A stretch of 64,000 bases of DNA from Streptomyces albogriseolus (lineage in GTDB: Bacteria > Actinomycetota > Actinomycetes > Streptomycetales > Streptomycetaceae). This document shows positions 1-64,000 of the stretch, one piece after another (the first letter of the stretch is position 1; every line of letters begins with the position of its first letter). The stretch lies in assembly GCA_014650475.1 (NCBI GenBank), contig BMVA01000002.1, forward strand, positions 372,001 to 436,000, read 5' to 3'. Under the pieces are notes generated by a model. The model was not told the DNA's origin. It saw only the letters and a list, made by a program, of their open reading frames with translations, and ran no database searches. Both the position numbers and the translations under genes were made by a program.

Positions 1-145
1 CACATGGCGGCGTACCGCGATCCCCACAATCGGAATTAGTACATCCGCCCCATTGCGGCCGGTGGGAGATCTATGCTCAACTCCTCTACACCAAAGCTTC
101 ACAGTTGAGGCAGCGGTCTTCCGTTGGGCCACATCCAGGGGGGAG

Positions 146-227
146 GCGGCAGCCGTTCCACGCCGCCGGCTGGGGGTGGGCCCGCGCGGGACCGCGGGTG
201 CACACCGGCGGGTGGAACGGCTGCCGC
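146..227. terminator. Long inverted repeat downstream of the aldo/keto reductase gene
   Basis: Arms at 146-161 and 212-227 are perfectly complementary over 16 bases (left arm GCGGCAGCCGTTCCAC). Pairing continues with one mismatch toward 169 and 205, and the spacer is about 35 bases. It lies about 40 bases after the TAA stop of the reductase gene, which reads leftward, so a factor-independent terminator is the simplest reading. There is no U-tract, which is usual in high-GC actinomycetes. Bases 1-145 hold nothing I can assign. Confidence 0.5.
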
Positions 228-264
228 ATATTTCTGTGGCCGCTGATGGCTTATGGCTTACGGC

Positions 265-1251
265 TTATCGCCGGAGGATGCGCTCCACCTCCGCCATCTC
301 GCCCTCGCTCAACGGCCCCTTGGCGAGCGCGCCGGCGTTCTCCTCGGCCTGGGCGACCGACCGGAAGCCGGGGATGGGCACGGTGCGCGGGCTGCGCGCC
401 CACAGCCAGGCCAGGGCGCCCTGGGCGAGAGTGCGGCCGCCGCTGGTGAGGACGTCCCGCAGCGCGTCGACGCGGGCCAGCCACTCGGGGTCGGCGCCGC
501 TGCCGTCGCCGAAGCCCCGCAGCCAGGCGGGCGGACGGTTGCGGATGTCCCCGGCCTCCAGCGGCCGGCCGCTCCCGTGCTTGCCGGTCAGCAGACCCAT
601 GGCGAGCGGGCTGCGGTTGACGGACGCGAGATCCGCCTTCTCACAGAGCAGCAGCAACTCGGGGGCGTCGTCGAGGACGTTGAGCGCGTGCTGCACGGCG
701 GCGCAGTGCGGCCCTTCGGCGAACACGGCGGCGCGGGCGGGGTCGTCGGTGCTCCAGGCGTACGCCCGGATCAGCCCCTCCGCCACGAGCTCCTCGCACG
801 CGTCGCGCAGGCTGGCCGCCCGGTCGGGGGCGGCGTCGGCGATGTGCAGCTGGTAGAGGTCGACGTGGTCGGTGCCGAGCCGGCGCAGGGAGGCGGTCAG
901 CGCACGGCGGAGGTGCTCCGGGGAGTCGTCGGTGCCGGTGAGGGTGCGGGTGTCGGGGTCGAAGAGGTTGCCCCACTTGGTGGCGACGACGACGTCGTCC
1001 CGCCGGGAGCCGAGCGCCCTGCCGAGGACTCGCTCGCTGTGCCCGGTGCCGTAGACGTCGGCGGTGTCGAAGAAGGTGACACCGAGGTCGAGAGCCCGCC
1101 GGATCGCCCGCACGGACTCCTCGTCGTCCACCTTCCCCCACCCGAGCGGCTGCCCGGCCCGGTCCTGCCACTCCCCACCGATCGCCCAGCACCCGAACCC
1201 GAGCGCGCTGACCTGGATACCACTGCGTCCCAGTGTGCGTGTGAACTCCAT
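265..1251 (-). CDS. Aldo/keto reductase
   Basis: A 328-residue NADPH-dependent oxidoreductase of the aldo/keto reductase superfamily, presumably cytosolic. The N-terminus (MEFTRTLGRSGIQVSALGFG) is typical of the family. The catalytic tetrad is recognisable: Asp and Tyr in FFDTADVYGTGHSERVLG, Lys in VVVATKWGN and His in LYQLHIAD. The C-terminal cofactor region contains PIPGFRSVAQAEEN. The frame is open for 75 codons further upstream, but ATG 1251 matches the usual start of the family. The Shine-Dalgarno is weak. It is the last gene of a leftward group behind the DUF1963-like gene (62-base gap). The physiological substrate cannot be read from the sequence. Confidence 0.9.
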   Translation of the reverse strand: MEFTRTLGRSGIQVSALGFGCWAIGGEWQDRAGQPLGWGKVDDEESVRAIRRALDLGVTFFDTADVYGTGHSERVLGRALGSRRDDVVVATKWGNLFDPDTRTLTGTDDSPEHLRRALTASLRRLGTDHVDLYQLHIADAAPDRAASLRDACEELVAEGLIRAYAWSTDDPARAAVFAEGPHCAAVQHALNVLDDAPELLLLCEKADLASVNRSPLAMGLLTGKHGSGRPLEAGDIRNRPPAWLRGFGDGSGADPEWLARVDALRDVLTSGGRTLAQGALAWLWARSPRTVPIPGFRSVAQAEENAGALAKGPLSEGEMAEVERILRR

Positions 1252-1313
1252 GCGGGGGACGGTAGGAGTTGGAGTGCGCGCCAGGGCAAGGGGGTTGCTC
1301 TCGCATCCTGTTC

Positions 1314-2279
1314 CTACTGCAGGACCAGCCGATGAGGGTGGGACCAATCTTGGGAGCAGACGAAAATCATGAGTCGCCCTCCCCGGCCCACGACGACTCG
1401 GGTAGGAGTGTTCGCGTCCGTGTCCGCCACGTGACGGTCCTCCAGAGGAACCCAACTGCGGGTGCCTCGATCCCACTCACGGCTGTCGATCGTCAACAAG
1501 AGGTCCATTCGCCGCCCACACGCGCACGTCACCTCCTCCGGGCCGGTGACCGGCCAAGGCGCGAACCCGCCGACTTTCCATCCAGGAGGGATGGAGAGGT
1601 CGAACTGGTAACTGACCGCGTCCTCGTCCTCCCAGTCCTCCCAGTCGTCCAGACGCGCTCTGATCGAGTAGGGCAGCAGGTCCCCCCATTGATGCTCGAC
1701 GACTTGTTCGGGATGGAGGATGCAGGGCTCGGGCACATACTCAGCGCGACCCACGACTTCCGGCTCCGGTTGCTCGGCCATGACTTCGGTGACCTCTGAA
1801 GCCTTTCGCCAGAAGAGATGCACACCGACATGACGATCTGCCCCGTGAGCGTTGAACGGGCACCAGAAGACCTGCAACACGTCGGCATCGTCGGGGAGAC
1901 TCAGACCTGGGACATCCTGTGTGCGTAGTTGCACGACAGGAAGGAGGGGAATGGGATCGGTGTCTGTCAGCCACGGCGCGTGACGCCCACGACGGAAAGT
2001 GCGCAGGAGCTCATATTCCTCCTCAGTCGGTCCGGCCGCCAGCAACTTCCTGGTCAAGCGGACCTCGCTGAGGCGTTCACCGAAGCGGCGTTTGTGCGGT
2101 TCCCTGCACTGAGGCCACGGTTCATCGGACGGCCAGAGGAAAGGACCGCCGACTGAGCTCCGCTCCGGCGTGGTGGTCCCCGGACGCGGGTGCAGTCGGG
2201 TAGCGACTCCACGATGCTCGGACAGGTCGGGAATCACCGCCTCGATATCAACGGGGCGCTCGGGCGTGGTGCGCGTCAT
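1314..2279 (-). CDS. DUF1963/YwqG-like protein, candidate immunity protein of the Rhs toxin
   Basis: A 321-residue soluble protein. The stretch GGPFLWPSDEPWPQC near residue 45 resembles the GG-x-P-x-L-P motif of DUF1963 (YwqG-like) proteins, and the acidic Trp-rich middle (DDWEDWEDED) fits that group. A CACGRRMD pair of cysteines lies near the C-terminus. No catalytic motif is visible. It follows the Rhs toxin gene on the same strand with an 88-base gap, which is the usual place of an immunity gene. Base composition is less GC-rich than the core genes and similar to the central part of the Rhs gene. The immunity role is inferred from position only. A general stress or housekeeping DUF1963 role is equally possible. 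Confidence 0.7.
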   Translation of the reverse strand: MTRTTPERPVDIEAVIPDLSEHRGVATRLHPRPGTTTPERSSVGGPFLWPSDEPWPQCREPHKRRFGERLSEVRLTRKLLAAGPTEEEYELLRTFRRGRHAPWLTDTDPIPLLPVVQLRTQDVPGLSLPDDADVLQVFWCPFNAHGADRHVGVHLFWRKASEVTEVMAEQPEPEVVGRAEYVPEPCILHPEQVVEHQWGDLLPYSIRARLDDWEDWEDEDAVSYQFDLSIPPGWKVGGFAPWPVTGPEEVTCACGRRMDLLLTIDSREWDRGTRSWVPLEDRHVADTDANTPTRVVVGRGGRLMIFVCSQDWSHPHRLVLQ

Positions 2280-2367
2280 GGTGCTCCTGTTCCGTCTCTC
2301 ACGGCAGCATACTCAACAGATACGGGACATGGGACTGTGCAGTGACGGATCGGCCGGCCACAGGATT

Positions 2368-5300
2368 TCAAGGAGTTCTCACCCCTGCCGCCGGATTGTC
2401 CAGGAAACCACTCAGGGAAAATCCCTTGTTACCGAAGGCTTCGAATTCGAGACGTATAGGAATGGGGTTGACGCCCTCGTAAATCGGAGTCACGCTATAT
2501 TGAACGATCTCGTCCTTCATAGCCGCATCTGCAATAGGCTTCTCGAACATCTCATACATGTGCGGATGATTGGTCGGATTTTGTGTCAAGGTAACCAAAT
2601 TGTGCGGCGCGTTCGGCCCTTTACCAGCCCCACCCAAAGTGTTGGCCAGCAGGTGACCACGTGCTTCGTTGAACAACGTCCCGTGCCCTCGCCAGCCCTT
2701 TGTCCACATCTTGCCCGCTTCCGTCCCCTGCGCAATAACCATCTCCTTACGGATACAGGCGGACACGCCGGTGGGTCGGCCCAGGTGGTCAGTAGCCTTG
2801 TAACGGACGCTACCGCCCCACGCGTAACGATCCGGACGGTTGGCATAGCGGGGCGCAAGCCCCAGCGGATCACACCCCTGCAAAGGGTTGAGAACGTAAA
2901 CGTCAGGATTGGGCGCAGGCTCCAACCCGAGAGGGTCCGAGCTGAAGTACCGGGCTGTCTCCGGATCGTAGTAGCGCTGGAAGTTGTAATGGAGACCCGT
3001 TTCAGGGTCGAAGTACTGCCCCGGAAACCTCAAAGGCGTGTACGCTGCCGCATCACGGTTCCACGCTGTCACGCCCCAGACGGTGGCGCGTGATCGCCAG
3101 GCAAGGTCACCATCCTCGCTCACGAGTTCCGTAGGCGTTCCGATCAGATCCGTGACTATGGAAAAGAATCGAGAATCTATCTCATCCCGACTCAAAGAGT
3201 CGACCCGGCGTTCGATCTGAGAAACTGGGTGGAGTCCGTCATACTCCCACGTCGTGACCACAGGGTGGGGCAGGTCGGGGCCGGTGACCTCTTGCTCCGC
3301 CAAATACGCCCCGTCCCAGGTGAAACGAACCTCTTCCACTACTCTTTGGCCGTCGGAACTGAGACGTTGTTTGCACGAACGCCGACCCAAGGGGTCGTAG
3401 AGATAACGCCACACAACGCCGTCAGGCGTCGTGACGGATGTCAGCCGGTCCTCACCGTCCCAGGTGTAGTGCCACACTTGGGCTTTGCGTGACAGTCTGA
3501 CCTTACGGCGTATAACGACACGGCCGGCAGCGTCGTAGCCGTACCGTATTCCGCCCGCGCGCATGAGCTTGTTGCCCCGGTGGACTCGATCACCTTGAGC
3601 TTCCTTACCAGGGTGATGCCCCGGCCATTCGGCATAGCTTTGATTTCCGCCCGCGTCGTACGCGTATTTCTCCTGCCACCCACGCGCCTCTACTGCCGTT
3701 ACTCGCCCCGCGGGATCGAGCGTGAAGCGACGCGTCCCGGACAGTGAGTCGTCTACCGCAACGAGGTGGCCATCAGCCCGGTAGCTGAATGAGCGCCGGA
3801 GCAAGGATCCCGCGGCGCTCGTGACTTCTTGCCCGACAACACGGCCGAGAGCATCCCACTCTCGCTTAACAGAGAGCCCTGTTGGGGAAAGAGCTCGGGT
3901 AACCTCCCGGCCGACGGCGTCATGGGAGAAGCTCAGCGCATGCCCGCCGGCTCGCATGTCAGAAATTCGGCCCGCTGCGTCGTACGCGTAGGTAGTCACC
4001 GAGCCGGTGGGCGTAGCCCTTTTCACAGGACGCCCGAGCTGGTCGTGCCACCGACGTAGCACCCGACCATCCACCGTTTCGGACAGAGCACGGCCAATGG
4101 CATCTCGCTCGTAACTGATGTCGCTGACCGAGTTGGACAGGTGAAGAACGCGGCCCATGACGTCTCGCTCGAAATGCGTCGTCCGGCCATCGACAGTCTT
4201 GGCCACCGTCCAGTCGAGTGCGTCGTACTGGTACTGGACACGCTGGCCCACCGCATTTGTCCGACTCACCAACCGGCCCGCCAAGTCGTATGCATACTCG
4301 ACGCGACGTCCGTCGAAGTCGGTCTCCGCCGTCAAGCGACCCGCCTGGTCGTACTCGTAAGCCCACTTCCTGCCTTGTGGATCGATGACCTTGCACAGTT
4401 GGAGGGTGGGGCTGTGTTCGTACTCATACCGACTTCCGTCGGCGAGAGTCTGGCTGGCAAGCATGTCGAAGTGGGTATACGTGTATCGAGTGACGCGCCC
4501 CTCCCCATCGGTGTAACTCAGGCAATTTCCTTCGCCGTCGTAAGACCACGTCTCTTCGTTGCCCTGTGATTTCACCCTGCGTGTCAAATGCCCGTCGACC
4601 GACCACCACAGCCCGGTTTCGGCTCCCGTGGCATCAACTATCGCGCTCAGACGCCCAAAAGAATCGTAGCGATACTCGGTGCTCGCTCCCAGCGGGTCGG
4701 TGACGAGCGTCGGCAGACCGGCGGCGTTGTTCTGAATGGTCATGTTGTTACCCAACGCATCAGTAGCCCGGATCAGGTGACCGCTCCGGTCGTGAAGGAA
4801 CGTCATTGTGGCGCCTGACTCATCCGTCACCGATGTCCGGTTCCCGCGCTCGTCATACGTGTGCCGAATGGTTGTTCCATCCTCCTGAAGGATGAGCAGC
4901 GGAAGGTTCAGGTCGCTGTACTCGACCGTGGTTTCCGCGCCGTCTGCCCGTATAACGGATCGAGGCAGGCCAAGAGCATTGTTCACTATGCGAGTGTGAT
5001 TTCCGAGCGGATCCGTACGCCCGATTATGTGATGTTCCTGATCGTACTCAGTACGTGTCACAGCGCCGAGGGGATCGATTTCTGCGACTATCAGAAATGC
5101 GTCATCGACTACATACTTCGAGGTGTGGCCGTCACCGGTAGTAGCCGTCGTCACCCGCAACCCCGGGAACGCAGGGTCACTGGTGTCATAGACAAGAGAC
5201 AAAGTGCAGTGTCCGGCTTCACCGCCTTCGAACACGCACCGGTCCTCGTCGTCGTATGCATAGCGATAACGACTGCCGTTCGAGTCGACCCAGGCAACTA

Positions 5301-7029
5301 TCCGCAGGCGGTCGTCATACTCGAACCTCAGTTGCAGGCCATTCGCCCCGTGTACCTCCGTGAGATTGCCGCCGGTATAGACGAATCGTCTGATGAGCGC
5401 ATCGCCACCCCCCTCTGCACCGCCGGCGAGATGCAGACTAGTGACCCGACCTTCTTCGATGGTGAGCCGGAGGTAGTACCCTCCTGACGAACGGATACCA
5501 ACCGGGAAGCCAAGTTCGTCATAGATGAACTCGATGCACCGACCGTTACGGTCGCAGAGTGCGATTATGGGCGCACAACTGTCGGTCTTCGGCTTGTCGA
5601 ACCGAAACTCCAATCCACCGAATGGGTCAGTTATCCGGTATCCACCGTCCTCGAGCCGGGTCAGCGGAAGCGGGGGGCCGACCCGAGGGTGTACCGACTC
5701 TTCGCCAGCAGGATGGGGATAGGACAGAAGTTGGCCATCGTCAGTGACGAAGATGATCCCTTCGTCATCTACTTCGAGGCGCTGATCAACAGTGGACGTC
5801 CATGAGGGACCGAACCACCACCCCGCCCGATAGTCGGACTGAACACGACGCTGGAAGACCAAGGGCAGAGCGCCGGGGAGTTCCACGTCCGTCTGAGGAA
5901 GGAACATCGTCCCCGTAGCCATGTCGATCGGGTCGCTCAGTCCCCTGCGAACCCTCGACTGCATGCGCGCGAACGCTTCTTGGGACCTGCTGAGCATGCT
6001 ACGAGCGCTCTTACCCAGTCCGCGCACTCCCGCGGCCATGCCCTTGAGCCCCATAGAACCCAGGTTTCTCATGCCTTTGGCGAGCCCGCCGAGGGTGGTG
6101 AGGCCCTTCATGCCAGGTATGCAGTCCAGCGCGGCCAGTCCGACGTCCCAGAGGGACGCCTGGCCTTTGCTGTATTTGTAGAGCGTGTCGGCGAGGACGA
6201 CGAGCGCGGCGATGAGGACGATCGCGCCGAGGATCGGCCCGCCGATGATCAGCGCGACGATGCCGACGACCGCGACCACGATCTTGCAGGCGGCGACGAT
6301 GTTGTCCCAGTTGTCGGTGAACCAGTCGCCGATCTCCTCCCACCACGACCGGTTCTGGATCCCCGCGTCGGAGGCCTCGTCGATCTTCGACTTCGCGTCC
6401 CGCGCCGCCTCCTCACGCATCTTCCGCGCGTCCGCGGCCATCTTCTTCGCCGCGTCCAGCGCGTTCTGCGCGGACGTGACGTCCGACTGCGCCTTCTCCT
6501 GCGCCGACTTCGCACTGCGCACATCACGGGTCGCGGCCCGCACCTTCGCCTCGTCCGGCTTGTCCGCGTCCGACTTCGACCCCGTCGGATCGTCCTTGTA
6601 CTTGTCGGCCTCCCGCGTCGCCCGCCCCACCCACGACTCCGCCGACGCCAGCTTCGACTTCGCCGACGACAGATCCGCCTGCGCCTCCCGCGCCTTCGCC
6701 AACGCCTTGTCCGCCAGCGCCTGCGCCCGCTCCAGCTTCGGCCAGTAATCCGCGAGCGCGTCCCCGCACATCGCGTACGACTTCTCCAGCTTCCTCAGAT
6801 TCTTCGGAACGCCGGAGAATTCCTCCTTGAACACCTTCGCCGACTTCCCCGCCCACTCCGCCAGCGTCCCCTCACCGGCCATCCCCTTCACCAGACGCAA
6901 CGCCTCGGAGACGTCGTCGGCGAAGTCGTGCAGGAATCGCGCGAGCTGGCGCACCCGCTCCGGGTCACCGGGCGTCGGGTCCTTGTCCAGGTCGAGAACA
7001 TGCCAATCAGTCGGCCGGTGACCCGCCAT
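2368..7029 (-). CDS. Rhs-repeat polymorphic toxin with C-terminal nuclease domain
   Basis: A 1553-residue polymorphic toxin. Residues 1-110 are helical and resemble the N-termini of T7SS-type (WXG/LXG-like) substrates. Residues 110-225 form an Ala/Lys-rich coiled coil. Residues about 241-283 form one or two hydrophobic membrane segments. DUF6531-like sequence (DPIDMATGTMF) starts near 366, followed by many YD/Rhs repeats (forms such as YDxxGRL). The core ends in the self-cleavage type motif DPLGL near 1391. The last 162 residues form the variable toxin domain, with RGHLL at about 1457-1461 followed by ANTLGG, NLVTLTQNPTN and a later Glu-rich strand. This pattern resembles the DNA/RNA non-specific endonuclease (Endonuclea_NS_2) group. 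The 5' third is much more GC-rich than the repeats and tip, suggesting mosaic origin. No PAAR or classical signal peptide was seen. Confidence 0.9.
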   Translation of the reverse strand: MAGHRPTDWHVLDLDKDPTPGDPERVRQLARFLHDFADDVSEALRLVKGMAGEGTLAEWAGKSAKVFKEEFSGVPKNLRKLEKSYAMCGDALADYWPKLERAQALADKALAKAREAQADLSSAKSKLASAESWVGRATREADKYKDDPTGSKSDADKPDEAKVRAATRDVRSAKSAQEKAQSDVTSAQNALDAAKKMAADARKMREEAARDAKSKIDEASDAGIQNRSWWEEIGDWFTDNWDNIVAACKIVVAVVGIVALIIGGPILGAIVLIAALVVLADTLYKYSKGQASLWDVGLAALDCIPGMKGLTTLGGLAKGMRNLGSMGLKGMAAGVRGLGKSARSMLSRSQEAFARMQSRVRRGLSDPIDMATGTMFLPQTDVELPGALPLVFQRRVQSDYRAGWWFGPSWTSTVDQRLEVDDEGIIFVTDDGQLLSYPHPAGEESVHPRVGPPLPLTRLEDGGYRITDPFGGLEFRFDKPKTDSCAPIIALCDRNGRCIEFIYDELGFPVGIRSSGGYYLRLTIEEGRVTSLHLAGGAEGGGDALIRRFVYTGGNLTEVHGANGLQLRFEYDDRLRIVAWVDSNGSRYRYAYDDEDRCVFEGGEAGHCTLSLVYDTSDPAFPGLRVTTATTGDGHTSKYVVDDAFLIVAEIDPLGAVTRTEYDQEHHIIGRTDPLGNHTRIVNNALGLPRSVIRADGAETTVEYSDLNLPLLILQEDGTTIRHTYDERGNRTSVTDESGATMTFLHDRSGHLIRATDALGNNMTIQNNAAGLPTLVTDPLGASTEYRYDSFGRLSAIVDATGAETGLWWSVDGHLTRRVKSQGNEETWSYDGEGNCLSYTDGEGRVTRYTYTHFDMLASQTLADGSRYEYEHSPTLQLCKVIDPQGRKWAYEYDQAGRLTAETDFDGRRVEYAYDLAGRLVSRTNAVGQRVQYQYDALDWTVAKTVDGRTTHFERDVMGRVLHLSNSVSDISYERDAIGRALSETVDGRVLRRWHDQLGRPVKRATPTGSVTTYAYDAAGRISDMRAGGHALSFSHDAVGREVTRALSPTGLSVKREWDALGRVVGQEVTSAAGSLLRRSFSYRADGHLVAVDDSLSGTRRFTLDPAGRVTAVEARGWQEKYAYDAGGNQSYAEWPGHHPGKEAQGDRVHRGNKLMRAGGIRYGYDAAGRVVIRRKVRLSRKAQVWHYTWDGEDRLTSVTTPDGVVWRYLYDPLGRRSCKQRLSSDGQRVVEEVRFTWDGAYLAEQEVTGPDLPHPVVTTWEYDGLHPVSQIERRVDSLSRDEIDSRFFSIVTDLIGTPTELVSEDGDLAWRSRATVWGVTAWNRDAAAYTPLRFPGQYFDPETGLHYNFQRYYDPETARYFSSDPLGLEPAPNPDVYVLNPLQGCDPLGLAPRYANRPDRYAWGGSVRYKATDHLGRPTGVSACIRKEMVIAQGTEAGKMWTKGWRGHGTLFNEARGHLLANTLGGAGKGPNAPHNLVTLTQNPTNHPHMYEMFEKPIADAAMKDEIVQYSVTPIYEGVNPIPIRLEFEAFGNKGFSLSGFLDNPAAGVRTP

Positions 7030-7130
7030 CCCGCAACCCCCGTTACGCGCACATCGTCAACACCTGTATGCACACGTGAACTTACCTGGAACCCTCGTTC
7101 GACAGGTAGGTGCACCCCGGACGTGACGGA

Positions 7131-7158
7131 GCCCGGGAGTCGTATCCAGCTCCCGGGC
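7131..7158. terminator. Stem-loop in the Rhs upstream region
   Basis: GCCCGGGAG at 7131-7139 pairs perfectly with CTCCCGGGC at 7150-7158 around a 10-base loop. It lies about 100 bases upstream of the Rhs start codon and downstream of the tRNA-like fragments on the minus strand. It could be a terminator for leftward transcription entering from the 7.5-8.3 kb gene, or a structure in the Rhs leader. Confidence 0.4.
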
Positions 7159-7223
7159 CCCTGGGGATGCCACCCAATTCGCACGCCGGCGGTGTTTGAG
7201 GACGGATCAGTCGTCAGGCCGTC

Positions 7224-7281
7224 GTGTTCTTCCTTTGAACTACCGCGCCGGGAAAGAGGCGCAGGCGAGAGTCGAACTCGC
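7224..7281 (-). other. Two juxtaposed tRNA-like fragments
   Basis: On the minus strand, 7281-7258 reads as a T-arm plus 3' acceptor strand: a GCGAG/CTCGC stem around the loop TTCGACT, then CTGCGCC. A few bases on, 7249-7224 reads as the 5' half of a tRNA: acceptor-like GGCGCGG, TA, then a GTTC/GAAC D-stem around AAAGGAA. I could not find the missing partner halves at the right distance, so neither forms a complete cloverleaf. They look like tRNA remnants or an old integration scar. The rest of 7030-7520 holds only the hairpins listed separately. Confidence 0.35.
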
Positions 7282-7464
7282 ATCCGACGGCGTTCGTCCG
7301 TCCCCGTTCGGTCCGGCGATCGGCGGCGATGCTGAGACTGGAGCGAGAGTCTGAGATTGACCGCGGCCGCCTCTGCGACGGACCGCTCTTCAGGCTGAAC
7401 TTCAGTTTCAGCTTGCGCTCCTGGCGCGAACCGGTCCTCAATCCGGCCCGTGCCCCGTAGCGCA

Positions 7465-7486
7465 CCCCCGCGCTCGCACGCGGGGG
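7465..7486 (-). terminator. Terminator-like hairpin after the 7.5-8.3 kb gene
   Basis: CCCCCGCG at 7465-7472 and CGCGGGGG at 7479-7486 form a perfect 8-bp GC stem with a 6-base loop. It sits 35 bases downstream of the stop codon of the leftward gene ending at 7521. Confidence 0.55.
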
Positions 7487-7520
7487 CGATCGTGGATGCC
7501 GCCTGTGGCCGCGCCGCGCG

Positions 7521-8252
7521 TCAGCCGAACAGGTAGCCGAACACCGCGTCGCCGACCCGCTGGTCGGTGACCTCGGTGCCGTTGGCCTCCTCACGGGCGA
7601 ACTTCACGGCCTGCTGGAGCTTCTCGACGCGCTCCAGCAGCTCGTTCACCCGCCGTGCCGGGAGGGCGCCGGAGAACTTCACGGTGGTCCAGTAACCGAT
7701 CGGCACGTCCTCGTAGTACACCTCGACCTGCGCCGGGTGCTTCTCCGTGGCCTCCGCCTTGACGTGGTTGCGCGGCACCTTCTTGGTGCGGATGGTGCGC
7801 ACCGGGTCGGTCTTCCACCAGTCCGTGGACGGGTCGAGGGACCAGGACTCCGCGGCGTCCAGCGTCGGCAGCTTCTTCACGAAGCCGTGCAGTTCGGCGA
7901 GCTGCTTCTCGAGGAAGAGCAGATAGCTGACGGGGGCGTCGGCGACGAGGGTCCGCCCGTCGACCGTGACGTCCGCGCGGGCCTCGCAGTTGGCCCAGTC
8001 CTTCGTCGCGGTGACGTCGAACAGCCGCGTCAGCGAGGCGGACACCTCGCGCAGCACGTCCTCGGCCTGCACCTGCACCCGCGTGGACTCGGGCGGCAGC
8101 TGCTCGCCCTCCTCGTCCTTCGGCTGGTACGTGCGCGAGATGCCGGCCAGCAGCGCCGGCTTCTGCACCTTGGCGTGCGCGGCGTTGATGTCCTGGAGCG
8201 ACTTGCTCTTGACACCCTTCTCGACCGCGATGATCTGGTTCAGCTTGGTCAC
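7521..8252 (-). CDS. Conserved hypothetical protein, possibly DUF7873 family
   Basis: A 243-residue soluble protein without recognisable enzyme motifs. It begins MTKLNQIIAVEKGVKSKSLQ, has a central charged region and ends in a helix-rich segment (ARRVNELLERVEKLQQAVKFAREEAN) that could form a short coiled coil. Proteins of this type recur in actinomycete genomes and their phages. I recall a DUF7873 label for them but cannot confirm it here. It is a single leftward gene with its own terminator-like hairpin, flanked by the tRNA-like fragments and the toxin-antitoxin pair, which fits an accessory location. No function is proposed. Confidence 0.75.
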   Translation of the reverse strand: MTKLNQIIAVEKGVKSKSLQDINAAHAKVQKPALLAGISRTYQPKDEEGEQLPPESTRVQVQAEDVLREVSASLTRLFDVTATKDWANCEARADVTVDGRTLVADAPVSYLLFLEKQLAELHGFVKKLPTLDAAESWSLDPSTDWWKTDPVRTIRTKKVPRNHVKAEATEKHPAQVEVYYEDVPIGYWTTVKFSGALPARRVNELLERVEKLQQAVKFAREEANGTEVTDQRVGDAVFGYLFG

Positions 8253-8479
8253 GGGCTCCCCCTTCGAACAGGGGGAACGTACCGCGGACGGTGGGGGCCC
8301 GTCGCCGCATTTTCCTCGTACGACTCCCGGGCGGTTGACGCCGGACCTCGGGCCGCGGCGGACCGGGGCGGCCCTTCATGTCGCGCAGTGTCCGCGCGGT
8401 GGGTGTGGGTCTCATGACGCGAGGCGAAGAGGCGGACCGCTGCGGTCACCTCGCGCCGACCTGTTCGCAGGACGGCACG

Positions 8480-8761
8480 TCAGGGAACCTGACGGTAGAC
8501 GTCGCGCCGATTACCGAGAGCCAGGACCCACACGATCAGCCGACCGTCCTCCACGGTGTAGACGACGCGGTAGTCACCGACCCTGAGCCGCCACCGGGCG
8601 CTGTGGCCCTGCAGGGCCTTGATGTCGAACGCCGCTGTGTCGCCGGCGTCCATCGCCTTCTGCAACTCGGTGAGCCGATACAGGATCCGCAGGGCGTCCG
8701 AGCGCGGGATCTTGAGCATGTCCCGCTGCGCGTGCGGCGTGAAGCGCGTGACGTATCCCAT
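8480..8761 (-). CDS. RelE/ParE-type toxin
   Basis: A 93-residue protein of the RelE/ParE toxin superfamily. Family landmarks are the N-terminal strand VTRFTPHAQRDMLKIP, a helical hairpin, and the C-terminal strands WRLRVGDYRVVYTVEDGRLIVWVLALGNRRDVYR, with the Arg and Tyr positions used by RelE enzymes to cut ribosome-bound mRNA. It starts 4 bases after the antitoxin stop on the same strand, so the two are translated together. Expected to act on translating ribosomes unless held by its antitoxin. Whether it is RelE-like (mRNA cleavage) or ParE-like (gyrase) cannot be settled by eye, but the fold and size fit RelE/YoeB-like members best. Confidence 0.88.
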   Translation of the reverse strand: MGYVTRFTPHAQRDMLKIPRSDALRILYRLTELQKAMDAGDTAAFDIKALQGHSARWRLRVGDYRVVYTVEDGRLIVWVLALGNRRDVYRQVP

Positions 8762-8765
8762 GCGG

Positions 8766-9047
8766 TCAGTCCCGGTCGGAGCGGAGCATGGCGGCCATCT
8801 CCTCGAGCGAGACCGATCCCTCCAGGCCCTCGGACTCGGCTTCGTCGGCCAGCCGGTTGAGCCAGGCTTCTTCGGCGTCCTCGGCGATCCGGCGCAGCCG
8901 CTGGTACTCCTCGATGTCGATCACGACGGCCTCCTGCTTTCCGCGCCGGGTGATGATCGTCGGGGTCTCCTCGCGCCGGGCACGGTCGATGACGTCGGCG
9001 AGGTGGCCTCGGACCTCGGCCATGGATTCGATCACCGGTTCACTCAT
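8766..9047 (-). CDS. Phd/YefM-type antitoxin
   Basis: A 93-residue antitoxin of the Phd/YefM family. The N-terminal DNA-binding half contains the typical signature (AEVRGHLADVIDRARREETPTIITRRGKQEAVVIDIEEYQRL). The acidic C-terminal tail should bind and neutralise the RelE-type toxin encoded directly downstream. ATG 9047 was chosen because it gives the family N-terminus (MSEPVIESM) and begins one base after the TGA of the ATPase gene upstream. An ATG at 9071 would add eight residues. A perfect 12-bp palindrome at 9062-9073 just upstream is a plausible autoregulatory operator. Confidence 0.88.
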   Translation of the reverse strand: MSEPVIESMAEVRGHLADVIDRARREETPTIITRRGKQEAVVIDIEEYQRLRRIAEDAEEAWLNRLADEAESEGLEGSVSLEEMAAMLRSDRD

Positions 9048-9048
9048 G

Positions 9049-9600
9049 TCACGAATGTAGCAGATGTACATCTAGTACGGTCGCGATCTCGTACTCCGCC
9101 CAGACCGTCTTGCCCGGGCCGTCCGGCCGCAGGCGCCAGTCCCAGCGGGCGGCGAGCGCGGCGACCAGGAGGAGGCCCCGGCCGGTTTCGTCGACGGCGG
9201 GGACCTCGGGCCGGGGGCCGCCCGGCCGAGGCGGGACCCGCTCGCCCCGGGTGTCGGTGACCTCGACGCGGACGGCGGCGGATCGGGGCCCGGTGGGGAG
9301 GAGCGCGAGACGGAGGTGGAAGTCCCGGCCCGGGACGTTGCCGTGCAGCACGGCGTTCGCCGTCAGCTCGGCGGCGATCAGCACGATCGCGTCGTGGTCG
9401 TCGGTGCCGTACGGGACGCCCCAGGCGTCCAGGCGGACGGCGGTGAGGTGCCGGGCGAGACGGGCTCCGCGCGGGGTGGAGGTGAAGCGCATCGCGAAGG
9501 TGCGGGACACCGGCATGGGAGCGGGTGACGCGGCGCCCAAGTGAGCGGTGGGGGTGGCGAGTCGGCCGGGGCCGGTGGGACCGGCGGGGTTGTTCGTCAT
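9049..9600 (-). CDS. ATP-binding anti-sigma-like (HATPase_c_2) protein
   Basis: A 183-residue single-domain GHKL ATPase of the RsbW/SpoIIAB-like group, very abundant in Streptomyces. The N-box is seen as LIAAELTANAVLHG and the G-box as DETGRGLLLVAALAARWDW. No kinase dimerisation or sensor domain is present. Such proteins usually act as anti-sigma factors or serine kinases of anti-anti-sigma partners. No partner gene is adjacent. ATG 9600 gives MTNNPAGPTG; the frame is open to 9648. Its stop is separated by one base from the antitoxin start, so the toxin-antitoxin pair may be partly co-transcribed with it. It is divergent from the XRE/DUF5753 regulator. Confidence 0.85.
   Translation of the reverse strand: MTNNPAGPTGPGRLATPTAHLGAASPAPMPVSRTFAMRFTSTPRGARLARHLTAVRLDAWGVPYGTDDHDAIVLIAAELTANAVLHGNVPGRDFHLRLALLPTGPRSAAVRVEVTDTRGERVPPRPGGPRPEVPAVDETGRGLLLVAALAARWDWRLRPDGPGKTVWAEYEIATVLDVHLLHS
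9062..9073. promoter_or_regulatory. Palindrome, candidate toxin-antitoxin operator
   Basis: AGATGTACATCT is a perfect 12-base palindrome lying 15 bases upstream of the antitoxin start and inside the 3' end of the ATPase gene. Phd/YefM antitoxins commonly repress their own operon by binding such short palindromes. No binding data exist here. Confidence 0.45.
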
Positions 9601-9881
9601 GCCGTCCACGGTCCCGTCGGTCGCGTAGCGTGACCAGTGGTGACGCACCGACGCCGGCCGCTGTACGCGACGTGTCGGTGCGCGTACGTGGCGTGCGGCG
9701 TGACGGCGTCCCCGGCGGGCGCGTTGGGCCCGAAAAGGCGGTGGTCGATGACGAAGCGTACGGGCGCGGACGCCCTGGCGGGCGGCGGGGACGGCGGAAC
9801 GGTCGTGAGTGTCGGGGACGTTGGGAGAGCGACGACGGCGGGAGCGGCGCGCGCCGGCCCGAGGACGGGGCGGGAAAGGGC

Positions 9882-10667
9882 GTGGTCGCCGCGTTCGGGC
9901 AGACCCTGAAGACGCTGCGGCTGCGGGAGGGGCTGGACCGGGCGGAGTTCGGGAGCCGGATCGGGTACTCGGCGGCCACGGTCGCGTCGTTCGAACAGGG
10001 GCGGAGGATTCCGTCGCCCCGGACCATCGAGCGGGCGGACGAGGTGCTGGGGGCGGACGGGCTGCTGTGCGTGTGGAAGGAGGAGGTGGAGCGGGCTCAG
10101 TACCCGGTGTTCTTCCAGGGGATGGCGACGCTGGAGAAGGAGGCCGTTGAACTCGTCTCCTACAGCATGCCCGTCCTCAACGGACTGCTCCAGACCGAGG
10201 AGTACATGAGAGGGCTGCTCGGTATGAGGCGCCCTCCTCTGGACGAAGAGACCACAGAACAGCGCGTGGCCGCACGATTGGCCCGACAGGACATCTTCGA
10301 CCGCCGACCGGCACCCTTCCTGAGCTTCGTGCTCGACGAGTCGCTCCTACGACGCCCCTACGGGGGTAAGGCCGCGTTGCGGGGACAGCTGGAGCATCTG
10401 CTGCTGATCGGACAGAAGCGAAACGTCGAGATCCAGGTCATGCCGCTCGACCGTGAGGACAACGCGGGCGTGAACGGTCCGTTCACGGTCGTCACGCGCA
10501 AGGACGGCAAGAAGTTCGTGTATGCCGAGGCACGAGGCATCGGCTCCTTGGAGACCGACCCGGAACAAGGGGTTCTGGCCGCGGCGCTCTATGGGATCAT
10601 CCGATCACAGGCTCTCAGTCCGCGAGAGTCAACGGAGTTCATCGAAAGGTTGCTGGGATCGCTATGA
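9882..10667 (+). CDS. XRE-family regulator with DUF5753 domain
   Basis: A helix-turn-helix regulator of the Streptomyces DUF5753 type (261 residues from this start). The HTH covers about residues 4-50 (LRLREGLDRAEFGSRIGYSAATVASFEQGRR). DUF5753 follows (FFQGMATLEKEAVELVSYSMPVLNGLLQTEEYMRGLL to the C-terminus). GTG 9882 is chosen because GGAAAGGG precedes it and homologues begin near this VVAAFG block. GTG 9741 is a possible longer start, but it would add a low-complexity Arg/Gly-rich stretch. The gene overlaps the DUF397 gene by 4 bases (ATGA). Such pairs regulate development or secondary metabolism locally in streptomycetes; the target here is unknown. Confidence 0.85.
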   Translation: MVAAFGQTLKTLRLREGLDRAEFGSRIGYSAATVASFEQGRRIPSPRTIERADEVLGADGLLCVWKEEVERAQYPVFFQGMATLEKEAVELVSYSMPVLNGLLQTEEYMRGLLGMRRPPLDEETTEQRVAARLARQDIFDRRPAPFLSFVLDESLLRRPYGGKAALRGQLEHLLLIGQKRNVEIQVMPLDREDNAGVNGPFTVVTRKDGKKFVYAEARGIGSLETDPEQGVLAAALYGIIRSQALSPRESTEFIERLLGSL

Positions 10668-10879
10668 AGAGCGCTGAGTCCTCGACCGTCGCCTCCGGCC
10701 TCGCCTGGTTCAAGAGCAGCTACAGCGGTACCGAGGGCGGCGAATGCCTGGAGGTCGCGGCCGCGACGACAGGTGTGCACATCCGCGACTCCAAGACCGC
10801 CGCCGGACCCGTCCTCACGGTCTCGCGTGACGCGTGGGCGGGGTTCGTCGGGCTGGCCTCCTCGGAGCGGAGCGTCTGA
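10664..10879 (+). CDS. DUF397 small protein
   Basis: A 71-residue DUF397 protein. The family pattern is clear: LAWFKSSYSGTEGGECLEVA, then VHIRDSKTAAGPVLTVSRDAWAGFV. DUF397 proteins nearly always follow an XRE/DUF5753 gene in actinomycetes and are thought to modulate the regulator. Here the ATG overlaps the stop of the regulator by 4 bases, indicating translational coupling. Confidence 0.9.
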   Translation: MKSAESSTVASGLAWFKSSYSGTEGGECLEVAAATTGVHIRDSKTAAGPVLTVSRDAWAGFVGLASSERSV

Positions 10880-10891
10880 CACTCGTACGGT

Positions 10892-10934
10892 CACGAGAGC
10901 CCTGCCGATCCTTCCGGACGGCGGGGCTCTCGTG
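10892..10934 (+). terminator. Terminator after the DUF397 gene
   Basis: CACGAGAGCCC at 10892-10902 pairs perfectly with GGGCTCTCGTG at 10924-10934. The loop holds a further short GC pairing. It lies 13 bases after the DUF397 stop. Confidence 0.7.
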
Positions 10935-11056
10935 CGGGAGGGGCGATTTTCGGCCTGTTCATCGTTCAAACGGATCCGGTCATCGGGCGCTCTGTCCTTG
11001 CTGACGGATGATCAATAACCTTGTGCGGTACACGAAATACGACCGCAGGGAGCCCC

Positions 11057-12283
11057 ATGTCCACCGCCCAGCAGGTGCCCGACATCCTCTCGCCCGAGTT
11101 CGCAGCGGACCCCTATCCGGCCTACCGCGTGATGCGGGAGACCGCGCCCCTCATCTGGCACGAGGCGACCAAGAGCTACATCGTCTCGCGCTACGAGGAC
11201 GTCGAGCGCGTCTTCAAGGACAAGGCCGGCGAGTTCACCACCGACAACTACGCCTGGCAGCTCGAGCCGGTGCACGGCAAGACGATCCTCCAGCTCAGCG
11301 GGCGCGAGCACGCCGTCCGCCGCGCGCTGGTCGCGCCCGCCTTCCGCGGCAGCGACCTGGAGCAGAAGTTCCTGCCGGTCATCGAGCGCAACTCCCGTGA
11401 ACTGATCGACGCCTTCCGGCACAAGGGCTCGGCCGACCTGGTCGACGACTTCGCGACCCGTTTCCCGGTCAACGTCATCGCCGACATGCTGGGCCTGGAC
11501 AAGGCCGACCACCCCCGCTTCCACCGCTGGTACACCGCCGTCATCGCCTTCCTCGGCAACCTGGCGGGCGACCCCGAGGTGACGGCGGCCGGTGAGCGGA
11601 CCCGGGTGGAGTTCGCCGAGTACATGCTGCCGATCATCCGCGAGCGCCGGGAGAACCCGGGCGACGACCTGCTGTCCGCGCTGTGCAGCGCCGAGGTCGA
11701 CGGCGTGCGGATGAGCGACGAGGACGTCAAGGCGTTCTGCAGCCTGCTGCTGGCCGCCGGCGGCGAGACCACCGACAAGGCCATCGCCGGCATCTTCGCG
11801 AACCTGCTCGCCCACCCCGACCAGCTCGCGGCCGTCCGCGCCGACCGCTCGCTGATACCGCGCGCCTTCGCCGAGACCCTGCGGTACACCCCGCCGGTGC
11901 ACATGATCATGCGGCAGTCCGCGACGGAGGTCACCGTCAGCGGCGGCTCCATACCCGCCGGCGCCACCGTCACCTGCCTGATCGGCGCCGCCAACCGGGA
12001 CGAGCGCCGTTACGCCGACCCGGACCGCTTCGACATCTTCCGCGAGGACCTGACCACCACCACGGCCTTCTCCGCCGCCGCCGACCATCTGGCCTTCGCG
12101 CTCGGCCGGCACTTCTGCGTGGGCGCGCTGCTGGCCAAGGCCGAGGTGGAGATCGGCATGAACCAGCTCCTCGACGCCATGCCGGACGTGCGGCTCGCCG
12201 ACGGGTTCCAGCCGGCCGAGCAGGGTGTGTTCACCCGCGGTGTGCAGAGCCTGCCGGTCCGGTTCACGCCGGTCCAGGGCTGA
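11057..12283 (+). CDS. Cytochrome P450
   Basis: A 408-residue class I bacterial cytochrome P450, soluble. The oxygen-binding I-helix (LLAAGGETTDKAI), the K-helix ExxR (AFAETLRYTPP) and the heme loop (FALGRHFCVGALLAK) are all present, so it should be an active monooxygenase needing a separate ferredoxin and reductase, neither of which lies in this window. ATG 11057 (MSTAQQVPD) is preceded by GCAGGGAG. The frame is open to 11021. It converges with the conservon P450, leaving 125 bases between the stops. It could be a CYP107/CYP154-like enzyme; the substrate is unknown. Its position beside the conservon resembles the paired P450s seen at several Streptomyces conservons. Confidence 0.92.
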   Translation: MSTAQQVPDILSPEFAADPYPAYRVMRETAPLIWHEATKSYIVSRYEDVERVFKDKAGEFTTDNYAWQLEPVHGKTILQLSGREHAVRRALVAPAFRGSDLEQKFLPVIERNSRELIDAFRHKGSADLVDDFATRFPVNVIADMLGLDKADHPRFHRWYTAVIAFLGNLAGDPEVTAAGERTRVEFAEYMLPIIRERRENPGDDLLSALCSAEVDGVRMSDEDVKAFCSLLLAAGGETTDKAIAGIFANLLAHPDQLAAVRADRSLIPRAFAETLRYTPPVHMIMRQSATEVTVSGGSIPAGATVTCLIGAANRDERRYADPDRFDIFREDLTTTTAFSAAADHLAFALGRHFCVGALLAKAEVEIGMNQLLDAMPDVRLADGFQPAEQGVFTRGVQSLPVRFTPVQG

Positions 12284-12408
12284 CCCCGGTCAGCGGTCCG
12301 CGACCCCTTTCACACGCGCCGCCCCCGCCCCCCCCCGGCCGGATCCGTCCCGGCCGGTCCGCCGCGGGGGCAGCGCCCGTCGTCGTACCGCCTGCCGCCC
12401 GGTGAGGG

Positions 12409-13689
12409 CTACTGCACCACCGGCGTGAACTGCACCGGCAGTTCCATCAGGCCCCGCATCCAGATCGACGGACGCCAGACCAGTTCCTCCGGCTCGACGG
12501 CCAGCACCAGGTCCGGCAGCCGCTCCAGCAGCGTCTCGACCGCCGTGCGCGCCATCACGTCCGCCAGCAGCGGGGCCGGGTACGGGCAGCGGTGCTCGCC
12601 GTTGCTGAAGGACAGATGCGCGGCGTTCTCCGCGCCGACGTGGCCCTCGGGCCAGATCTGCGGGTCGGTGTTGGCCGCGGCCAGGCCCAGGACCAGGCAG
12701 TCGCCCGCCCTGATCCGCCGGCCGCCGAGCTGCACGTCCCGTACCGCCCAGCGCCCGATGAAGTTCTGCGTCGGCGTGTCCAGCCACAGCACCTCGTTGA
12801 GCGCCTCGCCGACGCTGAGCCGGCCGCCCGAGACGTTCACGGCGAAGCGCTCGTCCGTCAGCAGCAGACGCAGCGTGTTGCAGACCCAGTTGGACGTCGG
12901 CTGCTCGGCCGCGGAGATCACCGAGATGAGGTCCTGGACGATCTCCTCGTCCGAGAGTCCCGCCGGGTCCATGACCATGCGGGAGGTGACATCCGGGCCG
13001 GGCGCCGTCCGCTTCTCCTTGACCAGCTGCCGCAGCCGCTCGCCCACCCGGTTGTACCCGGCGACCGGGTCCTCGCCCTCCGCCGCGTCGAGGGAGATAC
13101 GCAGGTCGTCGACGAGTTGGCGGGTGTCCTCACCGGTCGCCGGCATGCCGCACATCTGCACGACGGCGCGCATCAGCAGGGGGTGCACGTAGTCGGACAT
13201 CAGCTCGGCCTGGCCGCTGCCGGCGAAGCGGGCGATGAGGTCGTCGGCGATCAGACCGCACTCGTTGGCCAGCTCGAACTGGTCGACGCCCTCCAGCGCC
13301 TCGGTGATCACCCCGGCCCGCCGCCGGTGTTCGTCGCCCTCGGCGAACAGCACCGACGGCTGGTAGCCGACGTACGGCAGCAGCGGCCAGTCCGCCGGGA
13401 TGTTCTCCCACTGGTTCCAGCGCCGGGAGTCCCGCGCGAACAGCTCGTCGTGGCTGGTCACATAGGTGAGCTCGGTGTAGCCCAGCACCAGCCAGGCCGG
13501 GACGCCGCCGTCGAGCAGCACCGGAGCGACGGGGCCGTGCTCGCGGCGCATCGTGCGGTAGAGCTCCGAGGGCGTCTGCTGGAAGTCCAGCCCGGTCAGG
13601 CTCACCGCGCCGGCGTGCGCGGGGCACCCCGGGGGCGGCTCGTCCCCGGTGCGGGCCGGGGACGCGAAGGGGTCGGCCGGATCGGTCAC
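12409..13689 (-). CDS. cvnE: CYP157-like cytochrome P450 without ExxR (conservon P450)
   Basis: A 426-residue P450, last gene of the conservon. The heme-binding Cys is at about residue 368 (SFSNGEHRCPYPAPLLAD). The K-helix position reads NEVLWLDTPTQN near residue 298, so the normally invariant Arg of ExxR is Trp. The I-helix also deviates (ISAAEQPTSN in place of the usual AGxET). Loss of ExxR is a described property of the streptomycete CYP157 family, whose members sit in conservons. Start is GTG 13689 with an AAGGAGG Shine-Dalgarno; the GTG overlaps the TGA of the GTPase gene. The longer reading frame to 13992 is out of context. Function unknown; it may be regulatory or need a partner P450. 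Confidence 0.9.
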   Translation of the reverse strand: MTDPADPFASPARTGDEPPPGCPAHAGAVSLTGLDFQQTPSELYRTMRREHGPVAPVLLDGGVPAWLVLGYTELTYVTSHDELFARDSRRWNQWENIPADWPLLPYVGYQPSVLFAEGDEHRRRAGVITEALEGVDQFELANECGLIADDLIARFAGSGQAELMSDYVHPLLMRAVVQMCGMPATGEDTRQLVDDLRISLDAAEGEDPVAGYNRVGERLRQLVKEKRTAPGPDVTSRMVMDPAGLSDEEIVQDLISVISAAEQPTSNWVCNTLRLLLTDERFAVNVSGGRLSVGEALNEVLWLDTPTQNFIGRWAVRDVQLGGRRIRAGDCLVLGLAAANTDPQIWPEGHVGAENAAHLSFSNGEHRCPYPAPLLADVMARTAVETLLERLPDLVLAVEPEELVWRPSIWMRGLMELPVQFTPVVQ

Positions 13690-14303
13690 AGTGTCGCCTC
13701 CTTGGCGGTGGCCAGATCGTGGAGGTGGTTCACGAGGGTGATCAGCACGTCCTTGCCGGAGGCCCGGACCCGGGCGTCGCAGTCGACCATCGGCACGTGC
13801 GCGGGGAGGGCGAGGGCCTGGCGTATCTCCTCCAGGGAGTACCGGACGCTGTTGTCGTCGAACCGGTTGACGGCGACGACGAACGGCGTGCCGTGGTGCT
13901 CCAGCCGGTCGATGGCGTACCAGGAGTCGTCCATCCGGCGGGTGTCGACGAGCACCACGGCGCCCAGGGTGCCGGAGAACAGCCGGTCCCACAGGAACCA
14001 GAAGCGCTCCTGCCCGGGCGCGCCGAACAGGTACAGCACCATGCGGTCGTTGAGGCTGATCCGCCCGAAGTCGAAGGCGACCGTGGTGGTGGTCTTCGCG
14101 GGCAGTCCGTCGGTCTCGTCGACCCCCACGCCGGCCTGCGTCATCACCTCCTCGGTGTTCAGCGGCCGGATCTCGCTCACGGAGCGGACCAGGGTCGTCT
14201 TGCCCACGCCGAACCCGCCCACGACGACGATCTTCAGGCCCGTCTCCGCGGTGTCGCGGAGCGGTGTGCGGTGGGTGGGCAGCTCAGAGGTTGCGGAGTC
14301 CAT
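13686..14303 (-). CDS. cvnD: Conservon GTP-binding protein (CvnD-type)
   Basis: A 205-residue small Ras-like/Mgl-type GTPase. The Walker A P-loop is GGFGVGKTTL, G2 has a TTTTVAFDFG stretch, G3 is FGAPGQERF, and the base-specificity motif is NRFD in place of NKxD. Conservon GTPases interact with the roadblock and DUF742 proteins and the histidine-kinase-like protein encoded upstream, forming a membrane-associated complex likened to eukaryotic G-protein signalling. The gene overlaps the DUF742 gene by 20 bases and ends in a GTGA overlap with the P450 gene, so the whole set should be co-translated. Confidence 0.93.
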   Translation of the reverse strand: MDSATSELPTHRTPLRDTAETGLKIVVVGGFGVGKTTLVRSVSEIRPLNTEEVMTQAGVGVDETDGLPAKTTTTVAFDFGRISLNDRMVLYLFGAPGQERFWFLWDRLFSGTLGAVVLVDTRRMDDSWYAIDRLEHHGTPFVVAVNRFDDNSVRYSLEEIRQALALPAHVPMVDCDARVRASGKDVLITLVNHLHDLATAKEATL

Positions 14304-14643
14304 GGAGCACCTCTTGGAGTAGGGCGGAATCGGGCAGGGAGGCGACGGACGCCGCCGCGCGCGGGTGGCGCGCGGTGACGCGCCCGGTGTCCAGCAGGTC
14401 GCCGAGCAGGATGCGTACGACCGTGACCGGCAGCCCGAGTTCCGCGGCGATCTCGACGACGGCGACGGGGTGTTCGCACAGCTCGAGGATCCGGGCGTGC
14501 TCCGACTGCATCCCCGGCGTCGGCGCGCTCTCGCTGACGATCAGGGTGACCAGGTCGAAGGACTCGTCGGCGCGGCTGCGCCCGCCGGTGACGAGGTACA
14601 GCCGGTCCGGGTCGCCCGTGTCGACGGGTTTGCGGGGGGTCAC
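14284..14643 (-). CDS. cvnC: Conservon DUF742 protein (CvnC-type)
   Basis: A 119-residue DUF742 protein: RLYLVTGGRSRADESFDLVTLI at the N-terminus and a winged-helix-like segment (ILELCEHPVAVVEIAAELGLPVTVVRILLGDLLDTGRV). It is the third conserved member of conservon operons. GTG 14643 overlaps the TGA of the roadblock gene (GTGA), and this start gives the normal family length. Expected to bridge the kinase-like protein and the GTPase. Confidence 0.92.
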   Translation of the reverse strand: MTPRKPVDTGDPDRLYLVTGGRSRADESFDLVTLIVSESAPTPGMQSEHARILELCEHPVAVVEIAAELGLPVTVVRILLGDLLDTGRVTARHPRAAASVASLPDSALLQEVLHGLRNL

Positions 14644-15065
14644 GAGGTGCCGCTCCCCGCGGACTCGGTTCGGGGCTCGGCGCGCAGGTGGTCGCCGATC
14701 TGCTCGACCAGCTCCATCATCTGGTGCCCGACCACGCCGGGGTCGGCGTCCTCGCCGGCGACGACGGCGAGGTGCGCGCCCGCGCCGGCCTCCACGATGA
14801 ACAGCAGGCCGCCGTGGAACTCCGTCATCGACTGCCGTACGCCGCCGGTGCCGTCGCCGAACTCCATGGAGGCGCCCTGGGCGAGGGCCTGGATGCCGGA
14901 GCAGATGGCCGAGAGCTGGTCGGCGAGGTCGAGGGTCAGGTGCTCGCTCCAGCAGAGCTTGAGGCCGTCCCGGGAGAGGACCAGGGCGTGCCGTGCGCCG
15001 GGGGTCCGCTCCAGAAGACCCTGCAGGAGCCAGTTGAGGCTGTTGTCGGTGGTCGTGGTCTGCAT
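14640..15065 (-). CDS. cvnB: Conservon roadblock/LC7-domain protein (CvnB-type)
   Basis: A 141-residue roadblock/LC7 (MglB-like) protein. Characteristic stretches are LNWLLQGLLERTPGARHALVLSRDGLKL, then DQLSAICSGIQALAQGASMEFG, then GGLLFIVEAGAGAHLAVVAGEDADPGVVGHQM. Roadblock proteins act as regulators or GTPase-activating partners of small GTPases, here the one encoded two genes downstream. The start ATG 15065 lies 140 bases after the sensor kinase stop. No strong hairpin was recognised in that gap. Confidence 0.93.
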   Translation of the reverse strand: MQTTTTDNSLNWLLQGLLERTPGARHALVLSRDGLKLCWSEHLTLDLADQLSAICSGIQALAQGASMEFGDGTGGVRQSMTEFHGGLLFIVEAGAGAHLAVVAGEDADPGVVGHQMMELVEQIGDHLRAEPRTESAGSGTS

Positions 15066-15205
15066 GGTGGGTGTTGGGACGGTGGTGTCCGGCCTGGCCG
15101 GTCACCGGCCCGTTCCTCCTATCTCACGTGCTCGAGCGGGAAGGGGCGCCGTCGCCCCGGACGCCGTACGGGGCCGGGCCGCGGCGCCGTACGGGAGGGG
15201 TGGGA

Positions 15206-17131
15206 CTAGGGAGCCGCGGGCGGCCGGGAGCCGGTGCCGGAGGCGCCGTCGCCCGAGGTGCCGGTGACGCCGTTGCCGGACTGCCGTGCGCCGCGGTGGA
15301 AGGCGCCGAACCGCGAACCGGCGTCGCGTGCCCCGCGCCGGCCCGACCCCGTGTCGCCGGAGCGGGCGGCCGCCGACTGGCGCTGCTCGCGCTCGCGCTC
15401 CGCCTCGGCCATGGTGCGGCCGGGGGCGCGGACCGGGAGGCCGTTCGGGGTGGTGCCCTCGGGCTGCCGGTGCCGTCCCTGGCCGGGGACGGCGGGCAGG
15501 TCGGACCGCTCGGCCCGGGCGGCCGGAGGCTCGGCGGCGGGCAGCGAGGCGGCCGCGGGGCGGACCTCGGCAGCGTTGTCACGGTCGCCGCGGGAGCCGC
15601 GGACGGGCAGCGCGTCGGCATCGCTCCGGGAGCCGGCGGAGGAGCCCGCGGAGGGCAGTGCGTCCGTGTGGCGGCCGGCCAGGGAGGCCGTCTCCGACGG
15701 GGACTGGACGGACACGCCCCGGGCCGCTCCGCCGCGGCCGGCCGGCGTGTCGCCCCGGCCGGCCGTCTCGTGCGGCGCGGGCTCGCGCTGCTGGGCGAGC
15801 AGGTGCAGCGGCAGCAGGACGACGACGCCGGTGCCGCCACGGGAGGACGGACGGTAGTTGACGCTGACGCCGTACTTCGCGGCGAGCCGGCCGACGACGG
15901 CGAGGCCGAGCCGGGTGCCCTGGAGCGAGGCGAGGTCGGTGACGCGCCCGCTGACGGCCTCCTCGGCGCGCCGCATCGCCGCGTCGGCCATCTTCAGACC
16001 GCTGTCCTCGATGGTGACGACGACGCCGGCGCTGCGGTCCTCGACGTAGACGTGCACCTCGTCGATGGGCGGGGAGAAGTTGGCCGCGTTGTCCATCAGT
16101 TCGGCGAGCAGGTGCATGACGCCTTCGGCGGCGAACCCGGCGACCGCGGTGCGGGTGGAGCAGTGCAGGCGGACCCGCTGGTAGGCGGCGATGCGGCCGG
16201 CGGCGCCGCGCAGGATGCTCTCCATCCTGATCGGCTTGTTCCAGGCGCGGCTGGACCGGCCGCCCATGAGCAGCGCCAGCCGGTCGGTCATCAGGCCGAG
16301 CTGGGAGGTGCTGTGGTCGAGCTTGAGCAGGTCGCCGAAGACCTCCTCGCCGTGCCGCTCCTGCATCTCGCGCAGGTCGGCGAGCATCTGGACGGCCTTG
16401 GCCTGGACGCGGCTGAGCGCCTTGGCGGAGGCGGCCTGGGCGGCGGCGGCGCGCCGCTCGCTGTGGGCGAGTTCACGGATGAACGATTCCGCCGGGGCGC
16501 GCAGGGCGGGGTGCTGCGGCAGGTCGGTCTCGGCGAGCACGGTGTCGGCGGAGCGGCCCTCGCGGAGCCGGGTGATCGCGGCCGGCATCGTCTCCCGTAC
16601 GAACCGGTCGTGTTCGGTCGCGGTCCGTTCGAGTTCGTCCCGGATCGCGCGGTACTCGTCCTCGAGCGTGAGCACCCGCCGTACGTCCTCCTCGACGACG
16701 GCGGCGAAGGCGTGGGTGATGCGGGAGAGCTGCGGGTCGGAGGGCGGGGGCACGGCGGCCAGCACGTCGGCGGCGCTCGTGCCCTCGCGCAGCCGTTCGG
16801 CCACGGCGGGCAGGGTGGCTCCGGCCAGGTGGGAGATCTCCGCGGAACGGCGGGCGGCCTCGGTGCGGAGGCGGCCGATCTCCGCCTCCCGCTCGGCGGC
16901 GGTGGAGCGGGCCCGCCGGACGAGGCGGTGGTCGACGAGGACGGTGACGGCCACGCACGCCCACCCGGCCAGCACCACGGCCAGGGCCCACGGAGTGGCG
17001 TCGGACGGCGCCAGGGCGAGCGCCGCACCACCGGCGGCGGCGGTCACCACCAGCACGGCCGCCCGTGCGGCGAACGAGGTGCGCGGCGCCCCCGCCGGTG
17101 GGTGCTGGCTGGGAGAAGCAGGCACTGGCAT
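15206..17131 (-). CDS. cvnA: Conservon sensor-kinase-like protein (CvnA-type)
   Basis: A 641-residue membrane protein opening the conservon. Two hydrophobic segments lie at about residues 18-35 and 45-65, followed by a long helical signalling region and a GHKL ATPase domain: N-box ELMDNAANFSPP, then IEDSGLKM, then TRLGLAVVGRLAAKYG. The last ~170 residues are Pro/Gly/Arg-rich and look disordered. No HisKA-type phosphoacceptor motif is obvious, as usual for this nitrate-sensor-like group. ATG 17131 (MPVPASPSQ) is preferred over the open frame to 17221 because it places the membrane segment normally. Bases 17132-17594 upstream should contain the operon promoter, but I recognise no clear element there. 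Confidence 0.92.
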   Translation of the reverse strand: MPVPASPSQHPPAGAPRTSFAARAAVLVVTAAAGGAALALAPSDATPWALAVVLAGWACVAVTVLVDHRLVRRARSTAAEREAEIGRLRTEAARRSAEISHLAGATLPAVAERLREGTSAADVLAAVPPPSDPQLSRITHAFAAVVEEDVRRVLTLEDEYRAIRDELERTATEHDRFVRETMPAAITRLREGRSADTVLAETDLPQHPALRAPAESFIRELAHSERRAAAAQAASAKALSRVQAKAVQMLADLREMQERHGEEVFGDLLKLDHSTSQLGLMTDRLALLMGGRSSRAWNKPIRMESILRGAAGRIAAYQRVRLHCSTRTAVAGFAAEGVMHLLAELMDNAANFSPPIDEVHVYVEDRSAGVVVTIEDSGLKMADAAMRRAEEAVSGRVTDLASLQGTRLGLAVVGRLAAKYGVSVNYRPSSRGGTGVVVLLPLHLLAQQREPAPHETAGRGDTPAGRGGAARGVSVQSPSETASLAGRHTDALPSAGSSAGSRSDADALPVRGSRGDRDNAAEVRPAAASLPAAEPPAARAERSDLPAVPGQGRHRQPEGTTPNGLPVRAPGRTMAEAEREREQRQSAAARSGDTGSGRRGARDAGSRFGAFHRGARQSGNGVTGTSGDGASGTGSRPPAAP

Positions 17132-17594
17132 GGAGCGGTCCCTCGGTCGGTGAGAGCAGGGGAAGGGGGCGGCCGTACGACGGCGACGGCCGCGGGCCGG
17201 GGAAGGGATCAGCCGACACAAGGCGATCTTCCGACCACGTACGGCTCATGCTAATCACCCCGATGCGCGCGGAAGCCCCGCTTGCTGAACAGCTCGTCAG
17301 CAAAATCAGTTCGTCGTGAACCCATCGCTCGTACGTTCCGCTGTGGTAGCCGTGACGAGGCCGGACGAGCCGGGCCGGAGTGCGACAACGGGCCGCCGAT
17401 ATCGCTGACGGGCCGTCACATTTGCTGCACCGCACGTCATTTACTGCTTCCCTCACTCACGCGAGGCAACAATTTTCGGCCAACTGCGTTGAGGCCGACG
17501 GCGCTTCGTGCCTGGTCACGGTAACGAGGAGACCATGAAGGTGAAGGAATCCCGCCGCTCGTGAAGCTTCGGTGACGACGGCTCTCGCGCCCCG
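17132..17594. other. Intergenic region, conservon promoter region
   Basis: 463 bases between the conservon sensor kinase and the stop of the transaldolase gene, both leftward. It must hold the conservon promoter and probably the transaldolase terminator. It is less GC-rich than the genes around 17.2-17.5 kb. I see no convincing gene or perfect hairpin. Confidence 0.5.
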
Positions 17595-18731
17595 TCACGT
17601 CCGGTGAGCCGTGCGCCGCCCCGCGTCCACTGCCGCGTACAGGTCGCGCCACGCGGCCGCCAGCCCTTCGACGCTCTCGGCCTCCAGCTTGCGGGCGATC
17701 TCCTCGCCGTCGACGCCGAGGTCCTCCAGTCGTCTCCAGACCTCGAGAGCCGCCCCGTGACGCCCCATCAACGTGTCCCCGCACATGTCGAGCCGACGGG
17801 CGGCCGCCTTCAGGGTGGGCAGGGTCATCAAGGTGATCGTGCCCCAGGTGACGAGCTGCTCGACATAGCGGGTGAGGGACGACGAGGGGTCGGTCACGGT
17901 GGTGGCCGTCCACATCAGCCGTTGCGGATGGGCTCCCGCCGCGGCCATGGCCCGCCAGTCGGCGCCGCCGAACCAGTCGTCGTACATCCGGTAGAAGTGG
18001 CGGGCCCGTGCCACAGCGGCTTCGCCGCGCAGCGCCAGGGCGTCGGGGGTGCCCAGGCCCTCCAGCCGCGCGTCCACCTCGGCGTCCAGGAGGCCCACGG
18101 GCAGGGAGACGACCGAGACCAGCCTGGAGAGCCGCCGCCCGTCGGCCAGCGCGCGCCGGAGGCCCTCCGCATAGGCGTCGAGGGCCTCGCGATAGCGCGA
18201 GGCCGAGAAGACCGCGGTGACATGCACGGGGAAGCCCGCGCCGACGCACTCCCTGATCGCGGCGATCCCCTCCGTGGTGGCCGGCAGCTTGACCATCGCG
18301 TTCGGCCGGTTCACCGCGCGCAGCGCCTGCTCCGCCTCCGCCACGGCCGACTCGACGTCGTGGGCGAGGCGTGGGTCCAGGTCCATCGACACCAGGCCGT
18401 CCAGGCCGCGTGTGGCCTGGTACACCGGGCGGAGTTCGTCGCAGGCCCAGCGGACGTCGTACGCCGCCACCGCACGCACCGCGTCGGCGGCGCAGATGTC
18501 GTCGGAGGCCAGGCCCGCGAGTTGTTCGCGGTAGGCGTCGTCGCTCTCGACCGCCGCCGCGAGCGCGGCCGGGTCGGACGTGGCGCCCCGGACGCCGGTG
18601 CGCGCGATGAGCCGGGTCAGGCATCCGGAGGCAAGGTGACCGCGGGTGAGTCCGTCCAGCCAGGGCGAGACGCCTTCCGCGACCAGTTCGTCCAGCTCCA
18701 GCACGCCCGGTTGCCTCAGCCGGTCCGACAT
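17595..18731 (-). CDS. Transaldolase-family protein with variant active site
   Basis: A 378-residue transaldolase homologue. The Schiff-base Lys is kept in NAMVKLPATTEG, and the flanking strands HVTAVFSASRYREAL and YVEQLVTWGTITLMTLPTLKAA match the family. The N-terminal loop normally TTNP reads ATSDP, so the conserved substrate-binding Asn is Asp. This suggests altered substrate handling. A canonical transaldolase would release erythrose-4-phosphate, the DAHP synthase substrate, which fits the aromatic pathway genes that begin on the other side of the intergenic region. ATG 18731 has AAGGAG upstream. A 48-residue ORF ends 20 bases before it. A housekeeping role is less likely because of divergence and location. 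Confidence 0.82.
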   Translation of the reverse strand: MSDRLRQPGVLELDELVAEGVSPWLDGLTRGHLASGCLTRLIARTGVRGATSDPAALAAAVESDDAYREQLAGLASDDICAADAVRAVAAYDVRWACDELRPVYQATRGLDGLVSMDLDPRLAHDVESAVAEAEQALRAVNRPNAMVKLPATTEGIAAIRECVGAGFPVHVTAVFSASRYREALDAYAEGLRRALADGRRLSRLVSVVSLPVGLLDAEVDARLEGLGTPDALALRGEAAVARARHFYRMYDDWFGGADWRAMAAAGAHPQRLMWTATTVTDPSSSLTRYVEQLVTWGTITLMTLPTLKAAARRLDMCGDTLMGRHGAALEVWRRLEDLGVDGEEIARKLEAESVEGLAAAWRDLYAAVDAGRRTAHRT

Positions 18732-18750
18732 GGCGGGTCGTCACTCCTTG

Positions 18751-18897
18751 CTAGTCCATGGCGAGTTCAAGCGTCGCCGTCAGGTTATTCGCATGCACCG
18801 GTGATGAACTACGGGTGTCCTGCCACATTGGCGCAAAGTGGTTCCGACATCGACTTGATGAAGTAGCGGCTATTTGACGAAGTGCGTCGATCGCCAT
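18751..18897 (-). CDS. Possible 48-residue peptide gene upstream of the transaldolase
   Basis: A 48-codon ORF starting MAIDALRQIAATSSSRC and ending in an amphipathic tail LTATLELAMD. A strong Shine-Dalgarno (AAGGAAGG) lies 4 bases before the ATG, and the stop is 20 bases before the transaldolase start on the same strand, so they look like an operon. It resembles nothing I know. It could be a small structural peptide, a translated leader controlling the transaldolase, or a chance ORF. Codon use is less GC-biased than in the neighbours. Confidence 0.3.
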   Translation of the reverse strand: MAIDALRQIAATSSSRCRNHFAPMWQDTRSSSPVHANNLTATLELAMD

Positions 18898-19623
18898 TGG
18901 GCCTTCCTTCGCTTTCGATACAGGATCGGAGCGAACAGCCGGCCGCCCGAGGTCCGGCACGGCCACTCCGTCTGCCGAGGAGCACCGCATGCATGACCCA
19001 CATCGCCGTCCTCGACGGCCCTGCACGGGTCTTGTCCGCACTCCGGACGCCAACCGGCGCCGGGGGGCCCGTCACCTGGGCGAACGACCTGTTTTCTCCC
19101 GCCGCGCCCCGGCGCGGCTCCCCCGGGGCCGACGCTCGAACGGCCCTTCGGACCGGGACCGGGCCGCGTGCGGCCCCGTGACGGCCGTGCCGGATTCCCT
19201 GCCCGGCACAGGAACCGGAGCCGGAACCGGTTGAGGCGGAAAGCACCACCTCCGGGCCGGTAACGCATTTGCGGGGCGGCGTCATTGCGTGCCCCGGCGT
19301 CCGGGTCCGCCGCAAAGCGAGCAATTCCCGGCCGCGGCGTTCCCGCCACCTATCGCATGAGCGGAGCTATCACCCGAGCTAATACGCGTGCCGGACAAAG
19401 GGGCGGTCGCCGCGCCTCCGACGCGCGGACGGGCACCACCGCCACGGCCCGCGGCGGCCCGCTCGTACGGCTTGTCCGATGACCGGCGGCCCCAGCGCAC
19501 CCCGGTGCGCCGTGGGCCCCGCCGACCCACGTCCGAGACCCGCACGGCCGCGCGGTCACGGGGTTCTCCCTGCCCCGGCGATGGCGCGCCGCAGTCACGC
19601 CCTTCGCCAAAGGAGAGACACCA
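18898..19623. other. Divergent intergenic region upstream of the aromatic operon
   Basis: 726 bases between the leftward transaldolase/peptide pair and the rightward DAHP synthase. Several open frames cross it on both strands, but none has a plausible start, Shine-Dalgarno or recognisable product. It should hold the two divergent promoters and any regulator sites. No sharp palindrome was found. Confidence 0.45.
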
Positions 19624-20796
19624 GTGGACGACGCGCTGCTCGACATCAAGGACAAACCGGCCAGGCAGCAGCCCGAGTGGGGTGATGCGGCGCGGGTGCG
19701 GCAGGTCACGGACACCCTGGCCCGGCACCCGGCCCTCGTCGACGCGGCGGACGTCGACACGCTGCGTTCGCTGCTGGCCCGGGTCGCCTCGGGCGAGGCC
19801 CTGGTCGTCCAGTCCGGCGACTGTGCCGAGGACCCCGCCGAGTGCACGACCGGCTATGTCGCCCGGAAGACCGCGGTGCTGGACCTGCTGGCCGGCGCGC
19901 TGAAGATGATCACACACAAGCCGGTGATCCGTGTGGGCCGGATCGCGGGCCAGTTCGGCAAGCCCCGCTCCAGCCCGACCGAAGTGGTCGGCGGCATGGA
20001 ACTGCCGTCCTACCGGGGCCACATGGTCAACGGTCCTGAGCCCGACCCGGAGAGCCGGCGCCCGGAGCCCGGCCGCATGCTGGACTGCTACCAGGCGGCC
20101 CGCGAGATCATGACCCATCTCGGCTGGCGGGACGCCGGACCGCGGCACGCCGTCGAGCCGCCGGTGTGGACCAGCCACGAGGCGCTGATCCTGGACTACG
20201 AACTCCCCATGGTCCGCCGGGACGACCGGGGCCGGCTCGTCCTCACCTCCACGCACTGGCCCTGGATCGGCGAGCGCACCCGTCAGCTCGACGGCGCGCA
20301 CGTCGCCCTGCTGTCCCGGGTCGCCAACCCGGTCGCCTGCAAGATCGGCCCCAAGGTGACGGCCGACGAGCTCCTCGGGCTGTGCGAACGGCTCGACCCC
20401 GACCGGGAGAAGGGCCGCCTGACCCTCATCGCCCGGATGGGAGCGTCCGCGGTCGGCGACCGGCTGCCGGGGCTCGTCGCCGCGGCCCGCGAGGCCGGGC
20501 ACCCGGTGATCTGGCTGACCGACGCCATGCACGGCAACACCGTCGCCCTGCCGGGCGGGCTCAAGACCCGCTACCTGGAGACGATCGAGCGGGAGATCCA
20601 GGAGTTCCAGGAGGCCGTCCGCTCCGAGGGCGGCATCATCGGCGGGCTGCACCTGGAGACCACGCCGGACGACGTCACCGAGTGCGTCCCCAACGACGCC
20701 TGCGTCGAACACGTCGCGGACAAGTACACGACCTACTGCGATCCGCGCCTCAACCCGAGCCAGGCAGTCGCCGTGGCCTCGGCCTGGCTCGGCTGA
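19624..20796 (+). CDS. Class II DAHP synthase (PhzC-like)
   Basis: A 390-residue 3-deoxy-D-arabino-heptulosonate-7-phosphate synthase of the plant-like class II. It condenses phosphoenolpyruvate and erythrose-4-phosphate, the first step of the shikimate pathway. Landmarks are VVQSGDCAEDPAECT, RVGRIAGQFGKPRSSPTE, LPSYRGHMVNG, the metal/substrate segments KIGPKVTADEL and TDAMHGNT, and GGLHLETTPDDVTEC. It is shorter than the housekeeping enzyme (about 450 residues), like PhzC-type enzymes dedicated to secondary metabolism. GTG 19624 is preceded by AAAGGAGAGA. It opens a six-gene rightward operon. Confidence 0.93.
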   Translation: MDDALLDIKDKPARQQPEWGDAARVRQVTDTLARHPALVDAADVDTLRSLLARVASGEALVVQSGDCAEDPAECTTGYVARKTAVLDLLAGALKMITHKPVIRVGRIAGQFGKPRSSPTEVVGGMELPSYRGHMVNGPEPDPESRRPEPGRMLDCYQAAREIMTHLGWRDAGPRHAVEPPVWTSHEALILDYELPMVRRDDRGRLVLTSTHWPWIGERTRQLDGAHVALLSRVANPVACKIGPKVTADELLGLCERLDPDREKGRLTLIARMGASAVGDRLPGLVAAAREAGHPVIWLTDAMHGNTVALPGGLKTRYLETIEREIQEFQEAVRSEGGIIGGLHLETTPDDVTECVPNDACVEHVADKYTTYCDPRLNPSQAVAVASAWLG

Positions 20797-20869
20797 CAGC
20801 TCCGCCACCCACCCCGACCGGCACGGGGCACGGCCGTCGGGCAGACACGCAGATGAGGAGGTCCTGACA

Positions 20870-21640
20870 ATGGACGGAAAGGTCGCACTCGTCACCGGGG
20901 CGGCGGGCGGCATCGGCGAGGCGGTGGCCCGCGCCCTCGGCGCACGCGGCGCGGTGGTGGGAGCCGTGGACCGCGACGCCGACCGGCTGCGGCAGGTGGT
21001 GGACAAACTGCGCGCGGACGGCCTGGAGGCGCAGGCCCTGCCCGCCGACGTCACCAGCGCCGCCGACGTCGACGCCGTGGTCCGCGCGGCCGAGGAGCGC
21101 CTCGGCCCGCTGGAGTACCTGGTCAACGGGGCCGGCGTGCTGCGTCTGGGCACCGTGCGCAACCTCACCGACGAGGACTGGACGACAACGTTCGCCGTCA
21201 ACGCCACCGGCGTCTTCCTGATGTCACGGGCCGTCGTCAACCGCATGCTGCCGCGTCGGCGCGGCGCGATCGTCACCGTCGCGTCCAACGCCGCCGCCAC
21301 CCCGCGGGTGCAGATGGCCGCCTACGCCGCGTCCAAGGCGGCGGCGACCATGTTCACCAAGAGCCTGGGCCTGGAGGTCGCCCGGGACGGCATCCGCTGC
21401 AACGTGGTGGCGCCGGGCTCCACCAGCACCCCGATGCTCACCTCCATGTGGCACGACGACTCCGGCCCGACGCACACGATCGAGGGGCGGCTGGACGCGT
21501 TCCGGGTCGGCATCCCGCTGGGCAAGGTGGCCCGCCCCTCGGACGTCGCCGACGCCGTCGCCTTCCTGCTGTCCGACGAGGCCTCCCACATCACGCTGCA
21601 CGAACTCACCGTCGACGGCGGCGCCGCGCTCGGCGCCTGA
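20870..21640 (+). CDS. EntA-like short-chain dehydrogenase, probable DHHA dehydrogenase
   Basis: A 256-residue short-chain dehydrogenase: cofactor loop TGAAGGIG, NGAG, catalytic Ser in VASNAAATP and YAASK for Tyr/Lys. The C-terminal half follows EntA/DhbA (2,3-dihydro-2,3-dihydroxybenzoate dehydrogenase), notably APGSTSTPMLTSMW and GRLDAFRVGIPLGKVARP. Given a PhzE/PhzD pair directly downstream, the likely substrate is trans-2,3-dihydro-3-hydroxyanthranilate, oxidised with NAD+ to 3-hydroxyanthranilate, as described for benzoxazole-type antibiotic clusters. Oxidation of 2,3-dihydro-2,3-dihydroxybenzoate is the alternative. GAGGAGG precedes the ATG. Confidence 0.88.
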   Translation: MDGKVALVTGAAGGIGEAVARALGARGAVVGAVDRDADRLRQVVDKLRADGLEAQALPADVTSAADVDAVVRAAEERLGPLEYLVNGAGVLRLGTVRNLTDEDWTTTFAVNATGVFLMSRAVVNRMLPRRRGAIVTVASNAAATPRVQMAAYAASKAAATMFTKSLGLEVARDGIRCNVVAPGSTSTPMLTSMWHDDSGPTHTIEGRLDAFRVGIPLGKVARPSDVADAVAFLLSDEASHITLHELTVDGGAALGA

Positions 21641-21682
21641 GCCCCGTCCCCCACCGACCTGAGGCGACCAGGAGAGCAACTC

Positions 21683-22306
21683 ATGGCAGGCATACCCGAG
21701 ATCACCCCCTACCCGATGCCGACGGCCGGCGACCTGCCCGGCAACGTGGCCCAGTGGTCCGTCGACCCGGACCGCGCCGTCCTGCTGGTGCACGACATGC
21801 AGCGCTACTTCCTGCGGCCCCTGCCCGACGGCCTGCGGGAGGAACTCGTGGACAACGCCCGGCAGGTGCGCGAGCACTGCGCGGGGCTCGGCATGCCGGT
21901 GGCGTACACGGCGCAGCCCGGCGGCATGACCGACGAACAGCGGGGCCTGCTGAAGGACTTCTGGGGCCCGGGCATGCGCACCGCCCCCGCCGACCGGCAG
22001 GTCGTCGACGAACTGGCCCCGGCCCCCGGCGACTGGCAGCTCACCAAGTGGCGTTACAGCGCCTTCTTCCGCTCCGACCTGCTGGAGCGGATGCGCGCCG
22101 CCGGCCGGGACCAGCTGGTGCTGTGCGGCGTGTACGCCCACGTCGGCGTGCTGATGACCGCCGTCGAGGCGTTCACCCACGACATCCAGCCGTTCCTGGT
22201 GGCCGACGCCGTGGCCGACTTCTCCGAGCACCACCACCGGCTGGCCCTGGAGTACGCGGCGCAGCGCTGCGCCGTCGTCGTCACCACCAAGGAGGTCCTG
22301 GCATGA
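21683..22306 (+). CDS. Isochorismatase-family hydrolase, PhzD-like
   Basis: A 207-residue isochorismatase-fold hydrolase. The N-terminal [13 protein letters not shown] and [13 protein letters not shown] with the catalytic Asp, the Lys in LTKWRYSAF, and the [18 protein letters not shown] block all match PhzD/EntB-type enzymes. There is no aryl carrier domain, so it is PhzD-like rather than EntB-like. It should cleave the pyruvate enol ether of 2-amino-2-deoxyisochorismate to give trans-2,3-dihydro-3-hydroxyanthranilate. Its TGA overlaps the ATG of the PhzE-like gene (ATGA). Confidence 0.92.
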
Positions 22307-24246
22307 CCGGCACCACGAGCGGCGACCTGCTCGGCCGGATCCTGGGCGACCGGCCGCCGGCCGCGTACGCCCTGCTGCACCGCCCCGAGACGACGGGTCC
22401 GGGCGTGCTGGACGTCGTCGTCGGCGAGACGGCCGAGCCGCGCACCCTCGCCGAACTGCCCCTGCCCGACGCCGCGGAGACGTCCGGCGGTCCCCGCCAC
22501 GAGGTCCTGGCCCTCGTGCCCTACCGGCAGATCGCCGAGCGCGGATTCGACTGCCCCGACGACGGCACGCCGCTGCTGGCCATGACCGTCACCGCTCAGG
22601 CCACCGTGCCCGTCGCCGAGGCGCTGACCCGGATCCCCGACCTGCCCGTGGAGCTGTCCGGCGGCCGCTTCGACGTCCCGGACGAGGAGTACGCCGCCAC
22701 CGTCCGCCGGGTCGTCAAGGACGAGATCGGCACCGGGGAGGGCGCCAACTTCGTCATCAAGCGCACCTACACCGCCGACATCACCGGCTACACCCCGCGG
22801 CACGCGCTGGCGGTGTTCCGGCGCCTGCTGCAACGCGAGAGCGGCGCCTACTGGACGTTCCTGGTGCACACCGGCTCGCGCACGCTCGTCGGCGCCACTC
22901 CCGAGCGGCACATCAGCCTGCGCGCGGGCCGGGCGGTGATGAACCCGATCAGCGGCACCTACCGCTACCCGTCCACCGGCCCGGCGCTGCCGGAGGTGCT
23001 CGACTTCCTCGCCGACCGCAAGGAGGCCGACGAGCTGTACATGGTCGTGGACGAGGAACTGAAGATGATGGCCCGGATCTGCGAGGAGGGCGGCCGGGTG
23101 GTCGGGCCGTACCTCAAGGAGATGGCGCGCCTCGCCCACACCGAGTACTTCATCGAGGGGCACAGCACGCGCGACCCGCGCGACATCCTGCGCGAGACGC
23201 TCTTCGCCCCGACCGTCACCGGCAGCCCGCTGGAGAACGCCTGCCGGGTCATCAACCGGTACGAACCCGAGGGGCGCGGCTACTACAGCGGGGTCGTCGC
23301 GCTGATCGGCCGGGACGAGCACGGCGGGCGGGCCCTGGACTCCTCCATCCTGATCCGTACCGCCGACATCGACGCGACCGGCCGGCTGCGGATCGGCGTC
23401 GGCGCCACGCTCGTCCGGCACTCCGACCCGGAGAGCGAGGTCGCCGAGACCGCGGCGAAGGCGGCGGGTCTGCTCTCGGCCTTCGAAAGCAACGGGCCGG
23501 CCCGCTTCGCGGACCATCCGCAGGTCCGGTCGGCGCTGGAGCAGCGCAACGCCACCCTCGCCGGCTTCTGGCTGGCCGGTCGCGGCTCCGGGGCGCGGCC
23601 CGGTCCTGAGCTGGACGGACGCCGCGTGCTGGTCGTGGACGCCGAGGACACGTTCACCTCCATGCTCGACCACCAACTGCGGTCCCTGGGACTGCGGGTG
23701 ACGGTCCGCCGCTTCGACGAGCCCTACTCCACGGACGGCTACGACCTCGTGGTGATGGGGCCCGGCCCGGGCGATCCGCGCGACGTCGAACACCCGAAGA
23801 TCGCCCACCTGCGTGCCACGGTACGCACCCTGCTCGACGAGCGGCGTCCGTTCCTCGCCGTCTGCCTCAGCCACCAGACGCTGTGCACGCTGCTCGGTTT
23901 CCCGCTGGTGCGCCGGGCGGTGCCCAACCAGGGCGTGCAGCGGGAGATCGACCTGTTCGGGGCCCGGGAACGGGTCGGGTTCTACAACACGTTCGCCGCC
24001 CGCGCCGAGGAGGACAAGGCCGAGTGCGAGGGGGTGGGCGTGGTGGAGGTCAGCCGCGATGCCGACACCGGTGAGGTGCACGCGCTGCGCGGCCCGCACT
24101 TCGCGTCGATGCAGTTCCACCCCGAGTCGGTGCTCACCCAGGACGGCGTGCGCATCGTCGGCGACCTCCTCAGGGAGGTCCTCCCCCACACGACGGGAAA
24201 GGAGCGCGGCACCGTTGAGCAGGTTGCGCTGGCTGACCGCGGGTGA
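22303..24246 (+). CDS. PhzE-like 2-amino-2-deoxyisochorismate (ADIC) synthase
   Basis: A 647-residue fusion of a chorismate-binding domain (about residues 115-430, with [36 protein letters not shown] and [15 protein letters not shown]) and a C-terminal class I glutamine amidotransferase (about 445-625). The amidotransferase nucleophile lies in [10 protein letters not shown], where PhzE-type enzymes have Ser and anthranilate synthases normally Gly, and the His/Glu pair is in MQFHPESVL. It converts chorismate and glutamine to ADIC without pyruvate elimination. The next enzyme being PhzD-like supports ADIC rather than anthranilate as product. Starts in an ATGA overlap with the isochorismatase gene. 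Confidence 0.92.
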
Positions 24247-25399
24247 GTCCCACGGCCCGGCACTCGTGGCGACGCTGGAGGGCCTCCCCGCCGGCGTGCC
24301 GGTCACCACGGACATGGTCGCGGACCATCTCGCGAGGCGGCGGCTGGGCCACGGTCGCGGTGCCCGGATGACGTTCGAACGCGACGAGGTCACCTTCCTC
24401 GGCGGCGTCCGGCACGGCCTCACGCTCGGCTCCCCGGTCGCGGTCATGGTGGGCAACACCGAGTGGCCCAAGTGGGAGCAGGTCATGGCGGCCGACCCGG
24501 TCGACCCCGACATCCTTCGGGGGCTGGCACGCAACGCCCCGCTGACCCGCCCGCGTCCCGGCCACGCCGACCTCGCCGGCATGCAGAAGTACGGCTTCGA
24601 CGAGGCCCGCCCCGTCCTGGAGCGCGCCTCGGCACGGGAGACGGCCGCCCGGGTGGCACTCGGCGCGGTGGCCCGCTCGTACCTGAGGGGGACCACCGGA
24701 GTCGAGATCGTCAGCCATGTCGTGGAGCTGGCCTCGGCCAAGGCGCCCGAGGGCGTGTACCCGACGCCGGCGGACGTGGAGCGGCTGGACGCGGATCCCG
24801 TGCGCTGTCTGGACGCGGACGCGTCGAAGGCGATGGTCGCCGAGATCGACCAAGCCCACAAGGACGGCGACACCCTCGGGGGTGTGGTGGAGATCCTGGC
24901 CTACGGCGTACCCGTCGGCCTCGGCTCGCACGTGCACTGGGACCGCAGGCTCGACGCCCGGCTCGCCGGCGCGTTGATGGGCATCCAGGCCGTCAAGGGC
25001 GTCGAGGTGGGAGACGGTTTCGCGTTGGCGCGGGTGCCGGGTTCCGAGGCGCACGACGAGATCCTCCCGACCGGGGAGGGCGTCGGACGGGCCTCGGGCC
25101 GCTCCGGCGGCACGGAGGGCGGTCTGTCCACCGGTGAACTGCTGCGGGTGCGGGCCGCGATGAAGCCGATCGCGACCGTGCCCCGGGCGCTGCGGACGGT
25201 GGACGTCTCCACGGGCGAGGCCGCCCAGGCGCACCACCAGCGCTCGGACGTGTGCGCGGTCCCGGCGGCCGGAATCGTGGCCGAGGCGATGGTGGCGCTG
25301 GTGCTGGCGGACGCGGTGGCGGAGAAGTTCGGCGGCGACAGCGTCGCCGAGACCCGCCGCAACGTCGCCTCCTACCTCGACCACCTCGTCGTCCGATGA
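24215..25399 (+). CDS. aroC: Chorismate synthase (cluster copy)
   Basis: A 394-residue chorismate synthase, converting EPSP to chorismate with reduced flavin. Signatures are [15 protein letters not shown] at the N-terminus, [17 protein letters not shown], the [13 protein letters not shown] block, [10 protein letters not shown], and [11 protein letters not shown] with the later [10 protein letters not shown] region. TTG 24215 is chosen because it gives the family start ([14 protein letters not shown]) and AAAGGAG lies 11 bases upstream. It overlaps the end of the PhzE-like gene by 32 bases. Since every streptomycete needs a housekeeping aroC, usually beside aroB/aroK, this copy inside a dedicated operon probably boosts chorismate supply. 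Confidence 0.92.
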
Positions 25400-25917
25400 G
25401 CGGGCCGCTGGTCGTGCTGGTCGGCCCGATGGGCGTGGGCAAGTCCACCGTCGGGCGCCTGCTGGCCGAGCGGCTCGGCGTCGCCTACCGGGACACCGAC
25501 GAGGACATCGTCGCCGAACAGGGCCGGACCATCGCCGAGATCTTCGCCGACGACGGCGAGTGCGCCTTCCGGGCGATCGAGGCGCGGGCGGTGGCCCGGG
25601 CCCTGGCCGGGCACGACGGTGTGCTCGCGCTGGGCGGCGGGGCGGTCCTCGATCCGCGGACCCGGGCCCTGCTGTCCGGGCGGCCGGTGGTCTTCCTCGA
25701 CGCCGACGCCGGCGAGGCGGTGCGGCGGATCGGCCGGGACCCCGGCCGGCCGCTGCTGGCGGGTGATCCGCACCGGCGGTGGCGTGCGCTGGCCGCGGCA
25801 CGCCGTCCGCTCTACACGGAGGTCGCCCGGGCGGTCGTCGACACCGGCGGGCGCACCCCGGAGGGGGTCGTGGAGGCCGTGCTGGCGGCGCTGGCCCCGC
25901 GGGAGGCGAAGGCCTGA
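25396..25917 (+). CDS. aroK: Shikimate kinase (cluster copy)
   Basis: A 173-residue shikimate kinase: Walker [12 protein letters not shown], shikimate-binding DTDEDI and GGGAVLD, and the lid region [10 protein letters not shown]. It phosphorylates shikimate at the 3-hydroxyl with ATP. The ATG overlaps the chorismate synthase stop by 4 bases (ATGA). It is the last gene of the six-gene operon and is followed by a perfect terminator. No aroA, aroB, aroD or aroE copies are in the window, so the operon complements rather than replaces the primary pathway. Confidence 0.93.
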
Positions 25918-25924
25918 AGCCCTC

Positions 25925-25965
25925 GCAGGAGAGCTCCCCGCCCTGAGGGCGGGGAGCTCTCCTGC
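25925..25965. terminator. Bidirectional terminator between convergent operons
   Basis: GCAGGAGAGCTCCCCGCCC at 25925-25943 pairs perfectly with 25947-25965 around the loop TGA. The 19-bp stem lies 8 bases after the shikimate kinase stop and 12 bases before the stop of the leftward NAT gene, so it can end transcription from both sides. Confidence 0.9.
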
Positions 25966-25977
25966 GGTGGCGGGCCG

Positions 25978-26835
25978 TCACCCCCGGGCGGCGAGGAAGT
26001 CGTGCAGCAGCCGTTCCTCCTCGGCGGTGAGCGGCAGCCCGAACGTGGTGCGCACGGCGTCGACGGTCTCGTGCGGGCGCAGGAGGCGCACGCGCTGCTC
26101 GCCGCCGCGGTACTCGGTCATGAACTCGTTGTTCTTGAGCCGGTACCGCTCCTCGTCGTTGGCCCGCTGCACCACGAGCTGCCCGACGAAGGGCGAGCCG
26201 GGGCGGGTGGAGCTGACGTAGTGGGCGGCCTGGAAGTCGACGGCGTACTGGGGTTCGGTGCGGAAGGCGTAGATGTCGAACCAGCCTTCGGGCCGCCGGT
26301 ACTGCAGGAGCCAGTGGCCGTCCTCGGTCGTCAGCCGCCACGACCAGCCGGCGACGGTGCTCTCCGCTTCGGGCCGCAGGGCGATGGGTTCGATGAGCGC
26401 GGCGTAGCCGTAGCCGGGGTCGGCCAGCCACACGGCGTCGTCCGCCCGCACCAGCAGGGCCGTGTGGGAGCGGAACCGGCGCTTGCCGCTGCCCTCGCGG
26501 ATGCGGACCAGGAGCCGCGTGACGGGGAAGCCGAAGCGGTCCAGCGCGGCGGCGAACAGCAGGTTCGTCTCGTAGCAGTATCCGCCGCGGCCCGCCTGGA
26601 CGATCTTGCGCTGGACGGCGTCGATGTCGAGGGAGACCGTGCGCCCCAGGGCGATGTCGACGTTCTCGAAGCAGACGGAGTCCCGATGGGCGCGGTGCAG
26701 GGCGCGGAGCGCCGCGAGGGAGGTCTCGCGCGGCCCCCGGTAGCCGATGCGGGCGAGATAGGCGTCGAGGTCGAGCCGTTCGCTGCCCCACTCCGGGGAG
26801 TCGTCGACCACGAGGGGCAGGCCTGAGGTGTCCAT
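25978..26835 (-). CDS. Arylamine N-acetyltransferase (NAT) family acyltransferase
   Basis: A 285-residue NAT-fold acyltransferase. The Cys-His-Asp triad is visible: Cys in AGRGGYCYETN, His in FRSHTALLV and Asp in WLADPGYGYAA; the N-terminal DLDAYLARIGYRG and SVCFENVDIALGR are typical. Ordinary NATs acetylate arylamines from acetyl-CoA. Cluster-borne relatives such as the rifamycin amide synthase use the same triad to form amides from thioesters. An arylamine such as 3-hydroxyanthranilate or a derivative is a natural candidate substrate. ATG 26835 is preceded by GGAAGGA. It is the last gene of the leftward esterase-amidotransferase-NAT group. Confidence 0.9.
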   Translation of the reverse strand: MDTSGLPLVVDDSPEWGSERLDLDAYLARIGYRGPRETSLAALRALHRAHRDSVCFENVDIALGRTVSLDIDAVQRKIVQAGRGGYCYETNLLFAAALDRFGFPVTRLLVRIREGSGKRRFRSHTALLVRADDAVWLADPGYGYAALIEPIALRPEAESTVAGWSWRLTTEDGHWLLQYRRPEGWFDIYAFRTEPQYAVDFQAAHYVSSTRPGSPFVGQLVVQRANDEERYRLKNNEFMTEYRGGEQRVRLLRPHETVDAVRTTFGLPLTAEEERLLHDFLAARG

Positions 26836-26936
26836 GAGCGTCCTTCCGCCGGTGCGAGAGGGGGGTCGGATCGCACGGCGGTGCGGCGCGCGGCCCGTCC
26901 GGGTGCCGCGCGCCGCACGCCGCGCCGGTGGGAGTG

Positions 26937-28790
26937 TCACCACTCCACGCGGACGTCGTACTCCTTCACCCACGCGTCGAACTCGACCAGGCGCTCCATC
27001 ACGGCCCGCATGCCCCACAGGCCGCCGAGGCCGGCGTAGGACTCGACGGGCTTGTCCAGCAGCTTGCGGATGCCCTCGGCCGGCACCAGATCGAGCACGG
27101 GGGAACCGTCCAGCAGGGCCTCGACCTTGGCGCGCAGGGCCCGCACGTACTCCACGTCCTGGGTGGACGGGTAGGGGCTCTTCTTGCGCTCCAGCACCGA
27201 CTCGGGCAGGACGTGGCTCGCGGCGGCGCGCAGCAGGCTCTTCTCACGGCCGTCGAAGGTCTTCATGGCCCACGGCACGTTGAAGACGTACTCCACCAGC
27301 CGGTGGTCCGTGAACGGCACCCGCACCTCCAGGCTCGCGGCCATGCTGATGCGGTCCTTGCGGTCCAGCAGGAAGTTCTCCCAGCGGCTGATGTTGAGGT
27401 ACGACAGCTCCCGCATCCGCGCCTCGTCGGCGGACTCGCCCTCCAGGCGCGGCACCTCGGCGAGCGCCTCGGCGTACCGCTTGGCGACGTACTCGTCGAG
27501 GCCGAGCCGGTCCCAGAGGCCGATCTCCTTCATGGTGTCCAGGCCGCCGAGCCGGCGCCAGGCGTCGTACCAGGGGAAGGTGTCGCCCTCCACGGCCTCC
27601 TTGTCGAAGAACCAGTTGTAGCCGCCGAAGAGTTCGTCCGCGGTCTCGCCGGACAGGGCGACCGTCACCTGCTCCTTGAGGGCCTTGCACAGGTGGTAGA
27701 GGGAGTGCTCCATGTCGCCGGTGGAGATGGGCAGGTCCTGGGCGCGCAGGACCCGCATGCGCACGTCCTCGTCGAGGACGTGGTGGTTCTCCAGCTCGAC
27801 GACGACGTGCTCGGCGCCGGAGCGGCGGGCGACGTCGACGGCGTACGGCGTGTCCGGGTCCATCCAGATGCCGTTGCCGCGGAAGTTCTCCTCGTTGTTC
27901 TTGAAGTCGATGGAGAAGGCCTTGATGCGCTCCTGCTTGCCCTGGTCGCGGAAGACCTTCGCGGCGAGCGCGGTGATGGCGCTGGAGTCGAGGCCGCCGG
28001 AGAGCAGGGTGCCCACCTTGACGTCGGCGACGAGCTGGCGTTCGACGATGTCCTCGAGGAGTTCGCGGATCCGCGTGATGGTGGTGTCGAGGTCGTCGGT
28101 GTGCGGGCGGGCCTCGAGCTGCCAGTAGGTGCGGGTGGTGTGGCCGCCGCGGTGGAAGCGCACGACGGTGCCGGGCACCACCTCGTGCATGCCCTTGAAG
28201 ACGGCGTGGCCGGGGGTGTTGATGATGGCGAAGATCTCCGCCAGGCCCTCGCGGTCGACGACCGCCTCGGCGTCGGGGTGCGCCAGGATGGCCTTGGCCT
28301 CGGAGCCGAACAGCACGCCGTCGGGCGTCGGGTAGTAGAAGAGGGGCTTGACGCCCATGCGGTCGCGGACGAGGAGGAGTTCCTCGGTGCGCGGGTCCCA
28401 CAGGGCGAGGGCGTACATGCCGTTGAGGCGTTCGGCGAAGTGCTCGCCCCACTCCAGGTAGGCGTGCAGGACGACCTCCGTGTCGCTGGAGGTGCGGAAG
28501 TCGTGGCCGAGACCGACGAGTTCCTCCTTCAGCTCGCGGTAGTTGTACACCTCGCCGGTGTAGACGAGGACGGGGAGCCCGTCGCCCTCACCGGTGACGT
28601 GCATGGGCTGGCGGCCGCCCTCCAGGTCGATGATGGAGAGCCGGCGATGCCCGAGGACCGCGTGCGGTGAGATCCACACCCCGCGGTCGTCCGGGCCCCG
28701 GCACGCCAGCGTCTCCGTCATGGCCGACGCCGTCCCGCCGTGTACCGACAGATCGTGGTCGTAGGCGACCCAGCCTGCGAGTCCGCACAT
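26937..28790 (-). CDS. Glutamine-hydrolysing asparagine-synthase-type amidotransferase
   Basis: A 617-residue AsnB-family enzyme. The N-terminal Ntn glutaminase begins MCGLAGWV with Cys2 as nucleophile, followed by RGPDDRG and YTGEVYNYREL. The synthetase half (from about residue 235) carries the PP-loop LLSGGLDSSAITALAA and SGETADELFGGY. Both active sites look intact, so it should activate a carboxylate with ATP and transfer ammonia from glutamine. In a biosynthetic cluster such enzymes often amidate non-aspartate acids (for example OxyD in oxytetracycline biosynthesis). Here amidation of the aryl carboxylate is a reasonable idea. A second asparagine synthetase is the alternative. It lies 53 bases after the esterase gene. 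Confidence 0.92.
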   Translation of the reverse strand: MCGLAGWVAYDHDLSVHGGTASAMTETLACRGPDDRGVWISPHAVLGHRRLSIIDLEGGRQPMHVTGEGDGLPVLVYTGEVYNYRELKEELVGLGHDFRTSSDTEVVLHAYLEWGEHFAERLNGMYALALWDPRTEELLLVRDRMGVKPLFYYPTPDGVLFGSEAKAILAHPDAEAVVDREGLAEIFAIINTPGHAVFKGMHEVVPGTVVRFHRGGHTTRTYWQLEARPHTDDLDTTITRIRELLEDIVERQLVADVKVGTLLSGGLDSSAITALAAKVFRDQGKQERIKAFSIDFKNNEENFRGNGIWMDPDTPYAVDVARRSGAEHVVVELENHHVLDEDVRMRVLRAQDLPISTGDMEHSLYHLCKALKEQVTVALSGETADELFGGYNWFFDKEAVEGDTFPWYDAWRRLGGLDTMKEIGLWDRLGLDEYVAKRYAEALAEVPRLEGESADEARMRELSYLNISRWENFLLDRKDRISMAASLEVRVPFTDHRLVEYVFNVPWAMKTFDGREKSLLRAAASHVLPESVLERKKSPYPSTQDVEYVRALRAKVEALLDGSPVLDLVPAEGIRKLLDKPVESYAGLGGLWGMRAVMERLVEFDAWVKEYDVRVEW

Positions 28791-28843
28791 CGAAGTCCCA
28801 GTCCTTTCGTTTCCTTATGTGGTCGGGGCGGGGGATGGAGTGG

Positions 28844-30409
28844 TCAGGGCCGCGGCACCCAGCCGGCGCGGTCCCAGTAGGTCAGGTGGGGCCGGGCCGA
28901 CACCGTGCCGACGCGCGCCACCCGCTCGCCGCCGAGGACCATCACGGTGGGCCGGTCCGGGCTGAACACCGGCCAGGCGGGGGCGTGTGCGCTGCTCGGT
29001 GTCCCGCCGCGGGCGAAGGCCGCCACCAGGTCGATCAGCGTGTCCGAGATCCGCCGCTCCAGTGGTCCGTCCCCGTAGGCGGGTGCGTTGACCGGCAGCG
29101 CGAACGTGCCGAAGAGGAACTTCGCGACGGCCTCGTGCGGGGTGGTGCCGGCGTACGGCGGTCTGAGCGGGTGGGCGAACTCCATCAGGTACTGCGGCGA
29201 GGCGGCGGGGTCGCGTTCGCGGGCGTGCCGTTCGGCCAGCCGCACGATCTGGTAGCGGAACAGCCCGTCGCCCCACACCTGTGTCCACACCGACACCGGG
29301 TCCCGGGGCAGGCCCTCCTCCTCGGACGCCCGCCGGTAGTGGGCGACGCAGTCGTCCACCTGCTCGTCGGTGACCTTGACGGCGCCCTTCTCGAGGACCT
29401 CCCGGACGGCGGCGCGCAGTCCGGTGTCGTCGGCCGGGTGCGGGCCGGGGTAGGGGTATCCGGGGCCGGTGGTGAAGAAGGAGCCCTCGGTGCGGCAGTA
29501 GATGGGCATCATCGGGATGCGCGGGGTGGGCAGGGCGTGGTCGTAGCCGCGCATCCACCGCCCGTCGACGACCGGCCCGCGGTATTCGCGTGCGCCCTGC
29601 ACGAACCGCTCGGTGGGGCTGCCCGCGTACACCTCGTCGAAGGCGTCCCGCAGTTCGGCGGCCGGTACGGCGCGCAGGCCCGGCACGGTGGTGCCGAAGC
29701 GGCGCGCCAGATGCCGGTAGACCTCGCGGGCCTCGCTGGGCGTGGTGGAACTGGCCGGTTCCCACACGTGCTTGACGCTGATCGGGATGATCCGCTTGAT
29801 GACGCCCCGCAGCTCGGGCAGCAGGGCGAGCTGCCAGGTGCTGGAGCCGCCCGCCGAGGTGCCGCAGACGGTGATGTTGTCCGGGTCGCCGCCGAACGCG
29901 GCGGCGTTGTCGCGGACCCAGCGCACCAGCGCGGCCTGGTCCTGCAGGCCCCAGTTGGCGCAGGAGCCCGTACCCGGATCGGTGAGGTCCTCGTGCAGGC
30001 CCCAGCCGAACACGCCGAGACGGTAGTTGAAGTTGACGACGACCATGCGGCCGTGGACGGCGGTGCGGGCGCCGTCGTAGTCGGGCTCGCTGCCCGCGCC
30101 GAGCATCCAGCCGCCGCCGTGGATGTAGACGAGGACCGGCAGACGGCCCGCCACGTCCGGGGTCCACACGTTGGCGTAGAGGCTGTCCTCGCTGCTGTCG
30201 GGCAGGTAGTCGCCCTGCAGGGAGGGGGCCGCGAAGGCGGTGGCGTCCCGTACGCCCTGCCACGGCTCGGGCGGCCGGGGCGAGGAGAACCGCAGCGGGC
30301 CCACCGGCGGGGCCGCGTAGGGCACGCCCCGGAAGACGGTCAGTCCGTCGGCCCGCTCTCCGGCCACTCGTCCCGCCGTCGTCCGGACGACCACTGTGCG
30401 ACTGGGCAT
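28844..30409 (-). CDS. Type B carboxylesterase
   Basis: A 521-residue alpha/beta hydrolase of the carboxylesterase type B family. The oxyanion-hole motif VYIHGGGWMLGAG, the nucleophile elbow CGTSAGGSS and the N-terminal FRGVPYAAPPVGPLRFSSP signature are clear. No signal peptide is visible from ATG 30409, so it should be cytosolic. It heads the esterase-amidotransferase-NAT group and could hydrolyse or transfer an acyl group in maturation or self-protection. The substrate cannot be inferred. The 122 bases between it and the upstream reductase gene may contain a promoter. Confidence 0.9.
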   Translation of the reverse strand: MPSRTVVVRTTAGRVAGERADGLTVFRGVPYAAPPVGPLRFSSPRPPEPWQGVRDATAFAAPSLQGDYLPDSSEDSLYANVWTPDVAGRLPVLVYIHGGGWMLGAGSEPDYDGARTAVHGRMVVVNFNYRLGVFGWGLHEDLTDPGTGSCANWGLQDQAALVRWVRDNAAAFGGDPDNITVCGTSAGGSSTWQLALLPELRGVIKRIIPISVKHVWEPASSTTPSEAREVYRHLARRFGTTVPGLRAVPAAELRDAFDEVYAGSPTERFVQGAREYRGPVVDGRWMRGYDHALPTPRIPMMPIYCRTEGSFFTTGPGYPYPGPHPADDTGLRAAVREVLEKGAVKVTDEQVDDCVAHYRRASEEEGLPRDPVSVWTQVWGDGLFRYQIVRLAERHARERDPAASPQYLMEFAHPLRPPYAGTTPHEAVAKFLFGTFALPVNAPAYGDGPLERRISDTLIDLVAAFARGGTPSSAHAPAWPVFSPDRPTVMVLGGERVARVGTVSARPHLTYWDRAGWVPRP

Positions 30410-30531
30410 CGGGTGAACCTCATTTCCCGCCTCGGCGTTGTCGGGGGCGGCGCGGCGCGCACCATGGGGCCACAGTGATCGTCGCCCCGGTGCCGGGCCG
30501 GCCGCCAACCTCCGGTCACTACTCCGTCAAG

Positions 30532-31794
30532 TCAGGCCGCGTCCGCCGCGCGGGGCGGGGGCGGCGGGCCGCCGGGGCCCGGTGCGGACAGCAACAGGTC
30601 GGGCGGGGCGGTCAGTTCGCGGCCGGTGAGGGCGCGCAGGGTGCGATAGGCGGTGGCGTCGCCGGCGAGCACACCACCGCGCAGGACCCGCCCCTCGGGG
30701 TCGAGGACGAGCTTGGCGTAGGTGCCGGCCGTGTCGTCGCGCAGGACGTACTCCAGGGCGCCCTCGGTCTCGGCGTGGGCGTCGCCGAAGCTGGCCACGT
30801 CGACGCCGAGGAGTTTGAGCTTGGCGGCCGTGTCGGGGTCGGCGAAGGGGGCCGTGGGGCGGTCGAGCAGCCGGTCGGCGACGAGTTCGGCCATCCGGTA
30901 GCCGGGGGCGACAAGACCGTAGGTGCGGCCCCGGACGGCCGCGCACTCGCCGACGGCCCAGATGTGCGGGTCCTCGGTGCGGCACAGGTCGTCGACGAGG
31001 AAGCCGCCGCGTCCTCCCGTGGCGAGTCCGGCGGGTCCGGCCAGTTCGTCACGGGGGCGCACGCCCGCGGAGAACACCACCAGCCGGGCGTCGAGCGCGG
31101 TGCCGTCGGTGAGGGTGACCCCGCCGACCCGGCCGTCGGCGGCCGGGTGGATCTCACGGACGGCGGTGCCGCAGTGCACCCGCAGTCCGAGACCGGTGAC
31201 GAGCCGGGTGAGCACACGTGCTCCCCCGTCGTCGAGCTGCACCGGCATCAGACGCGGCGCGAGTTCCACGACGTGGGGGCGGACGCCGAGCAGCCGCAGC
31301 GCGTTGGCGGCCTCCAGGCCGAGCAGGCCCCCGCCGACCACGACACCGGGGAGGCCCTCGCGTGCCGCCTCGCGCAGTGCGTCGAGGTCGTCGAAGGTGC
31401 GGTAGACGAAGCAGCCGGGCAGGTCGCGCCCCGGGACGGGCGGCACGAACGGCCGGGACCCGGTGGCCAGTACGAGGGCGTCGTAGCGGGTGACGGTGCC
31501 GTCGGCGGTGGTGACCGTGCGGGCCCGCCGGTCGATGCCGGTCACCGGGGCGGCCGTGCGCAGCTCCACCAGGGGGTCGGTGAGGAAGGCGCGGTCCGCG
31601 AGGGTGAGGTCGGCGGCGCTCCTGCCCTCCAGGTAGGACGACAGGGCGACCCGGTTGTAGGCGGGGCGGGGCTCCTCGGCCAGGACCACGGCACGCCAGG
31701 CGCCGTGCCGGTCGTGGGCCCTCAGGTGCTCGACGAGGCGGTGGCCGGTCATGCCGTGTCCGACGACCACCAGGGTGCGCGGCGTGCGGGTCAT
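30532..31794 (-). CDS. NirB-like FAD/NAD(P) oxidoreductase lacking siroheme domains
   Basis: A 420-residue pyridine-nucleotide-disulphide-type flavoprotein, closest to the N-terminal half of NirB. FAD loop VVVGHGMTGHRLVE, the NirB-like block RPAYNRVALSSYLEG, NAD loop GGGLLGLEAANALRLLG, and FAD-contact segment IWAVGECAAVRGRTYG. A full NirB (about 850 residues) continues into a BFD-type [2Fe-2S] domain and siroheme/[4Fe-4S] nitrite reductase domains. None of these is present: after about residue 395 only a Pro/Gly tail follows. It starts in an ATGA overlap with the next flavoprotein. It therefore looks like an electron-transfer partner, not a nitrite reductase. Confidence 0.88.
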   Translation of the reverse strand: MTRTPRTLVVVGHGMTGHRLVEHLRAHDRHGAWRAVVLAEEPRPAYNRVALSSYLEGRSAADLTLADRAFLTDPLVELRTAAPVTGIDRRARTVTTADGTVTRYDALVLATGSRPFVPPVPGRDLPGCFVYRTFDDLDALREAAREGLPGVVVGGGLLGLEAANALRLLGVRPHVVELAPRLMPVQLDDGGARVLTRLVTGLGLRVHCGTAVREIHPAADGRVGGVTLTDGTALDARLVVFSAGVRPRDELAGPAGLATGGRGGFLVDDLCRTEDPHIWAVGECAAVRGRTYGLVAPGYRMAELVADRLLDRPTAPFADPDTAAKLKLLGVDVASFGDAHAETEGALEYVLRDDTAGTYAKLVLDPEGRVLRGGVLAGDATAYRTLRALTGRELTAPPDLLLSAPGPGGPPPPPRAADAA

Positions 31795-33182
31795 GGGGCG
31801 CTGTTCCCTCCGGTCGCCGAGGCGAGGACCCTGCGCACGTCGTCCGCGCAGCCTCCGCAGCCGGTGGTGGCGCGGGTCGCGGCGGCGATCCCCGTCAGGT
31901 CGCGGGCACCGGCGCGCCAGGCGCGCAGCAGGTCGGCCTTGGTGACGTGGTTGCAGTGGCAGAGCACCGCCGCGTCCGGCAGTTCGACGCGGGCGGGGGT
32001 GGCGCCGGCCGCGGCGCCCAGCAGCAGAGCGAACCGGTCGGACGGCACCGGCAGGTCGCGCGCGTACAGCTGGGCGAGCGCGGCGGCTGCGCGCGGCAGG
32101 CCGATGAGGACCGCGCCCGCGACGCGGTCCCCGTCGAGGGCGAGCGCCGCGTGGCGGCCCCGGGCCGGGTCGGACAGGGTGATGCGCCGGGTGGCGCCCG
32201 GCGGGTCGGGCGGGCCGAGGCAGGCCAGGTCGAGGCCGGGCGCCCGCAGCCGCAGCGCGGGCCGGCCGGCGCGGTGGTGCGTGTCGTGACCGGCGAGGAT
32301 CCGGGCGAGGCTCTCCGCCTGTTCCCAGGCGGTGCCGACGTGTCCGGGCACCTCGCCGCCGGACTCCGCGCAGTCGCCCAGGGCGTGGACCCGCGGATCG
32401 GTGGTGCGCAGGTGCCGGTCGACGACGATGCCCGTGCGGACGGCGAGTCCGGCGCGCCGGGCGAGCGCGGTCTCGGGTTCGACGCCGGTGCACAGCGCGA
32501 GCGCGTCGGCCCGCAGGACCTCGCCGTCGTCGAGGACCAGCTTGCCGGGCCGGTACTCCACGGCGGCGCGCCCCGTGCGCAGGCGGGCGCCGGCGGAGCG
32601 CAGCCGGCTCGCGAGCAGGGCGCCGGCCGTGTCGTCGAGCCGGTCGTGCATCGGGTGCGGCCCGGGGTGCACGAGGGTGACGTCGCGGCCGGCGCGCAGC
32701 AGCGCGAGGGTGGTCTCGGTGCCGAGCACACCGCCGCCGAGCACCACCACGGGCCCGTCCGCGAGCCGTTCGGCGTCGTCGGCGGTGCGCAGGGTGGTGA
32801 CGCCCTCGGTGAGCCGGCCGTCCGCGGTGCGTACGCCGGTCAGCCGCGGGATCCTCGGCCGGGCGCCCGTGGCGAGCACCAGCCGGTCGTAGCGGAAGGT
32901 CTCGCCGCTGTCGGTGCGCACCAGGCGGCGGGCGCGGTCGACGGCGGTGGCGGTGACGCCGGACCTGACGCGCACGCCGTCGGGCGGGGCGGGCAGTTCC
33001 AGGTCCCCGGCGGTGAGGGTGCCGTCGAGGACGGAGGTGAGCAGCACCCGGTTGTAGGCCGGCCGCGGCTCCGCTCCGAGGACGGTGACCGGGCCGCGGT
33101 GTCCGTGCGCCCGCAGCCGCTCGACGAGCCGGTGCGCCGCGGGTCCGTGGCCGACGACGAGGACGTGGTGCGTGGCGGTCAT
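31791..33182 (-). CDS. NasB-like flavoprotein with BFD-type [2Fe-2S] domain
   Basis: A 463-residue FAD/NAD(P)-dependent reductase: FAD loop VVGHGPAAHRLVE, RPAYNRVLLTSVLDG, NAD loop LGGGVLGTETTLALLRAG, and VHALGDCAESGG. The last ~60 residues carry a bacterioferritin-ferredoxin-like cluster site, CHCNHVTK and TGCGGC, four cysteines for a [2Fe-2S] centre. This architecture matches the electron-transfer subunit NasB of assimilatory nitrate reductases. It should pass electrons from NAD(P)H to the molybdenum subunit encoded just upstream (8-base gap). ATG 33182 sits at the family start; the open frame to 35225 is a shadow of the nitrate reductase gene. Confidence 0.9.
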   Translation of the reverse strand: MTATHHVLVVGHGPAAHRLVERLRAHGHRGPVTVLGAEPRPAYNRVLLTSVLDGTLTAGDLELPAPPDGVRVRSGVTATAVDRARRLVRTDSGETFRYDRLVLATGARPRIPRLTGVRTADGRLTEGVTTLRTADDAERLADGPVVVLGGGVLGTETTLALLRAGRDVTLVHPGPHPMHDRLDDTAGALLASRLRSAGARLRTGRAAVEYRPGKLVLDDGEVLRADALALCTGVEPETALARRAGLAVRTGIVVDRHLRTTDPRVHALGDCAESGGEVPGHVGTAWEQAESLARILAGHDTHHRAGRPALRLRAPGLDLACLGPPDPPGATRRITLSDPARGRHAALALDGDRVAGAVLIGLPRAAAALAQLYARDLPVPSDRFALLLGAAAGATPARVELPDAAVLCHCNHVTKADLLRAWRAGARDLTGIAAATRATTGCGGCADDVRRVLASATGGNSAP

Positions 33183-33190
33183 GGCGGGCC

Positions 33191-35284
33191 TCACGGTGCG
33201 TCGGAGCCGGGTTCGATCCGCACGGCGCAGACCTTGAACTCGGGCATCCTGCTGCGGGGGTCGAGGGCGGTGCCGGTGATCAGGTTGGCCCGGCCGGCGC
33301 CGGGGTGGTGGAACGGCAGGAACACCGTGTCCGTGCGCATGCTGCCGACCAGCCTGACCCGCGCGACCGTGGTGCCGCGGGCCGAGGTGACGCGGGCCGT
33401 GCCGCCCTCGCGCAGACCCGCGCGTGCGGCGGTGTCGGGGTGGATCTCGACGTACGGCTCGGGGACGGCGTCGTTCAGCTCGGGCACGCGGCGGGTCTGC
33501 GCGCCGGACTGGTAGTGGGCGAGGACCCGGCCGGTGGTGGCGTACAGGGGGTGGTCGGCGTCGGGCGTCTCGGCCGGGTCGCGGTGGTCGACCTCGGCGA
33601 ACCGGGCGCGGCCGTCCGGGGTGGCGAAGCCGTCGAGGAAGAGGCGGGGCGTGCCGGGGTGCGGCTGCCCGCCGGGGCGTTCGGGGCAGGGCCAGTACAG
33701 GGCCTCCCCCGCGTCCAGCCGCTCGTAGGTGATGCCGGAGTAGTCGGCCGTGCCGCCGCGGGAGGCGCGCCGCAGTTCGTCGAAGACCTGGCGGGGCGAC
33801 GTCGGGTAGCGGTGGGCCGGTTCGCCGAGCCGGACCGCGAGGCCGTGCAGGACCTCCAGGTCGGTGCGCACGCCCTCCGGCGGGGGCAGCAGCCGGCGGC
33901 GGCGCAGCACCCTGCCCTCCAGGTTCGTCAGGCTGCCCTCCTCCTCGGCCCACTGCGCGACCGGGAGGACGACGTCGGCGGTCCGCGCGGTCTCCGAGGG
34001 CACGAAGTCGGCCACCACCAGCAGGTCGAGGGCGGCCAGCCGCTCGGCGACGTGGGCGGAGTGGGGCGCGGACACCAGGGGGTTGGAGCCGAACACCAGC
34101 AGGGCGCGCGGGCCGCCCTCGGTGCCGAGCGCGTCGAGCAGTTCGTAGGCGCTGCGGCCGGGGCCGGGCAGGGCGTCCGGTGTGGTGCCCCAGACCCGGG
34201 CGACGTGGGCCCGCGCCTCCGGGTCGGTGATCCTGCGGTAGCCGGGGAGCTGGTCGGCCTTCTGCCCGTGCTCGCGGCCGCCCTGGCCGTTGCCCTGTCC
34301 GGTCAGGCAGCCGTAGCCGCTGCCGGCGACGCCGGGCAGGCCCAGGGCGAGGGCGAGGTTGATGAAGGCCGCGGCGGTGTCGGCGCCCTTGCTGTGCTGC
34401 TCGGCGCCCCGTCCGGTCAGCACGTACGCCCGGCGCGCCTCGCCCAGCAGTTCCACGGCGGCGCGCTGTTCGGCGACGGGGACGCCGGTGACCTGTTCGA
34501 CGCGCTCGGGCCACCAGGTGACGGCGCGCCGCCAGGCCGCGTCGAAGCCGGTGGTGCGCTCCTGGACGTACTCCTTGTCGCACCAGCCGTCGCTCACGGC
34601 GATGTGCAGCAGCCCCAGCGCCAGCGCGAGGTCGGTGCCGGGCACCGGCTGCAGGTGCAGGGCGGCCCGTTCGGCGGTCTTGGTGCGGCGCGGGTCGATG
34701 ACGATCAGGTCCGCCTTGCGCAGGTGCCGCATCAGCGGGGGCATGGTCTCGGCGGGGTTGGCGCCGGCGAGCAGGATCGTGTCCGCCGCGTCGAGGTCGG
34801 CGACGGGGAACGGCAGTCCGCGGTCCAGGCCGAAGGCGGCGTTGCCGGCCGCGGCGGCCGAGGACATGCAGAACCGGCCGTTGTAGTCGATCTGGCTGGT
34901 GCCGAGGGCGAGCCGGGCGAACTTGCCCAGCAGGTAGGCCTTCTCGTTGGTGAGGCCGCCCCCGCCGAACACGGCGAGCGCGTCCGGGCCGTGCTCGTCG
35001 CGGATGCGCCGCAGCCGTGTGGCGACCGTGTCCAGGGCGGTGTCCCAGCCGGCCGGGGCGAGACGGCCGTCCGGGCCCCGCAGCAGCGGCCGGCGCAGCC
35101 GGTCCGTGACGTCGAGCACCGCGGGCGCGGTCCAGCCCTTCTGGCACAGACTGCCGTCGTTGACGGGGAAGTCGGAGGGTTCCACCACGGTTCCCGAGGC
35201 GCCGTGGCCGAGGCGGGTGCCGCACTGCAGGGCGCAGTACGGGCAGTGCGTGGCCACGCTCGTGCGCGGCGCGCGGTCAGGCAC
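33191..35284 (-). CDS. nasA: Assimilatory nitrate reductase, molybdopterin subunit (NasA-type)
   Basis: A 697-residue molybdopterin oxidoreductase reducing nitrate to nitrite in the cytosol. The N-terminal [4Fe-4S] ligands are Cys14, Cys17, Cys21 and Cys47 (HCPYCALQC ... SLCQKGW). Family features include NEKAYLLGKFARLALGTSQIDYNGRFC, LLAGANPAETMPP and the C-terminal dinucleotide-binding domain (YATTGRVLAHYQSGAQTRR). There is no twin-arginine signal, which excludes a periplasmic NapA-type enzyme. It overlaps the transporter gene by 8 bases and is followed by the NasB-like gene, giving uptake, reduction and electron supply in one operon. No siroheme nitrite reductase accompanies it. Confidence 0.93.
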   Translation of the reverse strand: MPDRAPRTSVATHCPYCALQCGTRLGHGASGTVVEPSDFPVNDGSLCQKGWTAPAVLDVTDRLRRPLLRGPDGRLAPAGWDTALDTVATRLRRIRDEHGPDALAVFGGGGLTNEKAYLLGKFARLALGTSQIDYNGRFCMSSAAAAGNAAFGLDRGLPFPVADLDAADTILLAGANPAETMPPLMRHLRKADLIVIDPRRTKTAERAALHLQPVPGTDLALALGLLHIAVSDGWCDKEYVQERTTGFDAAWRRAVTWWPERVEQVTGVPVAEQRAAVELLGEARRAYVLTGRGAEQHSKGADTAAAFINLALALGLPGVAGSGYGCLTGQGNGQGGREHGQKADQLPGYRRITDPEARAHVARVWGTTPDALPGPGRSAYELLDALGTEGGPRALLVFGSNPLVSAPHSAHVAERLAALDLLVVADFVPSETARTADVVLPVAQWAEEEGSLTNLEGRVLRRRRLLPPPEGVRTDLEVLHGLAVRLGEPAHRYPTSPRQVFDELRRASRGGTADYSGITYERLDAGEALYWPCPERPGGQPHPGTPRLFLDGFATPDGRARFAEVDHRDPAETPDADHPLYATTGRVLAHYQSGAQTRRVPELNDAVPEPYVEIHPDTAARAGLREGGTARVTSARGTTVARVRLVGSMRTDTVFLPFHHPGAGRANLITGTALDPRSRMPEFKVCAVRIEPGSDAP

Positions 35285-36680
35285 GGGTGACCTCCGAGGA
35301 CTCGGCGGCCCCGTGTCCGGCCGGCCGCGCCCGCCGCACGTCGTCCGCCGGGGCGCCGTGCGGGGCGCGCAGGTAGACCAGCAGCGTGACGGCCACGCAC
35401 ACCGCGTAGAAGGCGAGGAAGAACCAGAAGGCCGGCTCGCCCGTGCCGCGGCTGCCGTAGGACGCCCGGAAGGCCAGGTTGACGACGACGCCGCCGAGCG
35501 CGCCGACGGCGCCCGCGATGCCGATGACCGCGCCGGTCAGGCGCCGGGCCCGGGCGAAGGCCTCGGTCGCGTCGTGTCCCGCGGTGACGGCGGCCTCCGC
35601 CTGCCCGGCGAAGACGACCGGGATCAGCTTGTACGTGGAGCCGTTGCCCAGGCCGCTGAGCACGAACAGCACCGTGAAGACGGCGACGAACAGCGACTGC
35701 GACCGCTGGGCCGAGGCCACCAGCAGCCCGAGCGTGCCGACGCCCATGGCCAGGAAGTTCACCAAGGTGACCCGGGCGCCTCCCCAGCGGTCGGCGAGCC
35801 GGCCGCCGAGCGGGCGGGACAGCGAGCCGAGCAGCGGCCCGAGGAAGGTGAGCCCGGCGGCCTCCAGCGGTGTCGCGCCGAACTGGTTCTGCAGCACGAG
35901 CCCGAAGGCGAAGCCGTACCCGATGAACGAGCCGAACGTGCCCAGGTACAGCAGCGAGATCCACCAGGTGTGCGGGTTGCCCACCGCCTCGCGCAGCGCG
36001 CCCGTCGAGGCCGGGCCGGTGTCGACGTTGTCCATGCCGAGCGCCGCCAGCACGGCGGCCAGGGCGATCAGCGGCAGGTAGGCGGCGATCACATAGGCGG
36101 GGTGGGTGTCGCCCGCGGTGGCGATGACCAGCAGGCCGACGAGCTGGACGACGGCGACGCCCAGGTTGCCGCCGCCGGCGTTGAGGCCGAGCGCCCAGCC
36201 CTGGTGACGCCGGGGGAAGAAGTGGGCGATGTTGGTGGTCGAGGAGGCGAAGTTGCCGCCGCCGACGCCCGCGGTCGCGGCGATGAGCAGGAACACCCAC
36301 AGGGGTGTGCCGGGCCGCTGGACGAAGTACAGCGCCGGCAGCGCGGGCACGAACAGCAGGACCGAGCTGAACACGGTCCAGTTGCGCCCGCCGAAGCGGG
36401 TCACGGCGTAGCTGTAGGGCAGTCGCAGCAGCGCCCCCACCAGGGTGGGGGTGACCACCAGCAGGAACTTCTCGCTCGGGGCGAAGCCCAGGCCGATGGC
36501 CGGGGACATGAACAGCACCAGGACCGACCACATGCTCCAGATCGAGAACCCGATGTGCTCGGAGAGGACGGACAGGACGAGGTTGCGTCGGGCGACGTGC
36601 TTGCCGGTGCGCTCCCAGAACTCCTCGTCCTCCGGATCCCAGTGCTCGATCCGGCGTCGGGAGGCGCGCAGTGCCGTCAT
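35277..36680 (-). CDS. narK: NarK-type nitrate/nitrite transporter (MFS)
   Basis: A 467-residue major facilitator transporter with about 12 membrane segments. It begins with a charged cytoplasmic stretch (HWDPEDEEFWERTGKHVARRN) typical of actinobacterial NarK/NasA transporters, then SIWSMWSVLV. The two nitrate-signature-like Gly-rich helices are AGVGGGNFASSTTNI and LGLNAGGGNLGVAVVQLVGL. It should import nitrate or exchange nitrate for nitrite. GAGGAG precedes ATG 36680. It opens the nas operon. Two strong stem-loops separate it from the ligase gene upstream, so it probably has its own promoter. Confidence 0.9.
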   Translation of the reverse strand: MTALRASRRRIEHWDPEDEEFWERTGKHVARRNLVLSVLSEHIGFSIWSMWSVLVLFMSPAIGLGFAPSEKFLLVVTPTLVGALLRLPYSYAVTRFGGRNWTVFSSVLLFVPALPALYFVQRPGTPLWVFLLIAATAGVGGGNFASSTTNIAHFFPRRHQGWALGLNAGGGNLGVAVVQLVGLLVIATAGDTHPAYVIAAYLPLIALAAVLAALGMDNVDTGPASTGALREAVGNPHTWWISLLYLGTFGSFIGYGFAFGLVLQNQFGATPLEAAGLTFLGPLLGSLSRPLGGRLADRWGGARVTLVNFLAMGVGTLGLLVASAQRSQSLFVAVFTVLFVLSGLGNGSTYKLIPVVFAGQAEAAVTAGHDATEAFARARRLTGAVIGIAGAVGALGGVVVNLAFRASYGSRGTGEPAFWFFLAFYAVCVAVTLLVYLRAPHGAPADDVRRARPAGHGAAESSEVTRA

Positions 36681-36703
36681 CGGGGGCAACTCCTCGGCTG
36701 GGG

Positions 36704-36736
36704 ACGGCGGCCCGGAGGGTGGCGCCGGGCCGCCGT
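36704..36736 (-). terminator. Stem-loop between ligase and nitrate transporter genes
   Basis: ACGGCGGCCCGG at 36704-36715 pairs perfectly with CCGGGCCGCCGT at 36725-36736, with a 9-base loop. It is the second of two hairpins in the 134-base gap downstream of the ligase stop. It also lies in the leader of the transporter gene, so it could act as an attenuator. Confidence 0.6.
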
Positions 36737-36750
36737 GCGGGGGGTGGCGT

Positions 36751-36785
36751 GGGCGCGGGCCCGCAGGGGGGACGGGCCCGCGCCC
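36751..36785 (-). terminator. Terminator after the AMP-dependent ligase gene
   Basis: GGGCGCGGGCCCG at 36751-36763 pairs perfectly with CGGGCCCGCGCCC at 36773-36785, with a 9-base loop. It lies 30 bases after the ligase stop on the minus strand. Confidence 0.7.
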
Positions 36786-36814
36786 CGAAGAGGCGGCGGT
36801 GCGGGACGCGGGCG

Positions 36815-38383
36815 CTACGCGTCCGTCCGTTCCGCCTTGAGCAGCCGGGCCAGCTCCAGCCGCTTGATCTTGGTGGTGGCGGTCTGCGGCAGGTCGTCGA
36901 GCTTCCACTGCACGGGCTCCGCCATCGCGGGCAGACCGGCCACCGCGGACTTCCAGGCCGCCAGGTCGAGCGGCTTGTCGTCGCGGGTGCACACCACGGG
37001 CAGGGGCCTGCCGTCCTCGTCCGGGACGATGATGACCTCGACGAGCTCGGGTATCCGGGCGAAGAGGGTGTCCTCGATCTCCAGGGTGCTGTCGACGCCC
37101 TCGATCTCGTCGACCTCCCGGTCGAGCAGGTGCAGGCAGCCCCACTTGGTGCGGTAGCCCAGGTCGCCCATGCGCCACCACTCGCCGTCGGCCTGCTTCT
37201 CCCAGCGCTCGTGCTCGCCGAGGTAGGTGACGATCCGTCCGTCGGACCGCACCTCGATGTAGCCGGGGTTGGACTTGGTGGGCCGCTTGCCGTCCCGGCT
37301 GACCACCCGGACGCCCGTCATGCCGGGGAACGGGGAGCCCACGCAGCGGCCGTCGGCGTCCGCGCCGCGCTTCTTGGAGTAGGTGCGCCCGGCGATCGGG
37401 CCGACCTCGCTCTGCCCGTACATCTGCACGAACTGCGGCGACTCGCGTCGTGACGCCTTGAGCATCAGGTGCACGGTGCGCGGGTGGATGGCGTCGAAGG
37501 TGCTGCTGAAGTACTTCACGTTCGCCAGCGGCCGGCGCGGGTCGTCGACCAGCACCTCCCAGCGCAGGAACGTGTTGGGGTGCGCCTCTATCAGGCCCGG
37601 CGGGGCCTGGCGGAACACCTCGGCCACGACCTCCGGGTCGTCGTCCCGGAGGATGATCATGGGGTGTCCCTGGAGGATCGTGATGGGCATCGCGGTGAAC
37701 ATCCGCGAGTGCACGAACGACACGTGGATGGCCACCGGTTCGCTGCGGCCCACCAGGGAGGCCACCGTGCCCTGCGGGCGGTAACGGGCCTGGAAGGTGC
37801 GGCCGGTGTGCACCGCCAGCTTGGGCGTTCCGGTGGTGCCGGAGGTGTGGGTGACCAGCGTCGGGTGGTCCGGGGGCATGGTCACCGGCGCGACCCGGGC
37901 CGAGCCGGCCAGCGAGGCGAACGTGACGGCCTCGTCGTGGCTGCCGGAGGCCAGGAGCACCCGCCGGGCCAGCCCGAAGATCTCGGCGGGCAGGTGGTGG
38001 TCCAGCTTGTCCTGGTCGGTCACCAGGTAGGGCCGGTCCACGCGGCGCACCAACTCGCACACGGTGGCGCCGTCGAGCTTCGGGGACAGCAGGACCGGGA
38101 CGGCGCCGATCCTGGCCGTGGAGCAGGCCAGGAGCGTGATGTCGAACCCGTCGGTCTTGTGGACGACCACGCGCTCACCGGGCCGGACGCCGGCCGCCCA
38201 CAGCCGGGAGGCCAGGTCGTCGACGAGGTCGGCGACCTCCGTGAGCGTCATGCGGCGCCCGCGTTCCGGAGCGACGTCGAGATCATGGTCGAGAATCACG
38301 GGATTCGCCGGATGCCGGGCCGCGGCCCGGTCGAAGAGCGTGCCCAGCCGAATTCCCTTGTTTCCGATGCGCTGGAGAAACAT
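36815..38383 (-). CDS. AMP-dependent synthetase/ligase
   Basis: A 522-residue adenylate-forming enzyme of the ANL superfamily. The ATP loop is THTSGTTGTPK at 178-188, the Tyr motif is QMYGQSEVGP, the ribose-binding Asp is in GDLGYRTKWGCLHLLDREVDEI, and the C-terminal catalytic Lys lies in TATTKIKRLEL. No carrier protein or NRPS module is nearby. It should adenylate a carboxylic acid, or act on a small oxyanion. In cremeomycin and related clusters, fatty-acyl-CoA-ligase-like homologues (CreM type) activate nitrite with ATP for diazotisation of aromatic amines. With a nitrate reductase operon next door, that role is worth considering, but an ordinary acyl- or aryl-CoA ligase fits the motifs equally well. 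Confidence 0.88.
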   Translation of the reverse strand: MFLQRIGNKGIRLGTLFDRAAARHPANPVILDHDLDVAPERGRRMTLTEVADLVDDLASRLWAAGVRPGERVVVHKTDGFDITLLACSTARIGAVPVLLSPKLDGATVCELVRRVDRPYLVTDQDKLDHHLPAEIFGLARRVLLASGSHDEAVTFASLAGSARVAPVTMPPDHPTLVTHTSGTTGTPKLAVHTGRTFQARYRPQGTVASLVGRSEPVAIHVSFVHSRMFTAMPITILQGHPMIILRDDDPEVVAEVFRQAPPGLIEAHPNTFLRWEVLVDDPRRPLANVKYFSSTFDAIHPRTVHLMLKASRRESPQFVQMYGQSEVGPIAGRTYSKKRGADADGRCVGSPFPGMTGVRVVSRDGKRPTKSNPGYIEVRSDGRIVTYLGEHERWEKQADGEWWRMGDLGYRTKWGCLHLLDREVDEIEGVDSTLEIEDTLFARIPELVEVIIVPDEDGRPLPVVCTRDDKPLDLAAWKSAVAGLPAMAEPVQWKLDDLPQTATTKIKRLELARLLKAERTDA

Positions 38384-38471
38384 CTGCCCACCCTCTCCTC
38401 CGCCGTGACTGTTCCGCAGCCGTGCGGCGGGCCGTTTGAATTCGGGCTCCCGTACGGATCAACGGGAATTG

Positions 38472-39014
38472 TCACCGCTTTTCGATGACGTCCTTGATGC
38501 GCTTCAGCGTCGCGTCGAGGTCCTGCTCGAGCTTGGCGGTCCAGTCGGCCACGAAGCGCTTGCGGTCGTCCTCGTCGAGGTCGGCGACGATCTTGTGGAT
38601 GCCGGCGGTGGCCCGGCCCATGCGGAAGTGGTGGGTGAGCACGCACCCGTCCTCGGCGGGCGCCATGTCGAAGCCCCAGATGCTCTCCTGGTCCTCGCGG
38701 GCGTGGGTGAGCATCATCCACTGGAAGGTGCGGCCGGGCTCGGCGGCGGTGATGCGGCACTCGGTGTGCCAGACGCCGCGCACCAGGGGCGCCCAGGCGA
38801 CGACGTCCTCGCTGCGGAGGTTCTCGCCGCGGAAGACGGCGCCGACGGTGGACGGTTCGCCGGAGACCCACGTGCCGCCCCGGCATTCGGGGCTCCATTC
38901 GGCACTGCGCGGCAGATCGCTGACGACGGAGTAGACCTCGAGCGGGGTCGCGGAAATGTGAATGTCGGCCTTGAGCTCGAAGAGCGGCGAGGTGTCGATG
39001 ATTGACTGAGTCAT
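38472..39014 (-). CDS. SRPBCC-family protein
   Basis: A 180-residue START/Bet v1-like (SRPBCC) protein: LFELKADIHISATPLEVYSVVSDLPRSAEWSPEC at the N-terminus and a long C-terminal helix (WTAKLEQDLDATLKRIKDVIEKR). Members bind hydrophobic ligands and act as aromatases/cyclases, chaperones or simple binders. It lies between the dehydrogenase and the ligase in the leftward group, with gaps of 104 and 88 bases. No PKS is present in the window, so polyketide cyclisation is unlikely. A role in binding an aromatic intermediate is conceivable. Confidence 0.82.
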   Translation of the reverse strand: MTQSIIDTSPLFELKADIHISATPLEVYSVVSDLPRSAEWSPECRGGTWVSGEPSTVGAVFRGENLRSEDVVAWAPLVRGVWHTECRITAAEPGRTFQWMMLTHAREDQESIWGFDMAPAEDGCVLTHHFRMGRATAGIHKIVADLDEDDRKRFVADWTAKLEQDLDATLKRIKDVIEKR

Positions 39015-39118
39015 GTGCAGAATTCTGTCGGGGCTGCCCGGCGCCGGTCAAAGAGCGGCTTTCTCATTTGTCAGGTCCGAATTCCCGCATTTCACCGGCG
39101 CCGCGCGCCCCGCCCGGC

Positions 39119-40105
39119 TCAGGCCCCGTCGGCGACGCTCAGCACGAGTTTTCCGTGCACCTTGCCCTCCTCCAGCCGGCGGTGGGCCTCGGCGGCGTCG
39201 CTCAGGTGCAGCCGCTCGATCGCCCGGGGCCTCAGACGGCCGTCGGCGACCAGCCGGTTGACGGCGCTGGCGGCCTCGGCGAGCTCCTCGGCGGTGGCGT
39301 GCGAGATGGCGAAGCCGTGGATCGAGCGGTCCCTCAGGTACAGCGGCCCCACCGGCAGCACCGGCCGGGAGCGCAGTCCGGCGAGCAGCACGATCCGCCC
39401 CCGCCCGGCGAGCAGGTCCACCGCGGTCTCCAGGTCGTTGGTGCCGGCGGCGTCGAGGTAGAGGTCGGCGCCCGCCGGGGCGGCGGCGCGGATGCGCCCG
39501 GGCACGTCGGGGTCCCGGTAGTCGACGACGTGGTCGGCGCCGAGTCCGCGGCAGTACCCGGCGTCCCGCGCGGAGGCGACGGCCACGACCCGGGCGCCCG
39601 CCGCGGCGGCCATCACCACCAGGGCGCTCCCGACGTTCCCGCCCGCGCCGACCACGACGACGGTCTCGCCGGAGCGGAGCCGCCCGTGGGTGAACAGGCC
39701 GAGATAGGCGGTCGCGGCCGGATGGGCCAGCGCGACGGTCTCGAACGGGTCGGCGCCCTCCGGCAGGCGGTAGAGCCGGTCGACGGGCACCACCACCCGC
39801 TCGGCGGCGGCCCCCTGACGGCCGTCGTGGCCGAGGCTGTTGCACCACACCCGGTCGCCGGGCCGGAACCGGTGGACTCCGGTGCCGACCGCGGCGACGG
39901 TGCCGGTGAGGTCCCGGCCTATGACGAAGGGGAAGGTGAGCGGGGTGCGCCAGGCGCCCGAGCGCACGAAGGTGTCGACGTGGTTGACCGAGACGGCCGT
40001 GACGTCCACCAGGACGTCGGTCGGCCCCGGTTCCGGCGTGGGCTGATCACCGTAACGGATGACGTCCGGAGATCCGAGCTGTTCAATGTAGGCAGCACGC
40101 ATCAT
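39119..40105 (-). CDS. NAD(P)H:quinone oxidoreductase-like medium-chain dehydrogenase
   Basis: A 328-residue medium-chain dehydrogenase/reductase of the quinone reductase subgroup. N-terminal MRAAYIEQLGSPDVIRYGD, GroES-like NHVDTFVRSGAW and GRDLTGTVAAVG, and the Rossmann loop VVGAGGNVGSALVVMAAAAGA are seen. The zinc-ligand cysteines of true alcohol dehydrogenases are absent. It may reduce a quinone, quinonoid or enone. Two adjacent ATGs (40105, 40102) are possible starts, with no good Shine-Dalgarno. It follows the LuxR regulator on the same strand. Confidence 0.88.
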   Translation of the reverse strand: MMRAAYIEQLGSPDVIRYGDQPTPEPGPTDVLVDVTAVSVNHVDTFVRSGAWRTPLTFPFVIGRDLTGTVAAVGTGVHRFRPGDRVWCNSLGHDGRQGAAAERVVVPVDRLYRLPEGADPFETVALAHPAATAYLGLFTHGRLRSGETVVVVGAGGNVGSALVVMAAAAGARVVAVASARDAGYCRGLGADHVVDYRDPDVPGRIRAAAPAGADLYLDAAGTNDLETAVDLLAGRGRIVLLAGLRSRPVLPVGPLYLRDRSIHGFAISHATAEELAEAASAVNRLVADGRLRPRAIERLHLSDAAEAHRRLEEGKVHGKLVLSVADGA

Positions 40106-40206
40106 GGTCACGGATTCTGGCAAAGAGGACCCGGCCTCGTCCGCGAGCGGCCCGGACGCCGTCGCGGATCTGTCAGATCGGAACCATCTCTGTCAGATCC
40201 GCCCCT

Positions 40207-42837
40207 TCAGACCAGGTTGAGACGGGCCAGTTCCCGCCGGGAGCCGACGCCCAGCTTGGGATAGGCCTTGTACAGATGGTGCTCGACGGTCCTGCGGCTG
40301 AGGAACAGCTGCGCGGCGATCTCCCGGCTGCTGTTGCCGTCCGCCGCCAGCCGGACCACCTGGAGCTCCTGCGGGGTCAGCCGGTCGAGGACGTTCTCCG
40401 CGGTGGCCTTGGCGCTCGTCGTCGCGTCACCCGCCGCCCGCAGCTCCGCACGCGCGCGTTCCGCCCAGGGCACGGCGCGCAGCCCTTCGAAGTCCTCCAG
40501 GGCGGACCGGAGCGTGTCACGGGCCTCGCTGCGGCGCCGGGCCCTGCGCAGCCACTCCCCGTACAGCAGCGCGGTACGGGCCCGCTCGAAGGGCCGCCGG
40601 CCCTGTCCGTGCAGCCGGACCGCCTCCCGGTAGTCCTCCTCGCGCCCGTCGACCAGCGCCCGGCACCGGTGGGCCACCGCCAGCGCCCACGGCTGCCGGC
40701 CGGCCCGCGCCCAGGCCTCGAAGGCGCGCATCGGCCGCTCGGCCCGCCCGGACTGCCCGAGCCGTACCGCGGCCTCCACCTGATCGGCGACGGTGGCCAT
40801 GGCCATCGCCATGTGGCGCTGCGGCCCCGGACCGGCGGCGGTCTCCAGCCGGCCGAGGGCCGCCTCGTAGTCGCCTCGCGCCAGTTCCAGCAGGCTCAGG
40901 GCGCTCTCGCCGGCCACCCGGCCGACGTCGGGGACGTCCCGCACGAGGTCGCGGCAGCGCCGCTCGTCGCCCTCGATCGCCGCGATCCGGGCGGGAACGC
41001 CGCCCAGCCAGGCGACGCGCTCGCGCAGCCCGGTGTCGCGGGCGATCTCCACGGCCTCGGCCACCGACGCCTCGGCGTCCCGGTGGGCCCCGGCCAGCAC
41101 CTGGCGTTCCGCCAGCAGGTGCAGGGCCTGGGGCAGGGCCCCGATGAGGCCCTGCGCGCGGCAGCGGGCCACCTCGGCCGCGGCCAGTTCCATGGCCGCG
41201 GCGTCGTCGCCGAGCAGGATCGCGCTGTGCAGGGCGCGCGTGCGCGCCGCGTCCGAGCCGTCCTGGCCGGCGGCGACGGCGCGCTCCAGCAGGGGCAGTC
41301 CGCGGGCGTAGTCGTCGTCGACGAGGTGGGCCATGCCCTCCACCATCGGGTCGGCCTCCCCGAGGGACGCCAGCCGCTCGGCGGCCTCCCGCACGGAGTC
41401 CGCGTCGCCGGCGAACCAGCCGTACGTGGCGCCGGTGCGGAGGATGGCGGGGCCGAGGCCGGGGCCGGCCGCGTGGGTCCGCAGCAGCAGGCGGGCGGCC
41501 TCCCGCCGCTCCCCCGACTCGAACATCACGGCGGCCCGTACGGGGGCGAGCCGGGCCAGGTCCTCCGGTTCGGGACTGGACCGCTCGGCCTGCTCGGCCA
41601 GGTCCCGGGCCTGGCCGGCGTGCCCGGCGTTCAGCGCGCAGGTCGCGGCGTCGGTGAGCCGGCGGACCTGGGCGCGGCGGTCGGGGGTGAGCCGGGCGGC
41701 CTGCTGGTGCAGGAGCGAGGCGGCGGCGTAGGCGCTGCGGTCGGCGGCCCGCTCGGCGGCGGCGACCAGTTCGGAGGCGACCTCGTCGTCCGGTGAGGTC
41801 GTGGCCAGCGGCAGATGGCGGGCCCGGCAGTCGGGGTCGTCCGCGGCGTCGGCCAGCGCCTGGTGGACGGCGATCCGCCGGGCCAGTACGGCTCCCTGGT
41901 AGGCGGCGGTCCCGATCAGCGGGTGGCGGAACACGACGGTGCTCTCGGTCACCTGGATCAGGCCCGCCCGCTCCGCGTCCTCCAGGTCCTCCAGACCCAC
42001 GCCGAGCGTGCGGGCCGCCTTCATCTGCAGCGGCAGGTCGCCCCGCCCCTCGGCCGCGGCGAACAGCAGCGCCAGCCGCGTCTTCTCGGGGAGCGCGGCG
42101 ATCTGGGTGCGGTACGACGACAGCACCCGGTCGGCGACGGTCACGGGCGTGAAGCTGCCGGGGTCGTCACGGCGGGCGGCGCCGAACTCGATGAGCGCCA
42201 GCGGGTTCCCGGCGGACTCGGCGATGACCTGGTCCCGCAGGGCGGGCGGCAGTCCCAGGTCGGCGAGGAGACTCACCGCGTCGCCGGTGTCCAGCCGGGA
42301 GGGGCGCAGTTCGGTGAGCCCGGGGGCGGCGAACCCCTCGTCCCGGGTGGCGAACACCATGGCCACCTGCTCGGCGGCGAGCCGGCGGGCGGCGAAGAGG
42401 AGCGCGTCGGACGTGGCCTGATCCAGCCACTGGGCGTCGTCCACCAGGCACAGCAGCGGCCCCTGCTCGGCCAGGTCCGCCAGCAGCGTGAGCACGGCGA
42501 GACCGGTCAGGAACCTGTCCCGCGTCGGGGGGCGCGTCGCCCCGAGGACCGCCCGCAGGGCGTCCGCCTGGGGTTCGGGTAACCCGTCCAGCCGGTCCTG
42601 CACCGGCCACAGCAGCTGCACCAGCCCGCCGAAGGCCAGGTCAGCCTCAGGCTCGACCCCGGTGACCCGCAGGACCCGCATGCCCGACGCCGACGCCGAC
42701 TGCGCCGTCCGGTCGAGCAGGGCCGTCTTCCCGATGCCCGCCTCACCGCGCAGGACCAGGGCACCGCTGCGTCCCTCGCGGGCCCCGGCGGTCAGTTCGT
42801 CGAGCGCCGCGAGCTCGGTGGACCTGCCGTACAGCAC
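40207..42837 (-). CDS. LAL-type LuxR family transcriptional regulator
   Basis: An 876-residue large ATP-binding regulator of the LuxR family. The N-terminal P-loop is LRGEAGIGKTALLD, Walker B is LLCLVDDAQWLD, followed by a long helical TPR-like region, and the C-terminal LuxR HTH is LTPQELQVVRLAADGNSSREIAAQLFLSRRTVEHHLYKAYPKLGV. LAL proteins are typical pathway-specific activators of actinomycete gene clusters. It is the first gene of the leftward series and divergent from the old yellow enzyme gene, so it is the best candidate regulator of the cluster. An imperfect palindrome lies in the shared promoter region. Confidence 0.92.
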   Translation of the reverse strand: MLYGRSTELAALDELTAGAREGRSGALVLRGEAGIGKTALLDRTAQSASASGMRVLRVTGVEPEADLAFGGLVQLLWPVQDRLDGLPEPQADALRAVLGATRPPTRDRFLTGLAVLTLLADLAEQGPLLCLVDDAQWLDQATSDALLFAARRLAAEQVAMVFATRDEGFAAPGLTELRPSRLDTGDAVSLLADLGLPPALRDQVIAESAGNPLALIEFGAARRDDPGSFTPVTVADRVLSSYRTQIAALPEKTRLALLFAAAEGRGDLPLQMKAARTLGVGLEDLEDAERAGLIQVTESTVVFRHPLIGTAAYQGAVLARRIAVHQALADAADDPDCRARHLPLATTSPDDEVASELVAAAERAADRSAYAAASLLHQQAARLTPDRRAQVRRLTDAATCALNAGHAGQARDLAEQAERSSPEPEDLARLAPVRAAVMFESGERREAARLLLRTHAAGPGLGPAILRTGATYGWFAGDADSVREAAERLASLGEADPMVEGMAHLVDDDYARGLPLLERAVAAGQDGSDAARTRALHSAILLGDDAAAMELAAAEVARCRAQGLIGALPQALHLLAERQVLAGAHRDAEASVAEAVEIARDTGLRERVAWLGGVPARIAAIEGDERRCRDLVRDVPDVGRVAGESALSLLELARGDYEAALGRLETAAGPGPQRHMAMAMATVADQVEAAVRLGQSGRAERPMRAFEAWARAGRQPWALAVAHRCRALVDGREEDYREAVRLHGQGRRPFERARTALLYGEWLRRARRRSEARDTLRSALEDFEGLRAVPWAERARAELRAAGDATTSAKATAENVLDRLTPQELQVVRLAADGNSSREIAAQLFLSRRTVEHHLYKAYPKLGVGSRRELARLNLV

Positions 42838-42898
42838 GTAGGTGCCCCCACTCCCGTGATGCGGCCCACCGGTAGGCGAGCCGTGCCGAGATACGTAT

Positions 42899-42925
42899 CC
42901 GGTTTCAGAAATATTACTGATTCGG
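42899..42925. promoter_or_regulatory. AT-rich imperfect palindrome in the divergent LuxR/OYE promoter region
   Basis: The 145-base divergent region contains an unusually AT-rich patch. Within 42899-42925, CCGGTTTCAG and CTGATTCGG form a rough inverted repeat around AAATATTA, with a perfect TCAG/CTGA core at 42905-42908 and 42917-42920. It is a plausible regulator site or promoter. Confidence 0.35.
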
Positions 42926-42982
42926 CCTGACCTCCCCCCTTCCTACGGTGTGGAACAAGCCGGTTCCCCGATGGAGGAGATC

Positions 42983-44056
42983 GTGAGTCACTTCTTCGAA
43001 CCGCTGCCCCTGGGCAAGCTGACGCTGCCCAACCGGCTCGTCATGGCGCCGATGACGCGCAGCCGGGCCAAGGGCGGCGTACAGACCCCGCTGGCGGCCG
43101 AGTACTACGGACAGCGCGCCGGAGCGGGCCTCATCATCACCGAGGGCACGCAGCCCTGTGTGATCGGGCAGGGTTACATCGACACACCGGGCGTGCACAC
43201 GCCCGAGCAGGTGGAGGCATGGCGTCGGGTGACCGACGCGGTGCACGAGCGGCAGGGCCGGATCTTCGTGCAGATCATGCACTCCGGCCGGATCGGGCAC
43301 CCCAGCCTCTACCCCGACGGCGCACTGCCGCTGGCCCCCTCGGCGGTGGCCTCGGGCGGCCGGATGTACACGCCGGAGGGCATGCTGGACCACCCCACGC
43401 CCAAGGCCATGGACCTGGAGGACATCGCCCGGGCGGTGGAGGACCACATCGCGGCCGCCAAGTACGCGATGGAGGCCGGGTTCGACGGTGTGGAGCTGCA
43501 CGGAGCCAACGGCTACCTGATCCACCAGTTCCTCGCCGACAACACCAACCTGCGCACCGACGCCTACGGCGGCAGCGTCGACAACCGCATCCGCTTCGCC
43601 GTCGAGGTCGCCCAGGCGGTCAGCGACGCGATCGGCCCGGAGCGGGTCGGCATCCGCCTCTCCCCCGCCAACACCACCAACGGCATCGAGGAGAGCGACT
43701 CCGCCGCGCTGTACGAGGCCCTGATCCGCGCCCTGGCGCCGCTCAGCCTCGCCTACGTCCACCTGATGGAGTTCGGCGGCCGTGACATCACGAAGCTGAT
43801 CCGGCGCGAGTGGCCGGGCGTCCTGATCCTCAACCCGCACGCCACGGGCGAGGAGGCCGCGGTGACGCCCGAGGCCGCCGAGGCGGTCCTGGCGGAGGGC
43901 CTGTGCGACGCGGTGAGCATCGGCTCGCTGTGGCTCGCCAACCCCGACCTGCCCGCGCGGATCAAGGCCGGCGGCCCCTACAACACGCCCGACCCGGAGA
44001 CCTTCTACGGAGGCGACCACCGGGGCTACACCGACTACCCGACGCTGGACGGCTGA
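42983..44056 (+). CDS. Old yellow enzyme family alkene reductase
   Basis: A 357-residue FMN-dependent ene-reductase of the OYE/NemA family. Features are NRLVMAPMTRSRA, the active-site region FDGVELHGANGYLIHQFL, the Tyr-containing TDAYGGSVDNRIRF and the C-terminal FMN phosphate loop. OYEs reduce activated C=C bonds and nitro compounds. GTG 42983 is chosen since GGAGGAG sits at 42973-42979. ATG 42971 and upstream codons are in frame but would swallow the ribosome site. It forms a rightward pair with the MFS exporter and is divergent from the LuxR regulator. Confidence 0.92.
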   Translation: MSHFFEPLPLGKLTLPNRLVMAPMTRSRAKGGVQTPLAAEYYGQRAGAGLIITEGTQPCVIGQGYIDTPGVHTPEQVEAWRRVTDAVHERQGRIFVQIMHSGRIGHPSLYPDGALPLAPSAVASGGRMYTPEGMLDHPTPKAMDLEDIARAVEDHIAAAKYAMEAGFDGVELHGANGYLIHQFLADNTNLRTDAYGGSVDNRIRFAVEVAQAVSDAIGPERVGIRLSPANTTNGIEESDSAALYEALIRALAPLSLAYVHLMEFGGRDITKLIRREWPGVLILNPHATGEEAAVTPEAAEAVLAEGLCDAVSIGSLWLANPDLPARIKAGGPYNTPDPETFYGGDHRGYTDYPTLDG

Positions 44057-44235
44057 TCCCCCGGGCAGGCGGCAGCGGGGCTCCCGGTCGGCGCCCGGCC
44101 CGGCCCGCCCCGCCCCGCTCGCCTCCTGCCCCGATCCCCGACTCCCTGGCCCGGCCGGCGCCTTCTCCCCCGAAGGGCTGCACGCCGGACCGGGCCAGGG
44201 TGGTCCAGCGACAACCGACCGCTCAGGGAGCACCG

Positions 44236-45489
44236 ATGAGCAACTCACTCGCCGAGTCCGGCGCCCAGGGTCCCGCCGCGCCGGGCAGGAAACCTCACGC
44301 AACCGACACCCGCGGCCCGTTCCACGGACCCGCGGCCCTCTGGCTGGCCCTGATGGCCGGCCCCCTGTCCTTCGGTATCGCGGGCCCGGCCCTGGTCCTG
44401 GACGACGCCGCGCGGGACCTCGACGTCTCCACCGGCGCCGTCACCTGGACGGTGACCGCGTTCGGCTGGGGCATAGCCGTCGGGACGCCGCTGCTGGCCG
44501 GGCTGCTCGACCGCCGGGGCGCCCGGACCGCCCTCACCACGTGCGGTCTGCTCGTCCTGCTGGGGGCGGGCCTGGTGGCCGGCGTCCCCGTACTGCCGGT
44601 GCTCGTCCTGGGCACCGCCCTGATGGGCCTCGGCACGGCCGGCCTCACGGCGACGGCCATGAGCCTGGCCGGCTCGCCCCGCGCCATGGGACTGGTCACC
44701 GCCTCGCTCGCCGTGGTGGGTTCGACGGCCCCGCTGGCCGGTTCCCTCGTCAACGACCTGCTGTCCTGGCAGGCCACCCTCGCGCTGCCCGTGCTGAGCG
44801 CCGTGGCCGTGCCGTTCGCCGTGGCCCGGTGCGCGCACGGCGCCCCGGTCACCCGGGAGCCGTTCGACCCGCTGGGCGCGGTGCTGCTGACCGCGCTGGT
44901 CACCGCGCTGGTGTTCGTGCCCCACCAGCCCCTGGCCGCCGGGGTCTGCTCCGTCCTCGCCGCGGGGCTGCTCGCGGCCCAGGTGCGCGCACGGCCGCGG
45001 GGTTTCGTCCCCGCCGTCCTGCTCCGCAACCCGGGCTTCCTGGTCGCGGCCGGTCTCGCGCTGTGCCTGGCGGTGGTCAACTTCGGCATGATGTACGCGA
45101 TTCCGGAGCGGCTGGAGGACCACACGTCGTGGTCCACCAGTGAGATCGGCGTCGCCATGGTGTGGCCGCTGCTGCTGGGCGGCGCCCTGTCCTGGTTCGT
45201 CGTGGCGGTCTCGGCGGCACGGGCGGGACGCCGGGTCGTGATCACCGCGCTGGTGGGTCTGGCCCTCGCGGGAGCGGTGCTGGCGGCCGTCGGCACCTCC
45301 CCCGCGGTCCTGCTGGCCGCTCAGGCCCTGACGTCGATCGCGGCCGCCTCGGGCCAGGGCGCGTTCGCGGTGCACGCCACCTCGGCCGTCCCCGACGCCG
45401 AACGCCCCCCGGCCATCGGCCTGTTCAACCTCGCGTATCTCCTCGGTGCCGCCTTCGGCCCCGCCATCGTCTCGCTCCTGTCGCTCTGA
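44236..45489 (+). CDS. MFS transporter, probable drug or product exporter
   Basis: A 417-residue major facilitator protein with about 12 membrane segments and a short cytoplasmic N-terminus. The motif-A-like loop is GTPLLAGLLDRRGARTALTTCG. The organisation resembles Bcr/CflA or arabinose-efflux-like drug exporters. AGGGAG precedes ATG 44236. It follows the old yellow enzyme gene by 179 bases in which I see nothing, and is closed by a strong terminator. Located at the cluster edge, it may export the product or confer resistance. Confidence 0.88.
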   Translation: MSNSLAESGAQGPAAPGRKPHATDTRGPFHGPAALWLALMAGPLSFGIAGPALVLDDAARDLDVSTGAVTWTVTAFGWGIAVGTPLLAGLLDRRGARTALTTCGLLVLLGAGLVAGVPVLPVLVLGTALMGLGTAGLTATAMSLAGSPRAMGLVTASLAVVGSTAPLAGSLVNDLLSWQATLALPVLSAVAVPFAVARCAHGAPVTREPFDPLGAVLLTALVTALVFVPHQPLAAGVCSVLAAGLLAAQVRARPRGFVPAVLLRNPGFLVAAGLALCLAVVNFGMMYAIPERLEDHTSWSTSEIGVAMVWPLLLGGALSWFVVAVSAARAGRRVVITALVGLALAGAVLAAVGTSPAVLLAAQALTSIAAASGQGAFAVHATSAVPDAERPPAIGLFNLAYLLGAAFGPAIVSLLSL

Positions 45490-45510
45490 CCTTCGACGGC
45501 CTCGATCCGG

Positions 45511-45545
45511 GCGTGCCGTCACACCCCTCGGGTGTGACGGCACGC
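45511..45545 (+). terminator. Terminator after the MFS exporter
   Basis: GCGTGCCGTCACACCC at 45511-45526 pairs perfectly with 45530-45545 around a CTC loop. The 16-bp stem starts 21 bases after the exporter stop. The following bases to 45792 should hold the promoter of the PucR-type regulator. Confidence 0.88.
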
Positions 45546-45792
45546 ACCCGTTTTCCGGAGTCTCACCGCATACGGCAACTGGCATACTCTCGAAGGGAAT
45601 TCGCGGGGGTCAGCGGACCGTAGGCCCCCAGGCAACCTCACGGGGGAGAGGCTGTGGCTCTCGGTGCGCGGGCGCGGCTCGCGGAATGCACGCGGGTGGT
45701 GTCCTGTTGCACCCGGGGAGCTGTGGCCCGTGCGACTCGGCCTCGTGCACCGTCACTGCCAGCGCTGGGGAATCGAGACACCGGAGGACCTC

Positions 45793-47739
45793 GTGTCGGG
45801 GACGAAGGACGAAGCGGTGGCGGCTGTGCTGGCCCTGCTGGACCTCCTGGCCGGTGAAGGGTCGGCGAACCGGTTCGAAGCCGTGGTCGAGGAGGCGCGA
45901 AGACAGGGCGTGACCGGCGCCGACCTGCACACGGTGGAGCGCATCAAACGGCTGGCGCTGAACATCCAGGCCCGGCTCGAGCGCCGGCAGCAGCGGAGCG
46001 CCGCCCTCGCCACGCTCGTCGACACCGCCTCCGATCTGGCGAGCCCGCACACGGTCGAGGACACCCTCAAGATCATCACCCGCCGGGCGCGGCTGCTGCT
46101 CGGCGTCGACGTCTCGTGGGTCACCCTGCCCGCCGCCGAGGACGACGGGGCGTTACGGCTGCACTCGCTCGACGGTCACGTCACGATGCTCAACACGCAG
46201 CTCCGATTACCGGAGGGAGCCGGTCTCGCGGCCGCGGTACTGGCACACCGCGCGCCGCTGTGGACCTCCGACTACCTGACGGACGACAGTTTCCGGCACG
46301 CCGCCGAGCTCGATCAGTGGATCGACGCCGAGGGACTGCACGCCGTGCTCGCCGTGCCGTTGAGCCGCGGCACCGCCTTCGCCGGCTCGCTGCACGTGGC
46401 GGACCGCAGCGTGCGCCACTTCTCCGCGGACGAGATCGCGCTGACGAACATGCTCGCCGAGATCGGCGGTGTGGCGCTGTCACGGGCCGTGTACCTGGAC
46501 GAGACGCTCGCGGAGATGTCGGCGCTGCGGGACCGGCTGTCGCGCGCCGAGGCGGACCTGGCCGACGCACGCGGGCTCACCGAGGCCCAAGGGGCGTTGC
46601 TCGCCCTGGTGCTCGACGGCTGTGCCCCGCAGCTGCTGGTGGAGGAGTGCCACGTCAGACTGGGGGCGCCGGTGCTGCTGTGCGGCCCGCAGGGTACGAC
46701 GATCGCCGTGTCCGGTGATCTGTCCGGGCGCGGCGAGGAGTTCGCCCGCGCCGAGAAGGCCGCCGGTGTCCTGCTGGATCCCGCCCCCGTCCTCCTCCAG
46801 GACGGCATCTGGTCCGTACCGGTCCTCGCCGGCAGTCACCACCTGGGCGCCTTGTACGTCCAGGCCGGTCCGGCCCTGACCGCCGGCGCCGCGGCACTGC
46901 TGCGGTACGCGGCGCGCGTCGTCGCGGTGCTGCTGTCCCTCCAGGAAGGCCAGGGCCCGGTGGACGGGCACGTCCGGGACGAACTGCTCGAGGACCTGCT
47001 GATCAGTGTGGTCCGCCCCCGGGAACTGCTGGAGCGGCGCGCCCGCCGGCTGGGCATCGGGCTCGACCAGCCGCACGTCGTCGTGATCGCCCGCGTCGAA
47101 GAGGGCGCACGGGCACACGCGGTGAGCCGGGCATCGGCCTGCGCACGCCGTCTGAACGGGCTCCGGGCGACGCACGAGAGCGACATCGTGCTGCTGCTGC
47201 CGGGCACCGACCCGGGCGCGGCCGCCCGGACGGTGCACGACGAGCTGTCGTCCCTGCCCGGCGGTCCGCCCACGGTCAGCGCTTCCGGACCCGTGTCGGA
47301 CCCCGGAGCGGTCCTCCACGGGTACCGGGAAGCGGCACGCTGCCTGGACGCGATGACCGCCCTGGGCGCCGCGGGAACCTCCGCCTCGACCCACCAGCTG
47401 GGGTTCCTGGGGCTCCTGCTGTCGGACCACGTGGACGCCGACCGGTTCATCCAGAGCACCATAGGAGCCGTGCTCGACTACGACGAGCAGCGGCTGACGG
47501 AGCTGATCCGCACGCTGGACGCCTACTTCGACACCGGCGGCAGTCCCACGTACGCGGCCGAGCAACTCCACGTGCACCCCAACACCGTGGCCCGCCGGCT
47601 GGAGCGCATCGGTGAGCTGATCGGCCCGGACTGGCAGAAGCCGGAACGCGCCCTGGAGGTCCAGCTCGCGCTCCGCATGTCACGGATACGGCGTGTGCTG
47701 CGGGAACGCGACGAGTCGGCCGGGGATCAGGACGCATAA
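45793..47739 (+). CDS. PucR/CdaR-type regulator with GAF domain
   Basis: A 648-residue regulator. An N-terminal helical region is followed by a GAF-like domain (about residues 75-215, ending LTNMLAEIGGVALSRAVYL), a coiled coil, a second sensory region and the C-terminal PucR helix-turn-helix (YFDTGGSPTYAAEQLHVHPNTVARRLERIGELIG). GTG 45793 is preceded by GGAGG at 6 bases, a much better site than the upstream GTG 45664 in the same frame. Such proteins respond to small ligands and often regulate catabolic or secondary metabolic genes. Its last 13 bases overlap the convergent transposase-derived gene. Confidence 0.85.
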   Translation: MSGTKDEAVAAVLALLDLLAGEGSANRFEAVVEEARRQGVTGADLHTVERIKRLALNIQARLERRQQRSAALATLVDTASDLASPHTVEDTLKIITRRARLLLGVDVSWVTLPAAEDDGALRLHSLDGHVTMLNTQLRLPEGAGLAAAVLAHRAPLWTSDYLTDDSFRHAAELDQWIDAEGLHAVLAVPLSRGTAFAGSLHVADRSVRHFSADEIALTNMLAEIGGVALSRAVYLDETLAEMSALRDRLSRAEADLADARGLTEAQGALLALVLDGCAPQLLVEECHVRLGAPVLLCGPQGTTIAVSGDLSGRGEEFARAEKAAGVLLDPAPVLLQDGIWSVPVLAGSHHLGALYVQAGPALTAGAAALLRYAARVVAVLLSLQEGQGPVDGHVRDELLEDLLISVVRPRELLERRARRLGIGLDQPHVVVIARVEEGARAHAVSRASACARRLNGLRATHESDIVLLLPGTDPGAAARTVHDELSSLPGGPPTVSASGPVSDPGAVLHGYREAARCLDAMTALGAAGTSASTHQLGFLGLLLSDHVDADRFIQSTIGAVLDYDEQRLTELIRTLDAYFDTGGSPTYAAEQLHVHPNTVARRLERIGELIGPDWQKPERALEVQLALRMSRIRRVLRERDESAGDQDA

Positions 47740-48935
47740 CCCAGTTCGGCGTCGTCGGCGTCGCCCAGGGCCGCCAGGACGTGCGCGGCGGACGCAAGGG
47801 TGACGTGGCGGTGCCAGCCGCGGTAGGAGCGTCCGGCGAAGTCGCGGATCCCCACCTGGTCGGCTCCGTGGGCGAGGTCCTGGTCGACCCGGGAGAGCAT
47901 TCCCCGCAACCGCATCAGGAACGCGGGCGGAACCGACGTCAGGTCGGTCAGCCACACCTCCCGCGGCCGGCGCCGGTCGTTGTTCCCCAGCCCGAGCAGC
48001 AGCAGGTCACCGTCCCCGCGGCCGGCCCGCCGGCCCGCGGCGGCGGGCAGCGCCACCCGTACCGCGGTGACGAGCCCGGAACACCTGACCGCCCCGTCGC
48101 CCGGCCACACCACCGGCCGTTGCAGGCCCCGGCTGGCGCTCATGATCTGGTGCACGGGCCTGGGGGTGGTGTCGAAGCCCTTCAGCGCGGGGTCCCGCAC
48201 CGACAGCCGCAGGGAGTCGTCCACCCTGAGCATCATCTGCGTCCCCCGGTCGAGGAGTTGCGACACCGTCGAGGTGATGTCACCGCCGCGGGCGTCCATC
48301 ACCAGAGGGCGGGACGGCAGTCGCCAGGCCGCCGTCTCCAGATAGGCCCGCAGCGAGCACTCACCGAGGGTCTCCGCCGACGCGTCGTCCGGTATGGACG
48401 CGCGGCGCCGACGGTCCTCGGCCAGCCAGGCCGGGGAGAGCTGGAGCCGCCAGTTGACCGGCACGCTCGCCTCCTCACCGACCACCCATACGCCCACGGC
48501 CTGCTGGGCGTTGAGCATCTGCCCGTGCTCCGGGAAGAAGCGCCGCTCCACTCCGACGGAGTGCCGTCCCGCCTTGGGGATGACCATGGGCCGCACCACC
48601 CACGCCTGTGGCGGGACCACACTCACCGTGTACCAGGCCAGGGCCCGGCGCACCGGACCCCATTCCCAGCTCGAATCGCTGATGAAGTGGTGCAGGCTCT
48701 GCTCCGTCGCCTGTCCCCCGACAAGCGCGGCGATGTTGCGTATCGACTTGCGTCCCCTCACCTCCAGCAAACCACGTATGTAGTCCATGCCCTTGCGACG
48801 TTGATCGCTGCGGGGCAGGGAGGCGAACAGCCGTGAACACATCTCCGGCAGCGATACGTTGCACGGAGGTGCGTACGACAGCTCGTGCCTGGTCGGACTC
48901 TGCGCTTGGTCAGGGCTCAGTGCGACCACACTCAT
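47727..48935 (-). CDS. IS701-like transposase-derived protein with degraded DDE site
   Basis: A 402-residue protein related to IS701-family DDE transposases. Family blocks are MDYIRGLLEVRGRKSIRNIAALVGGQATEQSLHHFISDSSWEW, IPKAGRHSVGVERRF, LVMDARGG, and DFAGRSYRGWHRHVTL near the C-terminus. In IS701 relatives the first block reads with DDTGFPKKG and the last with FEGRSWRGWHHH. Here the first Asp is replaced (VVRPMVIPKAG) and the last Glu is Ala, so at least two of three catalytic acids are missing while the frame is fully open. No terminal inverted repeats or target duplication were noticed. It looks domesticated, perhaps a DNA-binding protein. Confidence 0.82.
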   Translation of the reverse strand: MSVVALSPDQAQSPTRHELSYAPPCNVSLPEMCSRLFASLPRSDQRRKGMDYIRGLLEVRGRKSIRNIAALVGGQATEQSLHHFISDSSWEWGPVRRALAWYTVSVVPPQAWVVRPMVIPKAGRHSVGVERRFFPEHGQMLNAQQAVGVWVVGEEASVPVNWRLQLSPAWLAEDRRRRASIPDDASAETLGECSLRAYLETAAWRLPSRPLVMDARGGDITSTVSQLLDRGTQMMLRVDDSLRLSVRDPALKGFDTTPRPVHQIMSASRGLQRPVVWPGDGAVRCSGLVTAVRVALPAAAGRRAGRGDGDLLLLGLGNNDRRRPREVWLTDLTSVPPAFLMRLRGMLSRVDQDLAHGADQVGIRDFAGRSYRGWHRHVTLASAAHVLAALGDADDAELGYAS

Positions 48936-49291
48936 GGAACGGACTCTCCATCGGGAGTAGACGAAGACGGTCCGAAGGGCTGCCCGTCCACTGTGCGGCA
49001 GGCGGGGTTCCCGTCCCAGGTACACCGAGCACAGGACTTGTGACGGACGGCGGTGGCCGGGCCACCACCGCCTCCCTCTCCTCCGCGCGTCCCTGTCCCG
49101 GACGCACGGTCCGGACGGTGTCCGGACCACCGTCCCGGCCGGCCGGCATCTCCGCGGAGCCCGGCACCGGGCGACCTGACGAAGTAGCACCGGCATCGGG
49201 CGCCGGGCGCCGCACGCGCGTCACCATGGGATTTCCACGACGCGGCACACCTCGGGGACCCCGGTGTGGTCCCGCTACCAAGGAGGACACC
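48936..49291. other. Divergent intergenic region
   Basis: 356 bases between the transposase-derived gene (leftward) and the DsbA-like gene (rightward). Long open frames cross it but are shadows. It must hold two divergent promoters. No clear motif or strong hairpin was recognised, and nothing like an insertion-sequence end. Confidence 0.45.
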
Positions 49292-49999
49292 ATGAGCGCT
49301 GCCCCTGAACCCCGGCCCGTCACCGTCTGGTCGGATCTGGGGTGCCCCTGGGCCACCCTCGCCCTGCACACGCTGCGCACCGCGGCCCGGGAACGGGAGC
49401 AGGATCTCCTGATCGACCACCGGGCCTTCCCGCTGGAGTTGTTCAACCACCAGCCCACGCCCAAGTTCATCGTGGAGCCCGAGATCGTGGTGATCTCCGG
49501 GCACCGCCCCGACCTCGGCTGGCGTCCGTGGGCCGGGCGGGAGTACGACTACCCCTCGACGATGCTGCCCGCGATGGAAGCCGTCCAGGCCGCGAAGGAC
49601 CCGTCCGTGGGCGGCCTGCGCGGCAGCGACGAACTGGACGCCGGACTGCGGCACGCGTTCTACGTCGAGAGCCGGTGCGTCAGCATTCCCTCCGAGATCC
49701 TCGACGTCGCCGCCGGGTGCGAGCACGTCGACGAAGAGGCCCTGGCCCGCGCTCTCGAACGCGGCGCCGGCCGCGCGGAGATCTACGCGCAGTTCCGCGT
49801 CGCCCAGGGGCCCGGCATCCAGGGCAGCCCTCACCTGTTCGCGCCCGGCGGGTACGCGGTCCACAACCCCGGCGCGCACGTCCGGTGGACGGGCGATCCC
49901 GGCGAGGGGGGCATGCCCCGCCTCGACCGCTACGACCCGTCGTGGGCGGAGGAACTGCTCGACCTGCTGGCCGAGGGGAGGCAGCCGGCCGATGCCTGA
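49292..49999 (+). CDS. DsbA-family (FrnE-like) thioredoxin-fold protein with CPWA site
   Basis: A 235-residue cytosolic DsbA-like protein of the FrnE/2-hydroxychromene-2-carboxylate isomerase group. The N-terminal strand is VTVWSDLGCPWATLALHTLR and the helical insert includes HRAFPLELFN. The usual CPWC redox motif reads CPWA, so only one cysteine remains and dithiol oxidoreductase activity is unlikely; a glutathione/mycothiol transferase-like or isomerase role is possible. The cis-Pro region is QGSPHLFAPGG. AAGGAGGA precedes the ATG. It overlaps the next small gene by 8 bases. Confidence 0.88.
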   Translation: MSAAPEPRPVTVWSDLGCPWATLALHTLRTAAREREQDLLIDHRAFPLELFNHQPTPKFIVEPEIVVISGHRPDLGWRPWAGREYDYPSTMLPAMEAVQAAKDPSVGGLRGSDELDAGLRHAFYVESRCVSIPSEILDVAAGCEHVDEEALARALERGAGRAEIYAQFRVAQGPGIQGSPHLFAPGGYAVHNPGAHVRWTGDPGEGGMPRLDRYDPSWAEELLDLLAEGRQPADA

Positions 50000-50267
50000 A
50001 CGGGACCTCCGCGTCTCGACCGCCACGTACGACCGCTTGGCGGCGGCGGCCGCGGCAGAGGGCGTGACGGTGCGGGCCTACCTCGAGAGGCTGACGGAGT
50101 GGATCGCGCCCGGACAGCCCGGGCACCATGTGTCCGCAGCGAGGCCCGAAGCCGACCTGCGGCTGCTGTCGCTGGGCGTCGACGCACCGGGTGCGGACGG
50201 ACGTCCCGATGCCCCGTCTACAGCGGCACACCGTTGGCGCGCAGCACCTCGCGCACGTCCAGAATGA
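49992..50267 (+). CDS. Small ribbon-helix-helix-like protein
   Basis: A 91-residue ORF overlapping the DsbA-like gene by 8 bases. Its first 40 residues (DLRVSTATYDRLAAAAAAEG, then VTVRAYLERLTEW) resemble the RHH DNA-binding part of MazE/CopG-like antitoxins, a beta strand followed by two helices. The C-terminal half is Pro/Ala/Arg-rich and overlaps the 3' end of the convergent Rieske gene by 50 bases. No toxin gene is beside it, so it may be an orphan antitoxin-like regulator. Confidence 0.5.
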   Translation: MPERDLRVSTATYDRLAAAAAAEGVTVRAYLERLTEWIAPGQPGHHVSAARPEADLRLLSLGVDAPGADGRPDAPSTAAHRWRAAPRARPE

Positions 50268-51309
50268 GGGCGAAGACCTCGTGGTTGCGGTCCTCGCCCT
50301 GTTCGTCCCACGCCCGTTGCTCGGCCTCGACGGCCATGCGGTCCTCGGCGAACACCCGCTCGGTGAAGCGTCTGATGAGCGGCCAGGCGAGGTGCAGCGC
50401 GCCCGGGATCCCGGGCTTCTCGATCATGAGGAGGCCGTACGCGCGACACCGCCGCTGCTCGGCGTCCTCGGGCACGTACGCGGTCCACAGGCGGAAGGCC
50501 GGGCGTTCAGCGTTCTCCGGGAGCAGGTCGAGCGTCTGGTACGGGTAGTCCGTGCGGATGGTCATCAGGTCGGCGGAGTCGCCGCCCCCGAGGCCCTCGC
50601 CCGCCAGCAGGCCGGCACCGCGGTTCCGCTTGCCTCCTGCGTGGGTGAACAGGTACCTGGCCTCCACCGACCGCTCGCCGGTGCGGTACTCCAGCAGCTC
50701 GGGGTGGAGCCTGCCGACGACACCCCGGTGGAGGAACTGGTGGTTCATGTCGAGCAGGTTCTCGTGCATGAACGAGTAGTGGCAGCGCACCGTCCGGGAG
50801 AAGGTCATGGTCCGGTACGCGGGCGAACCGAACGCCGGCAGCTCCGGCAGGGGGGTGACCGCCGCCTTCTGCGGATCGCCCGGGAAGACGAACACCAGGC
50901 CGTACGCCTCCCGGACGGGGTAGCCCCGCACGCCGCGCGGCGGCCGGGCGTCGCCTGTGGCGAGGTACGGGATCTGTGAGATCCGGCCGTCGCCGCGGTA
51001 GGCCCAGGCGTGATAGCAGCAGCGGAGCGTCTCGCCCTCCACGACCCCCATGCTCAACGGCACCTGCCGGTGGGCGCACCGGTCCTCCAGCGCGTGGACG
51101 GCACCGCTGCGCCCGCGGTAGAGCGCGATCCGCTCACCGGCGAACGCGGCGCCGATCACCTGGCCCCTGCGCACCTTCCTGGACCGCGTGACCGGATACC
51201 AGAAGTCGGGATGCACTCCCACACGCCTCAGGTCCACCACGCCGGAACCGCGATCGCCGCGCCGCACGGGCCGGCCGTTCCCGGACACGTCGAAGTCGGT
51301 CTCGGCCAT
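50218..51309 (-). CDS. Rieske-type aromatic ring-hydroxylating oxygenase
   Basis: A 363-residue Rieske non-heme iron oxygenase. The [2Fe-2S] ligands are in CAHRQVPLS (C-x-H) and CCYHAW (C-x2-H). The mononuclear iron region is HENLLDMNHQFLHRG, giving the two His ligands. No reductase or ferredoxin gene is adjacent, so it depends on general electron carriers. The sequence resembles aromatic O-demethylase/hydroxylase subfamilies in cyanobacteria and actinomycetes. Start ATG 51309 follows GAGGGAGAGAT. It could tailor an aromatic product, but the PucR and transposase-derived genes separate it from the cluster at 17.6-45.5 kb. Confidence 0.9.
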   Translation of the reverse strand: MAETDFDVSGNGRPVRRGDRGSGVVDLRRVGVHPDFWYPVTRSRKVRRGQVIGAAFAGERIALYRGRSGAVHALEDRCAHRQVPLSMGVVEGETLRCCYHAWAYRGDGRISQIPYLATGDARPPRGVRGYPVREAYGLVFVFPGDPQKAAVTPLPELPAFGSPAYRTMTFSRTVRCHYSFMHENLLDMNHQFLHRGVVGRLHPELLEYRTGERSVEARYLFTHAGGKRNRGAGLLAGEGLGGGDSADLMTIRTDYPYQTLDLLPENAERPAFRLWTAYVPEDAEQRRCRAYGLLMIEKPGIPGALHLAWPLIRRFTERVFAEDRMAVEAEQRAWDEQGEDRNHEVFALILDVREVLRANGVPL

Positions 51310-51487
51310 ATCTCTCCCTCGGAGGTGGGACAGCACGCTCCATGCTGGCGGCCACCCGCCGCCACGCCCACTCATCGGGTCCGAACGGGTGGCGCCCTCG
51401 GCGTGCGGATCCTCGGCCGACCACTGGCCCCGCCGCGGTGCGCCCCGGCACCACGGGCCGCTCCTGCGTCCGTCGTCAGCGCGGAGA

Positions 51488-51513
51488 CCCCCTCCGGCCT
51501 GGGCCGGAAGGGG
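51488..51513 (-). terminator. Terminator of rnpB
   Basis: CCCCTCCGGCC at 51489-51499 pairs with GGCCGGAAGGGG at 51502-51513 with one bulged or mismatched base and a tight loop. It lies about 10 bases past the 3' end of the RNase P RNA on the minus strand. Confidence 0.7.
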
Positions 51514-51523
51514 TGCGACAGGA

Positions 51524-51923
51524 CGAGCCGGGCTGTACGCCGGGTTCTGTTCACCGGTTCCCTCGCGGGAGCCGGGGCGACGGCCATCCATCTAGGACCG
51601 GTGTTGCCACCGGCCTCGTGCGGTCCACCCGCGGACTCGGGCGGGCAGCCCTCGAACGTCCGCGCAGAAGCACCGGGGTGCTTCCTTTTGACCTTGCTCC
51701 GGGTGGGGTTTACCTAGCCGCCTGAGTCACCTCAGGCGCTGGTGGTCTCTTACACCACCGTTTCACCCTTACCCGGCGCCGGAGCGCCGGGCGGTCTGCT
51801 TTCTGTGGCACTGTCCCGCGGGTCACCCCGGGTGGCCGTTAGCCACCACCCTGCCCTGTGGAGCCCGGACGTTCCTCGGGAAGCCCCCTCACGGGGACTC
51901 CACGCGGCCGTCCGCCCGGCTCG
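51524..51923 (-). ncRNA. rnpB: RNase P RNA, bacterial type A
   Basis: The catalytic RNA of ribonuclease P, which matures tRNA 5' ends. The ends are set by the terminal helix: CGAGCCGGGC (51923-51914) pairs with GCCCGGCTCG (51533-51524). Universally conserved pieces are present in order on the minus strand: GAGGAACGTCCGGGCTCC with CAGGGCAGGGTG (CR-I), GGGTAAGGGTGAAACGGTG with GTAAGAGACCACC (CR-II/III), and ATGGATGGCCGTC followed by ACAGAACCCGGCGTACA near the 3' end (CR-V region). Length is about 400 nt, normal for actinomycetes. Its 5' part overlaps the 3' end of the EamA transporter gene by 35 bases. Confidence 0.97.
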
Positions 51924-52818
51924 TCTGCCGTGTCGACCATGGTACCCGCCGCCCGGCCGGCTTCCGCTCCCGCGCGTTGGCCAGCACCGATCCGGTGAGG
52001 ATCAGGACGAAGGCGGCCACCACCGTCGCGGTCAGGGCCTCGTCCAGGAAGAGCGCGCCGGCCGCCACCGCGATCGCCGGATTGACGTACGTGATCACCG
52101 AGGCGCGGATCGGGCCCGCCTCCTTGATCAGCTCCAGGAAGGCGACGAACGCCACCGCCGTGCAGACGACGCCGAGGGCGGCCAGCGCGGCCAGGGTCTC
52201 CGGGGCGGGGAGGGCCGCCGGGCGGCTCGCGATCGCGGCGGGGGCGTAGACCAGGGCGGCCAGGGCCAGGCAGGGCGTGATCAGGTGCAGCGTGGGGACG
52301 TCCTTGAGGTGGCGGTCGGCGATCAGCGGCGCCGTCGCGTAGCCGACGACCGTGACCAGGACCTCCGCGAGGGAGAGGGCGTCGCCGCCGGTCAGGTGGG
52401 GGACGGTGAGGACTCCCACACCGCCGAGCCCGAGGGCGAGGCCCGCGGTCCGGCGGGGGCCCAGGGACTCCGCCCGGCCGAAGGCGCGGGACAGCAGGAC
52501 GCCGACGATCGGGACGCCCGCGATCAGCAGGCCGGCCGTGGAGCTGGAGAGGTGGCGTTCGGCGTCGGTCAGGGTGTACCAGGGGCCGACGATCTCGATG
52601 ACCGCGAACGCCAGCATCGGCTTCCAGTGCGCCCGCAGGGTGCGGACGAGGCCCGCCTGGCGCAGGGCGAAGGGGAGCAGGAGGAGCGCCCCGACGGCGC
52701 AGCGGGCGAAGACCACGCCCGACGGGGACACCTCGTCCACCGCCACTTTGATCATCAGATAGGGGATGCCCCAGACCACTCCCATCAGGGAGAACAGGAA
52801 CCAGCCGCGTGCAGTCAT
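51889..52818 (-). CDS. EamA/DMT family transporter
   Basis: A 309-residue drug/metabolite transporter with ten predicted membrane segments in two EamA repeats, for example RGWFLFSLMGVVWGIPYLMI at the start and VITYVNPAIAVAAGALFLDEALT in the second repeat. The Arg-rich hydrophilic tail (about 25 residues) is encoded partly by DNA that also forms the 5' end of rnpB. The substrate is unknown. It is transcribed leftward, 19 bases after the AraC-type regulator gene, which may control it. Confidence 0.92.
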   Translation of the reverse strand: MTARGWFLFSLMGVVWGIPYLMIKVAVDEVSPSGVVFARCAVGALLLLPFALRQAGLVRTLRAHWKPMLAFAVIEIVGPWYTLTDAERHLSSSTAGLLIAGVPIVGVLLSRAFGRAESLGPRRTAGLALGLGGVGVLTVPHLTGGDALSLAEVLVTVVGYATAPLIADRHLKDVPTLHLITPCLALAALVYAPAAIASRPAALPAPETLAALAALGVVCTAVAFVAFLELIKEAGPIRASVITYVNPAIAVAAGALFLDEALTATVVAAFVLILTGSVLANARERKPAGRRVPWSTRQTSRADGRVESP

Positions 52819-52837
52819 GCGGGGAGTGTCCGCCGGT

Positions 52838-53671
52838 TCAGCGCCCGGCGTCTTGAACGCTGTTGCGGTACGCCGCCGGGGTCACCCCGAGGACGCGGCG
52901 GAACCACCGGGTGAGGTGCGCCTGGTCGGCGAAGCCGACGAGGGCGGCCGCCTCCGCGGGCCGCACCCCCGCGTCCAGCAGGGCGCGGGCCCGGGTCACC
53001 CGGTACTGGGCGAGCCACGCGTACGGCGGCACGCCCATCGCCGTACGGAACGCGCGGAGCAGCTGGTAGCGGGAGAGGCCGAGGTCGGCTGCGAGGTCTC
53101 CGAGGGAGGGCGGGGCGAGGAGCTCGTCGGCGAGGCGGTCGCGGACGGTGTGCGCGACGGACCGGGCGCCGGGGACGGCGCCGGGGACGGCACGGGACGT
53201 GGAGTGGCGGCGGGCCAGCGCGGCGAGCAGCCAGGGCAGGCGTGACTCGGCCTCCAGCGGGTCCGGGTGGGCGCTGAGGTCGGTGTGCGCACGGCGCAGG
53301 GCGGCGGCCAGCTCCGGGTCGTGCAGGACGGGCACCGGGAAGTACGGCAGGGCGGTGCCGAGGGTGCCGTCGCCGAGCAGGGCGGGGGCGGCGTAGAGGG
53401 CGCGGTACGCGTAGCCCTCGGGGGCGGCGGGGCCGCCGGTGTGCATCTCGCCGGGCTCCAGGACGACGATCGAGCCGGGCCCGGACACGATGCGCCCGCC
53501 GCGGTAGGCGATCGTCTCGAGCCCGCCGACGGTGACCCCGACCGTGTACTCGTCGTGCACGTGCGGCGCGTACTCGTGCCGGTCGAACCGCGCGGTCAGC
53601 AGATCCAGCGCGGGCCCGCCCCGCCCCAGCCGCGCCCTGGTCCACCTGGCCTGTTCCCGCACGTTCCCCAC
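52838..53671 (-). CDS. AraC-family transcriptional regulator
   Basis: A 277-residue AraC regulator: an N-terminal cupin-like ligand domain (ARFDRHEYAPHVHDEYTVGVTVGG, VLEPGEMHTG) and a C-terminal double HTH (LADELLAPPSLGDLAADLGLSRYQLLRAFRTAMGVPPYAW, then AAALVGFADQAHLTRWFRRVLGVTPAAYR). GTG 53671 is the start. The EamA transporter gene lies 19 bases downstream on the same strand, forming a regulator-transporter pair common in actinomycetes. Confidence 0.93.
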   Translation of the reverse strand: MGNVREQARWTRARLGRGGPALDLLTARFDRHEYAPHVHDEYTVGVTVGGLETIAYRGGRIVSGPGSIVVLEPGEMHTGGPAAPEGYAYRALYAAPALLGDGTLGTALPYFPVPVLHDPELAAALRRAHTDLSAHPDPLEAESRLPWLLAALARRHSTSRAVPGAVPGARSVAHTVRDRLADELLAPPSLGDLAADLGLSRYQLLRAFRTAMGVPPYAWLAQYRVTRARALLDAGVRPAEAAALVGFADQAHLTRWFRRVLGVTPAAYRNSVQDAGR

Positions 53672-53866
53672 GATGTCGCACCCCCGCCCCTCAGGGGATC
53701 AGAGGAAGTCGGCGGTGTCCAGGTCGAATTTCGAAGGGTTCGGGGAGGGTGAGGGGCTTGCCCAGGGGCCGGTGCGGTGCTCCCGGTACGCGTCGCCCTC
53801 CGGATCGCCGAACAGCCTTGATCGTGGCACAGGATCACGGCCCCCGTCGGACGCCACCGCGTTCGC

Positions 53867-53897
53867 TTGACCCTGCCGCGACGTCAACGTTTCTACT
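53867..53897 (+). promoter_or_regulatory. MerR-type promoter, probably leaderless
   Basis: A -35 hexamer TTGACC (53867-53872) and a -10-like TCTACT (53892-53897) are separated by 19 bases, the long spacer typical of MerR-controlled promoters. The spacer region contains the inverted repeat TTGAC/GTCAA (53867-53871, 53883-53887). The MerR start codon is 7 bases after the -10, so the mRNA should be leaderless and the regulator should control its own gene. Confidence 0.6.
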
Positions 53898-53903
53898 GGG
53901 GGC

Positions 53904-54659
53904 ATGCGGATCGGAGAGCTTGCCGCCGCCGTCGGGGTGACCACCCGGGCCGTGCGGCACTACCACCATCTCGGGCTGTTGCCGGAGCCGGAGCGGCTCG
54001 GGAACGGGTACCGGGACTACACCCTGCGGCACGCCGTCGTGCTGGCGCGGATCCGGCGGCTGACCGAGCTGGGGCTCGGGCTCGCCGAGGTGCGGGACGT
54101 GCTCGCGGACGACGCGGGCAAGGACCTCGCCGAGGTGCTGGCGGAGCTGGACGAGGACCTGGCGCGGCAGGAGGAGGCGATCCGGGAGCGGCGGGCGCGG
54201 CTGCGGACGCTGCGGGAGTCGGAGGGCGGGACGGCCGCCGAGGGTCCGGTCTCTCCGGAGCTGGCCGCGCTGTTCCGGGACACCGCCCCTCTCACCGACT
54301 CCCCCATGGCCGCGAAGGACCGCGAGATCCTCGCGCTGATCGAGACCTCGGCCCCGCCGGAGGAGCGGAAGCGGCTGATGGGCCTGATGAGCGGGGTGGT
54401 CGGGGCGCCGGGCGGGATGGAGCGGGCCATGGCCGTGTACCGGCTGCTCGACGAGCTCGACGGTGCGGGCCCCGACGATCCCAGGGTCGACGAGGCCGCC
54501 CGCGCGCTCGCGGAGTGCGTGCCCGCCGAGCTGCTGCCGGAGGACGCCGTCCTCGACGAGAGCAACAGCTTCCTGGCCGCCCTCTACGCGGATTTCGCCC
54601 CCGCCCAGGCGGAGGCCTTCCGCCGGGCGCTGCGGATCGTCGCGGAGGGGCGGGCATGA
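53904..54659 (+). CDS. MerR-family transcriptional regulator
   Basis: A 251-residue MerR regulator. The winged HTH fills residues 1-70 (MRIGELAAAVGVTTRAVRHYHHLGLLPEPERLGNGYRDY), followed by the dimerisation helix (DLAEVLAELDEDLARQEEAIRERRARLRTLRE). The C-terminal ~130 residues form a helical domain that resembles no ligand pocket I recognise. No conserved metal-binding cysteines are seen. The ATG follows a long-spacer promoter without room for a Shine-Dalgarno. It overlaps the next membrane protein gene by 4 bases. Confidence 0.92.
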   Translation: MRIGELAAAVGVTTRAVRHYHHLGLLPEPERLGNGYRDYTLRHAVVLARIRRLTELGLGLAEVRDVLADDAGKDLAEVLAELDEDLARQEEAIRERRARLRTLRESEGGTAAEGPVSPELAALFRDTAPLTDSPMAAKDREILALIETSAPPEERKRLMGLMSGVVGAPGGMERAMAVYRLLDELDGAGPDDPRVDEAARALAECVPAELLPEDAVLDESNSFLAALYADFAPAQAEAFRRALRIVAEGRA

Positions 54660-55297
54660 GCCGGCGGACAGCGGGAGGGACCGGTGCGGTGAGGGTGGCG
54701 GTGCGGGTGGGGTGGGCGCTGGTGCGGCACGAGGCGCGGCTGCTGGCGAGCCTCGCCCTGTGGCTGGCGCGGCGTACGCACGGCACGCGCGGAGGCACCG
54801 CCTTCGGGTACGCGCGCGGGGAGGCGGCCACGATGTTCGGGTTGGCGTTCGTGTGCGTGGTGGAGACGGTGGCGATGTCCGCGCTGCTGGGCGACTGGCC
54901 GACGCTGCACGCGGTGGTGCTGTTCCTGGACGTCTACACGGTCGTCCTCGTCGTCGCCCTGTACGCCGCCTCCGCCGTACGGCCGCACGTCGTCGGGCCC
55001 GACGGGCTGCGGGTCCGCCGGGCCGTCCGCGTCGACCTGCGGATACCGCGGGAGCTGATCACGTCCGTGCGGCGTGAGCTGCGGATGACGCACGAACCGG
55101 CGGACGGGGAGCTGAACCTCGCCGTCGGCTCGCGGACGACCGTGACGGTGGAGCTCGCGGAGCCGGTCGCGCACCGGTCGTTCCTCGGCCGCACCCGGGA
55201 CGTGCGCGTGGTCCGCTTCCACGCCGACGACGCCGACGGCCTGGTCCGGGCGCTCGCCGCCGCCCCGCAGGGGTCCGCGGGCCACGCCGTACCCTGA
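54656..55297 (+). CDS. Hypothetical membrane protein
   Basis: A 213-residue protein with two clear membrane segments (MFGLAFVCVVETVAMSALLG and LHAVVLFLDVYTVVLVVALYAASAV at about residues 55-110) and a C-terminal soluble domain rich in beta strands (ELNLAVGSRTTVTVELAEPV). Its ATG overlaps the MerR stop (ATGA), so it is a likely target or partner of that regulator. No family function is recognised. Confidence 0.82.
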   Translation: MSRRTAGGTGAVRVAVRVGWALVRHEARLLASLALWLARRTHGTRGGTAFGYARGEAATMFGLAFVCVVETVAMSALLGDWPTLHAVVLFLDVYTVVLVVALYAASAVRPHVVGPDGLRVRRAVRVDLRIPRELITSVRRELRMTHEPADGELNLAVGSRTTVTVELAEPVAHRSFLGRTRDVRVVRFHADDADGLVRALAAAPQGSAGHAVP

Positions 55298-55324
55298 CAG
55301 GCGAGCTCGACCGAAGGAGTACCT

Positions 55325-56107
55325 GTGCTTGTCCTGCTGCCGCCGTCCGAAGGCAAGGCCGCTTCCGGCCGCGGTGCCCCGCTGCGGACGGAGTCCCTGT
55401 CGCTGCCGGGACTGACCGCCGCGCGGGAGGAGGTCCTCACCGAGCTGGTCGACCTCTGCTCCGGCGACGAGGACAAGGCGCGCGAGGTGCTCGGACTGAG
55501 CGAGGTCCTGCGGGGCGAGGTCGCGAAGAACCGCGAGCTGCGCACCGCCGGAGCCCGCCCGGCCGGGGAGATCTACACCGGCGTGCTGTACGACGCGCTC
55601 GGCCTGGCCTCGCTCGACGCGGCGGCGAAGCGGCGGGCCGCGAGATCGCTGCTGGTGTTCTCCGGGCTGTGGGGCGCGGTCCGGGTGACCGACCGCATCC
55701 CCTCCTACCGCTGCTCGATGGGCGTCAGGCTGCCCGGCCTGGGCGCGCTGGGCGCGTACTGGCGGGCGCCGATGGCTCAGGTGCTGCCGGAAGCGGCGGG
55801 GTCGGGGCTGGTCCTCGACCTGCGCTCGGCGGCGTACGCGGCGGCGTGGAAGCCGAAGGGCGAGGTGGCCGGGCGGACGGCGACGGTCCGTGTGCTGCAC
55901 GCGCCGACGCGGAAGGTGGTCAGCCACTTCAACAAGGCGACCAAGGGCCGGATGGTACGGAGTCTGCTGACGGCGGGGGCCGTGCCGAAGGATCCGGCGG
56001 AGCTGGTGGAGGCGCTGCGGGACCTCGGGTACGTGGTGGAGGCCGCCGCGCCGGCCCGTGCGGGGACGGCGTGGGCGCTGAACGTGCTGGTGGACGAGGT
56101 GCACTGA
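55325..56107 (+). CDS. yaaA: YaaA-family peroxide stress protein
   Basis: A 260-residue DUF328/YaaA protein: N-terminal MLVLLPPSEGKAASGRGAPL, then the central PAGEIYTGVLYDALGLASLD and RVTDRIPSYRCSMGVRLPGLG, and the C-terminal VVSHFNKATKGRMVRSLL. In Escherichia coli YaaA limits intracellular iron and protects DNA during peroxide stress; the fold carries a DNA-binding/helix-hairpin-helix-like cleft. Length is normal. GTG 55325 follows GAAGGAG. Confidence 0.93.
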   Translation: MLVLLPPSEGKAASGRGAPLRTESLSLPGLTAAREEVLTELVDLCSGDEDKAREVLGLSEVLRGEVAKNRELRTAGARPAGEIYTGVLYDALGLASLDAAAKRRAARSLLVFSGLWGAVRVTDRIPSYRCSMGVRLPGLGALGAYWRAPMAQVLPEAAGSGLVLDLRSAAYAAAWKPKGEVAGRTATVRVLHAPTRKVVSHFNKATKGRMVRSLLTAGAVPKDPAELVEALRDLGYVVEAAAPARAGTAWALNVLVDEVH

Positions 56108-56164
56108 GCACCTCCGTTGCGTGATGCGCAACGGCCTTTGCGCAGGGTGCGTGCCGACGGCAGG

Positions 56165-56827
56165 ATGAGCGCCATGAACGCTCCCCTGCCGTCGTCCGGC
56201 GCGCCCGGCGCCTCCTTCTCGGTGCTCGGGCTCGCTCCCGTGGTGCCCGTGGTCGTGGTCGAGGACGCCGCCGACGCCGTGCCGCTGGCGCGGGCGCTGG
56301 TGGCGGGCGGGCTGCCCGCGATCGAGGTGACCCTGCGGACCCCGGCCGCGCCGGACGCGATCCGGACGATCGCCGCCGAGGTGCCGGGGGCCGTGGTCGG
56401 CGCCGGGACGGTGCTCACACCGGACCAGGTGACGGACGCGGTGGCGGCGGGGGCGCGGTTCCTGGTCAGCCCGGGGTGCACGGACACGCTGCTGGCGGCG
56501 ATGCGGGCGGCGGACGTGCCGTTCCTGCCGGGGGTGTCCACGGCGTCGGAGGCGATGGCGCTGCTGGAGCGCGGGGTGCGGGAGATGAAGTTCTTCCCGG
56601 CGCGGGCGGCCGGCGGCACGGCGTATCTGAAGTCCCTGGCGGGTCCGCTGCCGCAGGTCCGCTTCTGCCCCACCGGGGGGATCGGGCCGGACACCGCCCC
56701 GGAGTACCTGGCGCTGCCCAACGTGGGCTGCGTCGGCGGAAGCTGGATGCTGCCGGAGGACGCGGTGGCCGCCCGCGACTGGGACCGGGTGGAACGGCTC
56801 GCGCGGGAGGCGGCGGCGCTGCGGTGA
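56165..56827 (+). CDS. eda: KDPG/KHG aldolase
   Basis: A 220-residue bifunctional 4-hydroxy-2-oxoglutarate/2-dehydro-3-deoxyphosphogluconate aldolase. The catalytic Glu is in LPAIEVTLRTPAAPDAI and the Schiff-base Lys in VREMKFFPA; GAGTVLTPDQV and SPGCTD and CPTGGIG match the TIM-barrel family. It ends the Entner-Doudoroff pathway or degrades sugar acids and hydroxyproline. ATG 56165 is preferred; ATG 56174 is close. It lies alone after yaaA and converges with the RNase H gene. Confidence 0.93.
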   Translation: MSAMNAPLPSSGAPGASFSVLGLAPVVPVVVVEDAADAVPLARALVAGGLPAIEVTLRTPAAPDAIRTIAAEVPGAVVGAGTVLTPDQVTDAVAAGARFLVSPGCTDTLLAAMRAADVPFLPGVSTASEAMALLERGVREMKFFPARAAGGTAYLKSLAGPLPQVRFCPTGGIGPDTAPEYLALPNVGCVGGSWMLPEDAVAARDWDRVERLAREAAALR

Positions 56828-56852
56828 CCCGGCGGGCGGGACCCGCGGGGCG

Positions 56853-58448
56853 CTACCGCAGGTGGGACGTGTCGTTGAACAGCCGGACGCTGGCGTTGCC
56901 GTCGGCGTAGTACGCCACGGCGGACAGCGAGGCGGCGGACAGTTCCATGCGGAACAGCGCCTCGGGCGGGGCGCCCAGGGCGAGCCGGATCAGGGTCTTG
57001 ACCGGGGTCACGTGCGTGACCAGCAGGACCGTGCGGCCCCGGTACTCCGCGAGGAGCTTGTCGCGGGCCTCCCCGACCCGGGCGGCGGTGGCCGCGAAAC
57101 TCTCGCCGCCGCCGGTGGGCCGGGCGTCCGGGGACGCCAGCCAGGCGTCCAGGTCCTCGGGGTACCGCTCGCGCACCTCGCCGAAGGTGAGGCCTTCCCA
57201 CGCGCCGAAGTCCGTCTCCCGCAGCCCGTCCTCGACGGCCACGTCGAGCCCGAGCCGGGCGGCGACGATGCGCGCGGTCTCCCGCGTACGGGCGAGGGGC
57301 GAGGCGACGACCGCCTGCACGGTGCCGCGCCGGGCGAGCGCGGCGGCGACCTTCTCGGCCTGCTCGCGCCCGACGTCCGAGAGGGAGGGATCGCTGCCCC
57401 CGCTGCCGGAGAACCGCTTCTGCGGGGTGAGCGGCGTCTCGCCGTGCCGCAGCAGCACGAAGGTGGCCGGCGTCCCCATGTCGGCGGGCGCCCACCCGGA
57501 GGAGGGGGTGGCCACGGCTTGCGCGGCCCGACGGTCGGCGTCGGCGGGGGCTCCCCCTGCCGGCCTGCTCGGCCCTCCGGCCGCGGGGCCCTCGCCCGAT
57601 GCGCCCGCGGCTCGGACCCCCGTGGCGCGGGGCTCCGCCGCCCGGCGGCCAGGAGCCCGGTCCGTCGGTGCCGGACCGCCCGCTCCGCCGCGGCTTCCTT
57701 CGGCGGCGCGCCCGCCCGGAACGTCCGCTGCTTCCGGGTCGTCGGCCCTGGCGCCGGATTCCGTGTCCGGCCCTGCGCCGGAGGCGTCCTCCACGCTGCG
57801 GCCCCGGGCTGCCCCCGCCAGGTCCGCGCCACCGGTCACGGCGGCACCCCCGGCCGCGGGGCGCCGTTCCGGCCCCGGCTCACCGGGCGCGGCAGCGCCG
57901 CCCGCCGACGCCAGGGCCGCCCGTACCCGTGCCGCCCCCGCCGTCGCGTCGCCGGGCGGCCCCTCCGGGGCCGGTACGGCCGGGGTGGCCGGTGGGGTGT
58001 CCAGGTCGGCGCGGCTTGCCTCCGCCGACCACTGCTCGCCCCGCCTGCCGGCGTCCATCGCCTCGTTGGCCAGACGGTCCGCGTGGGCGTTGCGTTCGCG
58101 GGGGATCCACTCGTAGGTGACCCGGTCCTGCGGGAAGACCGTCGCGGCCTCAGCCGCGAGCGGCTTCATCGCCGGGTGCTTGATCTTCCAGCGGCCCGAC
58201 ATCTGCTCGATGACGAGCTTGGAGTCCATCCGGACGTGCACCCGGGCCTGCGGGTCCAGCTCCCGGGCGGCGCGCAGACCGGCCAGCAGGCCCCGGTACT
58301 CGGCGACGTTGTTGGTGGCGACGCCGATGTACTCGGCCGCCTCCGCCAGGGTCTCCCCCGTCGCCGCGTCGCTCACCACGGCCCCGTAACCGGCCGGTCC
58401 GGGGTTGCCCCGTGACCCGCCGTCCGCCTCGACGACGAACTCCCGCAT
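56853..58448 (-). CDS. Bifunctional RNase H / acid phosphatase
   Basis: A 531-residue fusion. Residues 1-140 form a type I RNase H (VEADGGSRGNPGPAGYG, TNNVAEYRGLLAGL, the acidic MDSKLVIEQMSGRW and NAHADRLANEAMD), which cuts RNA in RNA-DNA hybrids. Residues about 325-531 form a histidine phosphatase (VLLRHGETPLTPQKRFSG with the catalytic His, and VLLVTHVTPVKTLI). The same fusion is known from mycobacteria (Rv2228c), where the second half acts on alpha-ribazole phosphate or phosphoesters. The linker of roughly 180 residues is unusually long and Gly/Ala/Pro/Arg-rich. Confidence 0.95.
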   Translation of the reverse strand: MREFVVEADGGSRGNPGPAGYGAVVSDAATGETLAEAAEYIGVATNNVAEYRGLLAGLRAARELDPQARVHVRMDSKLVIEQMSGRWKIKHPAMKPLAAEAATVFPQDRVTYEWIPRERNAHADRLANEAMDAGRRGEQWSAEASRADLDTPPATPAVPAPEGPPGDATAGAARVRAALASAGGAAAPGEPGPERRPAAGGAAVTGGADLAGAARGRSVEDASGAGPDTESGARADDPEAADVPGGRAAEGSRGGAGGPAPTDRAPGRRAAEPRATGVRAAGASGEGPAAGGPSRPAGGAPADADRRAAQAVATPSSGWAPADMGTPATFVLLRHGETPLTPQKRFSGSGGSDPSLSDVGREQAEKVAAALARRGTVQAVVASPLARTRETARIVAARLGLDVAVEDGLRETDFGAWEGLTFGEVRERYPEDLDAWLASPDARPTGGGESFAATAARVGEARDKLLAEYRGRTVLLVTHVTPVKTLIRLALGAPPEALFRMELSAASLSAVAYYADGNASVRLFNDTSHLR

Positions 58449-58475
58449 CGGACTCGATCCCCTACCGGTGGTTCC

Positions 58476-59219
58476 CTACAGTCCCGACTCCGTCGTGCGG
58501 ACCAGGATGCGGCGGCAGTTCTCGCAGCGCACCACGGTGTCCGGGGCGGCGGCGCGGATCTCGTTCAGCTCGGTGATGGCGAGCTCCTGACGGCACCCCT
58601 GGCAGGTGCGGGCGTACAGCTTGGCCGCGCCGATGCCGCCCTGCTGCTCGCGCAGCTTGTCGTACAGGCTGAGCAGCGCGGCCGGCACGGAGGCGGCGAC
58701 GACCTCGCGCTCCTTCGTCACGGAGGCGGTCTCGCCGTCGATCTGCTCCAGCGCCGCGTCCCGGCGGGCGGTCGCGTCGTCGATCCGGCCCTGGACGGAG
58801 CCGACCCGCTCGGTGAGTTCGGCGACCCGCTCCTGGGCGGACTCGCGGCGCTCCATGACCTCGAGGACGACGTCCTCCAAATCGCCCTGGCGCTTGGCGA
58901 GGGAGGCGATCTCGCGCTGGAGGTTCTCGAGGTCCTTGGGCGAGGAGACGGCGCCGGAGTCGAGGCGCTTCTGGTCGCGGACGGCGCGCTGGCGCACCTG
59001 GTCGACGTCCTGCTCGGCCTTGGTCTGCTCGCGCGCGCAGTCGCTCTCCTCGGTCTGCGCGGCGACGAGCAGGTCGCGCAGCTGGGTGAGGTCCCGGTTC
59101 AGGGAGTCGATCTCGGCGTGCTCCGGGAGCGACTTCCGCTTGTGCGCGAGCTGCTGGAGGCGGACGTCGAGGTCCTGGACGTCGAGAAGTCGGATCTGGT
59201 CGGCGGGCTCGGCGTTCAG
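58476..59219 (-). CDS. C4-type zinc ribbon / coiled-coil protein (DUF164)
   Basis: A 247-residue protein: a long coiled coil (about residues 15-180) and a C-terminal zinc ribbon with TCQGCRQEL and RCENCRRIL, two CxxC pairs. The family has been crystallised (for example HP0958) and is linked to RNA or flagellar assembly in other bacteria; its actinomycete role is open. CTG 59219 is taken as start because TGGAG lies about 8 bases upstream, it overlaps the Nif3 stop as CTGA, and the homologous start (M-NAEPADQIRLLDVQ) falls here. No ATG or GTG is nearby in frame. Confidence 0.9.
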   Translation of the reverse strand: MNAEPADQIRLLDVQDLDVRLQQLAHKRKSLPEHAEIDSLNRDLTQLRDLLVAAQTEESDCAREQTKAEQDVDQVRQRAVRDQKRLDSGAVSSPKDLENLQREIASLAKRQGDLEDVVLEVMERRESAQERVAELTERVGSVQGRIDDATARRDAALEQIDGETASVTKEREVVAASVPAALLSLYDKLREQQGGIGAAKLYARTCQGCRQELAITELNEIRAAAPDTVVRCENCRRILVRTTESGL

Positions 59220-60136
59220 TTGGGGGCTCCAGATGAATCGGAATCGAGCGGGGCGCGCGCGGCGCTCCCCGGAAGGGTGGCGGTGGGTGACGGGTGGGCG
59301 CTGGACGACGCCATGTGGGCGGTCCAGGGGTCGGTGACCGTGCGCGAGACGTGGACCCGCAGGTCCCAGCCGTGACGGTCGGAGATCTCGTCGAGCTGGG
59401 CGGCGGCCAGCTCGCACCAGGGCCACTCGGTGGCCCAGTGCGCCGCGTCGAGCAGCGCGACAGGTCCGGGGGCGCGCACCGCGGTGAACTCCGACGCCGG
59501 GTGGTGGCGCAGGTCCGCGGTGAGGAAGGCGTCCACGCCGGCCGCCCTGACGTGGTCGAAGAGGCTGTCGCCGGAGCCGCCGCTGACGGCCACCGTCCGT
59601 ACCGGTGCGTCCGGGTCGCCGGCGACGCGGACGCCCTGCGCGGTGGCGGGCAGCCGCTCGGCGGCGCGGGCGGCCAACTCGCGCACGGTGAGCGGGACGT
59701 CGAGCTCGCACACACGGCCCAGTCCCCGCCGCCCCTCGGGGTCGGACGGGTCGGGCACCAGGGGCCGTACGACCCTGAGGCCGAGCGCGCCGGCGAGGGC
59801 GTCGGAGACTCCCGGGTCGGCGGTGTCGGCGTTGGTGTGGGCGACGTGCAGCGCGATGTCGTTCTTGATGAGCGTGTGCACCACGCGGCCCTTGAAGGTG
59901 GAGGCCGCGACGGTGGTCGTGCCGCGCAGATAGAGCGGGTGGTGGGTGACCAGCAGGCCGGCGCCGAGCTTCACCGCCTCGTCGACGGTCTCCTGGACCG
60001 GGTCGACGGCGAACAGGACGCGCGTGACCTCCTGGTCCGGCTCGCCCACGACGGTGCCGACCGCGTCCCAGGACTCGGCCCGCTCGGCGGGCCACAGGTC
60101 GTCCAGCGCGGCGATGACTTCTGACAGACGGGGCAC
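59216..60136 (-). CDS. Nif3-like dinuclear metal centre protein
   Basis: A 306-residue Nif3/YbgI/DUF34 family protein: WPAERAESWDAVGTVVGEP, then LLVTHHPLYLRG with metal-binding His residues, then HTNADTADPGVSDALA, and the C-terminal SGGSGDSLFDHV and DLRHH motifs. The family binds two metal ions and has an unsettled enzymatic role, with GTP cyclohydrolase I type 2 activity proposed for some. GTG 60136 is the start. It is coupled to the zinc-ribbon gene by a 4-base overlap, an arrangement common in actinomycetes. Confidence 0.92.
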   Translation of the reverse strand: MPRLSEVIAALDDLWPAERAESWDAVGTVVGEPDQEVTRVLFAVDPVQETVDEAVKLGAGLLVTHHPLYLRGTTTVAASTFKGRVVHTLIKNDIALHVAHTNADTADPGVSDALAGALGLRVVRPLVPDPSDPEGRRGLGRVCELDVPLTVRELAARAAERLPATAQGVRVAGDPDAPVRTVAVSGGSGDSLFDHVRAAGVDAFLTADLRHHPASEFTAVRAPGPVALLDAAHWATEWPWCELAAAQLDEISDRHGWDLRVHVSRTVTDPWTAHMASSSAHPSPTATLPGSAARAPLDSDSSGAPN

Positions 60137-60348
60137 GCGGCCAAGGCTACCTGCCCCTTTCGCGCGGCAGTACCGGATCCGGTTCCCGCCGCGGTCCCCG
60201 CCGGGTCGCGCGGCGGACCCGTGGAGCACACTCCCGGCGCTTCCTCAGCAGAATCGTTCCTGGAGCACCCTTACGTGTGAAGCGCGCCCCTCCGCTCCGC
60301 CGCCTCCGTCCGCGAAAACTACCGTTCGTCACCGGAGGTGACCGAAAG

Positions 60349-61566
60349 ATGACGGTCTGCGCCATCGAACCTGCGGCGGCACACGAGAACGGGGCGGGAC
60401 GGGCGGGCTGCACCATCACGGCGGACGGCTGCTACGCCGCCCGCCTGGCCCTCGCCGGCGACTCCCTGTTCCCGGAGCGCTGGACCCTGGACGGCCCCGA
60501 GCCGTACGCGGTGCCGCTCCCCGGCAACCAGCCCGAGGAGCCCGGCACCGAGGTACAGCCCCTCGCCGACGGCCGGGTCCTCATCCACCGCCTGGTGGAC
60601 GGGCGGCACGCCTTCTCCCTGCTGTACCCGACCGGCCCCGGCACCGGCGAGCTGCCGCTCGGCACGGTCGACCGCCACGAGGGGACCCGGCTGCGGCTGC
60701 TCCCCCCGGCCCCGGACGGCCGCCGGGTGTACGCCCTCGCCGCCGGCCGGCACAGCGCGGCGGTGTGGCTCGTGGCGGGCGGCGCGTCCGGGCCCGAGCG
60801 GGTCGCGGAGATCCCCGGCGGCTGCTCGGGCGGGGCGTGGCTGGACCGCGAGGGCCGGATGCTCGCCCTGGACCGGGAGACGGGCGGACGCACCAAGTCG
60901 GTCGTGGTCGACCTCGGACGCGGCGGCGAGATGTCCCCGCTGCTGCAGATCGCCCCCGGCAGCGACGACCGGGTGCTGCTCGCCGACCCGGACAGCGGTC
61001 TGCTGCTGATCCGCTCGGACGCTCCCTCCCCCGGGGAGGCACGGCTGGGCTGGGGCGTGCTGGGCAGCACCCTGCCCGTGCGGTTCCCGGCGTGCCTGCG
61101 GCTGCCGGACCGCACGGTCACGCCGTTCGCCGTGCAGCCGGGGCAGATGCTGACCCCGGAGGGCTGCGCGGTGGCGCTGCGCGTCGAGAGGGCGGACGGG
61201 GCCGGCTGGATCGGGCTGTGGCGTCCCGCCGAGCGGCGCGTCCACCATGTCCCGGCCCCGGCGGGCTGGCTGACCGGCACGGGGCTGTGGTCGGCGGACG
61301 GGGTGCTGCGGCTTCCGTACTCCACCGGCGCGGTGCCGTGCGGGGTGGCCACGCTGACGATGCCGCGTGAGGACCGGCGGGCGGAGGACGACTCCCGGGA
61401 CGCCGCGGCGGGCGCGGAGCCGCCGTCTCCGCACGAGGAACGGTTCAGCGGTCAACTACCGACCGGTGCAACGGAGATGACCGTCCATCACCTCAACTCC
61501 CTGGCCGACGCACCGCGTCCGGTGCCGCTTCAGCAAGCACCCCTCGGACGGCTTGTAACGAACTAG
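60349..61566 (+). CDS. Hypothetical beta-propeller-like protein
   Basis: A 405-residue soluble protein of unknown function. It consists of repeated short beta-rich blocks with Asp/Gly turns (for example DGRRVYALAAGRHSAAVWLVAGG and SDDRVLLADPDSGLLLIRSD), suggesting a six- or seven-bladed propeller. No signal peptide. ATG 60349 has GGAGGTGACCG upstream. The last ~60 residues are hydrophilic and look disordered. Followed closely by the 55-residue protein gene. I do not recognise the family. Confidence 0.8.
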   Translation: MTVCAIEPAAAHENGAGRAGCTITADGCYAARLALAGDSLFPERWTLDGPEPYAVPLPGNQPEEPGTEVQPLADGRVLIHRLVDGRHAFSLLYPTGPGTGELPLGTVDRHEGTRLRLLPPAPDGRRVYALAAGRHSAAVWLVAGGASGPERVAEIPGGCSGGAWLDREGRMLALDRETGGRTKSVVVDLGRGGEMSPLLQIAPGSDDRVLLADPDSGLLLIRSDAPSPGEARLGWGVLGSTLPVRFPACLRLPDRTVTPFAVQPGQMLTPEGCAVALRVERADGAGWIGLWRPAERRVHHVPAPAGWLTGTGLWSADGVLRLPYSTGAVPCGVATLTMPREDRRAEDDSRDAAAGAEPPSPHEERFSGQLPTGATEMTVHHLNSLADAPRPVPLQQAPLGRLVTN

Positions 61567-61663
61567 TGGCGGTTGGCGTGGCCGCCTGGATCCGGGGTGC
61601 GGTGGGCCGGTTAGACTCACCCGGCTGTAGGAAAGATCATGTTTACGGGGTGAAATCCTTCCG

Positions 61664-61831
61664 ATGAGCGACGTCATCACGCACGAGCCGCGGCCCGTCG
61701 AGCACGAGCAGGTCGCCGCGGGTCACGGCAGGCACCGGGGGCCGGTCTCCACGCAGGAGCCGGAGACGTCCCCACGCGGCCGGCACCGCAAGCCGACCCA
61801 GGAGAACGACCGCGGGGAGCCGGCCGCCTGA
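61664..61831 (+). CDS. Small hydrophilic protein, 55 residues
   Basis: A 55-residue ORF beginning MSDVITHEPRPVEHEQVAAG and rich in His, Glu, Arg and Pro, with a repeated GRHR motif (GHGRHRGP and RGRHRKP). The codon third positions are almost all G or C, as in real genes of this genome. A stretch TTACGGGGTGAAAT lies upstream, giving only a weak ribosome site. No cysteine, membrane segment or known domain. It might be a conserved streptomycete small protein; a strong hairpin follows it. Confidence 0.6.
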   Translation: MSDVITHEPRPVEHEQVAAGHGRHRGPVSTQEPETSPRGRHRKPTQENDRGEPAA

Positions 61832-61872
61832 CCCAGGTCAGCCGGCCTCCCCTCCGCGGGTGGAACGGAAAG

Positions 61873-61908
61873 CACGGCCCCGATCGTCGTCCGACGGTCG
61901 GGGCCGTG
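61873..61908. terminator. Bidirectional terminator hairpin
   Basis: CACGGCCCCGA at 61873-61883 pairs perfectly with TCGGGGCCGTG at 61898-61908, with an inner CGTCG/CGACG pairing. It separates the small protein gene from the convergent MaoC-like gene. Confidence 0.85.
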
Positions 61909-61946
61909 GCCGTCCCCCCGTGCTCACCTCCGTGCTCACCCCGTGC

Positions 61947-62810
61947 TCACCCCTGGGTGAACTCCACCGTCGCGCCCGCCAGTACGGGCGCGTCCCCGCG
62001 TTCCACCGCCCCCACGGCCACCCGTACGGCGCCGTCCCCGCGCCACATCCGGATCCGCAGCGTCTCGCCCGGGTACGTCACCCCGGCGAACCGGACGGTC
62101 CAGGAGCGGACGCGGGTGACGTCACCGTCGAGAAGCGTGTCGACGACGGCCTTGAGGGTCATGCCGTAGGTGCACAGCCCGTGCAGCACCGGGCGGTCGA
62201 AACCGGCGCGGCGCGCGAACTCGGGGTCGGCGTGCAGGGGGTTGAGGTCGCCGGTGAGGCGGTAGAGCAGCGCCTGGTCCTCCCGTACGGGGCGCTCGAC
62301 GGTGCGGTCGGGGGCGCCCGGCTCCTCCGGTGCGCCCGCCGACGGCCCGCGGTCGCCGCCCCAGCCGCCCTCGCCGCGTACGTACACCTGCGCCTCGGCC
62401 GTCCACAGCGGGCCGTCCGCGTCGGCGGCGTCGCTGCGCAGGACCATCACCGCCGCCTTGCCCTTGTCGTGCACGGCGGTGATCCGGTCGGTGCGGGTGG
62501 CGGCGGCCCGCACGGGCAGGGGGCGGTGCACGCGGAGCGACTGGCCGCCGTGCAGCACACGGGCGAGGTCCACGTCGACGCCCGGCATGGACAGGGCCGC
62601 GATCACCCCGGGCGGGCCGCCGCCCGCGACGGTGGCGAAGCTCGGCAGGACGTGCAGCCGGGACTCGAGGGTGTAGCGCAGTTCGCGGGGGTCGGTGGCG
62701 GGGACGCCCGCGCCGATGCCGAGGTGGTAGAGCTGGACGTCCTCGGGGGTCCAGGAGATCTCGGTGGTGCGGGGCGCGGCGGCGAGCGCGCGTTCGGTGT
62801 CGACGGGCAT
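61947..62810 (-). CDS. MaoC-like double hot-dog dehydratase
   Basis: A 287-residue protein of the MaoC/(R)-hydratase 2 type. The N-terminal half is a hot-dog fold lacking the catalytic signature (DVQLYHLGIGAGVPATDPRELRY). The C-terminal half carries the hydratase motif TGDLNPLHADPEFARRAGFDRPVLHGLCTYG with the catalytic Asp and His. It should hydrate trans-2-enoyl-CoA substrates, as in peroxisomal-type multifunctional enzymes and mycobacterial HtdX/Y-like proteins. Gene is alone and leftward. Confidence 0.92.
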   Translation of the reverse strand: MPVDTERALAAAPRTTEISWTPEDVQLYHLGIGAGVPATDPRELRYTLESRLHVLPSFATVAGGGPPGVIAALSMPGVDVDLARVLHGGQSLRVHRPLPVRAAATRTDRITAVHDKGKAAVMVLRSDAADADGPLWTAEAQVYVRGEGGWGGDRGPSAGAPEEPGAPDRTVERPVREDQALLYRLTGDLNPLHADPEFARRAGFDRPVLHGLCTYGMTLKAVVDTLLDGDVTRVRSWTVRFAGVTYPGETLRIRMWRGDGAVRVAVGAVERGDAPVLAGATVEFTQG

Positions 62811-62964
62811 GTCGCTCCTGATCGCCGGGGGTGGTCCGGACCCGACCTGTATAGCCCGGCGTCCGGCGGCACGTCAGCCGGGGGGACCCAGGACATCCGT
62901 ACCGGTGCGGACCGTACGGACGGCTCTGTCGGGGGCGCCGGGCCGGGCCTACCGTCGACAGGGA

Positions 62965-63016
62965 CCGCACCCGGCCGGGTGCGGCGGACCGGACGTACGA
63001 CGACCGGACGTACGAC
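62965..63016 (+). repeat. Palindrome and 15-bp tandem repeat upstream of the sensor kinase gene
   Basis: CCGCACCCGGCCGGGTGCGG at 62965-62984 is a perfect 20-base palindrome. It is followed directly by two identical copies of GACCGGACGTACGAC (62987-63001 and 63002-63016). The kinase ATG is 15 bases further. The tandem repeats could be response-regulator sites; the palindrome could form a hairpin in the leader. Confidence 0.5.
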
Positions 63017-63031
63017 GACGGGGGCAGAGAC

Positions 63032-64000
63032 ATGTCGAAGACCACCTGCGAGACGTCCACGGAGGCCCGCGGTCCGCGCGGGCCGGGGCTCGGCCACCCG
63101 CGGCTGCTGCCCTGGCTGCTGCTCGCGATGGGCGCGTTCTCCAACCTCTTCCAGGGCACCACGCCCGACCCGTGGGTCGGCGCGGCGGGGCTGCTGGCCT
63201 TCAACTCCGTCTACGTCTACCTGGCGTTCACCACGCACCCGTGCGGCGCCCGGGACGCGGCGGCGCGGCGGGTGGCGCTCGGTCTGCTGGCCGCGGTGAC
63301 CTGCGCGCTCGCCGTCGCCTACGGCGGCGACTGGTTGCTGTACTTCCCGCTGCTGGGGCTGGCGACGGGCGTGGTGCTGCGCGGGCGGCCGCTGCTGGCC
63401 GTCGGCGGGGCGGTGACGGCGGTCGCGGGCGGGGTCTCCTGGTACCACGACGGCTGGGGCGGCCTCGACATCCTCTACGCGACCGCCGTCTCCGCGCTGG
63501 TGACGGCCACGATCGTGCGGCTGGCGGACACGGTGCGGGAGTTGCGGGAGGCGCGGCGGGAGCTGGCCCGGCGGGCCGTGGAGGAGGAGCGGCTGCGCTT
63601 CTCGCGCGACCTGCACGACCTGCTGGGACACACCATGTCGGTGATCGTGGTCAAGTCGGAGGCGGCCAGGCGGCTGGTGCCGCACGACCCCGAGGCGGCG
63701 CTGGCGCAGGTCACGGACATCGAGGCGGTCGGCCGGCAGGCGCTCACGGAGATCCGCGAGGCGGTGACGGGCTACCGGGAGGGCAGCCTGGACACCGAAC
63801 TGGACCGGGCCCGCTCGGCCCTCGCGGCGGCCGGCGTCGTCCCCGTGGTGCGCCGCTCGGGCCCGGCCCCGGGAGCGCGTACCGAGGTGCTGCTGGGCTG
63901 GGTGGTCCGTGAGGCGGTCACCAACGTCGTACGGCACAGCGGGGCGCGGCGCTGCGCGATCGCGATCGAGACGGACGGGGAACGGGCCCGGCTGACCGTC
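63032..64000 (+). CDS. Two-component sensor histidine kinase, HisKA_3 type (cut by window end)
   Basis: The first 323 codons of a NarL-partner type sensor kinase. Five or six membrane segments fill residues about 24-165, with only short loops outside. The dimerisation/phosphoacceptor domain is EEERLRFSRDLHDLLGHTMSVIVVKSEA, with the phosphorylated His in DLHD. The ATPase N-box REAVTNVVRHSGARR is present before the sequence stops. A response regulator gene is expected just beyond the window. ATG 63032 follows a GGGGGCAGAGA ribosome site. Its promoter region contains the repeats listed separately. Confidence 0.92.
   Translation, partial: MSKTTCETSTEARGPRGPGLGHPRLLPWLLLAMGAFSNLFQGTTPDPWVGAAGLLAFNSVYVYLAFTTHPCGARDAAARRVALGLLAAVTCALAVAYGGDWLLYFPLLGLATGVVLRGRPLLAVGGAVTAVAGGVSWYHDGWGGLDILYATAVSALVTATIVRLADTVRELREARRELARRAVEEERLRFSRDLHDLLGHTMSVIVVKSEAARRLVPHDPEAALAQVTDIEAVGRQALTEIREAVTGYREGSLDTELDRARSALAAAGVVPVVRRSGPAPGARTEVLLGWVVREAVTNVVRHSGARRCAIAIETDGERARLTV

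Follow-up and report, generated by a model that had tools for sequence, protein, structure and literature searches.

In cremeomycin biosynthesis, nitrite and an AMP ligase generate the diazo group, as we propose for the locus described here; cremeomycin differs in that its precursor is made from 3,4-AHBA and its nitrite from aspartate. The pathway, with CreE, CreD and CreM, has been summarised elsewhere (PMC11705231, PMC11429834). An ATP-dependent diazotase fed by nitrite is also described from the avenalumic and p-coumaric acid clusters (AvaA6 and CmaA6), which, unlike our locus, work with 3,4-AHBA and a type II PKS; according to that report, 72 of 134 such diazotase clusters lack avaE/avaD, and the source of their nitrite is stated to be open (PMC10777205). 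The nearest described cluster is that of penzonemycin (pzm) from Streptomyces sp. SCSIO 40020, whose pathway, itself a bioinformatic proposal, has nitrite made from aspartate by CreE/CreD (PMC9323291).

Our locus lies in a stretch of 64,000 nucleotides from Streptomyces albogriseolus (contig BMVA01000002.1, positions 372,001 to 436,000; hereafter the window, whose numbering is used below, with gene starts of our own choosing). Judging from the sequence, it is best read as a relative of the pzm cluster in which a dedicated nitrate-to-nitrite cassette has replaced the aspartate route and feeds a CreM-like diazotase, an explanation that, taken whole, we consider about 80% probable. The cluster seems to build a reactive N–N compound from an aromatic acid, with the second nitrogen coming from nitrate. 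Profile searches of the window found the genes named in the initial annotation at about the positions it gave, in two converging sets: one for 3-hydroxyanthranilate (3-HAA) at 17.6–25.9 kb, and one at 25.9–40.1 kb with an arylamine N-acyltransferase (NAT), an AsnB-type amidotransferase, an esterase, nitrate-reductase (nas) genes, an AMP ligase, an SRPBCC protein and a quinone oxidoreductase. The grouping goes beyond chance, since submodules of the cluster recur, rearranged, across many genomes.

The aromatic set opens with a transaldolase on the reverse strand (17595–18731; PF00923, 154 bits), which would supply erythrose-4-phosphate and has homologues near the cluster in four relatives (G239, G356, G219 and G303; 5 of 52 ligase loci, counting the window). 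On the forward strand follow a class-II, PhzC-like DAHP synthase (19624–20796; PF01474, 430 bits), a DhbA/EntA-type dehydrogenase for the last step to 3-HAA (20870–21640; TIGR04316, 350 bits, cut-off 300), a PhzD isochorismatase (21683–22306; PDB 1nf9 (PhzD), E 5.7e-107, residues 1–206) and PhzE, an ADIC synthase with chorismate-binding and GATase domains (22303–24246), which matches PDB 3r74, presumably itself a PhzE, with 756 bits across residues 6–625, the next chain reaching 89 bits. A chorismate synthase (24224–25399; PF01264, 382 bits) and a shikimate kinase (25396–25917; PF01202, 146 bits), both on the forward strand, are assumed to be extra copies in the genome. PhzC, PhzE, PhzD and the EntA-type dehydrogenase would together form 3-HAA, assisted by the transaldolase, chorismate synthase and shikimate kinase; all four are present in the window, as is typical of the pzm type, and in pzm (PMC9323291). 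In 28 of the 45 loci with a close ligase and sufficient flanks (see below), phzE is present; among the 17 misses, seven (L061 and loci like the window) come from stretches that end before the place of phzE, one (L054) has a piece of phzE at the stretch edge, and the other nine may be real absences.

The ligase of the second set (36815–38383, reverse strand; 522 aa; PF00501, 129 bits) is our candidate for the CreM-like diazotase, which would activate nitrite onto a 3-HAA-derived aromatic amine and so produce a diazo group. We think it unlikely that the protein instead forms the aryl-CoA or aryl-AMP of 3-HAA, with nitrite reacting nonenzymatically or through another protein. General acyl-CoA ligase models are indeed its top scorers, the AvaA6 diazotase model NF058622 gives it 84 bits against a cut-off of 975, and 19 of 20 sampled ligases at 44–54% identity have no nitrite source nearby (the remaining one has it within 8.5 kb; one locus of the sample has 7.6 kb on one side); however, the clade of close ligases is tied to nitrite genes, a second, distant ligase adjoins phzE in several two-ligase clusters, and Pzm18, which corresponds to the window's ligase in size and gene neighbours, shares 48% identity with CreM (PMC9323291). 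The link to CreM is one of published identities, sizes and neighbours. The ligase has two near-constant partners that would belong to the same pathway at an unspecified step: an SRPBCC protein (38472–39014, reverse strand; 180 aa; PF10604), found in 44 of 45 close-ligase loci, whose model (pLDDT 90.5) has a TcmN aromatase/cyclase-like fold among its top matches, and a quinone oxidoreductase of the MDR family (39119–40123, reverse strand; 334 aa; PF00107, PF08240), found in 40 of 45. The corresponding pzm proteins are an AMP ligase of 527 aa, Pzm19 (SRPBCC, 180 aa) and the quinone reductase Pzm13 (334 aa) (PMC9323291), all three being matched here by size and family only.

Tailoring of the product would fall to the three reverse-strand genes where the two sets meet. 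The NAT (25978–26838; PF00797, 201 bits; PDB 3d9w, E 6e-54) holds the Cys (RGGYCYE), His (SHT) and Asp (ADPG) that we take to be its catalytic triad; it is followed by the AsnB-type glutamine amidotransferase (26937–28790; TIGR01536, 504 bits, cut-off 267; N-terminal MCG) and a type-B carboxylesterase (28844–30415; PF00135, 273 bits). Beyond the quinone oxidoreductase lie a LAL (LuxR) regulator (40207–42837, reverse strand; PF13191, PF00196) and, on the forward strand, an Old Yellow Enzyme (OYE)-type flavin reductase (42950–44056; PF00724) and an MFS exporter (44245–45489; PF07690). The last two accompany the cluster in some relatives, and 10 of the 52 ligase loci have OYE together with LAL: eight are like the window, and the others are G356 and the creED-type G005. 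A DDE_5 transposase-like protein (47730–48935, reverse strand; PF13546, 130 bits) is likely a further member of the cluster: full-size homologues, with at least 330 aa aligned, are found in 24 other loci of the ligase clade and in G215n, and in 0 of 20 distant-ligase and 0 of 27 housekeeping nas loci. It lacks the first Asp pair, which is missing in 26 of 26 sequences compared and present in three transposase loci of G009.

The initial annotation had suggested diazotisation of the 3-HAA amine itself, with a benzotriazinone as one outcome; penzonemycin, with its N–N group at C-4 and the 3-HAA amine acylated (PMC9323291), argues against this, though not decisively. By that analogy, the product may be an ortho-quinone diazide whose diazo nitrogen is at C-4 and whose 2-amine is acylated. 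The same arrangement would fit a double use of nitrite, in which C-4, ortho to the hydroxyl, is nitrosated and either OYE or the quinone oxidoreductase reduces the product to the amine before diazotisation with a second nitrite. The published proposal attributes the C-4 nitrogen of penzonemycin only to an unspecified transamination (PMC9323291), the window holds a NAT, an OYE and a conserved oxidoreductase, and the double nitrite supply of 12 related clusters would fit a high demand. Yet no C-nitrosating enzyme was identified, and the nitrogen at C-4 could be installed by a transaminase or an amidotransferase; we consider the double use improbable.

The nitrite would come from four reverse-strand genes beside the ligase: a NarK-like MFS transporter (35277–36590; PF07690), a NasA-type assimilatory nitrate reductase (33191–35284; PF00384, PF01568, PF04879), a NasC-like electron carrier that joins an FAD/NAD reductase to a BFD [2Fe-2S] domain (31791–33194; PF07992, PF04324) and the NADH-flavin half of NirB without the siroheme nitrite-reducing half (30532–31797), which covers positions 1–392 of the 794 of TIGR02374. 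NarK would import nitrate and NasA reduce it, with electrons passing from NADH through the half-NirB and the NasC-like flavoprotein; as this NirB is without the siroheme half, the operon would stop at nitrite. The NIR_SIR profile found no siroheme nitrite reductase in the window's nas operon, and its only matches in the genome (C2:621452 and C4:232523–233698) lie outside the window. The genome has a separate nas-nirB locus, with a second NasA at C2:610868 and NirB some 9 kb further. Housekeeping nas operons of Streptomyces share protein families with the window's module, in some genomes in the order narK-nasA-fad2-nirB (e.g. G298, G138, G088), but have a full-length NirB with the siroheme half and a NasA of another clade (split support 100/99). 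NirB is full length in eight of eight housekeeping loci where the NIR domain was found; in 38 of 38 cluster-type loci it measures 367–423 aa, and these halves form one clade (support 100/100).

The nitrite source varies among relatives. We defined close ligases as those at least 65% identical to the window's, 52 in all, 45 of them with 8.5 kb on both sides. Within that distance creE/creD, nas or both occur in 41 of the 45 (33 of 37 with near-copies collapsed), and neither was seen in the other four. Over all 52 loci, 20 have creED only, 12 both, 13 nas only and seven neither found; nas thus adjoins the same ligase in 25, from Streptomyces and one Micromonospora, and does not simply stand alone in relatives as an assimilation operon. 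This recurrence, with nas swapping with or adjoining creE/creD, supports the earlier proposal that a single cluster serves to form both 3-HAA and nitrite. The 12 double loci read lig-creE-creD-narK-nasA-fad2-fad1, with nas directly after creD, so that one route does not simply exclude the other; the window and relatives of its kind have nas only. G005 has the window's main blocks in another order (adh-SRPBCC-lig, phzCDE-entA, est-asnB-NAT, OYE-MFS-LAL), with creED present and nas absent. Two nas-only relatives, G069 and G009, keep decayed creD remnants between lig and narK. The gene order can be read as nas arriving beside, and then standing instead of, creE/creD, and the cassette would then have taken over from the aspartate route, in that direction. 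In the window itself neither a creD remnant nor a match to creE or creD was found, and the best CreD score in the genome is 53 bits against a curated cut-off of 650, which the CreD of a relative passes with 734 bits, matching PDB 5xny (CreD) as well. Of the 11 nas-only genomes that were searched, 8 do have a CreD-like gene elsewhere (378–823 bits, 3 over the cut-off), which could be a nitrite source there.

It is very doubtful that the molybdoenzyme acts on another substrate, such as a nitro- or N-oxide intermediate, with nitrite drawn from the medium or the housekeeping NasA. Among solved structures it comes closest in sequence to formate dehydrogenases and periplasmic nitrate reductases, it scores 737 bits with NF047855, under a cut-off of 1100 that may not fit Streptomyces, creED is held as well by the 12 double clusters, and 6 of 11 cluster-type nas loci without close ligase or creED have no NarK match in the stretch fetched. 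On the other hand, all 25 nas-bearing ligase loci have a NarK-like transporter, the cluster NasA is 63–68% identical to housekeeping NasA, and clusters that otherwise resemble each other have nas in place of creED. Cys 14, 17, 21, 47 and 139, which we take to be [4Fe-4S] and Mo ligands, are invariant in 64 of 64 NasA sequences, and the molybdopterin domains are present. Least credible of all is an ordinary assimilation operon that neighbours an aromatic-acid cluster by chance: the four nas proteins are all of the assimilation type and a NasA match of E 1e-150 or lower was found in 328 of the 384 same-genus genomes searched, but a second NasA, with a full NirB nearby, is already encoded elsewhere in the genome, the cluster module lacks nitrite reductase, its NasA forms a separate clade and recurs beside the same ligase, and lig or creD lies near housekeeping NasA in 0 of 27 loci, some of these stretches being short on one side.

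Many diazotase clusters are without the aspartate route, and for one cluster family the gene order described here suggests where the nitrite originates. An operon that reduces nitrate and by its own make-up goes no further than nitrite would be useful as a component for producing diazo compounds and as a search handle for further such clusters. The initial annotation knew of no characterised cluster with this combination; this holds for the nas version, of which our literature search found no description, whereas the creED version is published as pzm (PMC9323291). Pzm has CreD and CreE, both absent from the window, and also an F420 oxidoreductase and acetolactate synthase; nas genes, AsnB, an esterase and OYE do not appear in its gene table, and its N-acetyltransferase measures 171 aa against the 286 aa of the window's NAT, while a transposase-like gene is found in both (PMC9323291). 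We lean towards a wider view in which narK-nasA-nasC with half-NirB is a nitrite-supply cassette, derived once from an assimilation operon by losing the nitrite-consuming domain and exchanged among N–N clusters as a substitute for CreE/CreD; these would include 3-HAA diazo clusters, clusters resembling those for alanosine and at least one that has another CreM-like ligase. For reductase-fed N–N formation there is a precedent: in the reductase-bearing L-alanosine clusters described by Wang and Ryan (2023), nitrate and nitrite reductases are reported to supply the N–N nitrogen where the aspartate route is missing, although the product is an amino-acid diazeniumdiolate, reportedly formed through nitric oxide and with no aromatic diazotase.

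Annotation of the window's genes and domains confirmed that the genes named in the initial annotation are present in this part of the 8.07-Mb Streptomyces albogriseolus genome (66 contigs; the window is C2, positions 372001–436000), for which Streptomyces werraensis JCM 4860 is the nearest named relative on ligase identity (99%). The rightward set runs DAHP synthase, EntA-type dehydrogenase, PhzD, PhzE, chorismate synthase and shikimate kinase; upstream of it, a transaldolase gene lies on the opposite strand. The phenazine enzyme 1nf9 matches residues 1–206 of the 207 of PhzD, PhzE scores 756 bits against PDB 3r74 (the next chain reaches 89), and the dehydrogenase lies above the TIGR04316 cut-off; together, the three enzymes make up the established route to 3-hydroxyanthranilate (3-HAA), for which PMC9323291 cites calcimycin and limazepine. 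The leftward set occupies a single strand and comprises a quinone oxidoreductase, an SRPBCC protein, the AMP-dependent ligase (36815–38383, minus strand), NarK, NasA, two flavoproteins, an esterase, AsnB and NAT; with the start codons as chosen, neighbouring genes of the nas cassette (narK-nasA-fad2-fad1) share 4 to 8 bases with one another. The predicted structure of the SRPBCC protein resembles an aromatase/cyclase-like fold and nothing narrower. The cluster is flanked on the left by conservon-like genes (ATP_bind_1, HATPase; 13686–17221) and on the right by a Rieske/VanA-type oxygenase (50218–51591), and the same contig encodes another chorismate-binding enzyme (C2, 203598–204374; L005), scoring 128 bits to the 145 of PhzE.

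A search of 392 same-genus genomes and a collection of named genomes delimited a clade of ligases at 65–99% identity, and the window genes, together with creE and creD (creED, nitrite from aspartate), were mapped onto 52 ligase neighbourhoods, 45 of which extend 8.5 kb or more to either side. Ten of the 24 named loci were left out as duplicates of other genomes in the set (L045, L047, L048, L049), as short or cut (L040, L043, L059, L060, L062) or as frameshifted (L058); L061 and G356 carry the same cluster, and both were kept among the 52 but counted once in the nonredundant 37. Also excluded was the second copy of the G108 cluster, at the other chromosome end: ligase and nasA occur there twice with equal scores (C1, 105454 and 11220811), near both ends, as if within a terminal inverted repeat. 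Of the 45 loci with both flanks, 44 have the SRPBCC gene, 40 the quinone oxidoreductase gene and 41 a nitrite source (creED and/or nas). The phzE gene is present in 28; of the 17 others, seven are loci of the window's kind or L061, where the stretch ends before its place, and L054, counted among those without, has a piece of it at the locus edge. The submodules are rearranged between clusters yet stay together. With near-copies collapsed, a nitrite source lies within 8.5 kb of 33 of the 37 close ligases versus 1 of 20 sampled ligases at 44–54% identity (Fisher 2.5e-10 with relatedness ignored; for one of the 20, the flank on one side is 7.6 kb), and the counts are identical with unequal flanks (25 kb for close and about 9 kb for distant ligases) and with equal ones of 8.5 kb. 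The window ligase has 14 matches in the PDB, none of them CreM. A second AMP ligase, 51–55% identical, adjoins phzE in G173, G303, G219, G009, G023 and G259 and occurs in other genomes, so that clusters there hold two AMP ligases; elsewhere (L188, L189, L190, L197, L198 and alike), ligases at 49–50% adjoin a chorismate-binding enzyme 27–32% identical to PhzE and belong to a further aromatic cluster type.

The two nitrite sources exchange places within this clade. In one relative, the creD homologue scores 734 bits against the curated nitrosuccinate lyase model (cut-off 650) and also matches CreD in the PDB, which identifies it as such a lyase. Across the 52 neighbourhoods, creED alone was found in 20, both sources in 12, nas alone in 13 and none in seven, three of the last (G289C53, G289C78, G331lig) having a short contig or a contig end close by. 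In the 12 loci with both, nas directly follows creD; in the window, narK directly follows the ligase, and in the Micromonospora locus L050, unlike the window, nas lies upstream of it. Remnants of creD persist between ligase and narK in two nas-only genomes: in G069 as an open frame reduced to 267 residues that, by eye, differs from intact copies in what we take to be the catalytic loop, and in G009 as a fragment of the C-terminal part interrupted by a stop. The window's own ligase–narK gap yielded no creD or creE relic on search. On the ligase tree, with the seven unassigned neighbourhoods excluded, the nas-only state needs four changes, two of them forced by starred branches. Esterase and AsnB occur together in 12 loci, 11 of them nas-only, from three lineages, and the other the creED-type G005. 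The latter, lacking nas, has the ligase trio, phzC-entA-phzD-phzE, esterase-AsnB-NAT and OYE-MFS-LAL blocks in an order different from the window's, with none of tal, aroC and aroK (transaldolase, chorismate synthase, shikimate kinase) placed by the mapping of window genes; it is close to the window's cluster with another nitrite source. Against a supply by nas alone count the CreD-like genes elsewhere in eight of the 11 nas-only genomes searched, three over the cut-off and five weaker (378–585 bits). No CreD was found in the other three (G356, the genome of L057 and the window's own, whose best score is 53 bits against the cut-off of 650); the genome of L046 is a further nas-only case outside the 11.

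The flavoprotein at 30532–31797 (minus strand) matches the first half of NirB. A siroheme NIR domain was detected in eight housekeeping nas loci, and in all eight the homologue and this domain form one protein (835–880 aa); in all 38 loci of the biosynthetic-cluster type, the half-NirB protein ends at 367–423 aa and no NIR was found, and these short proteins form one clade (support 100/100). The housekeeping copies of G027 and G202 group with full-length NirB; the sequence retrieved around them showed no NIR. The NasA tree, built without G250 and L062, whose nasA is in broken pieces, separates 27 housekeeping from 37 cluster-type sequences at 100/99, and NIR lies inside the fetched flank in 8 of the former versus none of the latter; in the remaining housekeeping loci it may lie farther away, as the NIR of the window's own genome, which has both kinds of NasA, is about 9 kb off. 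On these comparisons, the nas cassette is one that stops at nitrite. A plain assimilation operon is very unlikely in view of the NasA clade, the absent siroheme domain and the recurrence.

The cluster-type cassette also occurs outside 3-HAA clusters: 26 of the 37 cluster-type NasA accompany a ligase or creED, four are in alanosine-like loci and seven in others. The four (G130, L152; G286, L153; G106, L150; G023, L151) have cluster-type NasA and half-NirB without the close ligase. Domain scans detected a PALP enzyme and an adenylation enzyme in G130 and G286, and in G130 also an ornithine-cyclodeaminase-like enzyme and an acyl-CoA dehydrogenase, a content resembling alanosine biosynthesis as described in PMC11705231, and reductases are reported as an alternative supply for alanosine; G106 and G023 look alanosine-like through several other protein families in common with G130. 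One more locus, in G215, adjoins a 53% ligase, and six further ones are known. Three loci (L147, L148 and L149, of G047, G105 and G184) have cluster-type nasA and both flavoproteins, with no narK, NIR, ligase or creED within 20 kb; two of them share an upstream protein of 756–758 aa.

The DDE_5 transposase-like protein at 47730–48935 (minus strand) has counterparts close to the ligase at 24 further loci of this clade (36–81% identity), is free of stops in all 26 sequences compared and is the only full match in its own genome. It lacks the first Asp pair, which is kept in three transposase loci of G009 (16 loci fetched, seven with the motif pattern). The predicted structure (pLDDT 50.5) was too poor for use. 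The protein appears to be a domesticated transposase and may serve as a regulator; in the penzonemycin cluster, the nearest described, pzm10 is likewise named a transposase (PMC9323291).

Overall, the cluster is real and its nitrite logic strongly supported. The product initially proposed, from direct diazotisation of the 3-HAA amine or in the form of a benzotriazinone, becomes less likely by analogy with penzonemycin A, whose structure points to C-4: its hydrazone nitrogen is at C-4, C-3 is hydroxylated and C-2 bears an acylated amine (PMC9323291). If the window's product is similar, acylation of the amine would fall to NAT, C-4 would become the site of the diazo group, its nitrogen there speculatively coming from nitrosation by a first nitrite, and AsnB would probably turn the carboxylate, or a related acid, into an amide. 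Among the papers listed by our literature search, none linked nitrate reductase to clusters for aromatic diazotisation, and the related remarks concerned only alanosine. As a putative diazotase cluster, the window's cluster is of a kind already known; its proposed nitrite source is new for that kind.
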